Below, piece by piece: positions 1 through 51,594 of a stretch of DNA of 51,594 bases. The stretch lies in the IMG/VR virus record IMGVR_UViG_3300035070_001383, positions 1 to 51,594 of that record; one strand, written 5' to 3'. The notes below the pieces were generated by a model. That model was given only the letters and a program-made list of their open reading frames with translations. It was not told the DNA's origin and searched no databases. How positions within the stretch are numbered: the stretch's first letter is position 1; each line of letters starts with the position of its first letter. Source of the stretch: a virus. A program made the translations under genes and the position numbers.

Positions 1-20
1 TCTGTAAATCTAATCATAGT
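1..20. repeat. Left copy of 20-bp terminal direct repeat
   Basis: The first 20 bases, tctgtaaatctaatcatagt, are identical to the last 20 bases of the window. This is what remains when a circular or terminally redundant genome is cut open by an assembler. Joining the two copies gives a circle of 51,574 bp in which leftward genes run on without a break. Confidence 0.9.
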
Positions 21-210
21 ATTCATTTTGTGGGTCATAGGTTAGTTCTGTAAAATTCTTACTACGATAGGCGCCGTATTCTTTGCCTTGCTCGTCGGGA
101 ACCGCAACCATACCTACCTCATTGCTCATAGTTAAGCCTAGCTCGCTATACTCGTTGAATTGGTATTCAGCGTCTAGGAAATTGTCGGTGATGTCGTTCT
201 GTAAATTCAT
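10..210 (-). CDS. Small acidic early protein, unknown function
   Basis: A 66-residue acidic protein, unrecognised, with no membrane segment or cysteine motif. It is the last gene of the leftward early cluster before the window edge. Its TAG stop falls inside the start of the sigma-like gene when the ends are joined (TATGATTAG holds both TAG and ATG), so the two genes overlap by eight bases and are probably translationally coupled. That overlap is the best evidence that the ends of the window are contiguous. Confidence 0.7.
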   Translation of the reverse strand: MNLQNDITDNFLDAEYQFNEYSELGLTMSNEVGMVAVPDEQGKEYGAYRSKNFTELTYDPQNEYYD

Positions 211-214
211 AGTA

Positions 215-475
215 TTAGTGTATTAGGTTAGTTCTGTTAAATCCCTCAAATTCATACGTTCCGTAGAACGTCTTAATAGTAATCGTAAAGTCTCCGTTAG
301 GTAACATTGACTCTAGCGTCTCATAGTGCGTTTCGGTAGCCTTAAACTCGCTCTCAATAAGGTCTATATACTTGCGGCTAATCTCATAGCCTTCCTTCGC
401 ATCTTTGAAGTTCTGAAACTCCTCTAGTCTGTCGCCAAAATACTCAGCAACTGAAAATATTTTCTCTTCTATCAT
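215..475 (-). CDS. Hypothetical early protein, 86 aa
   Basis: An 86-residue acidic soluble protein of unknown function, largely helical in its first 60 residues and aromatic-rich at the C-terminus. Its ATG overlaps the TGA of the small membrane protein gene just upstream (ATGA), and it ends five bases before the next leftward gene. It is probably one of several host-takeover or accessory proteins in this early operon, but that is inferred from position only. Confidence 0.75.
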   Translation of the reverse strand: MIEEKIFSVAEYFGDRLEEFQNFKDAKEGYEISRKYIDLIESEFKATETHYETLESMLPNGDFTITIKTFYGTYEFEGFNRTNLIH

Positions 476-576
476 CTTATAGCTAAATAATAATTACACA
501 AAAACACGCTTCCTACTGAACCCGAAACGAGTATGAAGGTAGCCCATAAAAATAAAACGACTTTAGTAAGCCGCAT
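472..576 (-). CDS. 34-aa single-span membrane protein
   Basis: A short frame coding a 34-residue protein with a two-to-three residue basic start (MRLTK) and a hydrophobic span of about 25 residues (VVLFLWATFILVSGSVGSVF). Its ATG lies inside the last codons of the upstream 77-aa gene and its TGA overlaps the ATG of the 86-aa gene. It therefore fills the gap between the two exactly, as a real small gene would. Function unknown. Confidence 0.6.
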   Translation of the reverse strand: MRLTKVVLFLWATFILVSGSVGSVFLCNYYLAIR

Positions 577-796
577 CTTCCGCAATTCTCCACTCTTGAT
601 ATTCTGCATTTTCTTTTAAGGTTAGGTTAATAATGTCGCCCTTCTTAATAGGGCCTACGCTGTAGTCGGCAAAGCCCCGAAAGGCTTTGACAACTCCAAA
701 GTTTATTTCAAAGGTTTCCGTCCTGTTAAGAGCCATAAATTGCTCTAACTTTGAGGGCTTCAAATCCTCTTCGATTAAGTTGATGTGTTGAAACAT
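563..796 (-). CDS. Hypothetical early protein, 77 aa
   Basis: A 77-residue soluble protein, unrecognised. The middle (FEINFGVVKAFRGFADYSVGP) looks like a small beta-rich fold. It starts ten bases after the 345-aa gene ends and its tail overlaps the start of a small membrane protein gene, which places it firmly in the leftward operon. Confidence 0.7.
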   Translation of the reverse strand: MFQHINLIEEDLKPSKLEQFMALNRTETFEINFGVVKAFRGFADYSVGPIKKGDIINLTLKENAEYQEWRIAEDAAY

Positions 797-805
797 AGTC
801 TAATT

Positions 806-1843
806 TTAAAAGTTAATATCTACTTGCATACCGCCTAACATTTCACACGCTGTAAGGTGGGCCGCAACCGCACGAATTGAGAACTTAATATCTTGTCTTT
901 CTTCGCGAGTAGTCCACGTGCGCTCTTCGCCGTTGATTTCAAGCGTGCGTACAACGTCAACAAATTTGCTATTCTTGCGCTTCGGCGCCTTAACAGATAT
1001 CTTCTTTATATCTTGTCTGTTAAACATTCTCACAATGCAAGACTGAAAGTAGGTCTCCTTATTGACAAAAGTACCTGAGTCGATATAAAATTCCACGTTA
1101 GCGGGAACTGCTAGGAATTTCTCTTCCAACTCCTTCGGTGTCATTCCTTCGTTTAGGCTATTCTTTAGGTTCTCCTCATTTACAGCCAACTCACTAGCGT
1201 ATACCTCAGATATTTTTTCGCTGTGTTTTCTGCGGTTATCAGACAGCAATTTAAGCGCCTCGCCTAAACCTTTGGTTAGGTCGTTTAGGTGGTCTAGTTC
1301 AGCGTTTACCGCGTTGCTCAACCTAGTTTCATCTAGGTCACACTTACTTAGCGTTTCAGTTGCGGCTATTAAGCAAAGGCGTAGTGAGCTACTGCCTTCG
1401 AGCCTTGCGTGCTCGCTTCTTTCGCCGCCTGTCATATACATAACAGAGCTAACAAAGGCCCGAACCTTGCCCGTGCCCTCGATTATATTGTCTCCCACGT
1501 TCGACCACTTGCTAATGGATTTCAAGAACTCTAGAGATAATACTAGTTCGCCCTTCGGTAGCTCCAAAGTCGCTTCGAGTACGTTACCGCTTTCTGACCC
1601 ATAGGTAAAAAACTGCTTCTCCTCGCCTGTCTCTGTTTGTGAGTACCTTTTGGCTCCAACTTTGAAAGATAGCTTTTTACCTGTTCCTAAGACGCCCTCT
1701 GTTGCAGACGTTACAAAGGCATCAATTCCGTTCGCTATAGCCTTATCTATAGCATCGTTTTTAGTGGCTAGAATGCCCTCTATTGAAGCCGTGAGGCTTT
1801 TTAATTGGCTGTCGTTAGCCTTAACACTTTTTGAATCTAACAT
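806..1843 (-). CDS. Large early protein of unknown function, 345 aa
   Basis: The largest protein of the early cluster at 345 residues, and I do not recognise its family. The N-terminal third is helical and low in aromatics. A middle part (about 100-200) is mixed and contains a helical stretch ending in SSSLRLCLIAATETL. A long charged helix follows at about 200-255. The C-terminal 90 residues are basic (KAPKRKNSK near 295), which could contact nucleic acid. Position between small accessory genes suggests an early host-interaction or DNA-metabolism role; this is inference. The ATG at 1843 fits the spacing to the upstream gene. Confidence 0.8.
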   Translation of the reverse strand: MLDSKSVKANDSQLKSLTASIEGILATKNDAIDKAIANGIDAFVTSATEGVLGTGKKLSFKVGAKRYSQTETGEEKQFFTYGSESGNVLEATLELPKGELVLSLEFLKSISKWSNVGDNIIEGTGKVRAFVSSVMYMTGGERSEHARLEGSSSLRLCLIAATETLSKCDLDETRLSNAVNAELDHLNDLTKGLGEALKLLSDNRRKHSEKISEVYASELAVNEENLKNSLNEGMTPKELEEKFLAVPANVEFYIDSGTFVNKETYFQSCIVRMFNRQDIKKISVKAPKRKNSKFVDVVRTLEINGEERTWTTREERQDIKFSIRAVAAHLTACEMLGGMQVDINF

Positions 1844-1865
1844 ATCGTTTAATTTAAGTTAATTT

Positions 1866-2315
1866 TTATCCGTAAATAATTTCGCCCAATAATAGGCATT
1901 GTAAAAATGCGTCGTGCGTGTTGCTGTCGTCTTCGCCCTTCGCGAACTCATCGAGTATCCAAGACTCGCTAAATTGCATCTTGTTTAGGTTTTGGTACAG
2001 GTCATCGAGGTTTACAGGTGTCGAGGACGTGTGCTCGTCTTCAACGTCGCACTCGCGAACGATTAAATTTCCCGCCATAAATATCTCTGTCCAAACGTCT
2101 TCCGAGCAAATGTAATAGTCGCCTTCGACGTACTCCTTGACGCTTCCCGCCTTTAAAATCTTCGCGCATTCTCTCGCCTCATCATAGGCCGCCGCTGTGG
2201 TGCAATCTAGTTGAACCATTCCGTAACCGATTGAGCCGCTCGTCAACGCTGTCCAAAACAACGCTTTAATTTGCTCGTCATCTAGTTGATAAGTTGCTTT
2301 TAAATTCAATTCCAT
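1866..2315 (-). CDS. Hypothetical acidic early protein, 149 aa
   Basis: A 149-residue acidic protein with several cysteines (near 38, 49, 69 and 88) and no membrane span. Family not recognised. Its ATG is preceded by the conserved early leader (AAGACC...AAGGGCAT) and, further upstream, by one of the three hairpin elements, so it appears to be under the same control as the genes at 3807 and 3366. Acidity and position would fit a DNA-mimic or inhibitor, but nothing in the sequence proves that. Confidence 0.75.
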   Translation of the reverse strand: MELNLKATYQLDDEQIKALFWTALTSGSIGYGMVQLDCTTAAAYDEARECAKILKAGSVKEYVEGDYYICSEDVWTEIFMAGNLIVRECDVEDEHTSSTPVNLDDLYQNLNKMQFSESWILDEFAKGEDDSNTHDAFLQCLLLGEIIYG

Positions 2316-2345
2316 ATAATGTATGCCCTTAACAGGTCTTTTTAG
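2316..2345 (-). promoter_or_regulatory. Conserved early leader motif, copy 5
   Basis: Read leftward this is AAGACCTGTTAAGGGCAT followed by eight bases and the ATG. It matches four other leaders in the same arm, with consensus AAGACCcannnAAGGGCAy. It is the most divergent copy. It is not a classical Shine-Dalgarno sequence. Confidence 0.55.
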
Positions 2346-2365
2346 TGCCTTTACAGGCCGTTAGG

Positions 2366-2411
2366 GGACGTTTACCGCATCGCTCGGTACTTGGTGTCGT
2401 TCACAACGTCC
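2366..2411 (-). ncRNA. Structured leader element, copy 3 (AGCGATR hairpin)
   Basis: On the minus strand the element has an outer stem GGACGTT/AACGTCC (7 perfect pairs), a 15-base one-sided bulge GTGAACGACACCAAG, an inner stem TACCG/CGGTA and a seven-base loop AGCGATG. Two other copies at 3403 and 3842 keep the loop, the GAAnGAC bulge and the stem lengths but use different paired bases. That pattern points to selection on RNA structure. It lies between the 34-aa gene and the 149-aa gene. No known RNA family recognised. Confidence 0.75.
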
Positions 2412-2428
2412 GACGCTCTTAGAAGCGC

Positions 2429-2533
2429 TTAAAATAAGTTAATAAATACGGAACCAACCAAAGCCAATAAAAGCGTTAGTGCGGTTCCACGAATAGCTAA
2501 ATCCTGAAGGCTCTCTATATTGCGCCACTTCAT
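2429..2533 (-). CDS. 34-aa single-span membrane protein
   Basis: A 34-residue protein with a charged N-terminus (MKWRNIESLQDLAIRG) followed by one hydrophobic span (TALTLLLALVGSVFINLF). Its ATG overlaps the TAA of the upstream 66-aa gene (TAATG), a junction used many times in this genome. Function unknown; the shape is that of a small inner-membrane protein. Confidence 0.6.
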   Translation of the reverse strand: MKWRNIESLQDLAIRGTALTLLLALVGSVFINLF

Positions 2534-2733
2534 TAATACACCTCTTTAAAGTTGACGCTAACAGAAGCCAAAAAGTCGCCGTCTGCAAACGCCTCATCGC
2601 GTAGGTTATTAGCGTGGTTCTCGGCGTCGCTAAACTTAGCGAAGACGCCTTCGATTTGGGTGTAACTACCTAGACTAGTAGTCGTGCTGTATAGCACCAC
2701 GTACACGCCCTTAATTTCATTTAAGTCCTTCAT
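2533..2733 (-). CDS. Hypothetical early protein, 66 aa
   Basis: A 66-residue soluble protein. The motif GVYVVLYSTTTSLGSYTQIE followed by FAKFSDAENHANNLRDEA resembles small phage proteins built of a beta hairpin and a helix, but I cannot name a family. The start overlaps the end of the 78-aa gene by four bases (ATGA type) and the stop overlaps the next ATG (TAATG), so it sits in a tightly packed operon. Confidence 0.7.
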   Translation of the reverse strand: MKDLNEIKGVYVVLYSTTTSLGSYTQIEGVFAKFSDAENHANNLRDEAFADGDFLASVSVNFKEVY

Positions 2734-2966
2734 ATGTCATTTGATATTAGTTCCTCAATAATTGCTAAATATTCGCCTTCTACGCGTTCGCTCATTTTCG
2801 GGTCTTGCCCCCATTCGTGGTATACGATTGAGGCACGGCCTGCGTAGTCCGCGACAAACTCGAAATCTATTACTAGGCAACCTAGAACTAGGGCATTTCC
2901 TAAGCCCTCGAATTGGCTATTCTTAAACGATAGCTCGGTGACGTCACTCTTGTTAGGTGTATTCAT
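2730..2966 (-). CDS. Hypothetical early protein, 78 aa
   Basis: A 78-residue acidic protein with no membrane span, unrecognised. The start at 2966 lies one base after the stop of the 47-aa gene and its end overlaps the start of the 66-aa gene. It belongs to the early leftward operon. Confidence 0.7.
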   Translation of the reverse strand: MNTPNKSDVTELSFKNSQFEGLGNALVLGCLVIDFEFVADYAGRASIVYHEWGQDPKMSERVEGEYLAIIEELISNDI

Positions 2967-2967
2967 A

Positions 2968-3111
2968 TTATTCAGTTATTTGATTGTCTAGCATAAAAGA
3001 AATAAAGTTCGCGCCTTCTTCCTTCATAATATCACCCAACGCACGGCTAAAAGCGTAAGGTTGGTAGGTTGGTAATTCGATTACGTCGTAAATAGTTAAA
3101 TCCTGTTCCAT
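2968..3111 (-). CDS. 47-aa early protein with conserved leader
   Basis: An acidic 47-residue protein starting MEQDLTIYDVIELPTYQPYA. The ATG is preceded at the usual distance by the shared leader AAGACCCAATGAAGGGCAC, almost the same as the leader of the neighbouring gene at 3366, and the stop is followed one base later by the next ATG. These two facts make this small frame convincing. Function unknown. Confidence 0.65.
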   Translation of the reverse strand: MEQDLTIYDVIELPTYQPYAFSRALGDIMKEEGANFISFMLDNQITE

Positions 3112-3145
3112 TTGATTTGTGCCCTTCATTGGGTCTTATTCGTTA
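3112..3145 (-). promoter_or_regulatory. Conserved early leader motif, copy 4
   Basis: Read leftward: AAGACCCAATGAAGGGCAC, then eight bases to the ATG at 3111. It overlaps the stop codon of the upstream gene, so unlike the other copies it has no room for a hairpin element in front of it. Confidence 0.6.
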
Positions 3146-3366
3146 ATAAATTTAGTAAATGACTCCTTCGCTTCCTTAAGCGTTAGGCCCCCACAAATGT
3201 AGTCGCCCTGTCCGTATATTGACCAAACGCCCCAATCCTTCAGGACGTCGCATTTTAGTATTATATAGCGCAATTCGCGCCCCTTCAAATAGGGTACATA
3301 ACCCTTCACCTCTTCATCGCTCCAAGCCCATTTATGAGAACTCGGTATAAATGCTAGTCCTTTCAT
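3136..3366 (-). CDS. Hypothetical early protein, 76 aa
   Basis: A 76-residue protein starting MKGLAFIPSSHKWAWSDEEV. I chose the ATG at 3366 rather than the TTG at 3384, because the conserved leader AAGACCCATTGAAGGGCAT then ends eight bases before the start, as in the sister genes. The C-terminal GGLTLKEAKESFTKFI is a likely helix. Family not recognised. Confidence 0.7.
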   Translation of the reverse strand: MKGLAFIPSSHKWAWSDEEVKGYVPYLKGRELRYIILKCDVLKDWGVWSIYGQGDYICGGLTLKEAKESFTKFINE

Positions 3367-3400
3367 TTGATTTATGCCCTTCAATGGGTCTTATTAGTTA
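3367..3400 (-). promoter_or_regulatory. Conserved early leader motif, copy 3
   Basis: Read leftward: CTAACTAATAAGACCCATTG followed by AAGGGCAT and the ATG at 3366. The CTAACTAAT part is shared with the copies at 3808 and 4165. Lies directly downstream of a hairpin element. Confidence 0.6.
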
Positions 3401-3402
3401 GG

Positions 3403-3448
3403 GAAGCGGGGCCGTATCGCTCGGCCCTTAGGGTCATTCCCCCGCTCC
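3403..3448 (-). ncRNA. Structured leader element, copy 2 (AGCGATR hairpin)
   Basis: Minus-strand fold: outer stem GGAGCGG/CCGCTTC (7 pairs with one G-U), bulge GGGAATGACCCTAAG, inner stem GGCCG/CGGCC (a sixth G-C pair is possible) and loop AGCGATA. The architecture and the constant loop and bulge match the other two copies, while every stem base pair is free to differ. Located between the 115-aa gene and the 76-aa gene. Confidence 0.75.
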
Positions 3449-3459
3449 TGTGTTGGTTA

Positions 3460-3807
3460 CTATGCGAAGAAACATCTGTCTTCCTCGAATAGGCGCCCGT
3501 CTTCCACCATACAACAAAACCACTCGTTGTATTGGTTTTCAACGTCTTCAATCGAAGAGCCTATGAACTCCTCACCCGTAACAAACTCCGAGAATATGCA
3601 CTCGACTTCCTCGCCGCTATTATATGCGTAGTCAGTAATTCCGTAGCTCACGGGGATATCTTCAGACCAAACATAAATATAGCCGCTTGTTACATTGTAA
3701 CCCGCTTCGCAGTCTTCGCCAATTACGTGGCCTTGACGCTCCATAGTGTCAATAATCATAGCAAGCGCTTTAAAATGTGTCGCTGTTCTTAGTCCTGTTG
3801 TTTTCAT
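3460..3807 (-). CDS. Hypothetical acidic early protein, 115 aa
   Basis: A strongly acidic 115-residue protein with a basic N-terminal helix (MKTTGLRTATHFKALAMIID) and then a region rich in Glu, Asp, Tyr and Trp with several Cys. Family not recognised. It has both the conserved leader at its start codon and a hairpin element upstream, so it is one of the best examples of the repeated early regulatory unit. Confidence 0.75.
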   Translation of the reverse strand: MKTTGLRTATHFKALAMIIDTMERQGHVIGEDCEAGYNVTSGYIYVWSEDIPVSYGITDYAYNSGEEVECIFSEFVTGEEFIGSSIEDVENQYNEWFCCMVEDGRLFEEDRCFFA

Positions 3808-3841
3808 TTCATTAGTGCCCTTTGGGTCTTTATTAGTTAGT
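3808..3841 (-). promoter_or_regulatory. Conserved early leader motif, copy 2
   Basis: Read leftward: AAAGACCCAAAGGGCAC plus eight bases to the ATG at 3807, preceded by CTAACTAAT. Its core is identical to the copy at 4165. Confidence 0.65.
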
Positions 3842-3885
3842 AGAGGGTCGCGGTATCGCTCCGCGTTCGGTCTTTCCTACCCTCT
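3842..3885 (-). ncRNA. Structured leader element, copy 1 (AGCGATR hairpin)
   Basis: Minus-strand fold: outer stem AGAGGGT/ACCCTCT (7 perfect pairs), 13-base bulge AGGAAAGACCGAA, inner stem CGCGG/CCGCG and loop AGCGATA. It starts a few bases after the stop of the 44-aa gene and is followed by the conserved leader and the 115-aa gene. It could be a transcript-processing site, a protein-bound translational operator or a riboswitch-like element; the sequence does not say which. Confidence 0.75.
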
Positions 3886-3890
3886 CGTAA

Positions 3891-4025
3891 TTACTCGCCT
3901 TTTTTCTCGCTGTACTTCTCAGCGTTCAGGAACTTGGCCCCTGTTGTGGTCTTCTTACCTCTGTTACCCGCTGTCTGCTTAGTAGCTCTTAGGTAGTCTC
4001 TTTCTGTTGCTTGTATGAATATCAT
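3891..4025 (-). CDS. 44-aa basic early protein
   Basis: A 44-residue lysine/arginine-rich soluble protein (MIFIQATERDYLRATKQTAG then NRGKKTTTGAKFLNAEKY). The start lies four bases after the stop of the preceding 44-aa membrane protein and the stop directly precedes a hairpin element. The basic charge would suit RNA or DNA binding, which is inference. Confidence 0.55.
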   Translation of the reverse strand: MIFIQATERDYLRATKQTAGNRGKKTTTGAKFLNAEKYSEKKGE

Positions 4026-4029
4026 AGTC

Positions 4030-4164
4030 TTAAAATTGTCCGTTAAACCCTGTTAGTGTTCCGTTCATTTCTGCTGCTATTGCGCTTCCCGCTGTGAAGA
4101 CGATAACGCCTAACACTGCAATAATTAGAACGTCTTGTAAAGTTACTTTTCTTAATAGTGTCAT
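4030..4164 (-). CDS. 44-aa membrane or secreted early protein
   Basis: A 44-residue protein with N-terminal MTLLRKVTLQDV, a hydrophobic core LIIAVLGVIVFTAGSAIAA and a short polar tail. It could be a membrane anchor or a signal-peptide-like segment. It is the first gene of the leftward arm and is preceded by the conserved leader AAAGACCCAAAGGGCAC. Function unknown. Confidence 0.6.
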   Translation of the reverse strand: MTLLRKVTLQDVLIIAVLGVIVFTAGSAIAAEMNGTLTGFNGQF

Positions 4165-4197
4165 TTTATTAGTGCCCTTTGGGTCTTTGTTAGTTAG
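4165..4197 (-). promoter_or_regulatory. Conserved early leader motif, copy 1
   Basis: Read leftward: CACTAACTAAC, then AAAGACCCAAAGGGCAC and eight bases to the ATG at 4164. This is the most upstream copy in the leftward transcript. Confidence 0.65.
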
Positions 4198-4515
4198 TGA
4201 GGGGCCATAGTCTCGAACTATTCGCGGCCTCTAAGCCGTGCCCCCCGTTGTAAGTATTAAAGAGTGTTTGTAGGTCTGTGTTGTGTAGTGGCTAACCTCT
4301 TATGCCTTGACGTCTACCCCGCCGCGCTAACTCTCGTTAGCTCATTAGTTGTAAAAACTAGGAAATATTAACCTACTCTCACTCCTCTTAACTTTGCCTC
4401 TGTGTTGGTCTCCCTCAAGTGGTTGAATTGATACTATCTCCTCGCAGGTCTTTCGAACGCTTTGTCTTTAGGTTGTGCTATGTCAGTAGGGCAACCTCTC
4501 CCCGTTTTGCTTACA
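4198..4515 (-). other. Long structured 5' leader of the leftward operon
   Basis: About 320 bases between the candidate promoter at 4516 and the first leftward gene, with no reading frame of note. On the minus strand it can form GCTAAC-GAGA-GTTAGC (4326-4341), a stem closed by a GNRA tetraloop, and ATAGT-TCGAG-ACTAT (4222-4236) just before the first conserved leader. Such a long structured leader in a compact phage suggests regulation by RNA, but no known class is recognised. Confidence 0.45.
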
Positions 4516-4523
4516 CAAATATA
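4516..4523 (-). promoter_or_regulatory. Candidate host-type promoter for the leftward arm
   Basis: The minus strand reads TATATTTG here, a perfect match to the Bacteroidota housekeeping -7 box TAnnTTTG. No clear -33 TTTG box is seen at the usual distance. It lies upstream of the whole leftward gene string with nothing else between, so it is the most likely start of early transcription by the unmodified host polymerase. Confidence 0.45.
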
Positions 4524-4584
4524 CGGCGAATATTTTAAATAGAACCCCTATAATATGTATAAGGCCTAAAATAGCCCCAAAATA

Positions 4585-4918
4585 CCCCTGTTTTAAGGTG
4601 CTTATTGAAAAAAGTTTCGCTCTGTAGCCCCCGCCACCACTGCGATTAGAAAAAAGTTTCAATTATTTTGCATTTTTTTTAGGTTAGTATGTAAAAACAC
4701 CCCAAAACAGCCCCCGCCACCCCATAGAACGGCAGTATAATGTGAGGACGTACCGATAAAAGGTCAGGCGGTAACTTAATACAACACACGTTAACCCCCG
4801 TGTTTACTAGCGTGAAACATATAAAGGGTCACCTGTACACTTAATCGAATCACCACCTCTGTTAAGCCCCTGTTTATAGGCCCTCACAGGCAAAACGTCA
4901 GATTTTATAAAGGGTCAC
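4585..4918. repeat. Iteron-like degenerate repeats
   Basis: A composite word appears twice: GTTAACCCCCGTGTTTACTAG-like sequence near 4790 followed by TATAAAGGGTCAC at 4820, and GTTAAGCCCCTGTTTATAGG at 4861 followed by TATAAAGGGTCAC at 4906. A related CCCCTGTTTTAAGG lies at 4585. Spacing is not constant. This resembles binding-site clusters at phage origins or operators, but no initiator gene is recognised to match. Confidence 0.4.
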
Positions 4919-5135
4919 TTTGGGCCATTACGTGGAACATACAATTGCCCCATATATCGACACACACAGAGCGCGTTTAAGAGCCTCACGTTGCTATGTA
5001 GTATGTTAGTATTGATTTACTGAGTTAGTACCTTAGAACGCACCACAGACAGCAAAACGGGCATAGGTGTAATGTATACAGCAATACAACCCACATAAGG
5101 CCCTACTATAGTCAGAGCGCACCACAGGGGTAGAA

Positions 5136-5245
5136 AGCAATGAATAGAGAAACGCGGCTACAGGTAAGAAACAGAGAGAGCAGTCAACAGAGTAAGAGAT
5201 AAGAGAGACTAAGCCGATAGGTTGAGAGAGAAGAGAAGAATATAG
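5136..5245. other. GA-rich purine tract
   Basis: A run of about 110 bases dominated by A and G on the plus strand, with many GAGAGA and AAGAGA words, inside the gene-free control region. Purine strand bias of this kind can mark an origin, a transcript leader or a packaging signal. No function can be read directly. Confidence 0.3.
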
Positions 5246-5747
5246 CCCCATAGGTGTGGCCTATTGTCCCCTCCGCCGTTCATAATTCTTTTTTTTAACC
5301 TGACCAAACGAAAAGCGAACTATTTTGCATTTTACCCCCAAATTTGTACCTAGTGGACGAACTCCTAGTAAGTGATATGTATACAACACTAGTTATATAG
5401 CTGTTAATTAGAGGCTCTTATTTGCAGCCGCAGTTTAGACCGAGATTGTTAGCTGTCAACGTCAGCCAAATATAGTATAAGCCTGTATCGTAGTGGTAGT
5501 AGGAGCTGAGAGGGAATGACCGTAAAACTTGGGAAATCAGTGTAACCAAGCCTCTCTGAATGGGCGGGGTAAAAAGCGGGGGACGGGGTTTGCACCTCTA
5601 GACGAGCCTAAAGCGAGTCGTACTATTATACTGCACTGCTGTCATAAGCTACCCGAACAACGTGAGTGTGCTGAGTGCTAACTTATAGTATATCAGGTTA
5701 CTAACTTAGTTCGTAAATATAATAACGGTATATAACCTTAAGTATAC

Positions 5748-5769
5748 AACTCAGGTAGTATACTGAGTT
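5748..5769. promoter_or_regulatory. Operator-like inverted repeat AACTCAG-N8-CTGAGTT
   Basis: A perfect 7-bp inverted repeat with an 8-base spacer. Its right half belongs to TACTGAGTTAG, an 11-mer also found exactly at 5018-5028 and, on the minus strand, at 50829-50839. All three are in the only large non-coding stretches. It probably binds a dimeric regulator or is part of an early promoter. Confidence 0.45.
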
Positions 5770-5782
5770 AGGAGAGTATAGA

Positions 5783-5794
5783 CTATAGTATAAC
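5783..5794 (+). promoter_or_regulatory. Promoter-like box CTATAGTATAAC
   Basis: A 12-mer that recurs exactly on the minus strand at 50748-50759, just upstream of the gene starting at 50734. In both places TACTGAGTTAG lies upstream in the same orientation. Related words TATAGTATAAG and TATAGTATATC occur near 5473 and 5683. A phage early or middle promoter is a fair guess. Confidence 0.35.
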
Positions 5795-5869
5795 TTATAG
5801 TAAGCGTCACACCTGACACGTAGTATACACTTGTGGTGTGTATGAGAATGAATGGAGCATACATAAATA

Positions 5870-5886
5870 TCGTAAATTATAAAAAG
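5870..5886 (+). promoter_or_regulatory. Late promoter-like motif, copy 1
   Basis: Exact 17-mer TCGTAAATTATAAAAAG, eight bases before the first ATG of the late arm. The same word precedes the genes at 9044, 16890, 24546 and 34578. Its TATAAAAA core recalls the TATAAATA late promoters of T4, which are read by a small phage sigma factor, and a gp55-like protein is encoded at 41943-42374. A weaker relative, TCGTAAATATAAT, lies upstream at 5711. Confidence 0.6.
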
Positions 5887-5894
5887 AGACAGAT

Positions 5895-6209
5895 ATGACA
5901 AACAAGGAAATGTTTATGGGTATAGTAGGTCAGGGTATACCGAAGGGTGAGGTAAAGGCAGCTATGTTTGCTTTCCACAACAAGTGGTATGGTAAGAGTC
6001 CTTATATCCTGAAGACCGAAAACCCTAACACATTCTGCGGGAGCTGTATTCAGCGAGTGAAGGCCAACTGTTGGAAGGTGTATCACTCCGACCTATACCG
6101 TTGGGATTACAGTGAGCTAGAGTGGACAGGTAAGCTAGGGCTGCACAACGCACCCGTGTACAAGCTATCACAGCAAGAGATGAGTAAGAATATAATAAGA
6201 AGAAACTAA
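5895..6209 (+). CDS. Small Cys-motif protein upstream of terminase
   Basis: A 104-residue basic protein with a CGSCIQRVKANC motif (C-x2-C-x7-C around residues 48-59) that could bind zinc or form disulfides. It is the first gene of the rightward late arm, directly behind a late-type motif, and it precedes the terminase genes. Similar small proteins with an FCG.C..RV signature occur beside terminases of other phages as far as I recall; their role is not known. Start chosen at the ATG eight bases after the motif. Confidence 0.7.
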   Translation: MTNKEMFMGIVGQGIPKGEVKAAMFAFHNKWYGKSPYILKTENPNTFCGSCIQRVKANCWKVYHSDLYRWDYSELEWTGKLGLHNAPVYKLSQQEMSKNIIRRN

Positions 6210-6210
6210 T

Positions 6211-6519
6211 ATGACAAGTTTATTACTAGCAGCCGCGATTAGCCTATCACAACCTACAGACACCTTAGGGTTTGGTAGTTTAGGTCAAGAGATTAGAAAC
6301 ACAACAGTGATGACCTCTAGCTTCGATGAGTTCGAGTTGATTAGTTACTTTATCACTAGAGCAAGGTTCACTGAGACGCACATACTACAAGACGGTCAGG
6401 AGATAGTTATATTCTTTAACAACCTAGACCACACACTAAGAGACACAGTTCTTATACGCGAGGTTAACTTCGGTGCAGACGAGCGTTACAAGATGTATTA
6501 CAAACCACAACAGAATTAA
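6211..6519 (+). CDS. Hypothetical protein with possible signal peptide, 102 aa
   Basis: A 102-residue protein beginning MTSLLLAAAISLSQPTD, which could be a short signal peptide, followed by a soluble part rich in Thr, Phe and Glu. It starts one base after the previous stop and ends one base before the terminase small subunit ATG. Function unknown; being placed in the packaging operon does not by itself argue for a packaging role. Confidence 0.65.
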   Translation: MTSLLLAAAISLSQPTDTLGFGSLGQEIRNTTVMTSSFDEFELISYFITRARFTETHILQDGQEIVIFFNNLDHTLRDTVLIREVNFGADERYKMYYKPQQN

Positions 6520-6520
6520 A

Positions 6521-6970
6521 ATGAACAGTAACAGAGACAAGAAAGGCAAGGTAGTAGTAGGGCGTGGCTCTGAGCTATCAGGGAAGCAACAGGATTTTAT
6601 AACCCGTGTTGCAGAAGAAGGCTTAGACAACGCAGCGGCTATAAGCCGTGAGATGAACTACACATCTTACTACCGTGACCGCCGTAACGTGGGCACAGCA
6701 TTCCACACTGAGCTTATGAAGCTAGTGGACTCAGAGCAGAAGTCTATCGAGGCAGCGAAGGGTATGAACCTCAACAAGCTAATCTCTATACGAGACACGG
6801 CTATCTCAGCGGGTGACCTGAAGGTTGCTATGGAAGCTATTAAGATAATGAACGCTATGCAGGGACACAACGCGCCGAAGGAAGTTAAGCAGACCAAACT
6901 AGACATTACTGCTACTATCGACCTAACAGCTCCCGAAGAAGAGGACGAGGGTTATATTGACATAGAGTAA
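6521..6970 (+). CDS. terS: Terminase small subunit (candidate)
   Basis: A 149-residue protein with a basic start (MNSNRDKKGKVVVGRGSELS) and a helix-turn-helix-like segment around residues 20-55 (QQDFITRVAEEG then NAAAISREMNYTSYYRDR). A helical middle for oligomer formation and an acidic tail (APEEEDEGYIDIE) follow. Size, domain order and position in front of the large subunit match small terminases, which bind the packaging site and feed DNA to the motor. I start it at 6521 because the longer frame from 6473 runs into the previous gene. Confidence 0.75.
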   Translation: MNSNRDKKGKVVVGRGSELSGKQQDFITRVAEEGLDNAAAISREMNYTSYYRDRRNVGTAFHTELMKLVDSEQKSIEAAKGMNLNKLISIRDTAISAGDLKVAMEAIKIMNAMQGHNAPKEVKQTKLDITATIDLTAPEEEDEGYIDIE

Positions 6971-7023
6971 ACAGGCCCTCTACGGGCTTATCTCTACTAA
7001 ATCAATACACTGATACCACAAAT

Positions 7024-7057
7024 ACCCCGTTAGGCTCTTAAAACGCCTCTAAGGGGT
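7024..7057 (+). promoter_or_regulatory. Hairpin upstream of terminase large subunit
   Basis: The 100-base gap before the large terminase gene can fold as ACCCC...GGGGT plus AGGC...GCCT around a loop of about nine bases (CTCTTAAAA region). It ends some 14 bases before the ATG, so it may limit translation or end part of the upstream transcripts. There is no real T-run, which argues against a simple terminator. Confidence 0.4.
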
Positions 7058-7070
7058 CTTAAACAAGACT

Positions 7071-8321
7071 ATGAAGTTAAAGTTATATAACCCAACACAA
7101 CCACAGAAGGATTTTCACCAACTAGTCAACGTTGACAAGCCACTTATCTCTGTACTTGTAGCGGGAAGACAGACGGGTAAGACCTTCTTTATGCAGAACG
7201 ACGCAGTAATGCGTTGCCTAAACACCCCAAAACAGCGTGTATGGTTCGTTTCACCTATTCAGGCGCAGTCTAACAAGGTAATGAAGGACATTGAGGCTAT
7301 GTTTTCTGCACATCAGGAGCTTTTTAACCAAATTATCGTAAGATTCGACAGAAAAAACAACGAAATATACTTCCATAACGGGAGCTTTCTGAAGTTCAAA
7401 TCGGCTGATTCAGGCGACAACCTGCGTGGTGCGACCCTAGATATGATATATTTGGACGAGGCAGCATATATGAAGCTAGACCTAATAAACGCTGTATTAC
7501 TCCCAATGATTACCCGTACCAACGGTAGAGTCATAGCGGCTAGTACATTTAACGGCCCTAATTGGTTTTACGATTGGTTTACGCAGGGTCAGGACTCTGA
7601 TAATTGGGAAGATATGAAGTCTATTAAAAAGACCTACCTAGACCTCAACGACCCTGAAGTGACTAAGGTTGTTATGGGTGTTAAGAAATCTATGACCAAA
7701 TCGCAGTTTGACCAAGAGTATATGTGTCTACCTGTGAGTGCAGGGGTGTTATTTAGCAATATGGAGAGTTCAATGAGCGACGAAGTGGTCACTGACTACG
7801 AGCGAGTGTACATCGGAATGGATATCGGGGTGGCTCAGGATTACACTGTGATGACAGCGATGACTGAGGACTTCAAGGTGATTGACATACACAGGTTTAA
7901 CTACAAAGAAGAAGACCTTGACTATCAGGAGTTTAAGCAGCGCATCCGAGACTTTTACTTTAAGCACGACGACAAGTTAGCGGCCTGTTACTTCGAGGTG
8001 AACAACAACGACCTACTGTTTGATGACCTTACAGAGAAAGAGGATATGTACAAGATGATACCTTTCCTTACAACTGCAAAGAGCAAGCCCGATATGATAC
8101 GCAACCTAGTGAAGCTATTCGAGGATAAGAAGATAATGATACCTAGAAACAATGAGCTACTCAAAGAACTTTACGACTTTAAGTCTAAGCGTAACGCTAT
8201 CACAGGCAATCTACAATTCCAAAACACAGAGGGTAAGCACGATGATATGGTTATGTCCCTCGCAATCGCAGCCTACTGTGCATTTGAAGAGCAAGACGGG
8301 GGTGTAACAATGTTCTTATGA
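7071..8321 (+). CDS. terL: Terminase large subunit, ATPase and nuclease
   Basis: A 416-residue DNA packaging motor. The N-terminal ATPase has Walker A GRQTGKT (32-38) and Walker B MIYLDE (125-130, with catalytic Glu130). The C-terminal RNase H-like nuclease has GMDIG near residue 250 and a late KHDDMVMSLAIA near 389 supplying the acidic metal ligands. Length and motif order are those of a complete TerL. It is followed with an ATGA overlap by the 231-aa gene. It acts at the portal vertex to cut and pump concatemeric DNA. Confidence 0.95.
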   Translation: MKLKLYNPTQPQKDFHQLVNVDKPLISVLVAGRQTGKTFFMQNDAVMRCLNTPKQRVWFVSPIQAQSNKVMKDIEAMFSAHQELFNQIIVRFDRKNNEIYFHNGSFLKFKSADSGDNLRGATLDMIYLDEAAYMKLDLINAVLLPMITRTNGRVIAASTFNGPNWFYDWFTQGQDSDNWEDMKSIKKTYLDLNDPEVTKVVMGVKKSMTKSQFDQEYMCLPVSAGVLFSNMESSMSDEVVTDYERVYIGMDIGVAQDYTVMTAMTEDFKVIDIHRFNYKEEDLDYQEFKQRIRDFYFKHDDKLAACYFEVNNNDLLFDDLTEKEDMYKMIPFLTTAKSKPDMIRNLVKLFEDKKIMIPRNNELLKELYDFKSKRNAITGNLQFQNTEGKHDDMVMSLAIAAYCAFEEQDGGVTMFL

Positions 8322-9013
8322 TAACGCTATCACAACATATAAACATACAGAGAATAGTAGAGTCGGGCGGTAGCCTAGAGTCTATGTTTAGTCCTTTAAA
8401 CGAGTTCGAGTCCGTACTTTTAGCCGAGGATATAGAAGAGACGTACCCACTAGATAAGAACCTGCTTAAGCCGACTTTTGATAAGAGGGTATACTACAGT
8501 GTCGAAGAAATGGTGTTCGGTCAGTTTATTATGGTTGAGCAAATACTAACAGGCAAGGCGGGGCTAAACAACTTCACTTCAGACCTAGAGCTAGCGAAGC
8601 TAATTATAAGACCTCAGAGCGACGGCGTGTTTGACAACGAGGACGGGCACAAAGAGATAGCTAACGAAGAAGATATACTATCTTACGATGTCCGTGAGAT
8701 TTACTATGTGCTAGAGAGATTCACTAAGCGCAGGAACAAGACTATGTTTCAGGATTACTCAGGAGTATTTTACGACCCTAAGGAAGAGACTGAGGACGAG
8801 GCATCTATACCTGATGACGCTCCTAACTTTCACCAACAGTGGTATTACTATTCGCTAGTGCGTATGTTAGCAAACGAGGACATAACTAAGTACAACGAGA
8901 TATATATGCTACCTATGAAAGAGGTGCTGCCTGAAATGAGCTACTTGTCTCAGAAGAGAAAGATTGAAGCCGCTGAACAGCGTAAGCAAGAAGCACTATC
9001 CAAGATAAAATAA
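8318..9013 (+). CDS. Acidic structural-module protein, possible tail assembly chaperone
   Basis: A 231-residue acidic protein whose start overlaps the terL stop (ATGA). The C-terminal part (WYYYSLVRMLANEDITKYNE, then MPMKEVLPEMSYL-like sequence and a charged helix) resembles proteins found near tape-measure genes in other phages, where they act as tail assembly chaperones. The tape-measure gene starts 1.1 kb downstream. I see no programmed frameshift site. Assignment is inference; an uncharacterised virion protein is the alternative. Confidence 0.5.
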   Translation: MITLSQHINIQRIVESGGSLESMFSPLNEFESVLLAEDIEETYPLDKNLLKPTFDKRVYYSVEEMVFGQFIMVEQILTGKAGLNNFTSDLELAKLIIRPQSDGVFDNEDGHKEIANEEDILSYDVREIYYVLERFTKRRNKTMFQDYSGVFYDPKEETEDEASIPDDAPNFHQQWYYYSLVRMLANEDITKYNEIYMLPMKEVLPEMSYLSQKRKIEAAEQRKQEALSKIK

Positions 9014-9014
9014 T

Positions 9015-9031
9015 TCGTAAATTATAAAAAG
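9015..9031 (+). promoter_or_regulatory. Late promoter-like motif, copy 2
   Basis: Exact TCGTAAATTATAAAAAG starting two bases after the stop of the 231-aa gene and ending 12 bases before the next ATG. It would start transcription of the tail module. Confidence 0.6.
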
Positions 9032-9043
9032 ACTAATACTTCT

Positions 9044-9478
9044 ATGAAGAACTATATATCCACATTTTCTAAAGACCTTAAGAACTTTGCGGACAGCCAT
9101 ACTATGGTTGACGATATCAAGTTCATAAGAAGCGAGAAGGAGTTGAATAATATGGTATTCGATAGAAAGACTATGTTAGTTTCTATGCTGTCTGCTAATC
9201 TAGACAATGAGGACAGTCGTCCCGTCTATGACGTTGAGTACGTTATCGCTATTATAGACAAATCTCCTAACGGCCTTTACGGTAGCAGCGCTACTGTAGA
9301 GGAGAACCTTTTTGTTGTAAGTCAGTTGCAAGACTACTTGCAGCAAGAGGGTTGGAGTGTTGTGTTCGGCGATGTGGACATACAGGCTGATTGGGATGAG
9401 TCAGGCGATTTAGTCGCTATATTGTCCTCAGCAACAGCTCAGTTCGGCAGGGGCTTAAGTAGTGAGATAGCGTTTTAA
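9044..9478 (+). CDS. Tail or head-tail joining protein candidate, 144 aa
   Basis: A 144-residue acidic protein with no membrane span and a mixed fold. It lies directly before an HK97-gp10-like gene and the tape measure, the usual place for tail terminator or tail completion proteins, and its size fits. There is no diagnostic motif I can name. The stop overlaps the next ATG (TAATG), which argues for coupled synthesis. Confidence 0.5.
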   Translation: MKNYISTFSKDLKNFADSHTMVDDIKFIRSEKELNNMVFDRKTMLVSMLSANLDNEDSRPVYDVEYVIAIIDKSPNGLYGSSATVEENLFVVSQLQDYLQQEGWSVVFGDVDIQADWDESGDLVAILSSATAQFGRGLSSEIAF

Positions 9479-10098
9479 TGGCTACCGCTGCACAGTTCAA
9501 GTCTCGCGTTAAAGTAATAGCCGTAGCTAATATAGGCGCTGAGTTCAAGAAAGCTAAGATAATAGGTAGAATAATAAGTTCAGCTAAGTCTAAGAAACAC
9601 GTAGCTACAGGTAGATTAGTTAACCCTACCACTAGCAGGAGTATAACTCCGTTTTCAGACGACAGGTGGCTTATAAGAAAGGACGCCGTAAAGGTAAGTG
9701 TAGTAACTCTTCCTAGTAATGAGTTCGCGGTGAGTAACTTGACGGTTAGGGTTAGATACGGTCTTAACGGCAAATATCAAAATCTATCGCAAGCATTTAG
9801 CAAAAATAAAAAATGGTTCCCGCCTGTTAACGCTATAGCTAAGTGGATTAGAGCCAAGCAGGGGAAAGGAGAGTTTACTGACGTAGCTCCTGAGAACGTA
9901 AAAAGGGTAGCTTTCGCTATAGCTAGGAGACAGCGCAAGAGTGGAATAAAGAAGACTAGCTTCGCTAACCACTTCTTCAACAAGAGAAACGGAGTCGAGG
10001 CAACGCTCGCGAAGGGGCTTAATCGAACAACGATACGACTAAACGAATTATACGCTACTTCTATAGGTAGGTCAATTACTAAAATGATACAACTATAA
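9478..10098 (+). CDS. HK97 gp10-like minor structural protein (candidate)
   Basis: A 206-residue, very basic protein with ATGRLVNPTTSRSI near residue 42. A segment WFPPVNAIAKWIRAK (about 115-130) is followed by VKRVAFAIARRQRKSGIK, a pattern typical of small phage head-tail proteins of the gp10 or virion-morphogenesis type. Starts and ends with TAATG overlaps, between the 144-aa gene and the tape measure. Confidence 0.6.
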   Translation: MATAAQFKSRVKVIAVANIGAEFKKAKIIGRIISSAKSKKHVATGRLVNPTTSRSITPFSDDRWLIRKDAVKVSVVTLPSNEFAVSNLTVRVRYGLNGKYQNLSQAFSKNKKWFPPVNAIAKWIRAKQGKGEFTDVAPENVKRVAFAIARRQRKSGIKKTSFANHFFNKRNGVEATLAKGLNRTTIRLNELYATSIGRSITKMIQL

Positions 10099-13000
10099 TG
10101 GCTAACGACATTAAAAAACTATCGGCTAATCTAGACGGACTGTCAGCTAAGGTTACTAAGTTAAAGGAGAAGATGAAGGGCCTCAAGGAAGGCTCCGACA
10201 AGCACCTACAGGCTACCAAGAAACTTAACACCGCAATGAAGGCGCAGGCCACTGCTCAGGACAAGTTGCAGAAGAGCGGTAAGACCTTAACTAAGAACAA
10301 TAAGAATCACACAAACGCAATAAAGAGTAAGACAGCGGCTCTTAAGAGAGCTGAGGCTGCTACTAAATCTAACTCAAAAGCGGACAGTAAGTCTGCGGGC
10401 TTATTTGGTAGAATGACGGGTGCGTTAGGTAAGCGTATATCTACATTAGGTAAATACCTTATTGCTACAAAACTTATACAATTAGGTGTTCAGGCTCTTA
10501 GCGCTTTATTCGTAGGCACTACTAAGGCATCGTTGGAATTTGCTAACGCTATGGGTAACCTAGCTGCTGTTACAGAGGCTAGTCAAGAACAGATGGGACG
10601 ACTAAGAGAGGTCGCTCTAGATACTGCGGGTGTTACAAAGCTAACAGCAACTGAGGTGGTAAATCTTCAGAAAGAGTTAGCGAAGCTAGGAACCTCAGCG
10701 GAAGACATCGAAAGACTAACTAAGCCTATTGCCCAACTATCCCAAGCATTAGGTGAGACGGGTTCAGAGGTCGCTTTAGTTTTCAAAAATATACTCAATC
10801 AATTTAACCTTAGTACTATGGCGTCAGTAGATGTCGCCAACAGTATACAGAAGACAATAGCAAGTTCTGCGCTTACGCTACAGGGTCTAGGTGTTGGTTT
10901 CGGGTACGTGGGTACACAGGCTGCTATTAGCGGCCTTAACGTTCAGGAGACTGCTGCTAACCTTGCTATACTTGCGGACAACGGGCTAAAGGCCTCTAAA
11001 GCGGGTACAGGGTTTCGTAACGTATTAGTAGCCGCTACAAAGGCGGGTAAGACTTATAACGACTTCCTAGACGAACTAGCCGAAAAGGGGTTGAGTTCCT
11101 CAGAGGCATTAGAGTTGTTCGGAAAGAGAGCTGCTACAGCAGGTTTACTGTTGGTCAGAAACAGAGAGGAAGTTCTAGCGTTATCTGAAGCACTTAACGA
11201 TAACAAAGCTGTACTAGAGGCTCAGATTGACCAAATGGGTAACGCTGCGGGTACTGTTGAGCAGTTGAAGTCTGCTTACAATGCTTTACAGATTTCTATA
11301 GGTGATAACATAACAAATAGTAACTTCTTTATAGGTGTACTTAAGATAATAAACGCAGAAGCGGGTAGAACAGCACAGTTGTTCAAGGCTTTAGCTAGCG
11401 GGACTCAGGATACTAGAGATGGCTTTAATGACTTGGTTGACGCTTTTGCTAGACTAAACGAAGAAGGGGAAATAGATATTTTCGCGACACCTGTAGACGA
11501 GATAAACAAAACGCTAGCCGATGTTCTTCCTGCGGGTGTGCTACTAGACAAAGCTACCAAAGCGTATAGAGAAGAGATTGCTAGTGGTCAGAGAGACGCT
11601 AACGATAGCCTTTTCGAATACCTACAAGACCACAGCGTAAGATACGCGGGTCTACTCAAAATGGCCACAACTGTTACAAACGAGGCTATTGCTGAAGGTA
11701 GATTAAGGCTTCAGGGTCAGTTTGACGACATAGCTAGAGCAGAGCCATTCATAGACCGTGTAATTAAGAAGACTCAGGAGTTTGAGTCTCAGGCATTAGG
11801 CGGTACTTACGACGAAGGTGAGGGTAGAGCTTTTGAAGAGCGTATCAATCTTGAGATAGATAAGAGAGAAAAAAGTGTGGAGATTCTGAGCGGTATGGTT
11901 CAGAGAGAAATCGACCTTTGGAATGCGGACTCTAGAAACGAAGGTATAGAACGTCAAATATCAAACACTGATATATCTCTAGGTCAGGAGCAGGCAGCAC
12001 TAGACATACTAAAGAACAGGCAAAAGGCTATATTGGTTCTTCAGAACAGCGAGTCTGCATTAGACGGTAATAGAAGAGCTGCTATATCTAAGGAAGCGGA
12101 AACCATTCGCGAGCGCATAAGAGTTCGTAAGGAAGCATTAAAAGACGAACTTCAGCAGGCTAAGGACGGTCTAGATGCTGAGATTCTAAGAACGGAAACA
12201 ATAGAAGATTTATCCGAAAGAGAGGCTGCGGTAGCAGCCGCTAGAGTAGGGTATGCGGAAACTGTGTCTGCGGCAAACAACAACGCTGCTGCTGACATAG
12301 AAGGATTCATACCTATTTACGAGGAGAACCTAAAGATTGTAACTAAGGCGGTTGACGAACTACAGAGAAAAGGTCAGCTAACTCAGGAGTCGGGTATAGG
12401 TATATTTAGAAAGGTAATAAACGATTTCGGTAAGTCACAGAAGGAACTTAACGACCTAGTTAACAAGAGCTTTTCGGAAGGCGGTATAAGTCAAGCACAA
12501 TATGAGGATAGAACAGAGGCCCTAAGAGATGCTTTTGAGACTCAGGTAAATGCTCTTCTAGATACGTTTGGTATAGAGGGTGAGGCTGCTGATGCTGTTA
12601 GAGCTAAGGTGGCTGAGTTTCTTGAAACTCCCTACGAGCTTAAGGGTATCGGTGAGGGCACTCAAAACCCACTAGAGCAGATATTAGGTGTAGAGCCTGA
12701 TTCTATAGACTTCTATGTAGAGCAACTAAAGTCGTTAGTAGGAGACGCGCTAGACGTGTATAAGGACTTCGGTAAGGAGAAGATAGACAACCTCAAGAAC
12801 GAGGCTTCAGCCGAGCTAGACGTTATAAAGGAACGTTACTCTATAGAGCAAGACATACTTAAATCAAACCTAGACAACCAACTTATAACAGAGGGTCAGT
12901 TTAGGGTTAAGAGTGCCGAGCTTAAGAGAGCGCAGTTGGCTGAAGAGAACTCGGTAAACAAGAAGTTGTTTGAAGAGCAAAAGAAACAGGATAAAGCTAA

Positions 13001-13559
13001 CGCTGTAGCAGCAGGACTAGAGTCTATAGCTCAGGCTACAATACTAGCTTACACTACTAGTGACCCGTTTATAAAAGCTCCTATTCAGGCGGCTATATCT
13101 AGCGGTGTTATCGCTGCTACCACAGCAGCTAAGTTGGGTGCTATAGGAACTCGTAAGTTCTTCCCTAAGAAGTTTGAGGATGGTGGTATGGTATCAGGCC
13201 CTAGCCACTCTGAAGGCGGTGTTCCGTTTACAGTTCAAGGTAGAGGCGGTTACGAAATGGAAGGTGGTGAGTATATCATTAACAAGCGTAGCGCTTCTAT
13301 GCACAAAGAACTGCTAGACCGAATCAACAGCTCAGGCAGAACAGCCGCTGTCGTGGGTACTCAGAAGTTCGCACAGGGCGGTGAGGTTATAGGACAGCAG
13401 TCTCAAGGCAACACGGAAGAGTACCTCAGGGTGATAGCTCAAAGCAACGCGGACATAGCGGCAGAGAGCAAGAAGCCTACTAGAGCATTTGTATCTAGCG
13501 CAGACTTACGCACGGATAGCAGAGAAAGAAGTATACGTAACAATAACGATAGAGTATAA
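10098..13559 (+). CDS. Tail tape measure protein
   Basis: At 1153 residues this is the longest protein encoded here. The N-terminus is a lysine-rich coiled coil. Around residues 150-360 lies a TP901-type tape-measure core (FANAMGNLAAVTEASQEQ, then TATEVVNLQKELAKLG, VFKNILNQF and ANLAILADNG...GFRNVL). Long helical charged segments follow at about 580-850. A hydrophobic alanine-rich patch at about 970-1020 is followed by glycine-rich FEDGGMVSGPSHSEGGVPF, a usual motif near tape-measure C-termini. It sets tail length, so a long non-contractile tail is expected. No lytic transglycosylase or peptidase domain is visible. Confidence 0.93.
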   Translation: MANDIKKLSANLDGLSAKVTKLKEKMKGLKEGSDKHLQATKKLNTAMKAQATAQDKLQKSGKTLTKNNKNHTNAIKSKTAALKRAEAATKSNSKADSKSAGLFGRMTGALGKRISTLGKYLIATKLIQLGVQALSALFVGTTKASLEFANAMGNLAAVTEASQEQMGRLREVALDTAGVTKLTATEVVNLQKELAKLGTSAEDIERLTKPIAQLSQALGETGSEVALVFKNILNQFNLSTMASVDVANSIQKTIASSALTLQGLGVGFGYVGTQAAISGLNVQETAANLAILADNGLKASKAGTGFRNVLVAATKAGKTYNDFLDELAEKGLSSSEALELFGKRAATAGLLLVRNREEVLALSEALNDNKAVLEAQIDQMGNAAGTVEQLKSAYNALQISIGDNITNSNFFIGVLKIINAEAGRTAQLFKALASGTQDTRDGFNDLVDAFARLNEEGEIDIFATPVDEINKTLADVLPAGVLLDKATKAYREEIASGQRDANDSLFEYLQDHSVRYAGLLKMATTVTNEAIAEGRLRLQGQFDDIARAEPFIDRVIKKTQEFESQALGGTYDEGEGRAFEERINLEIDKREKSVEILSGMVQREIDLWNADSRNEGIERQISNTDISLGQEQAALDILKNRQKAILVLQNSESALDGNRRAAISKEAETIRERIRVRKEALKDELQQAKDGLDAEILRTETIEDLSEREAAVAAARVGYAETVSAANNNAAADIEGFIPIYEENLKIVTKAVDELQRKGQLTQESGIGIFRKVINDFGKSQKELNDLVNKSFSEGGISQAQYEDRTEALRDAFETQVNALLDTFGIEGEAADAVRAKVAEFLETPYELKGIGEGTQNPLEQILGVEPDSIDFYVEQLKSLVGDALDVYKDFGKEKIDNLKNEASAELDVIKERYSIEQDILKSNLDNQLITEGQFRVKSAELKRAQLAEENSVNKKLFEEQKKQDKANAVAAGLESIAQATILAYTTSDPFIKAPIQAAISSGVIAATTAAKLGAIGTRKFFPKKFEDGGMVSGPSHSEGGVPFTVQGRGGYEMEGGEYIINKRSASMHKELLDRINSSGRTAAVVGTQKFAQGGEVIGQQSQGNTEEYLRVIAQSNADIAAESKKPTRAFVSSADLRTDSRERSIRNNNDRV

Positions 13560-13560
13560 T

Positions 13561-14136
13561 ATGGACTACAAGTTTAGAAAAGGCTACGGCAACAGCGTTA
13601 ATTTTGGCTGTCAGTTCACCACAGAAGGTGAGCTAGACGTCGATAGCTCAGTCACAGGCATAGGTGTATATACAAACGGGACACCTGTACGTATAGAGTG
13701 GAACGTTGGCGGGCAAATTAAAGGCCTCTACGGGACTTACAATGGTGATGTGGACAAAGTATACTACGACGCACGAGTTTATACAGGAGAAGTCATCTCA
13801 GGTGGTACTATGTACTCCTACGAGGGCAGTGACCTTATGGAGTGTGCTACATTCACTTTGCAGTCTGAGATTAGCAACGCTACTTACAGCAATGCTCACA
13901 TACCCTACTACTCAAATGTAGACTACACGATAAAGACGCCTACACGCAAAGGAAGGATGGCTGACATTAACGACTTGCTATCTCACGGCAGCTTATCTTC
14001 CGTGTCAGGAAACTCTATAGTGTTTTTAGACAATTGCAAGGGATACGCTTACTCAGTGTACCCAACAACAGAGTCATTGAATACTATTAACGACAAGTAC
14101 AGAAGGTCTTTTGAATTTAAAGTAGCTAGAAAATAA
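13561..14136 (+). CDS. Tail protein downstream of tape measure, 191 aa
   Basis: A 191-residue beta-rich protein starting at the ATG one base after the tape-measure stop; the longer frame from 13489 only reads into the tape-measure gene. It is rich in Gly, Ser, Tyr and Thr. The position between the tape measure and a 906-residue protein is that of a distal tail protein, but no family motif is recognised. Confidence 0.6.
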   Translation: MDYKFRKGYGNSVNFGCQFTTEGELDVDSSVTGIGVYTNGTPVRIEWNVGGQIKGLYGTYNGDVDKVYYDARVYTGEVISGGTMYSYEGSDLMECATFTLQSEISNATYSNAHIPYYSNVDYTIKTPTRKGRMADINDLLSHGSLSSVSGNSIVFLDNCKGYAYSVYPTTESLNTINDKYRRSFEFKVARK

Positions 14137-14137
14137 T

Positions 14138-16858
14138 ATGTTAGATTTTGTATTAAAAGTAAGCAGCGACGGTGTTAATTATAATAACGCTGACCTATTC
14201 CCTGACCAAGAGTTAGACTTTGAGATAGACTTCTACGACTCACTGTCCGTTGACAGTATTAAGATGCCTTTCTTTACGGATATAAAGCTGCCTCTAACAA
14301 CCAACAACCAATCCTCTAACGTGTTCAACTTTAATGTAGACACGTCTTCAGGTGCGGACTTTCCGCGCTCAGACTTTTTCTTTGAGCTTAATATATTCGA
14401 CGCAACAGGCACATTAACTTCTATATCGGGAATACTTAACGTGAGGAGCTTCGAGTACAATAGCTCAGAGCCTTACATTCAGGTGGAGCTAAAAGACCAA
14501 ATAAGTCACTACCTGTCCAAGTCTAAGGACGTTAATATATCAGAGCTTTACAGTCAGACAGAATACTCTACAGATTATCAGCTAACAAACTTCGTTAGGC
14601 TCGCACAAGGCGGCACTGTCGCAGGTGGTCAAGCAGGTCTTATAGGCGTTCACCCTGACCCTGACGCTGCTATCATATTCCCATACGTCGATATGAACAA
14701 TGACCTAGATTCCTTAGGTTACGCACAGAGAGCCTTTATGGAGTACGGAACAGGGAGAGGCAGAACAGCATTTGTTCCCGCTTTTTCTGTAACCAAGTTC
14801 TTGGAGTATCTAGGCCAATACCTAACCGCTAATACTATAGACGTTAGAGTTGACTCTAAGCTGTTTGGTGTAGGTGAGTTTGACGGAAACCCTTACGACA
14901 GCACTATGGCCCCTGAACGACTAAGGTTTATCAACACGTCTCATATGCTAGCGAAGCAAAGCGTTAACACTAGAACCTTCACTATTCAGCAAGCACTAGC
15001 TTGGGTTGGGACGAATATCTCTATGAATCAGATTTACGGTACGTTCAAGGAGAACAAAGACTTCAGAACGAACTATTGGGGGAGTATGGAGATATCAGGA
15101 AACGCGGGTGGCGTAAGCGCTGACACTTGGTCACAGGCTAATTGGGGAGCTAAGAGAAACTCTACCTCATATCCAACTAGCTCAAACGACTCTGTTAGAG
15201 GTTGGTTCTGCCCTAAGGTTTCCTACAAGGCAAACTTAAGGCTTAACGGAAATCCTACTTCTGTAACTATATCTAGGATGGACTTAGAGATTCCTGTTAC
15301 CAACGAGGACGAAATGGTTAGTGACATATCTGTTGCAAATACCACGGCTAAGTTTACTCCGTATATCGGTATATACGAGGATGGTATGATGCTTAAGAAG
15401 ATTGCTTTAGAGGACTCTAACGGCGACGCTCTAGAGCTTTCTCCTACAGGACGTGCTTTTGGTAACTCAAACAAAACCGACTCTAGCTCGCTAGGCGCAC
15501 AAGACTACATACACAGCAACGGAGACAAGGCGCTAGTCAATGAAGGCGGTGGCGGTATCTACGATACTCTTAAGTTTGAGAACATAACTGCTTACTTCCC
15601 TGACGACATAGACATAGAGGTAAATGGAGCTTCTAGGTATTCCGTGAACTACTTCCTAGAGCCTATAGAGGGCACTGTGCAGGTTACTACTGTAGATACG
15701 TTTGTGTCTAACGGCGGAACTGTTATGGCTATGGCTACGGAGTCTGTTAAAGACAAGGAGATATACGAGCTGAAGAAACTGATAACTAGAATACCTACAC
15801 TTACAGAGGCTGCTAAACTAGACATTACGTTTAGAGCTTCAGAAGACTTCTTGCCTCACAACAGTACAGACCTTATAAACATACAGGATTCTATAGCACA
15901 GACAACTACTGATACTATATACGATACCCTATTGGCTATATGTAAAAGGTTCAACTGTAACTTGCTATACGATTACGACAGCGCAACCTCTGAGCATATA
16001 CTGAGAGTAGACCCGTTGCACATAGCTAGAAACGGTTCTGAGAACGTTTACTCTATGGCTGACGACGCTGTATCTATTAAACTTTCTGAAGGCGGTAGTA
16101 AGATTAAGGCTCTTTCTTTAATCAACGAGGACTACGACGCTTACTACGACGACGAAGACAACGACGGTGTAACTATTGGCTCTACAAAGCAGACAATAAA
16201 CGAGGATGCCGCTAAGGACTTGGAAGTTAAGTTTGATTCGTCTATATTTTACAAGTCTGTATGTGGGGAAGAAACTGTGGAAAGACCCGCTAACCTAGAG
16301 TCGGGAGCATTTAGCTCAGAGCAACTAGGGCTAGCGTCTAACATACACGCGCTAAACAATGACATAGGGCTGAGGTTTGCTTTTGTACAGCCACAGAACT
16401 ACACGACGAATATACTACACCCGTTTATAGTTTACAACGAGGATATTACACTTAGCGGAGCTATGAAGACGGAGACTGAGAGAATATATACTCTAGAGGC
16501 TTACGATAATGGTGGCTCAGGATTCGGTGAACTCAGCAACGGTAACGCTAGAATGATATTCAACGGTCAGTTGTCTCACGTGAACGGACAGGGATGGGAT
16601 TTAAGAGCCGAAGACGAGAGCGGTAACACTACGGACTACTACGACCTTTATAGTGAAGGAGAAGCGCTCCTAATGGCTAATAACAGCATTATAGAGTTTG
16701 GTATGGTAGTAACTGTAGATAAGGTCGCGAACTTAGACTTCTTCCTACAGACACTTACAGCTCCAAACATAACTCCTAACAATATATTTGTGAAGAGTGC
16801 TAAGGGTAAAGTGTACGGTGACTTTGTGTATTTAACTATCGAAGCACTAATAGATTAA
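14138..16858 (+). CDS. Large tail-tip or baseplate protein, 906 aa
   Basis: A 906-residue acidic, beta-rich protein that starts two bases after the preceding stop. The first 130 residues (MLDFVLKVSSDGVNYNNADL, with LELDFEID-like strands) look like an assembly domain. The region around 540-640 (KKLITRIPTLTEAAKLDITF then LLAICKRFNCNLLYDYD) resembles hub-type folds found in tail-tip proteins. Placed after the tape measure and before the capsid operon, it most likely forms the tail tip hub. No catalytic motif is seen. Confidence 0.6.
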   Translation: MLDFVLKVSSDGVNYNNADLFPDQELDFEIDFYDSLSVDSIKMPFFTDIKLPLTTNNQSSNVFNFNVDTSSGADFPRSDFFFELNIFDATGTLTSISGILNVRSFEYNSSEPYIQVELKDQISHYLSKSKDVNISELYSQTEYSTDYQLTNFVRLAQGGTVAGGQAGLIGVHPDPDAAIIFPYVDMNNDLDSLGYAQRAFMEYGTGRGRTAFVPAFSVTKFLEYLGQYLTANTIDVRVDSKLFGVGEFDGNPYDSTMAPERLRFINTSHMLAKQSVNTRTFTIQQALAWVGTNISMNQIYGTFKENKDFRTNYWGSMEISGNAGGVSADTWSQANWGAKRNSTSYPTSSNDSVRGWFCPKVSYKANLRLNGNPTSVTISRMDLEIPVTNEDEMVSDISVANTTAKFTPYIGIYEDGMMLKKIALEDSNGDALELSPTGRAFGNSNKTDSSSLGAQDYIHSNGDKALVNEGGGGIYDTLKFENITAYFPDDIDIEVNGASRYSVNYFLEPIEGTVQVTTVDTFVSNGGTVMAMATESVKDKEIYELKKLITRIPTLTEAAKLDITFRASEDFLPHNSTDLINIQDSIAQTTTDTIYDTLLAICKRFNCNLLYDYDSATSEHILRVDPLHIARNGSENVYSMADDAVSIKLSEGGSKIKALSLINEDYDAYYDDEDNDGVTIGSTKQTINEDAAKDLEVKFDSSIFYKSVCGEETVERPANLESGAFSSEQLGLASNIHALNNDIGLRFAFVQPQNYTTNILHPFIVYNEDITLSGAMKTETERIYTLEAYDNGGSGFGELSNGNARMIFNGQLSHVNGQGWDLRAEDESGNTTDYYDLYSEGEALLMANNSIIEFGMVVTVDKVANLDFFLQTLTAPNITPNNIFVKSAKGKVYGDFVYLTIEALID

Positions 16859-16860
16859 TT

Positions 16861-16877
16861 TCGTAAATTATAAAAAG
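16861..16877 (+). promoter_or_regulatory. Late promoter-like motif, copy 3
   Basis: Exact TCGTAAATTATAAAAAG two bases after the stop of the 906-aa gene and 12 bases before the protease-scaffold ATG. It would drive the capsid module, which must be highly expressed. Confidence 0.6.
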
Positions 16878-16889
16878 AGAGTAATATTT

Positions 16890-18236
16890 ATGGCTACGTA
16901 TAATGACTATCCTGAATCAGCTTCTAACAACGCTAAGAAAGTGTTGGCTTGGAAGAAGAAATACGGTAGTGAAGTCAAGGGTATGACCTCTGTGGGATGG
17001 ACTCGCGCGAACCAATTGGCTAGCAATGAGAAACTCTCATACAAAACAATCGCACGTATGGCTGCTTTTAAGCGCCACCAAAAGAACGCTGCTATTGACC
17101 CTAAGTATAAGTCTACTCCTTGGAAGGACAGAGGCTACGTTGCTTGGTTAGGTTGGGGCGGAACGTCAGGAGTTAATTGGGCTATTAAAAAAGCCGAGTC
17201 TCTACGTAACTCAATGAGCGAACAAGAATTTGATGCTATGAACGAATTACCATTATTTAACATCACCCTAGACGACTTTGTAGAGGGTATGTATAAAATA
17301 TCATTAGTAGACAAGCCTGCTATCGAAGAGAACTTCCTTTACTTCAGTGAAGCGAAAGCACCTGTGCTAGAGTTCGCAAACGATGAGAAGAAAGAAGTAG
17401 TAGGCCCTATAATGATTCCTAACAAACCAATCCTCAGACATTCCCCTGAGAAAGGTTATTACAATGTTCAATTTACTGAAGAGATTATCCAAGAGATAAT
17501 GTACAAGTACAGTAAGGACGGACTTTGGAACTCATTCGGCATACACCACTCGTATGACACGCACGATGTGACTATGCTAGAAGTTTGGATGAAAGAGTCT
17601 GATAACGATAAGTCTAAGGACTATGGTTACGACCTTCCAAACGGAACAGTATTCGTTAAGACTAAGATTGAGTCTGATGAATTATTCAACGCTATCAAAA
17701 ACGGAGAGGTAAATGGCTTCTCTATTGAAATTGAAGCGAATATAGAACTAACTAATACAGAAGAAGAAATGAACGAATTTTCATTTGGTATGGAGTTGGG
17801 CAAAATGATTTCACGTATTGAGGCTTTAGAGGCTCAGAACGCTGAGTTCGCTGCTCAACTTGAGAACTTCAACGCTCCTACAGAGGAAGTTGTCGAGACT
17901 ATGGAAGAGGTTTCTATCGAACTGAACGAAGAAGAAGCAATTGAAGAAGTAGCTGAAGAAGCTGCTGAAGAGGTTGTTGCTGAAGAAGCTCAGGAAGAAG
18001 TTGCTGAAGTCGTAGAAGAAGAGCTGTCAGTCGTTGACGAGACAGTTGTAGAAGAAACAGTAGAGGAAGAGTTTTCTGCGGAAGAAGAAGTTAACGAAGA
18101 AAAGGTTGAGGAGGAATTTGCAGCACTTCAAAATGAAGAAGAAGTTGTAGAAGAGCCAAACACCGTTCTTGAGTTCAACGGAATCACTCCTGAGAAGGTT
18201 AACTTAGTTAACGACTTCTTTGCTCGTTTCAAATAA
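16890..18236 (+). CDS. XkdF-like prohead protease fused to a Glu-rich scaffold
   Basis: A 448-residue three-part protein. Residues 1-105 are a phage structural domain with SASNNAKKVLAWKKKYG, WTRANQLA and IARMAAFKRHQKN, ending in GYVAWLGWGGTSGVNWA. Residues about 125-290 match the XkdF putative serine protease family (MYKISLVDKPAIEENF, ...FGIHHSYDTH..., EVWM...DKS, GFSIEIEAN). Residues about 300-430 are a very acidic, Glu/Val-rich coiled scaffold, ending with a short conserved tail. It probably guides capsid assembly and then clears its own scaffold. It sits directly before the major capsid gene. Confidence 0.8.
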   Translation: MATYNDYPESASNNAKKVLAWKKKYGSEVKGMTSVGWTRANQLASNEKLSYKTIARMAAFKRHQKNAAIDPKYKSTPWKDRGYVAWLGWGGTSGVNWAIKKAESLRNSMSEQEFDAMNELPLFNITLDDFVEGMYKISLVDKPAIEENFLYFSEAKAPVLEFANDEKKEVVGPIMIPNKPILRHSPEKGYYNVQFTEEIIQEIMYKYSKDGLWNSFGIHHSYDTHDVTMLEVWMKESDNDKSKDYGYDLPNGTVFVKTKIESDELFNAIKNGEVNGFSIEIEANIELTNTEEEMNEFSFGMELGKMISRIEALEAQNAEFAAQLENFNAPTEEVVETMEEVSIELNEEEAIEEVAEEAAEEVVAEEAQEEVAEVVEEELSVVDETVVEETVEEEFSAEEEVNEEKVEEEFAALQNEEEVVEEPNTVLEFNGITPEKVNLVNDFFARFK

Positions 18237-18271
18237 TCAATTACTAATATAATACTCTAAACAAAAACAAA

Positions 18272-19168
18272 ATGAGTTTATCTATTTCAAATTTGCCTTA
18301 CGGCGACAGACGTCCTGATACTTTCATCGATACTATGGTGAAAAGTGCAGGTGTATTAAACCGCTTCCGTCTTGTTGACGGTGTGAAGAACAAAGTAAAT
18401 GTTCCTATCTTTGACGCTGCTTTAACTTTCGGTACAGATATCTGTGCTTGGGATCCACAGAGCACTGCTACTATCGGTGAGAAAGAAATGAGCGTTGACA
18501 CTTACAAGTGGTCATTCCTTAACTGTAAAGATGCTCTTGAGTCTTCTTACCGTGGTTTGATGCTTAAGCAAGGTCAGCACAATGCTGAGACTATGGACGC
18601 TGAGTTCAAGGATTGGGTTTTCGATTACTTCGCTAAATTATCTGCTCAGAAAGCACTTGAGTTGGCTGCTACTAAATTAGTAACTGAATTAGACGCTGAT
18701 GCTAACATCATCGCTTTGGATACTAACGTTGCTACTATCTCTAAGGCTAACGTATTGGGTGTATTGGAAGCTGCTTACGGCGCAATGAGCGACGTTATGT
18801 TGTCTGCTATCTTCGGAGATGCTGACCGTGCTTACCGTCCTGCATTCTTTATGGGTACTGCTGCTTACCAAAGCTACCAATTGGCTATCGCTGACAAGTT
18901 CACGACTACTCCACAAGGTATCATCGAAGGCGCTATCCCTCAGTACTTGGGTATGGAGATTATCCACTTCCCTTCAATGGCTGCTAACGAGGTTCTCGTT
19001 TCTGCTCCTGATAACATCGTAATGCTTACTGACGACTACAATGACGTTAAAGCTATCGATATGAAGTACGAAGCTGAATTGTCTTCTGATAAAGTATGGG
19101 GTCAGTTCAAATTAGGTTTCTCTTACTTGAAGTCTGAAGAAATCGTTTACGGTAAAGACCGCGCTTAA
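18272..19168 (+). CDS. Major capsid protein
   Basis: A 298-residue protein following the protease-scaffold gene, in the place and size range of HK97-fold capsid proteins without a cleaved delta domain. The middle (FKDWVFDYFAKLSAQKALEL) is a likely spine helix and the C-terminal half is beta-rich (MGTAAYQSYQLAIADKF, PQYLGMEIIHFPSM). Codons are strongly biased to GCT, ACT, TCT and GAC compared with its neighbours, as expected for a very highly expressed gene. The upstream gap is A-rich without a Shine-Dalgarno sequence. Confidence 0.88.
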   Translation: MSLSISNLPYGDRRPDTFIDTMVKSAGVLNRFRLVDGVKNKVNVPIFDAALTFGTDICAWDPQSTATIGEKEMSVDTYKWSFLNCKDALESSYRGLMLKQGQHNAETMDAEFKDWVFDYFAKLSAQKALELAATKLVTELDADANIIALDTNVATISKANVLGVLEAAYGAMSDVMLSAIFGDADRAYRPAFFMGTAAYQSYQLAIADKFTTTPQGIIEGAIPQYLGMEIIHFPSMAANEVLVSAPDNIVMLTDDYNDVKAIDMKYEAELSSDKVWGQFKLGFSYLKSEEIVYGKDRA

Positions 19169-19189
19169 TCAATTAATTAACAGTGAGGG

Positions 19190-19209
19190 GGAGAGCTTAG
19201 TCTCTCTCC
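19190..19209 (+). terminator. Hairpin after the capsid gene
   Basis: GGAGAG...CTCTCC with an eight-base loop, 21 bases after the capsid stop. There is no T-run, so it may act as a processing or mRNA-stability hairpin rather than a true terminator. Confidence 0.35.
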
Positions 19210-19235
19210 TAAACTAACCTAAAAGACATAAAAAA

Positions 19236-19799
19236 ATGGCTTGTAATGTAAATCTTTCAGGTATCTCTTTCTCTTGTACTGACCTTCCCGTTGGTGGATT
19301 GACTCAGGTTTTAATCGGAGAAAAAGCTGACCTAGACGCTCTTGTATCAGTTGAGGCTGACAAGACTAACGTTGCTTACGGAGAGGTTACTATCACACCT
19401 ACTAGTGCTAACTTGTTAGCTGACGGTGACGTTGTTGAATTGAACTTCAATAACAAAGATGGTTTCTCTGTATTTAACGATGTTAAAACTGTAAACGGAG
19501 ACGGCTCTGTTTCTTCTATTCCTACTATCGCTATCGAGTTCCCTGTAATGAACGTAGCGAAGCGTGATGCTCTTGAGCAAATGGCTGTAGGTGGTGCTGA
19601 GTTAGTAGCTTTCGTTCAGACTGCTGCGGGTACTCATCACTTAGTTGGTTTCGAGTACGGATTGTACGCAGGAACTGTTGATGGAACTTCAGGTGCTTCA
19701 CGTACTGACAAGAACCGTTACCAATTGACTTTAACAGGCGAGGAAAGCTCTTTGGCTTTTGCTTTGACTGCTGCTAATTGGACTGCAATCGCAGGATAA
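19236..19799 (+). CDS. Major tail tube protein (candidate)
   Basis: A 187-residue beta-rich protein starting MACNVNLSGISFSCTDLPVG. It has the size and the highly expressed codon use of a tail-tube subunit, comes right after the capsid gene and is followed by a strong terminator. The next gene encodes a relative with the same layout (short Cys-containing start, VGG near residue 20, KDG near 75, long beta region). Confidence 0.7.
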   Translation: MACNVNLSGISFSCTDLPVGGLTQVLIGEKADLDALVSVEADKTNVAYGEVTITPTSANLLADGDVVELNFNNKDGFSVFNDVKTVNGDGSVSSIPTIAIEFPVMNVAKRDALEQMAVGGAELVAFVQTAAGTHHLVGFEYGLYAGTVDGTSGASRTDKNRYQLTLTGEESSLAFALTAANWTAIAG

Positions 19800-19820
19800 T
19801 ATCTTGCATAGAATACTTAA

Positions 19821-19848
19821 GGGGGTGGGGGCAACCCCGCCCTTTTTT
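19821..19848 (+). terminator. Strong intrinsic terminator
   Basis: GGGTGGGG, four-base loop, CCCCGCCC, then TTTTTT: a textbook intrinsic terminator. It separates the abundant capsid and tube genes from the following fibre genes and should lower their expression. Confidence 0.85.
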
Positions 19849-19874
19849 CTAACTAACCACAATCAATAATTAAT

Positions 19875-20399
19875 ATGGCTTTCGACTGTTCAATAGCATT
19901 TAGCGACATAGATATCAACTGTCAGTTGATGGACGTAGGCGGTATCAAAGCTGTGGTTCTAGGAAAGCAGTGTGACTTAACTATGTCGTTCGACACCGTT
20001 ACAGGAACGACGCTAACGAGCTTAGACCTTGCAGACTATGTTAGGTTTCAGCACAACAAAAAAGACGGCTCTACGACGTTCTCAGAGTCTAAGACAACTA
20101 GCGGTGGCTTAGGTGTTGTTAACACCGATATAACTATACAGCTACCACGTCTAGACAACAAGGTGAATAAGTTGGACTTTATGAGTCGCAGACAAGATAT
20201 AGTCTGTCTTATGCTACACAACAACGGCAGTATAACTGTTAGTGGCTTTATGGACGGGCTAACAATGGATTACTCCGCAACTAGCGGAACAGGATTAAGG
20301 GATAAGTCTTTCGTGGACGTTAAGCTGTCAGCAACGAGTTGGATATCTTCTATAGTTTTGGACGATGACTCTGCACTCACAACACCGCTTTTCGGATAA
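19875..20399 (+). CDS. Second tail tube-like protein (paralog)
   Basis: A 174-residue protein related to the preceding tube candidate: a similar start (MAFDCSIAFSDIDINCQLMD), VGGIKAVVLGKQCDL against VGGLTQVLIGEKADL, and a common NKKDG/NNKDG word near the middle. Its codon use is ordinary, so it is probably a minor component such as a tail initiator or tip version of the tube protein. Stop overlaps the next start (TAATG). Confidence 0.6.
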   Translation: MAFDCSIAFSDIDINCQLMDVGGIKAVVLGKQCDLTMSFDTVTGTTLTSLDLADYVRFQHNKKDGSTTFSESKTTSGGLGVVNTDITIQLPRLDNKVNKLDFMSRRQDIVCLMLHNNGSITVSGFMDGLTMDYSATSGTGLRDKSFVDVKLSATSWISSIVLDDDSALTTPLFG

Positions 20400-20587
20400 T
20401 GTATACGTTAGGAAGGCAAATCGGATATAGCTCAAATTGTGTGTCGACAGGAACAAGCGCGACGTACATAGAGAACAGGCACTATTACTCTTGCACAGTC
20501 ATAACAATCCCGCCAATAACTTGGGACTTGTGGGCAGTGAATTGGGAAACTATTACAACTAATTGGGAAAACGAGGTATATAACTAA
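20399..20587 (+). CDS. Small Trp-rich late protein, 62 aa
   Basis: A 62-residue protein with a Trp-rich tail (ITWDLWAVNWETITTNWENE) and a few Cys. Coupled by TAATG to the tube paralog and followed two bases later by a fibre-associated gene. Probably a small virion or assembly component; family not recognised. Confidence 0.6.
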   Translation: MYTLGRQIGYSSNCVSTGTSATYIENRHYYSCTVITIPPITWDLWAVNWETITTNWENEVYN

Positions 20588-20589
20588 CT

Positions 20590-21018
20590 ATGGCTACATT
20601 ACAGGGACAGCAACCAAAGGACACCTATAAGGGTCTGATTAAAACCTCTGACTCACAAGAGGCAACCACAGAGAAGAGCTTACAGGACGGTGCGGGAAAC
20701 GCATTGCCTATGAGTGTATCTCCTAGTTCTGTAGGTTTCTCAGGTGATATAAAAGACAACAATGGTAACGCGGGCACTACGGGTCAGGTGTTATCTAAGA
20801 CGCTAAACGGAACGGAGTGGTCAAACAGAACGTTTACCTTTACCCAAACAGTTAGCACAAACATATGGAGCATAACCCATAACATAGGTTCCTTCCCCGC
20901 AGTCACAGTTGTTGACTCGGTAGGTAACTTTGTTGTAGGAGACGTTTCTTATACCGACGATAGGTCGTTGACCTTGACGTTTAAAACTGCCTTCAAGGGT
21001 AAGGCTTATCTTAACTAA
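20590..21018 (+). CDS. Fibre-associated protein, first cassette
   Basis: A 142-residue protein whose last 60 residues (IWSITHNIGSFPAVTVVDS, then GDVSYTDDRSLTLTF and AFKGKAYLN) are a small beta domain common in phage tail-fibre regions. A relative of the same C-terminal domain is encoded at 30891-31205, again directly before a long fibre gene. This gene and the next therefore form a two-gene cassette present twice in different versions. Confidence 0.65.
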   Translation: MATLQGQQPKDTYKGLIKTSDSQEATTEKSLQDGAGNALPMSVSPSSVGFSGDIKDNNGNAGTTGQVLSKTLNGTEWSNRTFTFTQTVSTNIWSITHNIGSFPAVTVVDSVGNFVVGDVSYTDDRSLTLTFKTAFKGKAYLN

Positions 21019-21036
21019 TAACTAATAACAAAACAA

Positions 21037-22725
21037 ATGGCTTCTAAATTTTTGATTGACATTGACCTCAATGGTAATGAGATTCAGAACTTCGGTATTC
21101 AAACTACGGGAACTCTGCCTTCTACTCCATTTAACGGTCAGGTTGTAAACCACAGCGGCGTAATCAAAGTCTACGAGACATCTTCTACATCGTGGAAGTA
21201 TGTAGGTATGGCTGCTGACGGAACAACTATCACTGAGTCTTCAGGCGTTATCTCTGTAGGTGCAATACCTCAGTCTAGCGTTACAGGTCTTGCTACTTCT
21301 TTAGGCGGTAAGGTTGATGACTCTCAAGTATTAACAAACGTACCTTCAGGTGCGGTATTTACCGATACTACCTACACAGCAGGTGACGGTCTAGACCTAT
21401 CATCTACCGAGTTCGCTGTAGACTCTACAGTTGTTCGCACTTCAGGCGCACAGACTATCGGTGGCTCTAAGACATTCTCTAGCGACGTAATCGTTGAGGG
21501 TGACCTTACTGTAAGCGGCGCTGTAATCACTACATTGTCTGAGCAAGTTGAGATTGAGGATAACATCCTTCTACTTAACTCTAACGTAACAGGTACTCCT
21601 ACTGAGGACTCAGGTCTTGAGGTAGAGCGTGGAACAAGTGCAAACGCAAAATTAGTATGGGACGAGTCTGCTGACCGTTGGACATTTACTAACGACGGAA
21701 GTACTTTCTTTAACATTCCTGTATCTAGTGAGTACTCTACTGCTAACGATAACGATTTTGTTGACGGTGCTACATTTAACAGCGCTAACGGTGAGTTAAC
21801 TCTTAGCGTATCTTCACAGTCTGACGTTGTAGTTGACCTAGATGGACGCTACTTAACTTCGTTTACTGAGTCTAACGATTACGGAACTATCGCCGTATCA
21901 GGACAGACTTCTGTTGCTGCTTCAAGCGCAGGAGACACAGTTACCTTCGTAGGAGCGGGTGGTATGACTATCACTACAGGTACTGACGAGGTTACATTTA
22001 CTTCTGCTAACGATAACGACATCGACTACATTAGCGGTGCTTCTTTTGCTAGCGGTACGTTGACATTAACAGGTCAGGGTAACGCGGGTGCTTCTGTATC
22101 TTTAGACGGACGTTACTTACAGTCTTTCACTGAAACTGACCCTGTATTTACTGCTCACGTTGCTAACGGTATTACAGCAACCAAGATTTCAAATTGGGAT
22201 ACTGCTTTCGGTTGGGGCGACCACGGTGTTGAAGGATACCTAACTGCTGTACCTGCTGCGGGTATTGGTGCGGGTACTTACGGTGATGCTGCTGACGGTA
22301 CTAAGATTGATACAATCACAGTTGATGCTCAAGGTCGTGTAACTGCTCTTGCTACAGGCCCTGTAGTTGACAACAACACACAGCGTACTGACGAAGAGAT
22401 TGAAGACGTTGTAGGTGCAATGTTCAGCGGAAACATTGAAAGCGGTCTAAGCGTAGTCTACCAAGACTCTACTGCTGACATCGACGTTGTTACAACTCAC
22501 CACACTTACACTCATAGTGAGGCTAGCTACGCGGGTGGTACACTTAAGATTGGCGGTCACAACTTAGACTTATCAGCGGGTGCTGTAGTTCAGGTTTATG
22601 ACGTATCTTCAAGTAACTACCAACAGGTTGCTACAGACGTTGTATTAGACACGACCAACGTTGAGATTAGTGTAGTTCTACCTGCGGGAGATTGGAAAAT
22701 CATCGCACACGGAACAAGAGCTTAA
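21037..22725 (+). CDS. Long tail fibre protein, version 1
   Basis: A 562-residue fibre-like protein. The start FLIDIDLNGNEIQNFGIQ is a common virion-attachment motif and the body has repeated beta segments (SLDGRYL twice, VTFTSANDNDIDYI). NWDTAFGWGDHG near residue 390 is a word shared with many marine phage fibres. From about residue 250 onward the gene is identical to the C-terminal part of the gene at 31252, while residues 1-249 are its own. It lies at the left edge of the 7.7-kb repeat. Confidence 0.7.
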   Translation: MASKFLIDIDLNGNEIQNFGIQTTGTLPSTPFNGQVVNHSGVIKVYETSSTSWKYVGMAADGTTITESSGVISVGAIPQSSVTGLATSLGGKVDDSQVLTNVPSGAVFTDTTYTAGDGLDLSSTEFAVDSTVVRTSGAQTIGGSKTFSSDVIVEGDLTVSGAVITTLSEQVEIEDNILLLNSNVTGTPTEDSGLEVERGTSANAKLVWDESADRWTFTNDGSTFFNIPVSSEYSTANDNDFVDGATFNSANGELTLSVSSQSDVVVDLDGRYLTSFTESNDYGTIAVSGQTSVAASSAGDTVTFVGAGGMTITTGTDEVTFTSANDNDIDYISGASFASGTLTLTGQGNAGASVSLDGRYLQSFTETDPVFTAHVANGITATKISNWDTAFGWGDHGVEGYLTAVPAAGIGAGTYGDAADGTKIDTITVDAQGRVTALATGPVVDNNTQRTDEEIEDVVGAMFSGNIESGLSVVYQDSTADIDVVTTHHTYTHSEASYAGGTLKIGGHNLDLSAGAVVQVYDVSSSNYQQVATDVVLDTTNVEISVVLPAGDWKIIAHGTRA

Positions 22726-22739
22726 TAATAACTTTATAG

Positions 22740-22770
22740 CGGGGCGGTTAACGCCGCCCTTCTATTTTTT
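22740..22770 (+). terminator. Intrinsic terminator after fibre gene, copy A
   Basis: GGGCGG, six-base loop, CCGCCC, then TTCTATTTTTT. It ends transcripts of the long fibre gene. Confidence 0.75.
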
Positions 22771-22784
22771 AACCACAACAGAAT

Positions 22785-23282
22785 ATGGCTAATAAGGTAA
22801 TAACAGATTTAGAAGTAGACGGAACGGTAACTGCAACAAGCGGTAACTCGACTAATTGGAACACCGCTTACGGGTGGGGCGACCACGCGGGTCTTTACGA
22901 TAACTACAGTTCTTTTAACCTTAAGACCAACGGCACACAGCGTACTACCGTTTCTAGCGGCGGTACAGTTGATATCACAGCAGGAAGTAATGTAAGTGTT
23001 AGTTATAGCGCGGGTGGTGTGGTTACTCTCGCGTCTACTAATACTACGTATTCCGCGGGCACAGGTTTAGATTTGACAGGGACAGTTTTCTCTGTTGAGT
23101 CTGACTTGCGCGATGTATCCTATATAGGAAAGGATAGCAATAACTACATTCAGTTCAATGTAGACGGCAATGGACACACAGATTTCTACACAGCGGGTGC
23201 GTGGGTAGCTAGGCTACAGAGCGACGGTGAGCTTCACGTTAAAGGCGACATCGTAGCATTCTCTGATATCTTTAATCCTTAA
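22785..23282 (+). CDS. Short tail fibre protein, copy A
   Basis: A 165-residue beta-rich fibre protein with NWNTAYGWGDHAGLY near residue 25 and YSAGTGLDLTGTVFSV near 93, both words also present in the long fibre protein, so the two are related. The last 30 residues (WVARLQSDGELHVKGDIVAF) look like a fibre tip or chaperone-joining segment. Duplicated exactly at 32817. Confidence 0.65.
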   Translation: MANKVITDLEVDGTVTATSGNSTNWNTAYGWGDHAGLYDNYSSFNLKTNGTQRTTVSSGGTVDITAGSNVSVSYSAGGVVTLASTNTTYSAGTGLDLTGTVFSVESDLRDVSYIGKDSNNYIQFNVDGNGHTDFYTAGAWVARLQSDGELHVKGDIVAFSDIFNP

Positions 23283-23286
23283 TAGT

Positions 23287-24252
23287 ATGGCCCTACAATC
23301 TAGCGGTCAGATTAAATTCTCTGAAATAAACACAGAGCTTTCTAGAACTTCAACAGACATAATCAGTCTATCAGATGCTTCTACGGGAGTCCTAGGTGCT
23401 ATAAACACCAATAACGCTGTAGCTGACAGACCTGACCAATCTGCGCCTCACGCTATAAGCGAATGGTTTAGCTACAATCACAATGCAGCGGGTGCTTACA
23501 CAAACACGCACTACTACTCTATGACCTACGACGCACTCAGAAGAAGTGCTACTAGTTCTCCGTTCAACCTTAGCGGCTCTCAGGACTTGTCTGTATCTAT
23601 GTGGGTAAAGCAATTAGCTACAACGGCCAACGAGATTATGTGGGACTTCTCGAATACTTCGAGCAACTCATCTAACAGATTCTTTCTGCAATACCACAAG
23701 TCTTTTAACCGATTGATAGTTAAGCACAGGACAAACAGTACGAATTACGACAGACAGTTTTCTTTACACGATAACAACTCTATAACGGGAACAGGCACTA
23801 ACTCAGGCGTAGCTTGGAGCAATACCAATAGAGGAAACACCAACTCAGATGGTTGGACATTACTCACTGTAACTTATGACGCTTCTCAGTCTAATGCTAC
23901 AAACGGTATTAAGTTGTATTGGAACGCTACTGAGGTAACCACACAAGCTGTCGCTAACTCAGGAACAAGAAGTACTATAGCGGTTAACGACTTCACCATA
24001 GGTAACAACAACCACAACGCTACAACTACAGCGGGAGCTATGAACTGTAATGTCGACGAGCTAAAGATATTCGGAAGCGTTTTAAGCGCCTCTAACGTAA
24101 CTTCTCTATACAATGGTGGTGTAGTAGCCAATGCAGCAAATTCGTTCAGCACAGGGCTTCTTACGGAGTACAGCTTCGATAGCAACACTCAGGACAGCGC
24201 AGGGTTATTCCCTACGTCTCAGGTAGACACGGGCGCAAGAACGGCTTACTAA
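23287..24252 (+). CDS. LamG/ConA-like lectin-domain fibre protein, copy A
   Basis: A 321-residue protein. Residues 1-60 (SGQIKFSEINTELSRTSTD, ISLSDAS) form a virion-attachment start common in phage baseplate proteins. Residues about 85-300 are a concanavalin A/LamG-like sheet domain (SVSMWVKQLATTANEIMWDF, GWTLLTVTYD, CNVDELKIFGSVLSASNV), probably binding surface glycans. Stop overlaps the next ATG (TAATG). Duplicated exactly at 33319. Confidence 0.7.
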   Translation: MALQSSGQIKFSEINTELSRTSTDIISLSDASTGVLGAINTNNAVADRPDQSAPHAISEWFSYNHNAAGAYTNTHYYSMTYDALRRSATSSPFNLSGSQDLSVSMWVKQLATTANEIMWDFSNTSSNSSNRFFLQYHKSFNRLIVKHRTNSTNYDRQFSLHDNNSITGTGTNSGVAWSNTNRGNTNSDGWTLLTVTYDASQSNATNGIKLYWNATEVTTQAVANSGTRSTIAVNDFTIGNNNHNATTTAGAMNCNVDELKIFGSVLSASNVTSLYNGGVVANAANSFSTGLLTEYSFDSNTQDSAGLFPTSQVDTGARTAY

Positions 24253-24503
24253 TGAGTCGCGTATTGAGCGTGATTCGCTCAAAGCGTCAGAACGGTAGGA
24301 TTGTCGTTATACCTCATTTATACTTTACCTATCTATTCATAGGTTTAGTTAGCGGTGGTGTTTACTCCATACTAGGTAGGGACGCATTAGTCGCCCTATT
24401 TAGTTGGTATTATATCAACGGTATAGACACATATCTATTGATGCTGTCTATAGTTGAATACGCGCTTAGAGTGATATTGATAAACAAAAAGCACATACGA
24501 TAA
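24252..24503 (+). CDS. Two-span membrane protein, holin-like, copy A
   Basis: An 83-residue protein with a basic N-terminus and two hydrophobic spans (LYFTYLFIGLVSGGVYSIL and YLLMLSIVEYALRVILI) and a basic tail NKKHIR. The shape suits a small holin, but two other holin candidates lie near the amidase, so this may have a different membrane role. Duplicated exactly at 34284. Confidence 0.6.
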   Translation: MSRVLSVIRSKRQNGRIVVIPHLYFTYLFIGLVSGGVYSILGRDALVALFSWYYINGIDTYLLMLSIVEYALRVILINKKHIR

Positions 24504-24505
24504 TT

Positions 24506-24522
24506 TCGTAAATTATAAAAAG
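24506..24522 (+). promoter_or_regulatory. Late promoter-like motif, copy 4
   Basis: Exact TCGTAAATTATAAAAAG two bases after the stop of the membrane protein gene and 23 bases before the next ATG. It would start the portal transcript. Confidence 0.6.
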
Positions 24523-24545
24523 GGCACTTACTTTAAATAACCACT

Positions 24546-24779
24546 ATGAAGTTAACCAAAAAAGAATTAGCTAGTCTCAAGGAGATTGTAGCTGAGATTA
24601 AGAAGATAGAGGGCGTTATCGCCAATCTAGAACTACAGAAATCAAACGCTGTTAATCACTATCGCGCTATGCGTGAGTCAGTTGACGGTTATAAAGAAGT
24701 GTTACAAAAGAAATACGGAGACGTTCAAATCGACGTAGCTACAGGTACTATCAAAAAAGCGAATGAAGAGACTAAATAA
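24546..24779 (+). CDS. Coiled-coil protein, 77 aa, copy A
   Basis: A 77-residue charged helical protein (KKELASLKEIVAEIKKIEGV with heptad-like spacing). It is first behind the late motif, and its end overlaps the start of the 113-aa gene by 17 bases. Function unknown; a scaffold or assembly helper is possible. Confidence 0.6.
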   Translation: MKLTKKELASLKEIVAEIKKIEGVIANLELQKSNAVNHYRAMRESVDGYKEVLQKKYGDVQIDVATGTIKKANEETK

Positions 24780-25104
24780 TCAGGAAGTTAATATAATTTC
24801 TGTTATCAGGACTTATGATATGAGTAGTCAATTTTACGAAGTTGACCTTCTGTCTAGTTCTGATTTTTCTCGCGCCTATACCTTTTCTGTTGGTGTACAT
24901 TTACCTAGCAATTGCAAAGACTTTGCTACGATAATTGTAGATTTAACATCTAATGTTATAGAGTCGGGAGAGTATGTATTTAGCCTTAGAGACGTTAGTT
25001 CAGGCGGGTCTGACACAGTTGTAGAGTTTTTAGCTCTAGTGGAAGATAACGACAGAACGAGTGTTGATACTGCTGATATCTATGGTGATTCAATAATCTT
25101 CTAA
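24763..25104 (+). CDS. Hypothetical beta-rich protein, 113 aa, copy A
   Basis: A 113-residue protein with alternating hydrophobic strands (YEVDLLSSSDFSRAYTFSVG, GEYVFSLRDVSS). A similar beta arrangement is seen in small virion-associated domains. The start lies within the coiled-coil gene. Not recognised. Duplicated at 34795. Confidence 0.6.
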   Translation: MKRLNNQEVNIISVIRTYDMSSQFYEVDLLSSSDFSRAYTFSVGVHLPSNCKDFATIIVDLTSNVIESGEYVFSLRDVSSGGSDTVVEFLALVEDNDRTSVDTADIYGDSIIF

Positions 25105-25114
25105 AAAGAATTAA

Positions 25115-26365
25115 ATGGGTTTATTTGACAGAGTAATTGAGACGTTTGCATCGTACACCAACGTGCAGGCGACAAGCAGTAGCATAGCCTCTAATGAGTT
25201 GGAGAATGCTATTCGCGACCTTAACGGTAAGTATCGTTTAGGGCAAACAAACAAAGGCTCGTACATTAAGTTCGGTGTTCAGGATGACTTTCCTGTTATG
25301 CTAGACAAGATGCTACGTCAGTCTCCTGTTCACGCAGGTATCCTAACCAAGAAGGCCAAGATGGTCGTAGGCACAGACGTCTCTTACGACGACTCATTCC
25401 TACAGACTAAGAAGGCTAAGGCAGAACTTAAGGTGTTTGTACAGAACTGTGCGGGCGCTAACAAGGGTCTATACGACGTGTTAACTCACGCGTCTTTTCA
25501 ATACGAGAAGTCAGGCGCTTACGCTATGTATATCAGATGGAACAAGGAACGTACTAAGATACTAGAACTCAGCTCGCTAGACATTAAGGGTGTACGTGCG
25601 GCAGAACCTAACAACAAGGGTGAGGTAACTAATTACATAGTTCGCCGTATGTTCGGTCAGGGCGCAGACTCTATGCAGCACAATGAGGCTCGCGTTATAC
25701 CCGCGTTCAACAAGTGGGATAAGAAGCAGACTGAAGCTGTATTGTATGTTACTAACCCGTTCTCAGGTAACGAGTTCTACGGTGTGCCTAACTACATTTC
25801 TGCATTCCATTATATCTCGGCTGACTTTGCTTTCGGTAAGCATATTAAGAACAGCGCCGAGAACGGATTTACGCCTAAGGTTATGGCCACGTTCGTTGGA
25901 CGTAATATGAGTCCTGAGCAGAAGCAAAAGGAGTACGAGGCGTTCAAGAACTCATTCACGGGAACTGACGGTGAGCAAGCTATGTTAGCTTGGGTTAAGA
26001 AGCCTGAAGACAAACCCACTATTGAGTCACTAGATATTTCAAACCTAGATAAGACTGTAGATGTTCTTTCTAGACTAAACGATGCTAAAATTCTAACTGC
26101 ACACAATGTTACAAGCCCTACGCTATTTGGTGTTATGGTTAGCGGTAAACTTGGAGGTACGGGTAACGAGCTTATCACTGCTTACCAAATTTTCCGTGCT
26201 ACTGAAACGCTACCTAACAGAGAGATTTTATTTAATGGTGTGCAGCGCCTCCTTGATACAGTCGGTTTGGGTGGAATGTCTCTCGATGTAGTAGAGGAGC
26301 CTATCAACCTAGAGAGTATTAAAGGTGCTAACACAACAGATGTAACCCCTAAAGAAGAGAAGTAA
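25115..26365 (+). CDS. Portal protein, copy A
   Basis: A 416-residue portal-type protein. It contains KMLRQSPVHAGILTKKAKMV near residue 65 and NPFSGNEFYGVPNYISAFHY near 215. SAENGFTP and an acidic helical clip-like region follow, then AHNVTSPTLFGVM with GGTGNELITAYQIF near 330-355, which is the classic pattern of phage portals. It forms the 12-subunit ring through which DNA is packaged. Unusually it lies 17 kb from terL and is present twice. Stop overlaps the next start (TAATG). Confidence 0.85.
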   Translation: MGLFDRVIETFASYTNVQATSSSIASNELENAIRDLNGKYRLGQTNKGSYIKFGVQDDFPVMLDKMLRQSPVHAGILTKKAKMVVGTDVSYDDSFLQTKKAKAELKVFVQNCAGANKGLYDVLTHASFQYEKSGAYAMYIRWNKERTKILELSSLDIKGVRAAEPNNKGEVTNYIVRRMFGQGADSMQHNEARVIPAFNKWDKKQTEAVLYVTNPFSGNEFYGVPNYISAFHYISADFAFGKHIKNSAENGFTPKVMATFVGRNMSPEQKQKEYEAFKNSFTGTDGEQAMLAWVKKPEDKPTIESLDISNLDKTVDVLSRLNDAKILTAHNVTSPTLFGVMVSGKLGGTGNELITAYQIFRATETLPNREILFNGVQRLLDTVGLGGMSLDVVEEPINLESIKGANTTDVTPKEEK

Positions 26366-26892
26366 TGGTAGATATTTTATTCATAGACGACAATTACCTA
26401 TACAAGAACTTCCCTCTTCCTAACAAGATGGACAGAGCTAACGTTTTGTCTATAGTTCAGATTGAACAGTTCACAACAATTCAGGACGTACTAGGCACTT
26501 GCCTGTACGAATACCTAGAGGCGGGTATGCTAGCTCAGAACCTTACAGCTACAGAGCAGGAGCTTATGAAGCTAGTTAAGTATTGTTTAGCTATGCACAC
26601 CGCAAAGGCTGCTATCACGTTCACTAGGACGGCTGCTGCTTCTCACAGTAACACAGACGCACAGAGTCAGAGTCAATACACTCTAGATGCGTTGTCAGAT
26701 TCAATCATATCTAAGGCAGGATACGTTCAGGACAGAATCATTAAGTTTGTAAAAGCTGACGCTGACCTTCTAGCGATTGCTCAGGCAGAAGGGTGTAACA
26801 ATGACTTGTTTAACGATGAGGACTCTGTTGGTTTAGACGGCTCTGTATTCTACCCTAATGGTAGCACAAGTAACTCGGAAACGGATTGCTAG
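26365..26892 (+). CDS. Head-tail adaptor-like protein, copy A
   Basis: A 175-residue mostly helical acidic protein coupled to the portal gene by TAATG. The pattern of a short N-terminal strand, long helices (YCLAMHTAKAAITFTRTAAA) and a flexible acidic tail is that of a head-tail connector, and I recall a similar Bacteroidota phage family (DUF6712-like). The position right after the portal supports this. Confidence 0.6.
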   Translation: MVDILFIDDNYLYKNFPLPNKMDRANVLSIVQIEQFTTIQDVLGTCLYEYLEAGMLAQNLTATEQELMKLVKYCLAMHTAKAAITFTRTAAASHSNTDAQSQSQYTLDALSDSIISKAGYVQDRIIKFVKADADLLAIAQAEGCNNDLFNDEDSVGLDGSVFYPNGSTSNSETDC

Positions 26893-26927
26893 TAAACAAG
26901 TTATAACAACCCTAACACAAACACAAT

Positions 26928-27752
26928 ATGCCTACACAGAACAGTGATAAGATAAATATATCTCACTCTGTTGCTCGCAAGTCAGGTATCTACGGTCTAG
27001 AATGGGACGTAGCTAACGAGGCATTGCAAGTAAAGAGAACTGAGACTAACGGAACGGTAACAGAATATGCTGTACAATCAGCGCCTTCACGCGACGGTGA
27101 GTCGGGCTATTCGCACACAGGTGCATTCGCTGACAAGCCTCTTACAAACGATTACGTTTGGGAAGCGGGTGGTGGTATAAACTACACTCAGGCTGACGTA
27201 GATGCGTCTTCTTACAAAGTTCTTAGTCTTAGTGAGGCTGTTCACTTAGCTGTTGATAACCCATATTGGTCAACACCAACTCCTTCGGGAACAACGGGTA
27301 TAGGATTGTTTCAGGGAGCTAACCTTCCTGAAGGTGTAAGTTCTTTGTTTGACTACACGTTTGACTACGACACTGCATACCCAACCTCTAGCGGAACGGG
27401 TTACGAGGGTTCTACAGGGCGCATAAAGCTCAATGACCTTAACTACGGCGACCAACTACGTGTGCGCTTCGACTTCAATGTAATACCTCAGATTGCTAAT
27501 ACGACTATAGAGCCTGCGCTTTGGTATTCTAACCGTAACGACAGCGATGACATTACATACACGTTCCCTCTGACGACTTCTCCTGTATTCTATGGTCTAG
27601 GTACAGTTGGTAACACATACCTCAACAGGGTAGAGATATCGGCTTGGATTACATCTAACGAAGATGTTAACGCTCTAGCGCTGCCTGCTATCAAAGCAGA
27701 CAACCCCGTGATTATTCAGCCTTTGGGTTTATTAGTAACTATTTTAAGATAA
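26928..27752 (+). CDS. Virion or fibre-associated protein, 274 aa, copy A
   Basis: A 274-residue beta-rich protein (SGIYGLEWDVANEALQVKRT near the start, a jelly-roll-like second half with DYTFDYDTAYPTSS and DQLRVRFDFNVIPQ). It ends four bases before the 900-residue fibre gene, so it is probably a fibre connector or decoration protein. Not assigned to a family. Confidence 0.6.
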   Translation: MPTQNSDKINISHSVARKSGIYGLEWDVANEALQVKRTETNGTVTEYAVQSAPSRDGESGYSHTGAFADKPLTNDYVWEAGGGINYTQADVDASSYKVLSLSEAVHLAVDNPYWSTPTPSGTTGIGLFQGANLPEGVSSLFDYTFDYDTAYPTSSGTGYEGSTGRIKLNDLNYGDQLRVRFDFNVIPQIANTTIEPALWYSNRNDSDDITYTFPLTTSPVFYGLGTVGNTYLNRVEISAWITSNEDVNALALPAIKADNPVIIQPLGLLVTILR

Positions 27753-27756
27753 CAGT

Positions 27757-30459
27757 ATGGCGATTAAAGTAACAAGAAACGATGCGGGAAACTGTATCAC
27801 ATTCGTAGGCTCTACAAACCCTGTATATTGGAACTCTTGTCTAGAGGGAGAAATAAACGAGTCTAACTCGAATAACATAAATGTAGTCAACAAGATTAGA
27901 ACTGTAGAAGAGGGAACTGTAATTTATGAGTTCTTCAATCTTCCTTACACAGACTTTCAGGACAGAGACGGTAATGATTTTGTATCACCGTCTGACTGTG
28001 CCCAATACATAACTGATAACGCAAACGTACTCAGCAACACGGGTACATTCGTGTTTAGTCAGACTGACGTTTTAGACGCTCAGAGAGACGCTACAGACAC
28101 TACGGTTTTGTTTAGCAATGGTGATATATACGCTGTAAACTCTTTACACGCTTCTAGCCAAGCTGACGGAACTATTAAGATATCTACCGTTCGCGGTAGC
28201 AAGGACATCTACACTCATTTAAGATACTACAATGTTAGTGTTTTAGACGGTGTTGTTTCAGGATTTAATACAATTGACGCTGCTGTAGACAGACTTAACG
28301 AAGTGTTGGGCGGAACTACTGTAGGCTCTAACACAGGTAACACTCAGACTACCGTTACCACGACAGACAGCACAGCCACCTTTACCGTGTATGGAGATAG
28401 AATTACTCAGACGGGCTCAGGCTCAACTTTAGGGTACACCTCTACAGCGCAGGCAGGAAACTTTGATACTAGCAATGGACTTTACTCTGACCAAACAATT
28501 AGTGAAAATGGAGAGTATTTTGAGTTCGAGCAAGACGGTGGAGATTGGACTAACTCTAGAGGTGTTTATATAGGTCTGTTTGACGAGACTACTTACGACG
28601 TGGCTGATTTGGACGCTGACGTTGCAGGTAACGAGGTTAAAGGTCTTTTGTACCTTAGACTATACCCTAGTGCATTTACGTTCGCTGACGCGACTAACGG
28701 AGCAGGTAAGATTAATGAGGCAGGATTTTCTAACAGCCCTCAGACTAAAACTAAATTCAGACTAGGCCGTGATAACGACGGTAGAGTGTACATAGCTCAC
28801 GAAACTTCAGCTAATGTGTTTGAGGTTATATGTCGTAGCGAGAATGTAGTATCAGCGGGAACTGAGTTGAGGTTCTTCGGTGTTATGCCTTTGGCCAACG
28901 AGCTGAACGGTGTTCGTAATATGACTGTAAACGAAGCTGTCTTAGGCGCTAGTGCTACTTGGTATTACGTTGAGTCTCCTGACACAGAGTTCTACTACCC
29001 GTTGTTCTCTAACGAGGCAGACGCTATAATGATTGACGAGCTTTACGGAACTGCCGCTTCAGGCGCAGGTGCAGCTCACACTCATACATTTGCTGATGAG
29101 CAGCCTTCTGTTCAGACTTGGTATATGCCTCAGACATATATGTTCCACGCTCAGAGTGCAGCTCCTAGCTCACCTGTTGGGATTGCTTGGAATGAAATAC
29201 AAACAGGAGACGACGCTAACTACATTCCTAGTCAGTTTAGTCAAAGCATAACCGTAGCGGAAGGCGATAACATCAACCTTCAGATTAAGCCTGCGGGAGA
29301 CGCTAACACTTACGCACTTTCTAACATTCCTACAGGACTAGCTTACAATTCTGTATCAGGGTATCTACAGGGTACTGCTCCTGAAGTTACAGGAGACAAC
29401 GTATCTAACCCTAGTGACGAATACGTTATTAGCGTAACAAAGGCTAACGCATACGGAAGTAGTGTAGGTTCTTTGACCCTCACGGTAACTAATGAAGACG
29501 CTCCTGTATCGACTAACACCACATCTTGGACTAAGGCGTTAGATTTTAGCGGTAGCGAATACGCTAAGCACGTTAATAATAGTATGTATTACCAACCTTT
29601 ACAAATGGCGGGACTTGCTAATACAGTTGTTGGACACTCAACACAAGGGTATACATCAAATAATAGTTCCTCAAGACCTTGGGCTACAGTAGTTGTATTT
29701 AAGTCAGATGGTTACAGCGGTAATCAAATGATATGGAATCAAGGCGAAGGTTCTACAAGTGGCGATGACAACATTTTCGTAAATGTAACTGCTAACGGGA
29801 CTGTGAACTTCGGTTGGGGACGTGAAGGTGTAGGATATAATCAATGTCAAATTCTTACAAACATATCCTCTTCTACTTGGTATGCAGTTTATATAGCTCA
29901 CAGTGGAGAAAGATTAGGTGGTGGGAATGCTACTGCATCTAACTTAGCTGATTGTTTTGATATTAGAACAATGAGTAGTGCAGATTCATTTGCTTCATTG
30001 AGTAATAACTTATCAGTTGCGGCTAATTGGGTGGTTACAGGTGTTAGAATGGATAGAACTTTTGCAGGAGACTTTACTGTTGGTGGTAGAGGAACAGGGT
30101 ATAGTTATAGAGGTAAGATTGCTAGTATGATAACTCACTGTTTAAAGGCAGGTGTGACTATGCCTGATGCTACTGAGATTAAATTAATGATTACAGACCC
30201 AATGAAATGGGAAACTGATTACTTAATAGGAAATTCATATAGAAGACCTTATTATGTAAATAGCTCTACTAATTATCAAAAACAGACAAGTTTAGGGTTT
30301 AAGGCTAACCAAATGTGGTTAATGGGTGACGGTACTCCTGACACATTCCCTAACATCAATAACGAGCAGAGACCAAATTGGTTAAATTATACATATTTAG
30401 TTATGACTAGTATGGCTAGTAATGATATTGAAACTGTAAACATAAGCGGATTAACTTAA
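27757..30459 (+). CDS. Large receptor-binding fibre, variant 1 C-terminus
   Basis: A 900-residue protein. Residues 1-583 are identical to those of the protein encoded at 37789; the rest differs. The N-terminal half is beta-rich. A putative Ig-like domain (He_PIG type: ITVAEGDNINLQIKPAGD, YALSNIPTGLAYNSVSGYL) occupies about 500-575. From 584 on comes a lectin-like sheet domain (RPWATVVVF, NFGWGREGVGYN, GVRMDRTFAGDFTVGGRG, MWLMGDGTPDTF). The C-terminal stretch is clearly AT-richer than the rest of the gene, a sign that it came from another lineage. Confidence 0.75.
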   Translation: MAIKVTRNDAGNCITFVGSTNPVYWNSCLEGEINESNSNNINVVNKIRTVEEGTVIYEFFNLPYTDFQDRDGNDFVSPSDCAQYITDNANVLSNTGTFVFSQTDVLDAQRDATDTTVLFSNGDIYAVNSLHASSQADGTIKISTVRGSKDIYTHLRYYNVSVLDGVVSGFNTIDAAVDRLNEVLGGTTVGSNTGNTQTTVTTTDSTATFTVYGDRITQTGSGSTLGYTSTAQAGNFDTSNGLYSDQTISENGEYFEFEQDGGDWTNSRGVYIGLFDETTYDVADLDADVAGNEVKGLLYLRLYPSAFTFADATNGAGKINEAGFSNSPQTKTKFRLGRDNDGRVYIAHETSANVFEVICRSENVVSAGTELRFFGVMPLANELNGVRNMTVNEAVLGASATWYYVESPDTEFYYPLFSNEADAIMIDELYGTAASGAGAAHTHTFADEQPSVQTWYMPQTYMFHAQSAAPSSPVGIAWNEIQTGDDANYIPSQFSQSITVAEGDNINLQIKPAGDANTYALSNIPTGLAYNSVSGYLQGTAPEVTGDNVSNPSDEYVISVTKANAYGSSVGSLTLTVTNEDAPVSTNTTSWTKALDFSGSEYAKHVNNSMYYQPLQMAGLANTVVGHSTQGYTSNNSSSRPWATVVVFKSDGYSGNQMIWNQGEGSTSGDDNIFVNVTANGTVNFGWGREGVGYNQCQILTNISSSTWYAVYIAHSGERLGGGNATASNLADCFDIRTMSSADSFASLSNNLSVAANWVVTGVRMDRTFAGDFTVGGRGTGYSYRGKIASMITHCLKAGVTMPDATEIKLMITDPMKWETDYLIGNSYRRPYYVNSSTNYQKQTSLGFKANQMWLMGDGTPDTFPNINNEQRPNWLNYTYLVMTSMASNDIETVNISGLT

Positions 30460-30467
30460 CAAAAAGT

Positions 30468-30503
30468 GAGGGGGCTATGCCCTCTCTCTTTAACTTTTTA
30501 TTT
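30468..30503 (+). terminator. Terminator after fibre variant 1
   Basis: GAGGG, seven-base loop, CCCTC, followed by TCTCTTTAACTTTTT, eight bases after the fibre stop codon. Confidence 0.65.
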
Positions 30504-30504
30504 G

Positions 30505-30512
30505 TATCTTTG
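30505..30512 (+). promoter_or_regulatory. Candidate host-type -7 box TATCTTTG
   Basis: Matches the Bacteroidota TAnnTTTG box and lies only four bases before the ATG at 30517, so the transcript would be almost leaderless. The -33 box is not clear, and the site overlaps the T-rich end of the terminator. Confidence 0.35.
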
Positions 30513-30516
30513 CAAC

Positions 30517-30888
30517 ATGGCAACACAAGCGAACTTAGACATAGCACAACGATTAGACCTCACTTGCCGAAAGGGTGATTCTTTCCAACTTTTATTTAAT
30601 GTAAAAGATGCAGACGGGGCATTAGTTGACTTTACTTTGTTCACCGACTTTAAAATGGACGTTAGAGAAACCGACAATGACGAAGGTACTCCTATACTTC
30701 AGTTTTTGAACGCGGACTTTGTAGGCACTGCTGAAGGAACGTTAACAGCTTCTAAAACCTACACAGAAATGGCTGCTGTTCAATCGGGTACATTTGTTTA
30801 TGATTTACAGGTGACTGATGGAAATGCCGTACGTACAACTTGGTTCTACGGATTATTTACTATTATAGACGACGTAACCCTTTCATAA
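30517..30888 (+). CDS. Fibre-cassette structural protein, 123 aa
   Basis: A 123-residue beta-rich protein (LDLTCRKGDSFQLLFNVKDA near the start, GTFVYDLQVTDG near 100) of a type often found beside tail-fibre genes, resembling N-terminal attachment domains of baseplate proteins. I start it at the ATG at 30517; a longer GTG frame from 30466 would translate the terminator hairpin. No counterpart is seen upstream of fibre version 1. Confidence 0.65.
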   Translation: MATQANLDIAQRLDLTCRKGDSFQLLFNVKDADGALVDFTLFTDFKMDVRETDNDEGTPILQFLNADFVGTAEGTLTASKTYTEMAAVQSGTFVYDLQVTDGNAVRTTWFYGLFTIIDDVTLS

Positions 30889-30890
30889 AA

Positions 30891-31205
30891 ATGTCAACCA
30901 ACAGAATATCAGTATCAACTCAGCTTCAAGCGAAAAATAGCGTAACCGTAGTAGAAAGAGGTTCTATTGCGGGCATTGCTGCTGCGTCCGATAAAACAAA
31001 AAACGTTTCCATAAACATAAATGCATGGACTGCTGTCGGTGACGAGCATGAAATATCGTTAGTTCACAACCTAGCTAAGAAGCCTTCAGTAACTGTTGTA
31101 GACTCATTTAACCAAGTATTGTTTCCCGAAGTTGTATACATAGACAACAACACAGTCAAATTGGTGGTTACTGCTCAGTTCTCGGGCACGGCTCACTTCA
31201 ACTAA
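30891..31205 (+). CDS. Fibre-associated protein, second cassette
   Basis: A 104-residue protein, started at the ATG at 30891 since the upstream frame runs inside the previous gene. Its C-terminal half (HEISLVHNLAKKPSVTVVDS, VVYIDNNTVKLVV, QFSGTAHFN) is homologous to the end of the protein at 20590-21018. It precedes long fibre version 2 as its relative precedes version 1. Confidence 0.65.
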   Translation: MSTNRISVSTQLQAKNSVTVVERGSIAGIAAASDKTKNVSININAWTAVGDEHEISLVHNLAKKPSVTVVDSFNQVLFPEVVYIDNNTVKLVVTAQFSGTAHFN

Positions 31206-31212
31206 TTTTACT

Positions 31213-31220
31213 TATCTTTG
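31213..31220 (+). promoter_or_regulatory. Candidate host-type -7 box TATCTTTG
   Basis: Second TAnnTTTG match in the inserted segment, 31 bases before the ATG of long fibre version 2. No clear -33 element is seen. The same eight bases occur before the gene at 30517. Confidence 0.35.
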
Positions 31221-31251
31221 CAGATGTAATTAATTATTAAAACATTTGCAA

Positions 31252-32757
31252 ATGAAATTTCTAAACAACTTAGACCTTCAGAGTAATGAGCTACAGAATG
31301 CTGTAATTCAAAACTATGCGGGTAACCCTGACGGTAACTTGTCAGGTACTGAGGGGCAAATTGTTTATTCTACTACGGTTGATGCTATTTTCATCAACAC
31401 AGATTCATCTACAGCATGGGACAGACTAGCAACGGGCTCGAGCGCCGTAGCTTCTGTAACAGCAGGAGACTCATCTATCGTAGTAGGAGGAACATCATCC
31501 GCCCCTACAATCGCACACGCTGACACATCGAGTGTTAGCGACATTACTGCGGCTTCTCGTACTTACGTAGACGGTATCACATTTGATACATACGGACACG
31601 TACAAAGTATCAGCACATCTGCGGAGACTGTAACCGACACGACCTACGCCCTAAGCCTAGAGGCATCAGGTGTAATACGTCTTTCTGATGGCTCTTCTAA
31701 CGATGATTTAACTATCGCGGGAGCAGGTGGAGCAAGCATTAGCCAATCGGGTAGTACTCTTACTATCACTTCAGCTAACGACAACGATTTTGTTGACGCT
31801 GCTACATTCAACTCTACTAACGGTGAGTTAACTCTTAGCGTATCTTCACAGTCTGACGTTGTAGTTGACCTAGATGGACGCTACTTAACTTCGTTTACTG
31901 AGTCTAACGATTACGGAACTATCGCCGTATCAGGACAGACTTCTGTTGCTGCTTCAAGCGCAGGAGACACAGTTACCTTCGTAGGAGCGGGTGGTATGAC
32001 TATCACTACAGGTACTGACGAGGTTACATTTACTTCTGCTAACGATAACGACATCGACTACATTAGCGGTGCTTCTTTTGCTAGCGGTACGTTGACATTA
32101 ACAGGTCAGGGTAACGCGGGTGCTTCTGTATCTTTAGACGGACGTTACTTACAGTCTTTCACTGAAACTGACCCTGTATTTACTGCTCACGTTGCTAACG
32201 GTATTACAGCAACCAAGATTTCAAATTGGGATACTGCTTTCGGTTGGGGCGACCACGGTGTTGAAGGATACCTAACTGCTGTACCTGCTGCGGGTATTGG
32301 TGCGGGTACTTACGGTGATGCTGCTGACGGTACTAAGATTGATACAATCACAGTTGATGCTCAAGGTCGTGTAACTGCTCTTGCTACAGGCCCTGTAGTT
32401 GACAACAACACACAGCGTACTGACGAAGAGATTGAAGACGTTGTAGGTGCAATGTTCAGCGGAAACATTGAAAGCGGTCTAAGCGTAGTCTACCAAGACT
32501 CTACTGCTGACATCGACGTTGTTACAACTCACCACACTTACACTCATAGTGAGGCTAGCTACGCGGGTGGTACACTTAAGATTGGCGGTCACAACTTAGA
32601 CTTATCAGCGGGTGCTGTAGTTCAGGTTTATGACGTATCTTCAAGTAACTACCAACAGGTTGCTACAGACGTTGTATTAGACACGACCAACGTTGAGATT
32701 AGTGTAGTTCTACCTGCGGGAGATTGGAAAATCATCGCACACGGAACAAGAGCTTAA
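31252..32757 (+). CDS. Long tail fibre protein, version 2
   Basis: A 501-residue fibre protein started at the ATG at 31252 (MKFLNNLDLQSNELQNAVIQ, the same attachment motif as version 1 but divergent). Residues from about 189 to the end are identical to residues from about 250 onward of version 1. The two proteins therefore differ only in the N-terminal part: version 1 carries an insertion-like region with VEIEDNILLLNS that version 2 lacks. It marks the left edge of repeat copy B. Confidence 0.7.
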   Translation: MKFLNNLDLQSNELQNAVIQNYAGNPDGNLSGTEGQIVYSTTVDAIFINTDSSTAWDRLATGSSAVASVTAGDSSIVVGGTSSAPTIAHADTSSVSDITAASRTYVDGITFDTYGHVQSISTSAETVTDTTYALSLEASGVIRLSDGSSNDDLTIAGAGGASISQSGSTLTITSANDNDFVDAATFNSTNGELTLSVSSQSDVVVDLDGRYLTSFTESNDYGTIAVSGQTSVAASSAGDTVTFVGAGGMTITTGTDEVTFTSANDNDIDYISGASFASGTLTLTGQGNAGASVSLDGRYLQSFTETDPVFTAHVANGITATKISNWDTAFGWGDHGVEGYLTAVPAAGIGAGTYGDAADGTKIDTITVDAQGRVTALATGPVVDNNTQRTDEEIEDVVGAMFSGNIESGLSVVYQDSTADIDVVTTHHTYTHSEASYAGGTLKIGGHNLDLSAGAVVQVYDVSSSNYQQVATDVVLDTTNVEISVVLPAGDWKIIAHGTRA

Positions 32758-32771
32758 TAATAACTTTATAG

Positions 32772-32802
32772 CGGGGCGGTTAACGCCGCCCTTCTATTTT
32801 TT
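32772..32802 (+). terminator. Intrinsic terminator after fibre gene, copy B
   Basis: Same GGGCGG/CCGCCC hairpin with T-run as at 22740. Confidence 0.75.
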
Positions 32803-32816
32803 AACCACAACAGAAT

Positions 32817-33314
32817 ATGGCTAATAAGGTAATAACAGATTTAGAAGTAGACGGAACGGTAACTGCAACAAGCGGTAACTCGACTAATTGGAACACCGCT
32901 TACGGGTGGGGCGACCACGCGGGTCTTTACGATAACTACAGTTCTTTTAACCTTAAGACCAACGGCACACAGCGTACTACCGTTTCTAGCGGCGGTACAG
33001 TTGATATCACAGCAGGAAGTAATGTAAGTGTTAGTTATAGCGCGGGTGGTGTGGTTACTCTCGCGTCTACTAATACTACGTATTCCGCGGGCACAGGTTT
33101 AGATTTGACAGGGACAGTTTTCTCTGTTGAGTCTGACTTGCGCGATGTATCCTATATAGGAAAGGATAGCAATAACTACATTCAGTTCAATGTAGACGGC
33201 AATGGACACACAGATTTCTACACAGCGGGTGCGTGGGTAGCTAGGCTACAGAGCGACGGTGAGCTTCACGTTAAAGGCGACATCGTAGCATTCTCTGATA
33301 TCTTTAATCCTTAA
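32817..33314 (+). CDS. Short tail fibre protein, copy B
   Basis: Identical to the 165-residue protein at 22785. Both copies keep full-length frames and the same flanking terminator, so there is no sign that either is decaying. Confidence 0.65.
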   Translation: MANKVITDLEVDGTVTATSGNSTNWNTAYGWGDHAGLYDNYSSFNLKTNGTQRTTVSSGGTVDITAGSNVSVSYSAGGVVTLASTNTTYSAGTGLDLTGTVFSVESDLRDVSYIGKDSNNYIQFNVDGNGHTDFYTAGAWVARLQSDGELHVKGDIVAFSDIFNP

Positions 33315-33318
33315 TAGT

Positions 33319-34284
33319 ATGGCCCTACAATCTAGCGGTCAGATTAAATTCTCTGAAATAAACACAGAGCTTTCTAGAACTTCAACAGACATAATCAGTC
33401 TATCAGATGCTTCTACGGGAGTCCTAGGTGCTATAAACACCAATAACGCTGTAGCTGACAGACCTGACCAATCTGCGCCTCACGCTATAAGCGAATGGTT
33501 TAGCTACAATCACAATGCAGCGGGTGCTTACACAAACACGCACTACTACTCTATGACCTACGACGCACTCAGAAGAAGTGCTACTAGTTCTCCGTTCAAC
33601 CTTAGCGGCTCTCAGGACTTGTCTGTATCTATGTGGGTAAAGCAATTAGCTACAACGGCCAACGAGATTATGTGGGACTTCTCGAATACTTCGAGCAACT
33701 CATCTAACAGATTCTTTCTGCAATACCACAAGTCTTTTAACCGATTGATAGTTAAGCACAGGACAAACAGTACGAATTACGACAGACAGTTTTCTTTACA
33801 CGATAACAACTCTATAACGGGAACAGGCACTAACTCAGGCGTAGCTTGGAGCAATACCAATAGAGGAAACACCAACTCAGATGGTTGGACATTACTCACT
33901 GTAACTTATGACGCTTCTCAGTCTAATGCTACAAACGGTATTAAGTTGTATTGGAACGCTACTGAGGTAACCACACAAGCTGTCGCTAACTCAGGAACAA
34001 GAAGTACTATAGCGGTTAACGACTTCACCATAGGTAACAACAACCACAACGCTACAACTACAGCGGGAGCTATGAACTGTAATGTCGACGAGCTAAAGAT
34101 ATTCGGAAGCGTTTTAAGCGCCTCTAACGTAACTTCTCTATACAATGGTGGTGTAGTAGCCAATGCAGCAAATTCGTTCAGCACAGGGCTTCTTACGGAG
34201 TACAGCTTCGATAGCAACACTCAGGACAGCGCAGGGTTATTCCCTACGTCTCAGGTAGACACGGGCGCAAGAACGGCTTACTAA
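33319..34284 (+). CDS. LamG/ConA-like lectin-domain fibre protein, copy B
   Basis: Identical to the 321-residue lectin-domain protein at 23287. Expressing both copies would only raise dosage, since the proteins do not differ. Confidence 0.7.
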   Translation: MALQSSGQIKFSEINTELSRTSTDIISLSDASTGVLGAINTNNAVADRPDQSAPHAISEWFSYNHNAAGAYTNTHYYSMTYDALRRSATSSPFNLSGSQDLSVSMWVKQLATTANEIMWDFSNTSSNSSNRFFLQYHKSFNRLIVKHRTNSTNYDRQFSLHDNNSITGTGTNSGVAWSNTNRGNTNSDGWTLLTVTYDASQSNATNGIKLYWNATEVTTQAVANSGTRSTIAVNDFTIGNNNHNATTTAGAMNCNVDELKIFGSVLSASNVTSLYNGGVVANAANSFSTGLLTEYSFDSNTQDSAGLFPTSQVDTGARTAY

Positions 34285-34535
34285 TGAGTCGCGTATTGAG
34301 CGTGATTCGCTCAAAGCGTCAGAACGGTAGGATTGTCGTTATACCTCATTTATACTTTACCTATCTATTCATAGGTTTAGTTAGCGGTGGTGTTTACTCC
34401 ATACTAGGTAGGGACGCATTAGTCGCCCTATTTAGTTGGTATTATATCAACGGTATAGACACATATCTATTGATGCTGTCTATAGTTGAATACGCGCTTA
34501 GAGTGATATTGATAAACAAAAAGCACATACGATAA
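34284..34535 (+). CDS. Two-span membrane protein, holin-like, copy B
   Basis: Identical to the 83-residue protein at 24252. A doubled holin gene would be expected to shift lysis timing if this is indeed a holin, one reason to doubt that the duplication is stable. Confidence 0.6.
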   Translation: MSRVLSVIRSKRQNGRIVVIPHLYFTYLFIGLVSGGVYSILGRDALVALFSWYYINGIDTYLLMLSIVEYALRVILINKKHIR

Positions 34536-34537
34536 TT

Positions 34538-34554
34538 TCGTAAATTATAAAAAG
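34538..34554 (+). promoter_or_regulatory. Late promoter-like motif, copy 5 (in repeat B)
   Basis: Same 17-mer as at 24506, duplicated with the repeat. Confidence 0.6.
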
Positions 34555-34577
34555 GGCACTTACTTTAAATAACCACT

Positions 34578-34811
34578 ATGAAGTTAACCAAAAAAGAATT
34601 AGCTAGTCTCAAGGAGATTGTAGCTGAGATTAAGAAGATAGAGGGCGTTATCGCCAATCTAGAACTACAGAAATCAAACGCTGTTAATCACTATCGCGCT
34701 ATGCGTGAGTCAGTTGACGGTTATAAAGAAGTGTTACAAAAGAAATACGGAGACGTTCAAATCGACGTAGCTACAGGTACTATCAAAAAAGCGAATGAAG
34801 AGACTAAATAA
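34578..34811 (+). CDS. Coiled-coil protein, 77 aa, copy B
   Basis: Identical to the protein at 24546, in the same overlap with the following gene. Confidence 0.6.
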   Translation: MKLTKKELASLKEIVAEIKKIEGVIANLELQKSNAVNHYRAMRESVDGYKEVLQKKYGDVQIDVATGTIKKANEETK

Positions 34812-35136
34812 TCAGGAAGTTAATATAATTTCTGTTATCAGGACTTATGATATGAGTAGTCAATTTTACGAAGTTGACCTTCTGTCTAGTTCTGATTTTT
34901 CTCGCGCCTATACCTTTTCTGTTGGTGTACATTTACCTAGCAATTGCAAAGACTTTGCTACGATAATTGTAGATTTAACATCTAATGTTATAGAGTCGGG
35001 AGAGTATGTATTTAGCCTTAGAGACGTTAGTTCAGGCGGGTCTGACACAGTTGTAGAGTTTTTAGCTCTAGTGGAAGATAACGACAGAACGAGTGTTGAT
35101 ACTGCTGATATCTATGGTGATTCAATAATCTTCTAA
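34795..35136 (+). CDS. Hypothetical beta-rich protein, 113 aa, copy B
   Basis: Identical to the protein at 24763. Confidence 0.6.
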   Translation: MKRLNNQEVNIISVIRTYDMSSQFYEVDLLSSSDFSRAYTFSVGVHLPSNCKDFATIIVDLTSNVIESGEYVFSLRDVSSGGSDTVVEFLALVEDNDRTSVDTADIYGDSIIF

Positions 35137-35146
35137 AAAGAATTAA

Positions 35147-36397
35147 ATGGGTTTATTTGACAGAGTAATTGAGACGTTTGCATCGTACACCAACGTGCAG
35201 GCGACAAGCAGTAGCATAGCCTCTAATGAGTTGGAGAATGCTATTCGCGACCTTAACGGTAAGTATCGTTTAGGGCAAACAAACAAAGGCTCGTACATTA
35301 AGTTCGGTGTTCAGGATGACTTTCCTGTTATGCTAGACAAGATGCTACGTCAGTCTCCTGTTCACGCAGGTATCCTAACCAAGAAGGCCAAGATGGTCGT
35401 AGGCACAGACGTCTCTTACGACGACTCATTCCTACAGACTAAGAAGGCTAAGGCAGAACTTAAGGTGTTTGTACAGAACTGTGCGGGCGCTAACAAGGGT
35501 CTATACGACGTGTTAACTCACGCGTCTTTTCAATACGAGAAGTCAGGCGCTTACGCTATGTATATCAGATGGAACAAGGAACGTACTAAGATACTAGAAC
35601 TCAGCTCGCTAGACATTAAGGGTGTACGTGCGGCAGAACCTAACAACAAGGGTGAGGTAACTAATTACATAGTTCGCCGTATGTTCGGTCAGGGCGCAGA
35701 CTCTATGCAGCACAATGAGGCTCGCGTTATACCCGCGTTCAACAAGTGGGATAAGAAGCAGACTGAAGCTGTATTGTATGTTACTAACCCGTTCTCAGGT
35801 AACGAGTTCTACGGTGTGCCTAACTACATTTCTGCATTCCATTATATCTCGGCTGACTTTGCTTTCGGTAAGCATATTAAGAACAGCGCCGAGAACGGAT
35901 TTACGCCTAAGGTTATGGCCACGTTCGTTGGACGTAATATGAGTCCTGAGCAGAAGCAAAAGGAGTACGAGGCGTTCAAGAACTCATTCACGGGAACTGA
36001 CGGTGAGCAAGCTATGTTAGCTTGGGTTAAGAAGCCTGAAGACAAACCCACTATTGAGTCACTAGATATTTCAAACCTAGATAAGACTGTAGATGTTCTT
36101 TCTAGACTAAACGATGCTAAAATTCTAACTGCACACAATGTTACAAGCCCTACGCTATTTGGTGTTATGGTTAGCGGTAAACTTGGAGGTACGGGTAACG
36201 AGCTTATCACTGCTTACCAAATTTTCCGTGCTACTGAAACGCTACCTAACAGAGAGATTTTATTTAATGGTGTGCAGCGCCTCCTTGATACAGTCGGTTT
36301 GGGTGGAATGTCTCTCGATGTAGTAGAGGAGCCTATCAACCTAGAGAGTATTAAAGGTGCTAACACAACAGATGTAACCCCTAAAGAAGAGAAGTAA
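35147..36397 (+). CDS. Portal protein, copy B
   Basis: Identical to the portal at 25115. A tailed phage needs a single portal gene, and two intact identical copies are exceptional. This is the gene whose duplication most clearly asks for confirmation of the assembly. Confidence 0.8.
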   Translation: MGLFDRVIETFASYTNVQATSSSIASNELENAIRDLNGKYRLGQTNKGSYIKFGVQDDFPVMLDKMLRQSPVHAGILTKKAKMVVGTDVSYDDSFLQTKKAKAELKVFVQNCAGANKGLYDVLTHASFQYEKSGAYAMYIRWNKERTKILELSSLDIKGVRAAEPNNKGEVTNYIVRRMFGQGADSMQHNEARVIPAFNKWDKKQTEAVLYVTNPFSGNEFYGVPNYISAFHYISADFAFGKHIKNSAENGFTPKVMATFVGRNMSPEQKQKEYEAFKNSFTGTDGEQAMLAWVKKPEDKPTIESLDISNLDKTVDVLSRLNDAKILTAHNVTSPTLFGVMVSGKLGGTGNELITAYQIFRATETLPNREILFNGVQRLLDTVGLGGMSLDVVEEPINLESIKGANTTDVTPKEEK

Positions 36398-36924
36398 TGG
36401 TAGATATTTTATTCATAGACGACAATTACCTATACAAGAACTTCCCTCTTCCTAACAAGATGGACAGAGCTAACGTTTTGTCTATAGTTCAGATTGAACA
36501 GTTCACAACAATTCAGGACGTACTAGGCACTTGCCTGTACGAATACCTAGAGGCGGGTATGCTAGCTCAGAACCTTACAGCTACAGAGCAGGAGCTTATG
36601 AAGCTAGTTAAGTATTGTTTAGCTATGCACACCGCAAAGGCTGCTATCACGTTCACTAGGACGGCTGCTGCTTCTCACAGTAACACAGACGCACAGAGTC
36701 AGAGTCAATACACTCTAGATGCGTTGTCAGATTCAATCATATCTAAGGCAGGATACGTTCAGGACAGAATCATTAAGTTTGTAAAAGCTGACGCTGACCT
36801 TCTAGCGATTGCTCAGGCAGAAGGGTGTAACAATGACTTGTTTAACGATGAGGACTCTGTTGGTTTAGACGGCTCTGTATTCTACCCTAATGGTAGCACA
36901 AGTAACTCGGAAACGGATTGCTAG
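36397..36924 (+). CDS. Head-tail adaptor-like protein, copy B
   Basis: Identical to the protein at 26365, again coupled to the portal by TAATG. Confidence 0.6.
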   Translation: MVDILFIDDNYLYKNFPLPNKMDRANVLSIVQIEQFTTIQDVLGTCLYEYLEAGMLAQNLTATEQELMKLVKYCLAMHTAKAAITFTRTAAASHSNTDAQSQSQYTLDALSDSIISKAGYVQDRIIKFVKADADLLAIAQAEGCNNDLFNDEDSVGLDGSVFYPNGSTSNSETDC

Positions 36925-36959
36925 TAAACAAGTTATAACAACCCTAACACAAACACAAT

Positions 36960-37784
36960 ATGCCTACACAGAACAGTGATAAGATAAATATATCTCACTC
37001 TGTTGCTCGCAAGTCAGGTATCTACGGTCTAGAATGGGACGTAGCTAACGAGGCATTGCAAGTAAAGAGAACTGAGACTAACGGAACGGTAACAGAATAT
37101 GCTGTACAATCAGCGCCTTCACGCGACGGTGAGTCGGGCTATTCGCACACAGGTGCATTCGCTGACAAGCCTCTTACAAACGATTACGTTTGGGAAGCGG
37201 GTGGTGGTATAAACTACACTCAGGCTGACGTAGATGCGTCTTCTTACAAAGTTCTTAGTCTTAGTGAGGCTGTTCACTTAGCTGTTGATAACCCATATTG
37301 GTCAACACCAACTCCTTCGGGAACAACGGGTATAGGATTGTTTCAGGGAGCTAACCTTCCTGAAGGTGTAAGTTCTTTGTTTGACTACACGTTTGACTAC
37401 GACACTGCATACCCAACCTCTAGCGGAACGGGTTACGAGGGTTCTACAGGGCGCATAAAGCTCAATGACCTTAACTACGGCGACCAACTACGTGTGCGCT
37501 TCGACTTCAATGTAATACCTCAGATTGCTAATACGACTATAGAGCCTGCGCTTTGGTATTCTAACCGTAACGACAGCGATGACATTACATACACGTTCCC
37601 TCTGACGACTTCTCCTGTATTCTATGGTCTAGGTACAGTTGGTAACACATACCTCAACAGGGTAGAGATATCGGCTTGGATTACATCTAACGAAGATGTT
37701 AACGCTCTAGCGCTGCCTGCTATCAAAGCAGACAACCCCGTGATTATTCAGCCTTTGGGTTTATTAGTAACTATTTTAAGATAA
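36960..37784 (+). CDS. Virion or fibre-associated protein, 274 aa, copy B
   Basis: Identical to the protein at 26928. Confidence 0.6.
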   Translation: MPTQNSDKINISHSVARKSGIYGLEWDVANEALQVKRTETNGTVTEYAVQSAPSRDGESGYSHTGAFADKPLTNDYVWEAGGGINYTQADVDASSYKVLSLSEAVHLAVDNPYWSTPTPSGTTGIGLFQGANLPEGVSSLFDYTFDYDTAYPTSSGTGYEGSTGRIKLNDLNYGDQLRVRFDFNVIPQIANTTIEPALWYSNRNDSDDITYTFPLTTSPVFYGLGTVGNTYLNRVEISAWITSNEDVNALALPAIKADNPVIIQPLGLLVTILR

Positions 37785-37788
37785 CAGT

Positions 37789-40521
37789 ATGGCGATTAAA
37801 GTAACAAGAAACGATGCGGGAAACTGTATCACATTCGTAGGCTCTACAAACCCTGTATATTGGAACTCTTGTCTAGAGGGAGAAATAAACGAGTCTAACT
37901 CGAATAACATAAATGTAGTCAACAAGATTAGAACTGTAGAAGAGGGAACTGTAATTTATGAGTTCTTCAATCTTCCTTACACAGACTTTCAGGACAGAGA
38001 CGGTAATGATTTTGTATCACCGTCTGACTGTGCCCAATACATAACTGATAACGCAAACGTACTCAGCAACACGGGTACATTCGTGTTTAGTCAGACTGAC
38101 GTTTTAGACGCTCAGAGAGACGCTACAGACACTACGGTTTTGTTTAGCAATGGTGATATATACGCTGTAAACTCTTTACACGCTTCTAGCCAAGCTGACG
38201 GAACTATTAAGATATCTACCGTTCGCGGTAGCAAGGACATCTACACTCATTTAAGATACTACAATGTTAGTGTTTTAGACGGTGTTGTTTCAGGATTTAA
38301 TACAATTGACGCTGCTGTAGACAGACTTAACGAAGTGTTGGGCGGAACTACTGTAGGCTCTAACACAGGTAACACTCAGACTACCGTTACCACGACAGAC
38401 AGCACAGCCACCTTTACCGTGTATGGAGATAGAATTACTCAGACGGGCTCAGGCTCAACTTTAGGGTACACCTCTACAGCGCAGGCAGGAAACTTTGATA
38501 CTAGCAATGGACTTTACTCTGACCAAACAATTAGTGAAAATGGAGAGTATTTTGAGTTCGAGCAAGACGGTGGAGATTGGACTAACTCTAGAGGTGTTTA
38601 TATAGGTCTGTTTGACGAGACTACTTACGACGTGGCTGATTTGGACGCTGACGTTGCAGGTAACGAGGTTAAAGGTCTTTTGTACCTTAGACTATACCCT
38701 AGTGCATTTACGTTCGCTGACGCGACTAACGGAGCAGGTAAGATTAATGAGGCAGGATTTTCTAACAGCCCTCAGACTAAAACTAAATTCAGACTAGGCC
38801 GTGATAACGACGGTAGAGTGTACATAGCTCACGAAACTTCAGCTAATGTGTTTGAGGTTATATGTCGTAGCGAGAATGTAGTATCAGCGGGAACTGAGTT
38901 GAGGTTCTTCGGTGTTATGCCTTTGGCCAACGAGCTGAACGGTGTTCGTAATATGACTGTAAACGAAGCTGTCTTAGGCGCTAGTGCTACTTGGTATTAC
39001 GTTGAGTCTCCTGACACAGAGTTCTACTACCCGTTGTTCTCTAACGAGGCAGACGCTATAATGATTGACGAGCTTTACGGAACTGCCGCTTCAGGCGCAG
39101 GTGCAGCTCACACTCATACATTTGCTGATGAGCAGCCTTCTGTTCAGACTTGGTATATGCCTCAGACATATATGTTCCACGCTCAGAGTGCAGCTCCTAG
39201 CTCACCTGTTGGGATTGCTTGGAATGAAATACAAACAGGAGACGACGCTAACTACATTCCTAGTCAGTTTAGTCAAAGCATAACCGTAGCGGAAGGCGAT
39301 AACATCAACCTTCAGATTAAGCCTGCGGGAGACGCTAACACTTACGCACTTTCTAACATTCCTACAGGACTAGCTTACAATTCTGTATCAGGGTATCTAC
39401 AGGGTACTGCTCCTGAAGTTACAGGAGACAACGTATCTAACCCTAGTGACGAATACGTTATTAGCGTAACAAAGGCTAACGCATACGGAAGTAGTGTAGG
39501 TTCTTTGACCCTCACGGTAACTAATGAAGACGCTCCTGCGGCTACAGTACTAACGCCTTGGGTTAAGGCTCTAAAATTCAGCGGTGGTAGTGAGTACGTA
39601 AAGCAAGTTACTCAAAGCACAGCCTCGAACGCACTAAGAATGAATGGTTTATCTCAGTTAGCTTCTGCTAACACTGACTCTTCAAAGACGAGTAGTGACA
39701 CATATTCGCGACCTTGGGCTACTGCTATTGTATTCCAAACCCCTAACAATACCACTAACCAACACATATGGAATAGCGGTGAGGGTGCAGCCACAGGAGA
39801 TGACAATATCTATTTACGTATGACAGGTGCGAACGGAGAATTATACTTCGGTTGGGGACGTGACGGCGTAGGGTACAATGAATACCACCTAGGCAACTAC
39901 GGTGGTTCATATAATCAGTCAACAGGTCAATGGTGGGGTATTTACATATCACACGACGGTACTCGTTTGAACTCGGCTGACGCTACTGCTGCTAACCTAG
40001 TTAACGCTTTTGATATTAGATTAATGGGAACTAACGATTCTGTTCCTGTATTTAGCAATCTGTATGATGTAGGTAGCAATGTTAACAATTGGGTTTCCAC
40101 AGGCGTTAGAATGGACAGAACTATAGGGGGAGACTTTACTATCGGTGGACGTGGTTCAAATAGAAGCTTCCACGGTAGAGTTGCTAGTATGGTTGTAACC
40201 ACACTACTCAGGGGTGTAACAAAGCCTACTGACGCTGAGATTAAACTTATGCTTACAGACCCTATTAAGTGGGAAGATGACTATAAAGACGGTCAAAGTG
40301 CTCGATATGGTTCGAGTGGGTCTAACTTCACGTATGGCCCTTCAAACAGTAATAGCAAGTATGCTACTCAGATTTGGCTAATGGGAGACGGTACTAGTGA
40401 CTCTTTTGCTAACGGCATTAGAAATCACGTTGACACTACTGACCAAAACTATGTTAAGCTACAGCTTAATAGTATGCAGGCTAATGATTTCGAAACAGTA
40501 AATATATCAGGATTGAGTTAA
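37789..40521 (+). CDS. Large receptor-binding fibre, variant 2 C-terminus
   Basis: A 910-residue protein sharing residues 1-583 with the protein at 27757, then carrying a homologous but different lectin-like C-terminus (SRPWATAIVF, YFGWGRDGVGYN, GVRMDRTIGGDFTIGGRG, IWLMGDGTSDSF, FETVNISGLS). Base composition of this end resembles the rest of the phage. It is therefore probably the resident version, followed as expected by the lysis genes. The two variants presumably recognise different receptors or receptor states. Confidence 0.75.
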   Translation: MAIKVTRNDAGNCITFVGSTNPVYWNSCLEGEINESNSNNINVVNKIRTVEEGTVIYEFFNLPYTDFQDRDGNDFVSPSDCAQYITDNANVLSNTGTFVFSQTDVLDAQRDATDTTVLFSNGDIYAVNSLHASSQADGTIKISTVRGSKDIYTHLRYYNVSVLDGVVSGFNTIDAAVDRLNEVLGGTTVGSNTGNTQTTVTTTDSTATFTVYGDRITQTGSGSTLGYTSTAQAGNFDTSNGLYSDQTISENGEYFEFEQDGGDWTNSRGVYIGLFDETTYDVADLDADVAGNEVKGLLYLRLYPSAFTFADATNGAGKINEAGFSNSPQTKTKFRLGRDNDGRVYIAHETSANVFEVICRSENVVSAGTELRFFGVMPLANELNGVRNMTVNEAVLGASATWYYVESPDTEFYYPLFSNEADAIMIDELYGTAASGAGAAHTHTFADEQPSVQTWYMPQTYMFHAQSAAPSSPVGIAWNEIQTGDDANYIPSQFSQSITVAEGDNINLQIKPAGDANTYALSNIPTGLAYNSVSGYLQGTAPEVTGDNVSNPSDEYVISVTKANAYGSSVGSLTLTVTNEDAPAATVLTPWVKALKFSGGSEYVKQVTQSTASNALRMNGLSQLASANTDSSKTSSDTYSRPWATAIVFQTPNNTTNQHIWNSGEGAATGDDNIYLRMTGANGELYFGWGRDGVGYNEYHLGNYGGSYNQSTGQWWGIYISHDGTRLNSADATAANLVNAFDIRLMGTNDSVPVFSNLYDVGSNVNNWVSTGVRMDRTIGGDFTIGGRGSNRSFHGRVASMVVTTLLRGVTKPTDAEIKLMLTDPIKWEDDYKDGQSARYGSSGSNFTYGPSNSNSKYATQIWLMGDGTSDSFANGIRNHVDTTDQNYVKLQLNSMQANDFETVNISGLS

Positions 40522-40556
40522 TAATTTAAAGGTTAGGTAGGGCGGGAGTAAAGATT

Positions 40557-40730
40557 ATGGGAAGTAAGATGAATATAGAAGACATAAAATTCTACGCGGT
40601 GAATTTATCAGCGGTTGGCTTTGGGTTAGTTGATATTAATGTAGCATTAACAACACTAACGTTGTTGGTTGGTCTTGGATACTCTCTTCATAAGTGGTAT
40701 CTTTTAACTAAGAAACGACGGGCTAATTAA
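40557..40730 (+). CDS. 57-aa membrane protein, holin or holin-partner candidate
   Basis: A 57-residue protein: MGSKMNIEDIKFYAVNLSAV, then hydrophobic GFGLVDINVALTTLTLLVGL, then a basic tail KKRRAN. It is the last gene of the rightward late arm, next to the holin and amidase on the other strand. The one or two spans with a positive C-terminus resemble small holins of flavobacterial phages as I recall them. An in-frame second ATG at codon 5 could allow a dual start. Confidence 0.6.
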   Translation: MGSKMNIEDIKFYAVNLSAVGFGLVDINVALTTLTLLVGLGYSLHKWYLLTKKRRAN

Positions 40731-40745
40731 GGCAGGTTGAATTTA

Positions 40746-40790
40746 AACCAAAAAAAAGGGGAATCCATTACGGACTCCCCTCTCTTGGTT
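40746..40790. terminator. Bidirectional terminator between converging arms
   Basis: A-rich strand, then GGGGAATCC, five-base loop, GGACTCCCC, with outer AACCA/TTGGTT pairing. Read either way the hairpin is followed by T-rich sequence on the leftward side (TTTTTTT) and a weaker one on the rightward side. It separates the late rightward genes from the leftward lysis genes. Confidence 0.8.
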
Positions 40791-40794
40791 ATAC

Positions 40795-41205
40795 CTACTT
40801 GTCTGACTTCTTCCAAACACGCATAGCTTTCTCTATACCACGACTACCAATGTAGAATGTGATGTAAGCAGTATACGTTGTCTCTATAAGCGGCAAGTAT
40901 GCCTTGTTAATCTCGAACGACCCTATGTTACCGTCGGTGAATATGATTGCTAGAATCATTACCGTCCATATCATAAAGCCTAGTGGCCTGACAGACTTGG
41001 CTAGCACATTGTCGCTACCCATATCAGCCTGAAGGCGCTTAGTCAACTCTCTCTCGTACTCAACCTCAGCGTTGAAGATTTCCTCTTCAGTGAGCTTGTA
41101 TTCGTCAAGTAGTTTAGCGACGGACTCAATGCCGCCGCCGCTCTTAACCGCTGTCTGCACACCCTTGTACAGACTAGTTATTGTTTTGAATATACCCGTA
41201 CTCAT
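40795..41205 (-). CDS. Phage holin, 3TM type
   Basis: A 136-residue protein with an N-terminal helical part and then SVRPLGFMIWTVMILAIIFT, a second span around AYLPLIETTYTAYITFYIG and a basic tail (MRVWKKSDK). The RPL word before the first span is typical of 3TM holins related to gene-transfer-agent holins. It starts directly at the end of the amidase gene, making a lysis pair that sets the time of membrane opening. Confidence 0.75.
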   Translation of the reverse strand: MSTGIFKTITSLYKGVQTAVKSGGGIESVAKLLDEYKLTEEEIFNAEVEYERELTKRLQADMGSDNVLAKSVRPLGFMIWTVMILAIIFTDGNIGSFEINKAYLPLIETTYTAYITFYIGSRGIEKAMRVWKKSDK

Positions 41206-41801
41206 TACGCACCGCAGCTATCACAGTCCTCGCTATCTATACCGCAAACCGCGTTGTCGTTAGCCTTGTCTTCCGTGAGGTCGTTAACGAAGTCAGCGAA
41301 GTCTCCGTCCATTTCAAATTCATTATCCATAATCTCTTCCTTAACAGTTTTGTTGTTAATGTAGTAATACTCAGACTGTACGTCAAAGCTAGGGCAAGCC
41401 TTTGAGCTGAACTCATTGTGCCCGTGCAACGTAGCTTTTGGGTAAATCTTCTTAAGGTCTGACAGAAGCGTGTGCAACGCATATACCTGAGGCTCTGTAC
41501 GTGTATCCTTAGCAGTCTTACCGCTCTTAGTTAATCCACCGATATAGCAGACTGCAATACTATCTTGGTTGTGGCCCTTAGCGTGAGCGCCGTCCAAGTT
41601 AACACTGCGTCCCTCTTCTACAGTTCCGTCTAGCTTGACCACGTAATGGTAGCCAACGTCCTTCCAACCCTTGCTTGTATGCCATAGTCTAATGTCTTCG
41701 ACATCGTGTTCGCGACCTTCGGGAGTCGCTGAACAGTGAAGGAATATCTTAGTAATATTTCTCTTCGAGCGCTTAAGCCCATACATTTCTAAATTAGCCA
41801 T
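41205..41801 (-). CDS. N-acetylmuramoyl-L-alanine amidase (endolysin)
   Basis: A 198-residue amidase_2 family enzyme that cuts the bond between muramic acid and the peptide stem. IFLHCSATPEG holds a zinc His (22), GYHYVV and GAHAKGHN follow, and HGHNEFSSKACPSFD provides the other ligands (His126/128, Cys136). An acidic tail with several Cys (VCGIDSEDCDSC) ends the protein. I start at 41801 because a coupled small gene occupies the upstream region; the longer frame from 41927 is out of frame with it. No signal peptide, so it depends on the holin. Confidence 0.85.
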   Translation of the reverse strand: MANLEMYGLKRSKRNITKIFLHCSATPEGREHDVEDIRLWHTSKGWKDVGYHYVVKLDGTVEEGRSVNLDGAHAKGHNQDSIAVCYIGGLTKSGKTAKDTRTEPQVYALHTLLSDLKKIYPKATLHGHNEFSSKACPSFDVQSEYYYINNKTVKEEIMDNEFEMDGDFADFVNDLTEDKANDNAVCGIDSEDCDSCGA

Positions 41802-41802
41802 A

Positions 41803-41943
41803 TTATTTGTTTTTAGTTGTGTCTCGTTCTGCGTTGTACGCGTCCCAAAACCCTTTGTCTCTACGAACCATTGAGTCAGCTTTATCACCAACCGCAATAG
41901 TCTTGTTATCGTTCTCAAAATTATCAATCGTTAGGTTTCTCAT
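41803..41943 (-). CDS. 46-aa charged protein before the amidase
   Basis: A 46-residue highly charged protein (MRNLTIDNFENDNKTIAVGD, then WDAYNAERDTTKNK). Its ATG overlaps the stop of the upstream sigma-like gene (TAATG) and its TAA lies one base before the amidase ATG. It therefore fits the operon exactly and makes the amidase start at 41801 more likely. Function unknown. Confidence 0.6.
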   Translation of the reverse strand: MRNLTIDNFENDNKTIAVGDKADSMVRRDKGFWDAYNAERDTTKNK

Positions 41944-42374
41944 TACAATAGGTCATTTACATTATCACCACTAAGCACCCTGCTTATAGTGTCATCTTTT
42001 GAAGTTTGCATCAACTCGGACTTTCGCCTGCCTTCAATGTCGATTACCTGTACGTGAGACTTGTTAAGCTCACCATAGACATCCTTCCACCTAGCCGCTC
42101 TAATCCTGTCAATCATACCGCTGTGAACCATACTTATTATAAGGTTAGCAGCAGAACGTCCCTCTACATACTTGTCTAGGAACTCCTCGCACACCTTTAA
42201 AACAGCATAGTCTACTAGAGCTTTATGAAACTCCTCAGACGAGGGCTTGAAGATACCCGCAGATATCTCCTCAGCCCTGTCTAAAGTAAACTGACCTATA
42301 GGTTCTGTTATCCTACCGTTTCTTATCGACTTAATAGCCTCTTCCTCTATTAAGTTCTTGTCATACCTACTCAT
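41943..42374 (-). CDS. gp55-like late sigma factor candidate
   Basis: A 143-residue protein. Residues about 50-97 (ALVDYAVLKVCEEFLDKYVE, then GRSAANLIISMVHSGMIDRI and RAARWKDVYGE) are laid out like sigma region 2 of T4 gp55 and similar late sigma factors: helix, FD-like turn, then a helix of the ..YI...V.N.....I type. There is no region 4, as in gp55. With five identical late-type motifs in the genome whose core is TATAAAAA, a phage late sigma is expected. The identification is from pattern memory and needs a profile search. Confidence 0.5.
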   Translation of the reverse strand: MSRYDKNLIEEEAIKSIRNGRITEPIGQFTLDRAEEISAGIFKPSSEEFHKALVDYAVLKVCEEFLDKYVEGRSAANLIISMVHSGMIDRIRAARWKDVYGELNKSHVQVIDIEGRRKSELMQTSKDDTISRVLSGDNVNDLL

Positions 42375-42612
42375 TGGCGTTAAGGTCTATTTGACGTTGC
42401 ATTTCTGTTATCTCAGGAAGGTAATCCATAAGCTCCTTAGTGGATACTTTGACTATCTTTGAAATATTTAGCAGTGATACTTTTTGTCTGTCAATGACTA
42501 GGCTCGTTACAGCCCCGTAAAGCTGTAGAAGGAACTCAGTTTCCATATTCGTAATCTCCTCGTAGGAGTGCGAAGTTGTGAACTCCTCTATCTTTGTTGT
42601 TCGTTTTTGCAT
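42367..42612 (-). CDS. Hypothetical helical protein, 81 aa
   Basis: An 81-residue mainly helical acidic protein. QKVSLLNISKIVKVSTKELM (about 43-62) could be a helix-turn-helix, so a regulatory role is possible. Overlaps the sigma-like gene by eight bases and the upstream membrane protein gene by one. Confidence 0.65.
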   Translation of the reverse strand: MQKRTTKIEEFTTSHSYEEITNMETEFLLQLYGAVTSLVIDRQKVSLLNISKIVKVSTKELMDYLPEITEMQRQIDLNANE

Positions 42613-42854
42613 TAGATGATTTTTCTAAAGGTTAGTTCTGCGATAAAAGCGCAGATGATAGCGTATAACGGATTGATTCCTAGATACATAAGGACTAGGA
42701 TACTGCCCCAAAAGGAGAAGCAAAACAAACAGTTAAACGGCTTGAAGTTCAGGTACTTTTCTGTGAGCTTGTTGTACGGCTCGAACATAAACAATCCAAC
42801 AAACAGAAGCGCCGTAGCAAGAATACTAAGAGCGCTATCATAAATACTTTCCAT
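42612..42854 (-). CDS. Membrane protein with CxxCxSFW motif, 80 aa
   Basis: An 80-residue protein with two or three hydrophobic spans and the motif FNCLFCFSFWGS between them. The motif recalls the C-x2-C-x-S-x-W signature of DUF1360-type membrane proteins. Overlaps the RusA gene start region upstream (stop at 42838 of that gene) and the 81-aa gene downstream. Membrane function unknown. Confidence 0.6.
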   Translation of the reverse strand: MESIYDSALSILATALLFVGLFMFEPYNKLTEKYLNFKPFNCLFCFSFWGSILVLMYLGINPLYAIICAFIAELTFRKII

Positions 42855-43215
42855 ACTCTACGTCTATAAATTTAACCCTAGCCACGTAAGTGTCAGAGGG
42901 TAGGTTAGTGTCTACCTTAATAGACATCTTTTGAAAATACTTTTTGCTATCATCCTTCACGATACCTAGAGCAGTGATAGAGTCTGCTAAGAACTTAACG
43001 GCGATTATCGCATTATCACAATCGTAACGGCCATTGTAAGTTAAGTGTATCTCGAACCTCTTAGCGTTGAACGCATCGTGCTTGTCAAAGTATGATGTTA
43101 CGTCAGCTAAGTAAAGGTCTTTCGCCTTCTTGCGCTTCGTCCAATGCCCACCTGAGTAGTAAGCATTTAAACTAGGCGGCTTTAAAAGCGGTATCTCAAG
43201 GGTCATATCATTCAC
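42838..43215 (-). CDS. rusA: RusA-like Holliday junction resolvase
   Basis: A 125-residue protein with the RusA family pattern: KPPSLNAYYSGGHWTKRKKA near residue 12, NGRYDCDNAIIAVKFLADSI at 61-80 and GIVKDDSKKY at 84-93. The aspartates (65, 67, 88, 89) form the metal site. It cleaves four-way and branched DNA produced by replication and recombination, clearing concatemers for packaging. Fits with the ERF and RecE-like proteins encoded in the same arm. Confidence 0.85.
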   Translation of the reverse strand: MNDMTLEIPLLKPPSLNAYYSGGHWTKRKKAKDLYLADVTSYFDKHDAFNAKRFEIHLTYNGRYDCDNAIIAVKFLADSITALGIVKDDSKKYFQKMSIKVDTNLPSDTYVARVKFIDVEYGKYL

Positions 43216-43492
43216 CCTTATCGTAGAAAGTAGAACGCCCTAACGCCTTCCTGTCGTACTCAGCGACAATGTGGAAGTCTTGTATGGACTTACCCGTAGC
43301 TCCTAGTGAAGTCATTATCTGACTAATAAGCATAGGGTTCTTATTCATATCTTCGATAGTCTCGTTTCTAGTAACTACCGTGACAGGACTTTGCTCCGAG
43401 CCTCGCCACATATTGGTGTAGGACTTACCTCGCATCTTCTTCCAAGTAACTCGGATACCTACGTGGTAAATCGTTGCTTTATCATCATCCAT
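43208..43492 (-). CDS. Hypothetical protein, 94 aa
   Basis: A 94-residue soluble protein starting MDDDKATIYHVGIRVTWKKM with an alpha/beta layout. Overlaps the RusA gene by eight bases and the 61-aa gene by eight bases. Not recognised. Confidence 0.7.
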   Translation of the reverse strand: MDDDKATIYHVGIRVTWKKMRGKSYTNMWRGSEQSPVTVVTRNETIEDMNKNPMLISQIMTSLGATGKSIQDFHIVAEYDRKALGRSTFYDKGE

Positions 43493-43670
43493 TTTTCAAG
43501 TTGTTTGCTATGTTAATAAACTTGTCGTAGAACTGATTGTAATTAGTAACCCTAAATACATACACGTTCTCAGCCGTCTTACGACACATAGTGTACCCTT
43601 CCCTCACCAAGAGGTGGGCAACAGTAGGTGAACACTCGACGGTCACGTCCTCTAGGCCCTTACTTGACAT
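43485..43670 (-). CDS. Hypothetical protein, 61 aa
   Basis: A 61-residue soluble protein (VECSPTVAHLLVREGYTMCR), overlapping genes on both sides by 8 to 11 bases. Not recognised. Confidence 0.65.
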   Translation of the reverse strand: MSSKGLEDVTVECSPTVAHLLVREGYTMCRKTAENVYVFRVTNYNQFYDKFINIANNLKNG

Positions 43671-44004
43671 AGCGGAAGTATCTGTCGAACATCAACTTGA
43701 CACTTAATAGTAACGTAGCACTACCTAGTGTAACTAGAAGTGGTCTGTTTATGGTAAACGCCGCAACAGCGTAAGTACCAATGAATACTGAATAAGCCAA
43801 GAACCACGTCCACTCAGGCAATCCTGATAACTTGACGAACTTCTTAGTTCTAAGCACTGTCTGTAGTGCTGACTTCATATCAACGCCTAACGCCTTTGAT
43901 ATATGCTCCTCTCCTTTTCTGTCGACCCATACTATCTGATAGGTCTTAATGTCGCCTTCTGCGCCTTGTGATACAAGTATCGCTTCTTTTGCATACGCTC
44001 TCAT
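43660..44004 (-). CDS. Two-span membrane protein, 114 aa
   Basis: A 114-residue protein with a soluble first half (VSQGAEGDIKTYQIVWVDRK) and two hydrophobic spans (WTWFLAYSVFIGTYAVAAF and LLVTLGSATLLLSVKLMF), with a basic cytoplasmic tail. Unknown; it follows a set of very small membrane proteins. Confidence 0.65.
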   Translation of the reverse strand: MRAYAKEAILVSQGAEGDIKTYQIVWVDRKGEEHISKALGVDMKSALQTVLRTKKFVKLSGLPEWTWFLAYSVFIGTYAVAAFTINRPLLVTLGSATLLLSVKLMFDRYFRYVK

Positions 44005-44026
44005 ACTATAATCTTTTGGTTAATAA

Positions 44027-44191
44027 TTACTTGTTAATGGACTTGAAGCCCTCGAAAATAAACATCATTGTGCCCCACATAAGTGAGCAGAATAATCCTT
44101 CTACTATACTCTGTGATACAATTAATGCTCCCGTTCCACAGGCTATAATTCCCTGCATATTTGTTCTAAAAAATTCTTTCCAATCAGTCAT
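44027..44191 (-). CDS. 54-aa membrane protein
   Basis: A 54-residue protein (MTDWKEFFRTNMQGIIACGT, then ALIVSQSIVEGLFCSLMWGT and MMFIFEGFKSINK) with one long or two short hydrophobic spans. Its ATG lies inside the end of the preceding 29-aa frame. Such strings of tiny overlapping membrane genes are common in phages, where they alter the host envelope or exclude other phages. Confidence 0.6.
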   Translation of the reverse strand: MTDWKEFFRTNMQGIIACGTGALIVSQSIVEGLFCSLMWGTMMFIFEGFKSINK

Positions 44192-44273
44192 TGTTTCTTT
44201 CTTTAATCATTACATAAATTAGGTAGCCGTTCCATACAGCTACTACCGAAGCGCTAATGATAATGTCAGTCAT
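44184..44273 (-). CDS. 29-aa membrane protein
   Basis: A 29-residue frame, MTDIIISASVVAVWNGYLIY then VMIKERNND: one membrane span and a charged tail. Overlaps its neighbours by eight bases at each end, which supports it despite its size. Confidence 0.45.
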   Translation of the reverse strand: MTDIIISASVVAVWNGYLIYVMIKERNND

Positions 44274-44388
44274 CGTCTTTGTCGCTAATAATCTCTATCA
44301 TAGCCCTTACTACCGTTTTCATTGTATTCAATTCAAATTGAAGTTTGATATTGTGAATAACAATAACGCCTATTATAAGATATAACAT
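44266..44388 (-). CDS. 40-aa membrane-anchored protein
   Basis: A 40-residue frame starting MLYLIIGVIVIHNIKLQFEL with a short hydrophobic N-terminus and an acidic tail (ISDKDDD). The ATG lies two bases after the stop of the nuclease gene and the stop overlaps the next gene. An internal ATG (codon 23) could give an 18-residue soluble form. Confidence 0.45.
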   Translation of the reverse strand: MLYLIIGVIVIHNIKLQFELNTMKTVVRAMIEIISDKDDD

Positions 44389-44390
44389 AA

Positions 44391-44789
44391 TTAAATTCTA
44401 TTACCTTGTTTAACATCTAAGTTGGCCACTACCTTGTCAATCCATTCTCGTCTGTCAAAATTAGAGGTTGCAGGTAGCTTCTTTGTGAACCATTGCGGTT
44501 CGGGTATTCTACTTAAATTAAAGGCAAACGTACCGTCAGGTGTTTGCGAAATATAAATAGCCTCAGTGCCGTGAGCCGAAGCCCGCGACATTAGTTTATC
44601 GTACTTAATCTTTTCAATCATTAGAGTCGGGTAGTGCTTATGCCTGTACTTCAACTCTATCTCACAGCGCTTATCAACCGAGTAGCAATCGTAAGGGCTG
44701 TATTCCCCTAAGTCGGAGTACTTTAAGTCAGGTATATAGTTCTGCTTCAGGTACTCGAACATTGCGTCCTCGTTGCGCTTCCAACTCAT
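44391..44789 (-). CDS. PD-(D/E)XK nuclease-like protein
   Basis: A 132-residue protein with the core of a restriction-type nuclease: SPYDCYSVDKRCEIELKYRH (about 30-49) supplies Asp and E-x-K after a beta hairpin, followed by MIEKIKYDKLMSRASAHG. Small enzymes of this type act as phage endonucleases or resolvases that degrade host DNA or trim replication intermediates. It overlaps the upstream hydrolase gene by four bases (ATGA). Confidence 0.65.
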   Translation of the reverse strand: MSWKRNEDAMFEYLKQNYIPDLKYSDLGEYSPYDCYSVDKRCEIELKYRHKHYPTLMIEKIKYDKLMSRASAHGTEAIYISQTPDGTFAFNLSRIPEPQWFTKKLPATSNFDRREWIDKVVANLDVKQGNRI

Positions 44790-45160
44790 ATCCTCTCGCC
44801 TCTTTTAAAGCGTTCTAAAGCCGCTAAAGCTCTCCAAGCAACCTTCGCTAGGTGTAACACTCCGTCGTCGTCTACAGGGTCTACGCTGTGGTCTGTGAGG
44901 TGACGCACTAAAGCGTCTAGCTCATCAGAACTCTTGCTCATATCCCAATGTAGTGGCTTGTCAGGGTGGTGTTGGTCATTGCCTGCCTGTGAACACTTAG
45001 CTACTTCAGCCATTGCGTTAGGGAAGTATTTGATAACCCCGCTGTATATTGGCGTGGCCTTGCGCTGTTGCGCTTTATCGACTACTGTCGCTTCTGCTTG
45101 TGCCGCAGTGCCGTAGTCTGTTGTGGTAGTTTCCGTGTATCTCGGATATCCGTCTCTCAT
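44786..45160 (-). CDS. dATP/dGTP diphosphohydrolase-like protein (DUF5664)
   Basis: A 124-residue protein matching, from memory, the DUF5664 family: KATPIYSGVIKYFPNAMAEV, then SQAGNDQHHPDKPLHWDMSK, SSDELDALVRHL and HLAKVAWRALAALE. Relatives (MazZ) hydrolyse purine dNTPs in phages that replace adenine by 2-aminoadenine, but the family also occurs in ordinary phages. No PurZ-like synthetase is seen in this window, so a change of the dNTP pool is the safer reading. Confidence 0.7.
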   Translation of the reverse strand: MRDGYPRYTETTTTDYGTAAQAEATVVDKAQQRKATPIYSGVIKYFPNAMAEVAKCSQAGNDQHHPDKPLHWDMSKSSDELDALVRHLTDHSVDPVDDDGVLHLAKVAWRALAALERFKRGERI

Positions 45161-45161
45161 A

Positions 45162-45224
45162 TTATTGTCCTATGTCTTCGTTAGTTAAATCTAAATCTAG
45201 GTCGGTAAAATCAAACTCTATCAT
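45162..45224 (-). CDS. 20-aa acidic micro-ORF
   Basis: A 20-residue frame, MIEFDFTDLDLDLTNEDIGQ, eight of whose residues are acidic. Its ATG overlaps the TGA of the lipoprotein gene (ATGA) and its TAA is followed one base later by the next ATG. The tight fit suggests it is translated, though it may act only as a coupling peptide. Confidence 0.4.
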   Translation of the reverse strand: MIEFDFTDLDLDLTNEDIGQ

Positions 45225-45652
45225 AACTCTGTTAATACCATTGTTTGAATGTCTTGACCCATTCCGTTGTATTCTGTGTAGCGGCTAATGTGTACGTCTC
45301 CATTAGAGAAGCTAGCTAAGTACCAAGTCTCAGTCCCTATCTCTAGAGAAGTGTCTGTAAGCTCTGTGCTAAACTTGAAGTTAGACTCGTATAAGTATCC
45401 TAGTGCAGGCACAGGGGTTATAACAGAGTCTAGAGTCATAGTATACATTTCACCGTAGTTAAAGGCTAGGATACAAAGCTCCTCGTATGACTCGCTAGAG
45501 TTGACACCGCCTGCCCAACCCGCTACTGAGGCTGATAGTAAGTCCACCTTGTAGAACCCGTTAGTGGTATTGATAACGCCTAGCGTCTTTACTTCGTCTG
45601 AGCAACTCGCTAGAGTAGCTGTAGCTACTAGAGCTAATAATAGTTTCTTCAT
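45221..45652 (-). CDS. Small lipoprotein
   Basis: A 143-residue protein with a clear lipoprotein signal: MKKLLLALVATATLASC, basic start, hydrophobic core and lipobox LASC with Cys17 as the lipidated residue, followed by SDEVKTLG. The mature part is acidic and beta-rich with one later Cys. Phage-encoded lipoproteins often block superinfection by covering the receptor or the DNA entry path; that role is inferred here. Confidence 0.8.
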   Translation of the reverse strand: MKKLLLALVATATLASCSDEVKTLGVINTTNGFYKVDLLSASVAGWAGGVNSSESYEELCILAFNYGEMYTMTLDSVITPVPALGYLYESNFKFSTELTDTSLEIGTETWYLASFSNGDVHISRYTEYNGMGQDIQTMVLTEL

Positions 45653-45671
45653 TTCTCTTTTGTTTTAAAGT

Positions 45672-45806
45672 TTATCTTCCTTGTCCTTTATACTTCTTCC
45701 TGTAATTCTTTGATTGTTTAAGTTTAGAAGTCTTGCTCTTCGAGTGGATATTAGGTCGCTTGCTTTTGTCCTTATCCATTTTCGCTGTTGCTGTTTGGTT
45801 AGCCAT
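45672..45806 (-). CDS. 44-aa very basic protein
   Basis: A 44-residue protein with a Lys/Arg/Ser-rich tail (RPNIHSKSKTSKLKQSKNYR ending KKYKGQGR). Starts with a TAATG overlap. Very similar short basic proteins with NIHSK and KGQGR words occur in flavobacterial phages as far as I recall. RNA or DNA binding is likely from charge alone. Confidence 0.65.
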   Translation of the reverse strand: MANQTATAKMDKDKSKRPNIHSKSKTSKLKQSKNYRKKYKGQGR

Positions 45807-45970
45807 TATTCTTTTTCTTTAAAGGACGATGTAGTATCGTCGTAGTTTCTAATCCACTCTAATAAATCCTCAGGGCCGTTGAACGGCTCTCTTTTTTGGT
45901 GTATACCGTCAACGTATCCCTTGAGATACATTGCGTACATCATTTCAGTGCTTACTCTATACATTCTCAT
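45806..45970 (-). CDS. 54-aa hypothetical protein
   Basis: A 54-residue soluble protein (MRMYRVSTEMMYAMYLKGYV, then FNGPEDLLEWIRNYDD). Coupled by TAATG to the basic 44-aa gene downstream. It is separated from the 94-aa gene upstream by a hairpin region. Confidence 0.6.
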   Translation of the reverse strand: MRMYRVSTEMMYAMYLKGYVDGIHQKREPFNGPEDLLEWIRNYDDTTSSFKEKE

Positions 45971-45990
45971 TTGGTTAAAAGGTTAGAAGT

Positions 45991-46021
45991 AGGGGAAGGT
46001 AAGGGCATTTGACCCTCCCCT
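45991..46021 (-). terminator. Intergenic hairpin in the leftward arm
   Basis: On the minus strand AGGGGAGGG, a central loop around AAATG and a pairing strand CCCT...TCCCCT. It lies a few bases after the stop at 46027. There is no T-run, so it may be a partial terminator or an RNA-stability element. Confidence 0.4.
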
Positions 46022-46026
46022 ATCCT

Positions 46027-46311
46027 CTACTCATCGAATAGGCTGACCTCTAATTTGTAGGCCTTGCCCTTTCCGTTTCGTTCAATATAAATTCTACCAT
46101 TGCTAGTGTTGTAAAACACATAAGCATCTTGGACGCCTCTGTAGTCGTCAATGTCTAGGTGATACTCCGTACCATTAAGAACTAGGTTGGCTTCGTCTGT
46201 GACTTCGCAGGACGTTATCTGAGGCACGTTTAGCTTCAGGAACATTCTGATAAGTTCAGCAAACGACTTCTGCCTAGTCTTTATTAGACTCTTCGCTTCA
46301 TTATCTTTCAT
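46027..46311 (-). CDS. Hypothetical protein, 94 aa
   Basis: A 94-residue protein with a basic helical start (KSLIKTRQKSFAELIRMFLK) and a beta-rich C-terminal half (YVFYNTSNGRIYIERNGKGK). Its ATG lies inside the end of the preceding small membrane gene. Not recognised. Confidence 0.7.
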   Translation of the reverse strand: MKDNEAKSLIKTRQKSFAELIRMFLKLNVPQITSCEVTDEANLVLNGTEYHLDIDDYRGVQDAYVFYNTSNGRIYIERNGKGKAYKLEVSLFDE

Positions 46312-46399
46312 CCTTCCAATACTTTTCTATCAACCCAAGTGTTACAAACGTGAGGATTCCCACGCCTGTAACTACTAGGTAATACGTTAACACTAACAC
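46301..46399 (-). CDS. 32-aa membrane protein with GTG start
   Basis: A 32-residue frame, MLVLTYYLVVTGVGILTFVT then LGLIEKYWKDER. The GTG start overlaps the TAG of the phosphoesterase gene (TAGTG), the same junction as between the ERF gene and its follower. The stop overlaps the next gene's start region. One span with a charged tail. Confidence 0.5.
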   Translation of the reverse strand: MLVLTYYLVVTGVGILTFVTLGLIEKYWKDER

Positions 46400-47139
46400 T
46401 ACCTGTCCTCTAGTTTCATAGGGACTGCGATTGCTGTAGTTCCGTCAAGAACAACACCACAACCGATAGCAGACTTCTTACCGCCTTTAGCGTAGCCCAT
46501 AGCGTATGTTCTGTCGTCTATACCACAGCCTACAGCCATACCAAATACCCTGCGGTTTGCACCAACGTGGTAGTTGACGTAGAAGTCAGTGTGGTAGTGA
46601 CCTGTAACAGTCGACTGCATATCACGGACGCAAGCGCTCTTCGCTTTGCCTGAGCCGTCGCCGTGTGTGTAGCGAACACCGTCTAGGTAGTAGTCGTACA
46701 TAAACTCCCACTTAGGAACTTGTAGAACCTCGCTCATAGACTTAATCCACTCAGCGGGTATACCACCTGTCTGAGCCTTACGCATAATTAGTCTGTCGTG
46801 GTTACCCCACATAACCTTCGCTTCAGGAAACGCCTTGTAGTAAGGTGCTAACTTCTTAATAGCGAAAGCCAACTCAGCTCCACCGCCCATACCGTCGGCG
46901 TCAGTCTCGTGGTAACTGCTGTAGTGATTGTCAATAACATCACCGATAAACACAACCTTGTTGCAGTTGTATCGCTCGTAGGTTTCTTGACAGAACTCTA
47001 GATAACCCTTAAGGTCAAATGGAGCGTGAATGTCACCGATAACCAATACGCGGTTCGTGTCGTTATTGAAGTAGTCGTGGTTTGTTTTCTTCGCGCCACT
47101 CAATCGTGGACGTGATTCCTTCTGCTTCTTCTTTCCCAT
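46399..47139 (-). CDS. Metallophosphoesterase
   Basis: A 246-residue calcineurin-type phosphoesterase with all usual motifs in order: GDIHAPF (about 36), GDVIDNH (about 65), WGNHDRL (about 110), THGDGSGKAK (about 157) and GHYHTDFY (about 178). These bind two metal ions. Phage enzymes of this kind include DNA or RNA phosphatases and nucleases. The location between replication genes suggests nucleic-acid processing, but the substrate cannot be read from sequence. Confidence 0.85.
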   Translation of the reverse strand: MGKKKQKESRPRLSGAKKTNHDYFNNDTNRVLVIGDIHAPFDLKGYLEFCQETYERYNCNKVVFIGDVIDNHYSSYHETDADGMGGGAELAFAIKKLAPYYKAFPEAKVMWGNHDRLIMRKAQTGGIPAEWIKSMSEVLQVPKWEFMYDYYLDGVRYTHGDGSGKAKSACVRDMQSTVTGHYHTDFYVNYHVGANRRVFGMAVGCGIDDRTYAMGYAKGGKKSAIGCGVVLDGTTAIAVPMKLEDR

Positions 47140-47149
47140 TTCTTTTAGT

Positions 47150-48178
47150 TTACTTAATTTCTAATTGTGTTCCTGATTCAAATGCCTCTGAGGGACTAGC
47201 CTCAGGTGGCGGTGGTGTTGGTATCATTAACTGCTCAGGCTCCTTAGGAGCATTCGCGGGGTTGCTGATAGCGTACTGCTTACTGCCGTCGCTGTTCTTC
47301 TCGTAGTATCTATTGCTTAGTCTATCGTAGAACATAGTAACCGTTCCTAGCTTACCTACAATTTTAGGCTTGGCCTTAGTAATTGTAATCTCAACTTGGT
47401 TTGCTTCGTAAGGTACTCCGTTAGGGTCGTTGACTCCGAACGGACATCGCCACACGCTAATCATCATCATTCCCTTACGTGACCACATCTGTCCACCCGC
47501 AATGTCATTGTATGTAGGCTTAGGTATAAATGATATGCCGTCCTGAATACGTGACTGAATGTACTTAGTGTGAACTGAGATAATGGTGTGAACCCTATGC
47601 TCGGCGCTGTACTTACGAACCTTAGTTAATACCGTACCGATTGCGAGGTCTTCGCGTTGCCCTGACATAACGTCAGTGGTAAGCTCGGTGAACGGGTCAA
47701 TAACACAGCCGTCCATTTTGAGTCCTGTAGACTCTTCTAGCTCACCAACTGCGGTATAGAACCCTTCGATAGTCAAACTGTTTAGTCCGCTGTCAATAAT
47801 AAAAAAGTGCTTCTCAACAAACTCTATAGCGTTCTTGACCTCTTCGTCAGTAGCGCATATCTCATCGAATGCTAAGAACGGCTTACGTAAGTAGACCCAC
47901 AGCAACTCACTAAACACCTCAGCGGGTGAACCTGTCTCAGGAGAGTAGATAGCGAACTTCCAACCGCTGTATTGCGCGACGTTCATAATCATTTCCCAAG
48001 TAAATTGTGACTTACCTGCGTGGGCGCCCGCATAAATATATGTGGTTGACCCCTTCTTCATTGAGTAGTATTCTGAAAGCGTTGGTAAACCTACCCACTC
48101 ACCGCGCTTAACTCCGTTAGTCCGTAGACTCATTAGGCTGTCCTTGACATCACCTAACTGAAATACATTGTTTCTCAT
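47150..48178 (-). CDS. DnaB/RecA-fold replicative helicase-like ATPase
   Basis: A 342-residue protein with the RecA-type core of DnaB helicases: Walker A AGAHAGKSQ (50-58), a phosphate-sensing SPETGS (79-84), Walker B CVIDPFTEL (158-166), HTIISVHTKYIQ for the sensor strand, and a Gln/Arg-containing loop GGQMWSRK. The N-terminal primase-binding domain of DnaB is missing, as in several phage helicases. No polymerase or primase is encoded nearby, so it probably recruits the host replisome. Confidence 0.8.
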   Translation of the reverse strand: MRNNVFQLGDVKDSLMSLRTNGVKRGEWVGLPTLSEYYSMKKGSTTYIYAGAHAGKSQFTWEMIMNVAQYSGWKFAIYSPETGSPAEVFSELLWVYLRKPFLAFDEICATDEEVKNAIEFVEKHFFIIDSGLNSLTIEGFYTAVGELEESTGLKMDGCVIDPFTELTTDVMSGQREDLAIGTVLTKVRKYSAEHRVHTIISVHTKYIQSRIQDGISFIPKPTYNDIAGGQMWSRKGMMMISVWRCPFGVNDPNGVPYEANQVEITITKAKPKIVGKLGTVTMFYDRLSNRYYEKNSDGSKQYAISNPANAPKEPEQLMIPTPPPPEASPSEAFESGTQLEIK

Positions 48179-48196
48179 ATTTGCCCTTTTATATTT

Positions 48197-48490
48197 TTAT
48201 GAGTAGAACTTAGCTAATTGTGCGTTAGCTACAGCCAACTCTTCCTTAACCTTATTCAATTCTTTTAGTTCGTCTAGTGCTTTGTGCTTCTCTTCGAGCG
48301 CCTTGTTAATGATAGCGTCGAATGTTGAGTGCTGTTGCTCTAGATAGATAGTCCAATTAATAATCCTAGCCACCGCTTCCTTCATTTCGATAATCTCAGG
48401 GTTTGACGATTTCTCAGACCATTTGATTGCTAAGTCACAAACTGTCTGTAAGTCAGCGTGTGCCTGTAGCCGTATTAAATCTCTAGCCAT
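48197..48490 (-). CDS. Coiled-coil protein, 97 aa
   Basis: A 97-residue all-helical charged protein (NKALEEKHKALDELKELNKV) between the tRNA-like element and the helicase gene. It might be a helicase loader or partner by position, but no motif supports this directly. Confidence 0.6.
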   Translation of the reverse strand: MARDLIRLQAHADLQTVCDLAIKWSEKSSNPEIIEMKEAVARIINWTIYLEQQHSTFDAIINKALEEKHKALDELKELNKVKEELAVANAQLAKFYS

Positions 48491-48510
48491 ATATATAATT
48501 TAAAATTAGG

Positions 48511-48565
48511 AGAGTGTTGGGGAATCGAACCCCAACCTAGCATAAGACTATGTACCATACACTCT
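48511..48565 (-). tRNA. Truncated tRNA-like element lacking a normal D-arm
   Basis: On the minus strand it runs AGAGTGT ... ACACTCT, a perfect 7-bp acceptor stem, with a perfect T-arm TGGGG-TTCGATT-CCCCA directly before the 3' strand. Only 24 bases lie between the 5' acceptor strand and the T-arm, against about 41 in a normal tRNA. The space holds a GGTA-containing mini-loop and an imperfect hairpin, CATAG-TCTTATG-CTAGG. CCA is not encoded. It may be a decayed phage tRNA, a tRNA mimic, or a processing signal between genes. Confidence 0.5.
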
Positions 48566-48574
48566 AAAGCCGTA

Positions 48575-48838
48575 TTAGAACGGCAAGTCGTCCGAAGGTG
48601 CTTCCTGATTAACAGGTGCTGCCTTAGGTGCGCCACCCTGTGCGGTTGGCTTGAAGTTGTCAATCTGTGCGTAAGGGTTTCCGTCACGTCCTGAAAGGAT
48701 TTCGAGGTTAACCCAACCCGCTGCGTTCTTGTGCTCGTTCAACTTCTCAAAGTCGTTCGGCCCAAAGGACAATTTAGTAATCTGTCCAAACTTAGTAGTA
48801 ATACCTTTTGCTTTCCCTACGTAAATCTTGTCGCTCAT
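48575..48838 (-). CDS. SSB-like protein with acidic C-terminal tip
   Basis: An 87-residue protein started at the ATG at 48838 (MSDKIYVGKAKGITTKFGQI). A small beta-barrel-like core is followed by a Pro/Ala/Gln-rich linker and the ending SDDLPF, the hallmark acidic tip by which bacterial SSB proteins recruit repair enzymes. The core is shorter than a canonical OB-fold, so this is a phage-type ssDNA binder or a tip-bearing mimic. It lies between the RecE-like exonuclease and the helicase. Confidence 0.65.
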   Translation of the reverse strand: MSDKIYVGKAKGITTKFGQITKLSFGPNDFEKLNEHKNAAGWVNLEILSGRDGNPYAQIDNFKPTAQGGAPKAAPVNQEAPSDDLPF

Positions 48839-48888
48839 AAATCTGTGTTGCACGTCTGCTAGTTTAAGGTCGTCACCAATTGTTGTTA

Positions 48889-49680
48889 TTAAATGTTTCC
48901 TACTGTTGCGCTGTAAGGTTTGTAGTTACCGTCTATGAATAAGTGTTCGTACTTAAGGACGCTATCTTCAAACATCTTCTTCCCCTTAGCTAAAAACTCA
49001 GGGGTCGCTTTAAATATACCTACTTCGTAAGGGAAGGTCTTGGTTATCACTGCAAAGTGAAACTCTGACGCTTCGAATAACTGAGAATACATATACGCTT
49101 GGCGTGGGTAACTTCCGTACCACGCATTGCGCTTCCAATCACTCAGCCCCTTTGAAGAGGTCTTAAGGTCTAACAGAGTAGGAGCGCTGAACCCGTCGCT
49201 CAATAGCATATCACCTTTGCCCTTCACCGCAATCCTGTTGCCTGAGGGTGTAGTGACCATAGCTGTAGCGGCCAACTCAGGCTGCCTCTCTGTAAACCTA
49301 CCCACAAACTCCTGAAGTTCAGGAACCTTGTGTAGCTTATCTACCATACTATCGACTAGGTTATAGTCTGTTGCAGGCATTACTAGCTTGTCGGGATTTT
49401 CTTGCTTCGCTAGCTTGTAAGCCTTGCTAGCTCTAGTCCCTTCAACTAGTATTCTGTTATCCACCCCTTCGAGGTACATACTATGGACGGCGCTTCCAAT
49501 GTCAAAGTAAGTTTGACTTGGACTTGACCATTTACCCTTCATATATAAATCGAACTTTGTAGGCGACTCGTCTAGGTAACTCAGCATAGAGTTGCTTAGT
49601 GCTGTCTTGTCCGCGAAGTAGAACTTGTCGTCCCCTAATTCTTCGGCTATTCTGTGGTTACTAAAAATTAATTCCGACAT
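48889..49680 (-). CDS. RecE/exonuclease VIII-like PD-(D/E)XK nuclease
   Basis: A 263-residue DUF3799/RecE-type exonuclease: SYLDESPTKFDLYMKGKW (34-51), GSAVHSMYLEG (62-72, His66), GKGDMLL with Asp157, LLDLKTSS with Asp171 and Lys173, and PRQAYMYSQ with Gln194. It chews the 5' strand of DNA ends so that the ERF annealase can load. Overlaps the upstream 97-aa gene by 20 bases. Confidence 0.85.
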   Translation of the reverse strand: MSELIFSNHRIAEELGDDKFYFADKTALSNSMLSYLDESPTKFDLYMKGKWSSPSQTYFDIGSAVHSMYLEGVDNRILVEGTRASKAYKLAKQENPDKLVMPATDYNLVDSMVDKLHKVPELQEFVGRFTERQPELAATAMVTTPSGNRIAVKGKGDMLLSDGFSAPTLLDLKTSSKGLSDWKRNAWYGSYPRQAYMYSQLFEASEFHFAVITKTFPYEVGIFKATPEFLAKGKKMFEDSVLKYEHLFIDGNYKPYSATVGNI

Positions 49681-49954
49681 CTGTATATACTATTTCGATT
49701 AACTCCTTCATTGTAAGTTCGTCAAGCAAACCTCTGCGTTCGGCTCCTCTAACTGTTTCTAGCGTGTGTAATACAACAGACTGCAATAGTGCAGACTCGT
49801 ATATACCCGCTACAGATAAAGCGTCTTCAGCATTGTCTGTCAACTCCTCTCCGTACAATTCGTCGATTAGGAAGTTCACTGAGGACTCAGGGAATTTGTA
49901 TTCCTCAAGTACCTCAGCGTTGACCTCTGTAGTTAATGTGCTTCCTGTAATCAC
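49661..49954 (-). CDS. Hypothetical protein with GTG start, 97 aa
   Basis: A 97-residue acidic helical protein. The GTG start overlaps the TAG of the ERF gene (TAGTG). Being translated between an annealase and its partner exonuclease, it may be part of the recombination set. Family not recognised. Confidence 0.65.
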   Translation of the reverse strand: MITGSTLTTEVNAEVLEEYKFPESSVNFLIDELYGEELTDNAEDALSVAGIYESALLQSVVLHTLETVRGAERRGLLDELTMKELIEIVYTDVGINF

Positions 49955-50496
49955 TATCCTAAGATATCCTTACGCATCGCTTCTGACGCGTTGTACTTAG
50001 AGTCTAAAGCGGCCTTAACAGCATCTACATTACCTGCGGCAACAGCAGCCTTCATAGACTCAATTTGCTTCGCGTTAGGTATTGGCTTCATAGCCGCCTT
50101 CGGCTTATGGTCGTTAGAAGCGTCAGCGTCCTTAGTGTCGTCAATAAGGAACATTCCGTTCATTGCATACTTACGAGCGTAAGAGCTAGAAGAACCGAAA
50201 GACTGAGCGATGTCCATACCTTTGCGGTTAGGGTCAACGCCTGCCTGTGCAGTCGCTTCGACAGCGTTAGTGCCGTCGCTTACAACCACCTTCGAGGTGA
50301 TAACAACCATACCGCCTAGCTCCTCAACTGAGTCGCTGATAGTCATTGACAATCCGTTCGCCTTTAGTAACGGCTTAACCGCTTCGAGGATATCCTCAGC
50401 ACTACGATAGTTATACTTACCGAAGTTGTTGCGCTGATTTTTAGGAGCCTTTAGCTCCGATTGCACTGCTATTAGTGCGCTGTTTAAATTACTCAT
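49954..50496 (-). CDS. erf: ERF-family single-strand annealing protein
   Basis: A 180-residue protein with the ERF core: NFGKYNYRSAEDILEAVKPL near residue 24, LSMTISDSVEELGGMVVI, then GMDIAQSFGSSSSYARKYAM near 93, followed by a charged linker and a small C-terminal domain. ERF proteins anneal complementary strands during phage recombination and circularisation. With the RecE-like and RusA-like enzymes it forms a full recombination pathway, relevant to the large repeat in this genome. Confidence 0.88.
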   Translation of the reverse strand: MSNLNSALIAVQSELKAPKNQRNNFGKYNYRSAEDILEAVKPLLKANGLSMTISDSVEELGGMVVITSKVVVSDGTNAVEATAQAGVDPNRKGMDIAQSFGSSSSYARKYAMNGMFLIDDTKDADASNDHKPKAAMKPIPNAKQIESMKAAVAAGNVDAVKAALDSKYNASEAMRKDILG

Positions 50497-50506
50497 ATAT
50501 AATTGT

Positions 50507-50734
50507 TTAATTGATTACTTCTTCAGTGTGTGAATAAGATACTAGGTTGTTAACTCCTGAGTTCCTAACTACGTTTGCTACTATGTAGCCCTTGCGCTTT
50601 GCACTTAGCGCTTCCTTAGCCGCGAATAGGTCGTCGTAATAGGCGGTTTTGCCGCTGAGTTGTGCCCAAGTACCCTTCGTGGTAAGATAGTCGCCTGAGC
50701 GTGTCCTTACGCAGTAATTCTCTGTGTATGTCAT
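50507..50734 (-). CDS. Hypothetical protein, 75 aa
   Basis: A 75-residue basic soluble protein starting at the ATG at 50734 (MTYTENYCVRTRSGDYLTTK); a TTG 36 bases upstream is possible but has no support. It is the first gene after the terminator at 50783 and has the CTATAGTATAAC box just upstream, so it probably opens a separate transcript. Unknown function. Confidence 0.65.
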   Translation of the reverse strand: MTYTENYCVRTRSGDYLTTKGTWAQLSGKTAYYDDLFAAKEALSAKRKGYIVANVVRNSGVNNLVSYSHTEEVIN

Positions 50735-50747
50735 ATGTTTTGTTTTT

Positions 50748-50759
50748 GTTATACTATAG
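50748..50759 (-). promoter_or_regulatory. Promoter-like box CTATAGTATAAC, minus strand
   Basis: Exact repeat of the box at 5783-5794, here 13 bases before the ATG at 50734. TACTGAGTTAG lies about 70 bases further upstream on the same strand. Confidence 0.4.
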
Positions 50760-50782
50760 AATATCCTCAAGTCCTAACTGAA

Positions 50783-50803
50783 AGAAGCCCCTAAAGGGCT
50801 TCT
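50783..50803 (-). terminator. Terminator after the sigma-like gene
   Basis: On the minus strand AGAAGCCC, five-base loop, GGGCTTCT, then TTC: a strong 8-bp hairpin. It separates the early transcript from the recombination and replication genes. Confidence 0.7.
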
Positions 50804-50828
50804 ACTCAAGTTCTAACTTATATAGTTT

Positions 50829-50839
50829 CTAACTCAGTA
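50829..50839 (-). promoter_or_regulatory. TACTGAGTTAG element, minus strand
   Basis: Third exact copy of an 11-mer also found at 5018 and 5761 in the control region. Followed downstream by AACTATATAAGTTAG. Likely a binding site shared by promoters of the two arms. Confidence 0.35.
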
Positions 50840-50874
50840 CGTAACATCGTACACTCTTTAATACGACGTTTGCA

Positions 50875-51591
50875 CTACGATTCCTGCAAGTCTTCAACAT
50901 CTTTTATAAAAGTATTTGTAGAAATAGCTCCAATGTACTCATTATCAGCCCATTCGGACAAGAAAAATAATTCTAAATTATTTCTGTAGTCTGTCTCGCC
51001 GTATGGTGTCCACTGCTTCGCGTCGTGTCCTGAGCGTAAGTCCTTACACTTGCGCTTAATAGCGTCTAGTAAGTCATAAACATTCTCCTTCGACAAGCCT
51101 AAAGCGGTAGCGACCTCTGAGATACTACGTTGCCCGTTCAACCTGTAGTCTAGGTATTTATATTCTGTAGGTGTTAGAATATCCATAACAGCCTCTAGCT
51201 TAACGTCAATCTCATCGCGCTTAGTGAAGTCAACGTCTTCGTACTTGAGTCCTTCGGGTAGGGTTAGGTTAGTATGCTCGTAAGCATTAGTAGCACCCTC
51301 AACGTAATCCTCTATATTTTGGAACTGAACGTTGCGCTTCGCACGCTTAGTCCACTTAACCGCATCAACAAAGGCTAGCTTATGAACAGAGTAAATAGTG
51401 TTCTCTAGATGCTTCTCTGTCTCGTAGCTGAGGTCTGCGTTAAACTGACGCATAAGCCCTTCGGTAATGTACGCTCTATACACCTCTTCTAGGTCAACAC
51501 TCAGCCTGTCGTAATCCGAGCGAATACCGCTTCGGTAGTACTTAGCATTTTCTAGGACTTGGCCTAGCTTCTTCTCTGTAAATCTAATCAT
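50875..51591 (-). CDS. Sigma-70 region 4-like transcription factor
   Basis: A 238-residue protein. Residues about 128-182 (MDILTPTEYKYLDYRLNGQR, then SISEVATALGLSKENVYDLL and AIKRK) are a typical region-4 helix-turn-helix of sigma-70 family proteins. The N-terminal 100 residues are helical and could be a degenerate region 2 (ENTIYSVHKLAFVDAVKW). It lies at the end of the early cluster, followed by a terminator. It probably redirects host RNA polymerase to phage promoters, perhaps the shared boxes at 5.0-5.8 and 50.8 kb. Confidence 0.65.
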   Translation of the reverse strand: MIRFTEKKLGQVLENAKYYRSGIRSDYDRLSVDLEEVYRAYITEGLMRQFNADLSYETEKHLENTIYSVHKLAFVDAVKWTKRAKRNVQFQNIEDYVEGATNAYEHTNLTLPEGLKYEDVDFTKRDEIDVKLEAVMDILTPTEYKYLDYRLNGQRSISEVATALGLSKENVYDLLDAIKRKCKDLRSGHDAKQWTPYGETDYRNNLELFFLSEWADNEYIGAISTNTFIKDVEDLQES

Positions 51592-51594
51592 AGT
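51575..51594. repeat. Right copy of 20-bp terminal direct repeat
   Basis: Identical to bases 1-20. It contains the start codon of the sigma-like gene, so joining the ends leaves this gene intact and places the 66-aa gene immediately upstream. Confidence 0.9.

Follow-up and report, generated by a model that had tools for sequence, protein, structure and literature searches.

The 51,594-nucleotide marine phage record IMGVR_UViG_3300035070_001383 (hereafter the window, meaning the whole stretch analysed) contains one long block twice, and comparison with related contigs suggests, with a probability of roughly 0.7, that the doubling was made during metagenome assembly. The block, designated R, is an exact direct repeat in which positions 21785-29506 recur at 31817-39538 with an offset of 10,032. 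The preliminary description had seen no difference between the copies in any translated frame, and the alignment agrees, with all 7,722 of 7,722 bases identical (100%). Mismatches flank the repeat on both sides, and the record can be written as X-R-M-R-Y, where M is a 2.3-kb spacer. It is the sole direct repeat of at least 31 bp in the whole window, in which no inverted repeat of at least 31 bp was found. Because the longest exact repeat inside 15 related contigs does not exceed 31 bp, overlaps of contig ends excepted, a repeat of 7,722 bp lies far above chance. Each copy makes up 15% of the contig.

The features discussed here are listed in the table, in which ORF900 is our name for a protein of 900-910 amino acids. 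R doubles eight complete genes (22785 to 27752), as the preliminary description had counted. It also repeats a fibre gene in its 3' part and ORF900 over its first 583 codons. The duplicated portal that it reported is supported by a clear family match. The 175-aa gene that it called an adaptor gave weak matches to a family of unknown function (phrog_35048) and to DUF6712 (24.5 bits; cut-off 25), so that the name is at most tentative. Its possible holin inside R matched no family, whereas a recognisable holin (phrog_3427) lies outside R at 40795-41205 in a single copy. By its sequence the record can be read as circular, and a relative (L006) reads through the end junction with the 20 bp counted once. 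The overlap of the two ends may reflect a short assembly overlap, which would ease bridging at matches of 30 bp.

Table. Features of the window used in the analysis.
Feature	Position	Strand	Remarks
Terminase large subunit	7071..8321	+	PHROG 2, E 2.4e-47; single copy; lineage-A marker
Fibre gene, A-type N-terminus	21037..22725	+	contains start of R
R copy 1	21785..29506	+	fibre 3' part; 165-aa, 321-aa, 83-aa, 77-aa and 113-aa genes; portal; 175-aa gene; 274-aa gene; ORF900 first 583 codons
Portal, copy 1	25115..26365	+	PHROG 11226, E 4.6e-24; copy 2 at 35147-36397
ORF900 copy 1	27757..30459	+	M version of variable C-terminal part
Spacer M	29507..31816	+	lineage-B type; ORF900 variable C-terminal part, phrog_1084 gene (30517-30888), small gene (30894-31205), fibre N-terminal part
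Fibre gene, hybrid	31246..32757	+	B-type N-terminus and A-type C-terminus
R copy 2	31817..39538	+	identical to copy 1
ORF900 copy 2	37789..40521	+	910 aa; Y version of variable C-terminal part
Exonuclease VIII-like gene	48889-49680		family match (phrog_412); near Erf-like gene
Erf-like ssDNA annealing protein	49954..50496	-	family match (phrog_155)
20-bp end repeat	1..20 and 51575-51594	.	overlap of the circular record's two ends

Without one unit (X-R-Y) the window is, judged by its relatives, an unremarkable phage genome of about 41.5 kb from a lineage that we call A and with which it agrees in terminase, capsid, portal and gene order. Counting the 20-bp end overlap once, the collapsed genome measures 41,542 bp and is complete compared with L006, in line with the normal gene set at about 41.5 kb that had been anticipated. 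The extra unit makes the genome 24% oversize, and no compensating deletion was found relative to the relatives. A portal was found in 23 of 50 terminase relatives, in exactly one copy each; the remainder, many of which are fragments, gave no portal match. No second or decaying portal was present in any of the 23. Paralogy between two diverged portals was therefore rejected, since the copies are identical and the relatives have one. Two relatives whose ends overlap, G025 and G054, are 39.6 kb and 43.2 kb long, lengths that fit 41.5 kb and not 51.6 kb and thus favour a single-copy genome.

Two relatives illustrate the single-copy state most directly. L006/G002 (IMGVR_UViG_3300021389_000055; 39,764 bp) has the X-R-Y gene order of the window, its R genes being ordered as in R copy 1, and a portal 95% identical to that of the window, but it carries a single R and no M, and its ORF900 leads directly to the lysis genes. 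In the A relatives, it is the Y version of the ORF900 C-terminal part that precedes these genes. L026 (IMGVR 3300034407_001400) is 99.7% identical to window positions 31894-51594 without indels (99.5% over 31894-39538), and its R likewise runs straight to the lysis genes with no M. Of the 67 differences that separate L026 from the window, 27 fall in one patch of the ORF900 trunk (38400-38560, equal to 28368-28528). In sequence this patch looks like a local allele exchange; an import from the other phage type described below was unsupported, because neither allele is clearly nearer to it. The window (51575-51594) and L026 are two different contigs with an identical last base, which lies just 5' of the start codon of a sigma-factor-like gene (50875-51591). 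Among named phages there was no DNA match to the window, and its portal is only 23% identical to those of the Nonlabens phages P12024S/L. Terminase alignment revealed no relative among GTDB genomes.

M is, on gene content and sequence similarity, a segment native to a different phage type, which we call lineage B. The phrog_1084-type protein of M is 98% identical to its counterparts in L010 and L011 and 91% identical to that in L012, and L010 is collinear with window positions 30421-32096 at 86.6% DNA identity. Six contigs (L148, L149, L152, L157, L158 and L159) natively carry the B portal, a 274-aa gene, ORF900, the phrog_1084 gene, the small gene and the fibre gene in this order. The long B contigs (61-63 kb), such as IMGVR_UViG_3300025849_000037 and 3300032087_001789, share with M the succession from ORF900 through the phrog_1084 gene and the small gene to the fibre N-terminus. 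Unlike the window, they have their own terminase (phrog_6681) and portal (phrog_6547). The A and B terminases and portals belong to different families, those of the window match PHROGs other than those of lineage B, and only M is of B type. The A-type portal was not found in the B contigs, whereas the same query matched 23 A-type contigs. We also considered M as a variant of lineage A, but this was unsupported; only 2 of 50 A-type contigs have a homologue of the gene at 30517, and these are distant (37-39% identical). B contigs align to residues 1-311 of the fibre encoded at 31246..32757 (85-86% identity) and leave the rest unmatched.

A- and B-type contigs co-occur in samples 3300025849, 3300024255 and 3300048113. 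Several replication and lysis genes are up to about 90% identical at the protein level between lineage B (G008-G010) and the window (40795-50496). Another contig, G046 (IMGVR_UViG_3300022921_000024, also L136-L138; 53,339 bp), has lineage-B structural genes (phrog_13704 and phrog_14478) in its left 27 kb and lineage-A replication, terminase and portal genes in its right part, joined near 27-29 kb. From its gene content it appears to be another A/B hybrid, natural or chimeric.

Both edges of R lie inside receptor-recognition genes common to A and B. The left edge is inside the fibre gene, at a motif shared by the two lineages. L010 matches exactly for 30 bp from 21784 in the X copy and for 29 bp from 31817 in the M copy, and the start of the 30-bp match is no more than 1 bp from the edge. 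A 26-mer taken from two bases inside R matched L010 alone in the viral_contigs collection, which may lack records closely similar to the window. In identity to the window over the initial 200 bases of R, L010 and L011 (about 81-90%) exceed the A-type L006 (about 76-79%). The fibre flanks of X and M are 80% identical in the last 30 bp ahead of R. The right edge falls at ORF900 codon 583/584, which is the boundary between the conserved trunk and the variable part in many contigs. In phages of several types (L150, L152-L155, L157-L159 and L161-L165), the first ~585 residues of ORF900 are conserved and the C-terminal part is highly variable; the latter is likely a receptor-binding exchange module, as judged from this pattern. 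After R, M and Y show patches of homology, and no exact match of at least 26 bp reaches the right edge in the B contigs compared. The longest exact A-B matches in these contigs are 30-38 bp near the left edge, while those in the ORF900 trunk reach 55 bp. The one same-sample pair of A and B contigs compared shared no exact match of 24 bp.

The lineages differ by a rotation of the module order: in A the fibre gene comes first, followed by the portal and then ORF900, whereas in B ORF900 is followed by the M genes and the fibre gene. With this rotation, bridging at both shared places duplicates R, whether an assembler or recombination does it. The position of the edges, in receptor-recognition sequence common to A and B, would explain the location of the duplication under either reading. 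Neither this position nor the foreign character of the spacer had been noted in the preliminary description. L026 begins only after the first 77 bp of R, and the contig of L010 stops in the same fibre zone, at the equivalent of about 32096, which indicates that other assemblies break there too.

Under the assembly reading, two kinds of DNA were probably present in the sample: a lineage-A phage (a circle X-R-Y of about 41.5 kb) and DNA with a host-recognition block of lineage-B type. A and B would be nearly alike in two stretches: one, at the right edge of R, is where the ORF900 trunk ends, and the other, at the left edge, is the fibre motif. If the assembly graph was bridged at both, a loop R-M-R with a single entry from X and a single exit to Y would result, and a path walking this loop once would write R twice, with perfectly identical copies. 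Path expansion of a collapsed repeat yields copies free of mismatch. It was observed directly that the repeat is exact, that the relatives have one copy, that M is of B type, that A and B share sequence around the edges and that their module order is opposite; we infer that the bridging occurred in the assembler and not in the cell.

The preliminary description had left a choice between a very recent, selected duplication and a double traversal by the assembler. The evidence favours the latter, because the relatives are single-copy, the collapsed genome has a normal length of 41.5 kb, and the 24% excess is not offset by a deletion. The perfect identity over 7.7 kb points the same way, as do the absence from all relatives of a further portal, intact or decayed, and the lack of an independent R-M or M-R junction. 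Neither junction was found in the other contigs fetched, a collection that is not exhaustive and may leave out records very near the window. The authors of CheckV treated as assembler products, and discarded, 6,543 contigs with terminal repeats in which a duplicated region took up 20% or more of the contig (PMC8116208). These resemble the window as metagenomic viral contigs with a large exact repeat, matching ends and excess length. However, they are mostly copies of whole genomes, whereas the window repeats a 7.7-kb part, with a spacer characteristic of a different phage type between the copies. A general literature search on duplicated viral contigs returned nothing relevant.

Some considerations count against an assembly origin. 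A mixture in the graph would be expected to branch into the rest of B, discouraging a double walk of R. For most assemblers, it is unusual to walk a 7.7-kb edge twice. In addition, the known A-B exact matches given above are below the usual final k-mers; the true donor of M would therefore have to match A better than the B contigs compared.

The main alternative, which we consider unlikely, is a true tandem made in the cell, in which a B fragment (ORF900 - M - fibre) recombined on its left with one A genome and on its right with another A copy or a concatemer. The rotated module order would necessarily give X-R-M-R-Y in this case as well, and, as a recombination-made tandem would require, the novel joints show homology, with A-B homologous sequence at both edges. 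The Erf-like and exonuclease VIII-like genes of the window, identified by family matches, could support such recombination in vivo. The similarity of the replication and lysis genes indicates DNA exchange between A and B, and M is intact with its genes open. In phage T4 under toxIN, segmental amplification produced tandem direct repeats through recombination at short homologies, an origin possible in the window too, and deletions followed (PMC9391042). However, T4 amplified a small counter-defence locus and deleted sequence elsewhere, whereas the window adds 10 kb with a foreign spacer and shows no deletion. The absence of any mismatch across 7.7 kb and the single intact portal of the relatives also speak against a true tandem, as does the M fibre, whose anchor end typifies another virion. 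Overall, it is rather improbable that the window represents a real 51.6-kb hybrid phage with a B-type receptor-recognition block captured between two copies of the A module. A simple tandem duplication within one lineage was rejected, because M and Y differ from the first base after R and M is of B type.

Far less probable still is that R and M formed a separate 10,032-bp circle or concatemer, a defective by-product merged by the assembler with a dominant X-R-Y phage: such a pair would give the same assembly graph as X-R-M-R-Y, and excision between two R copies would yield exactly this circle, but R and M together lack a terminase, a major capsid gene and a replication gene, so that persistence is hardly possible, and the circle itself presupposes an earlier recombination between A and B.

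The doubled block is probably spurious as a genome feature, and the record is unfit for use as given where its length, its number of portal copies or its gene count is concerned. If the hybrid were real, each genome would carry two variants of ORF900 and two of the fibre, the extra set could be shed by recombination between the copies, and the record would represent a natural intermediate in the exchange of host-range modules between unrelated virion types. What is real and useful is the existence of two marine phage types that have receptor-recognition genes in common, arranged in rotated order and with closely similar stretches. Assemblies break or become joined at these stretches, which could also allow recombination to swap host range.
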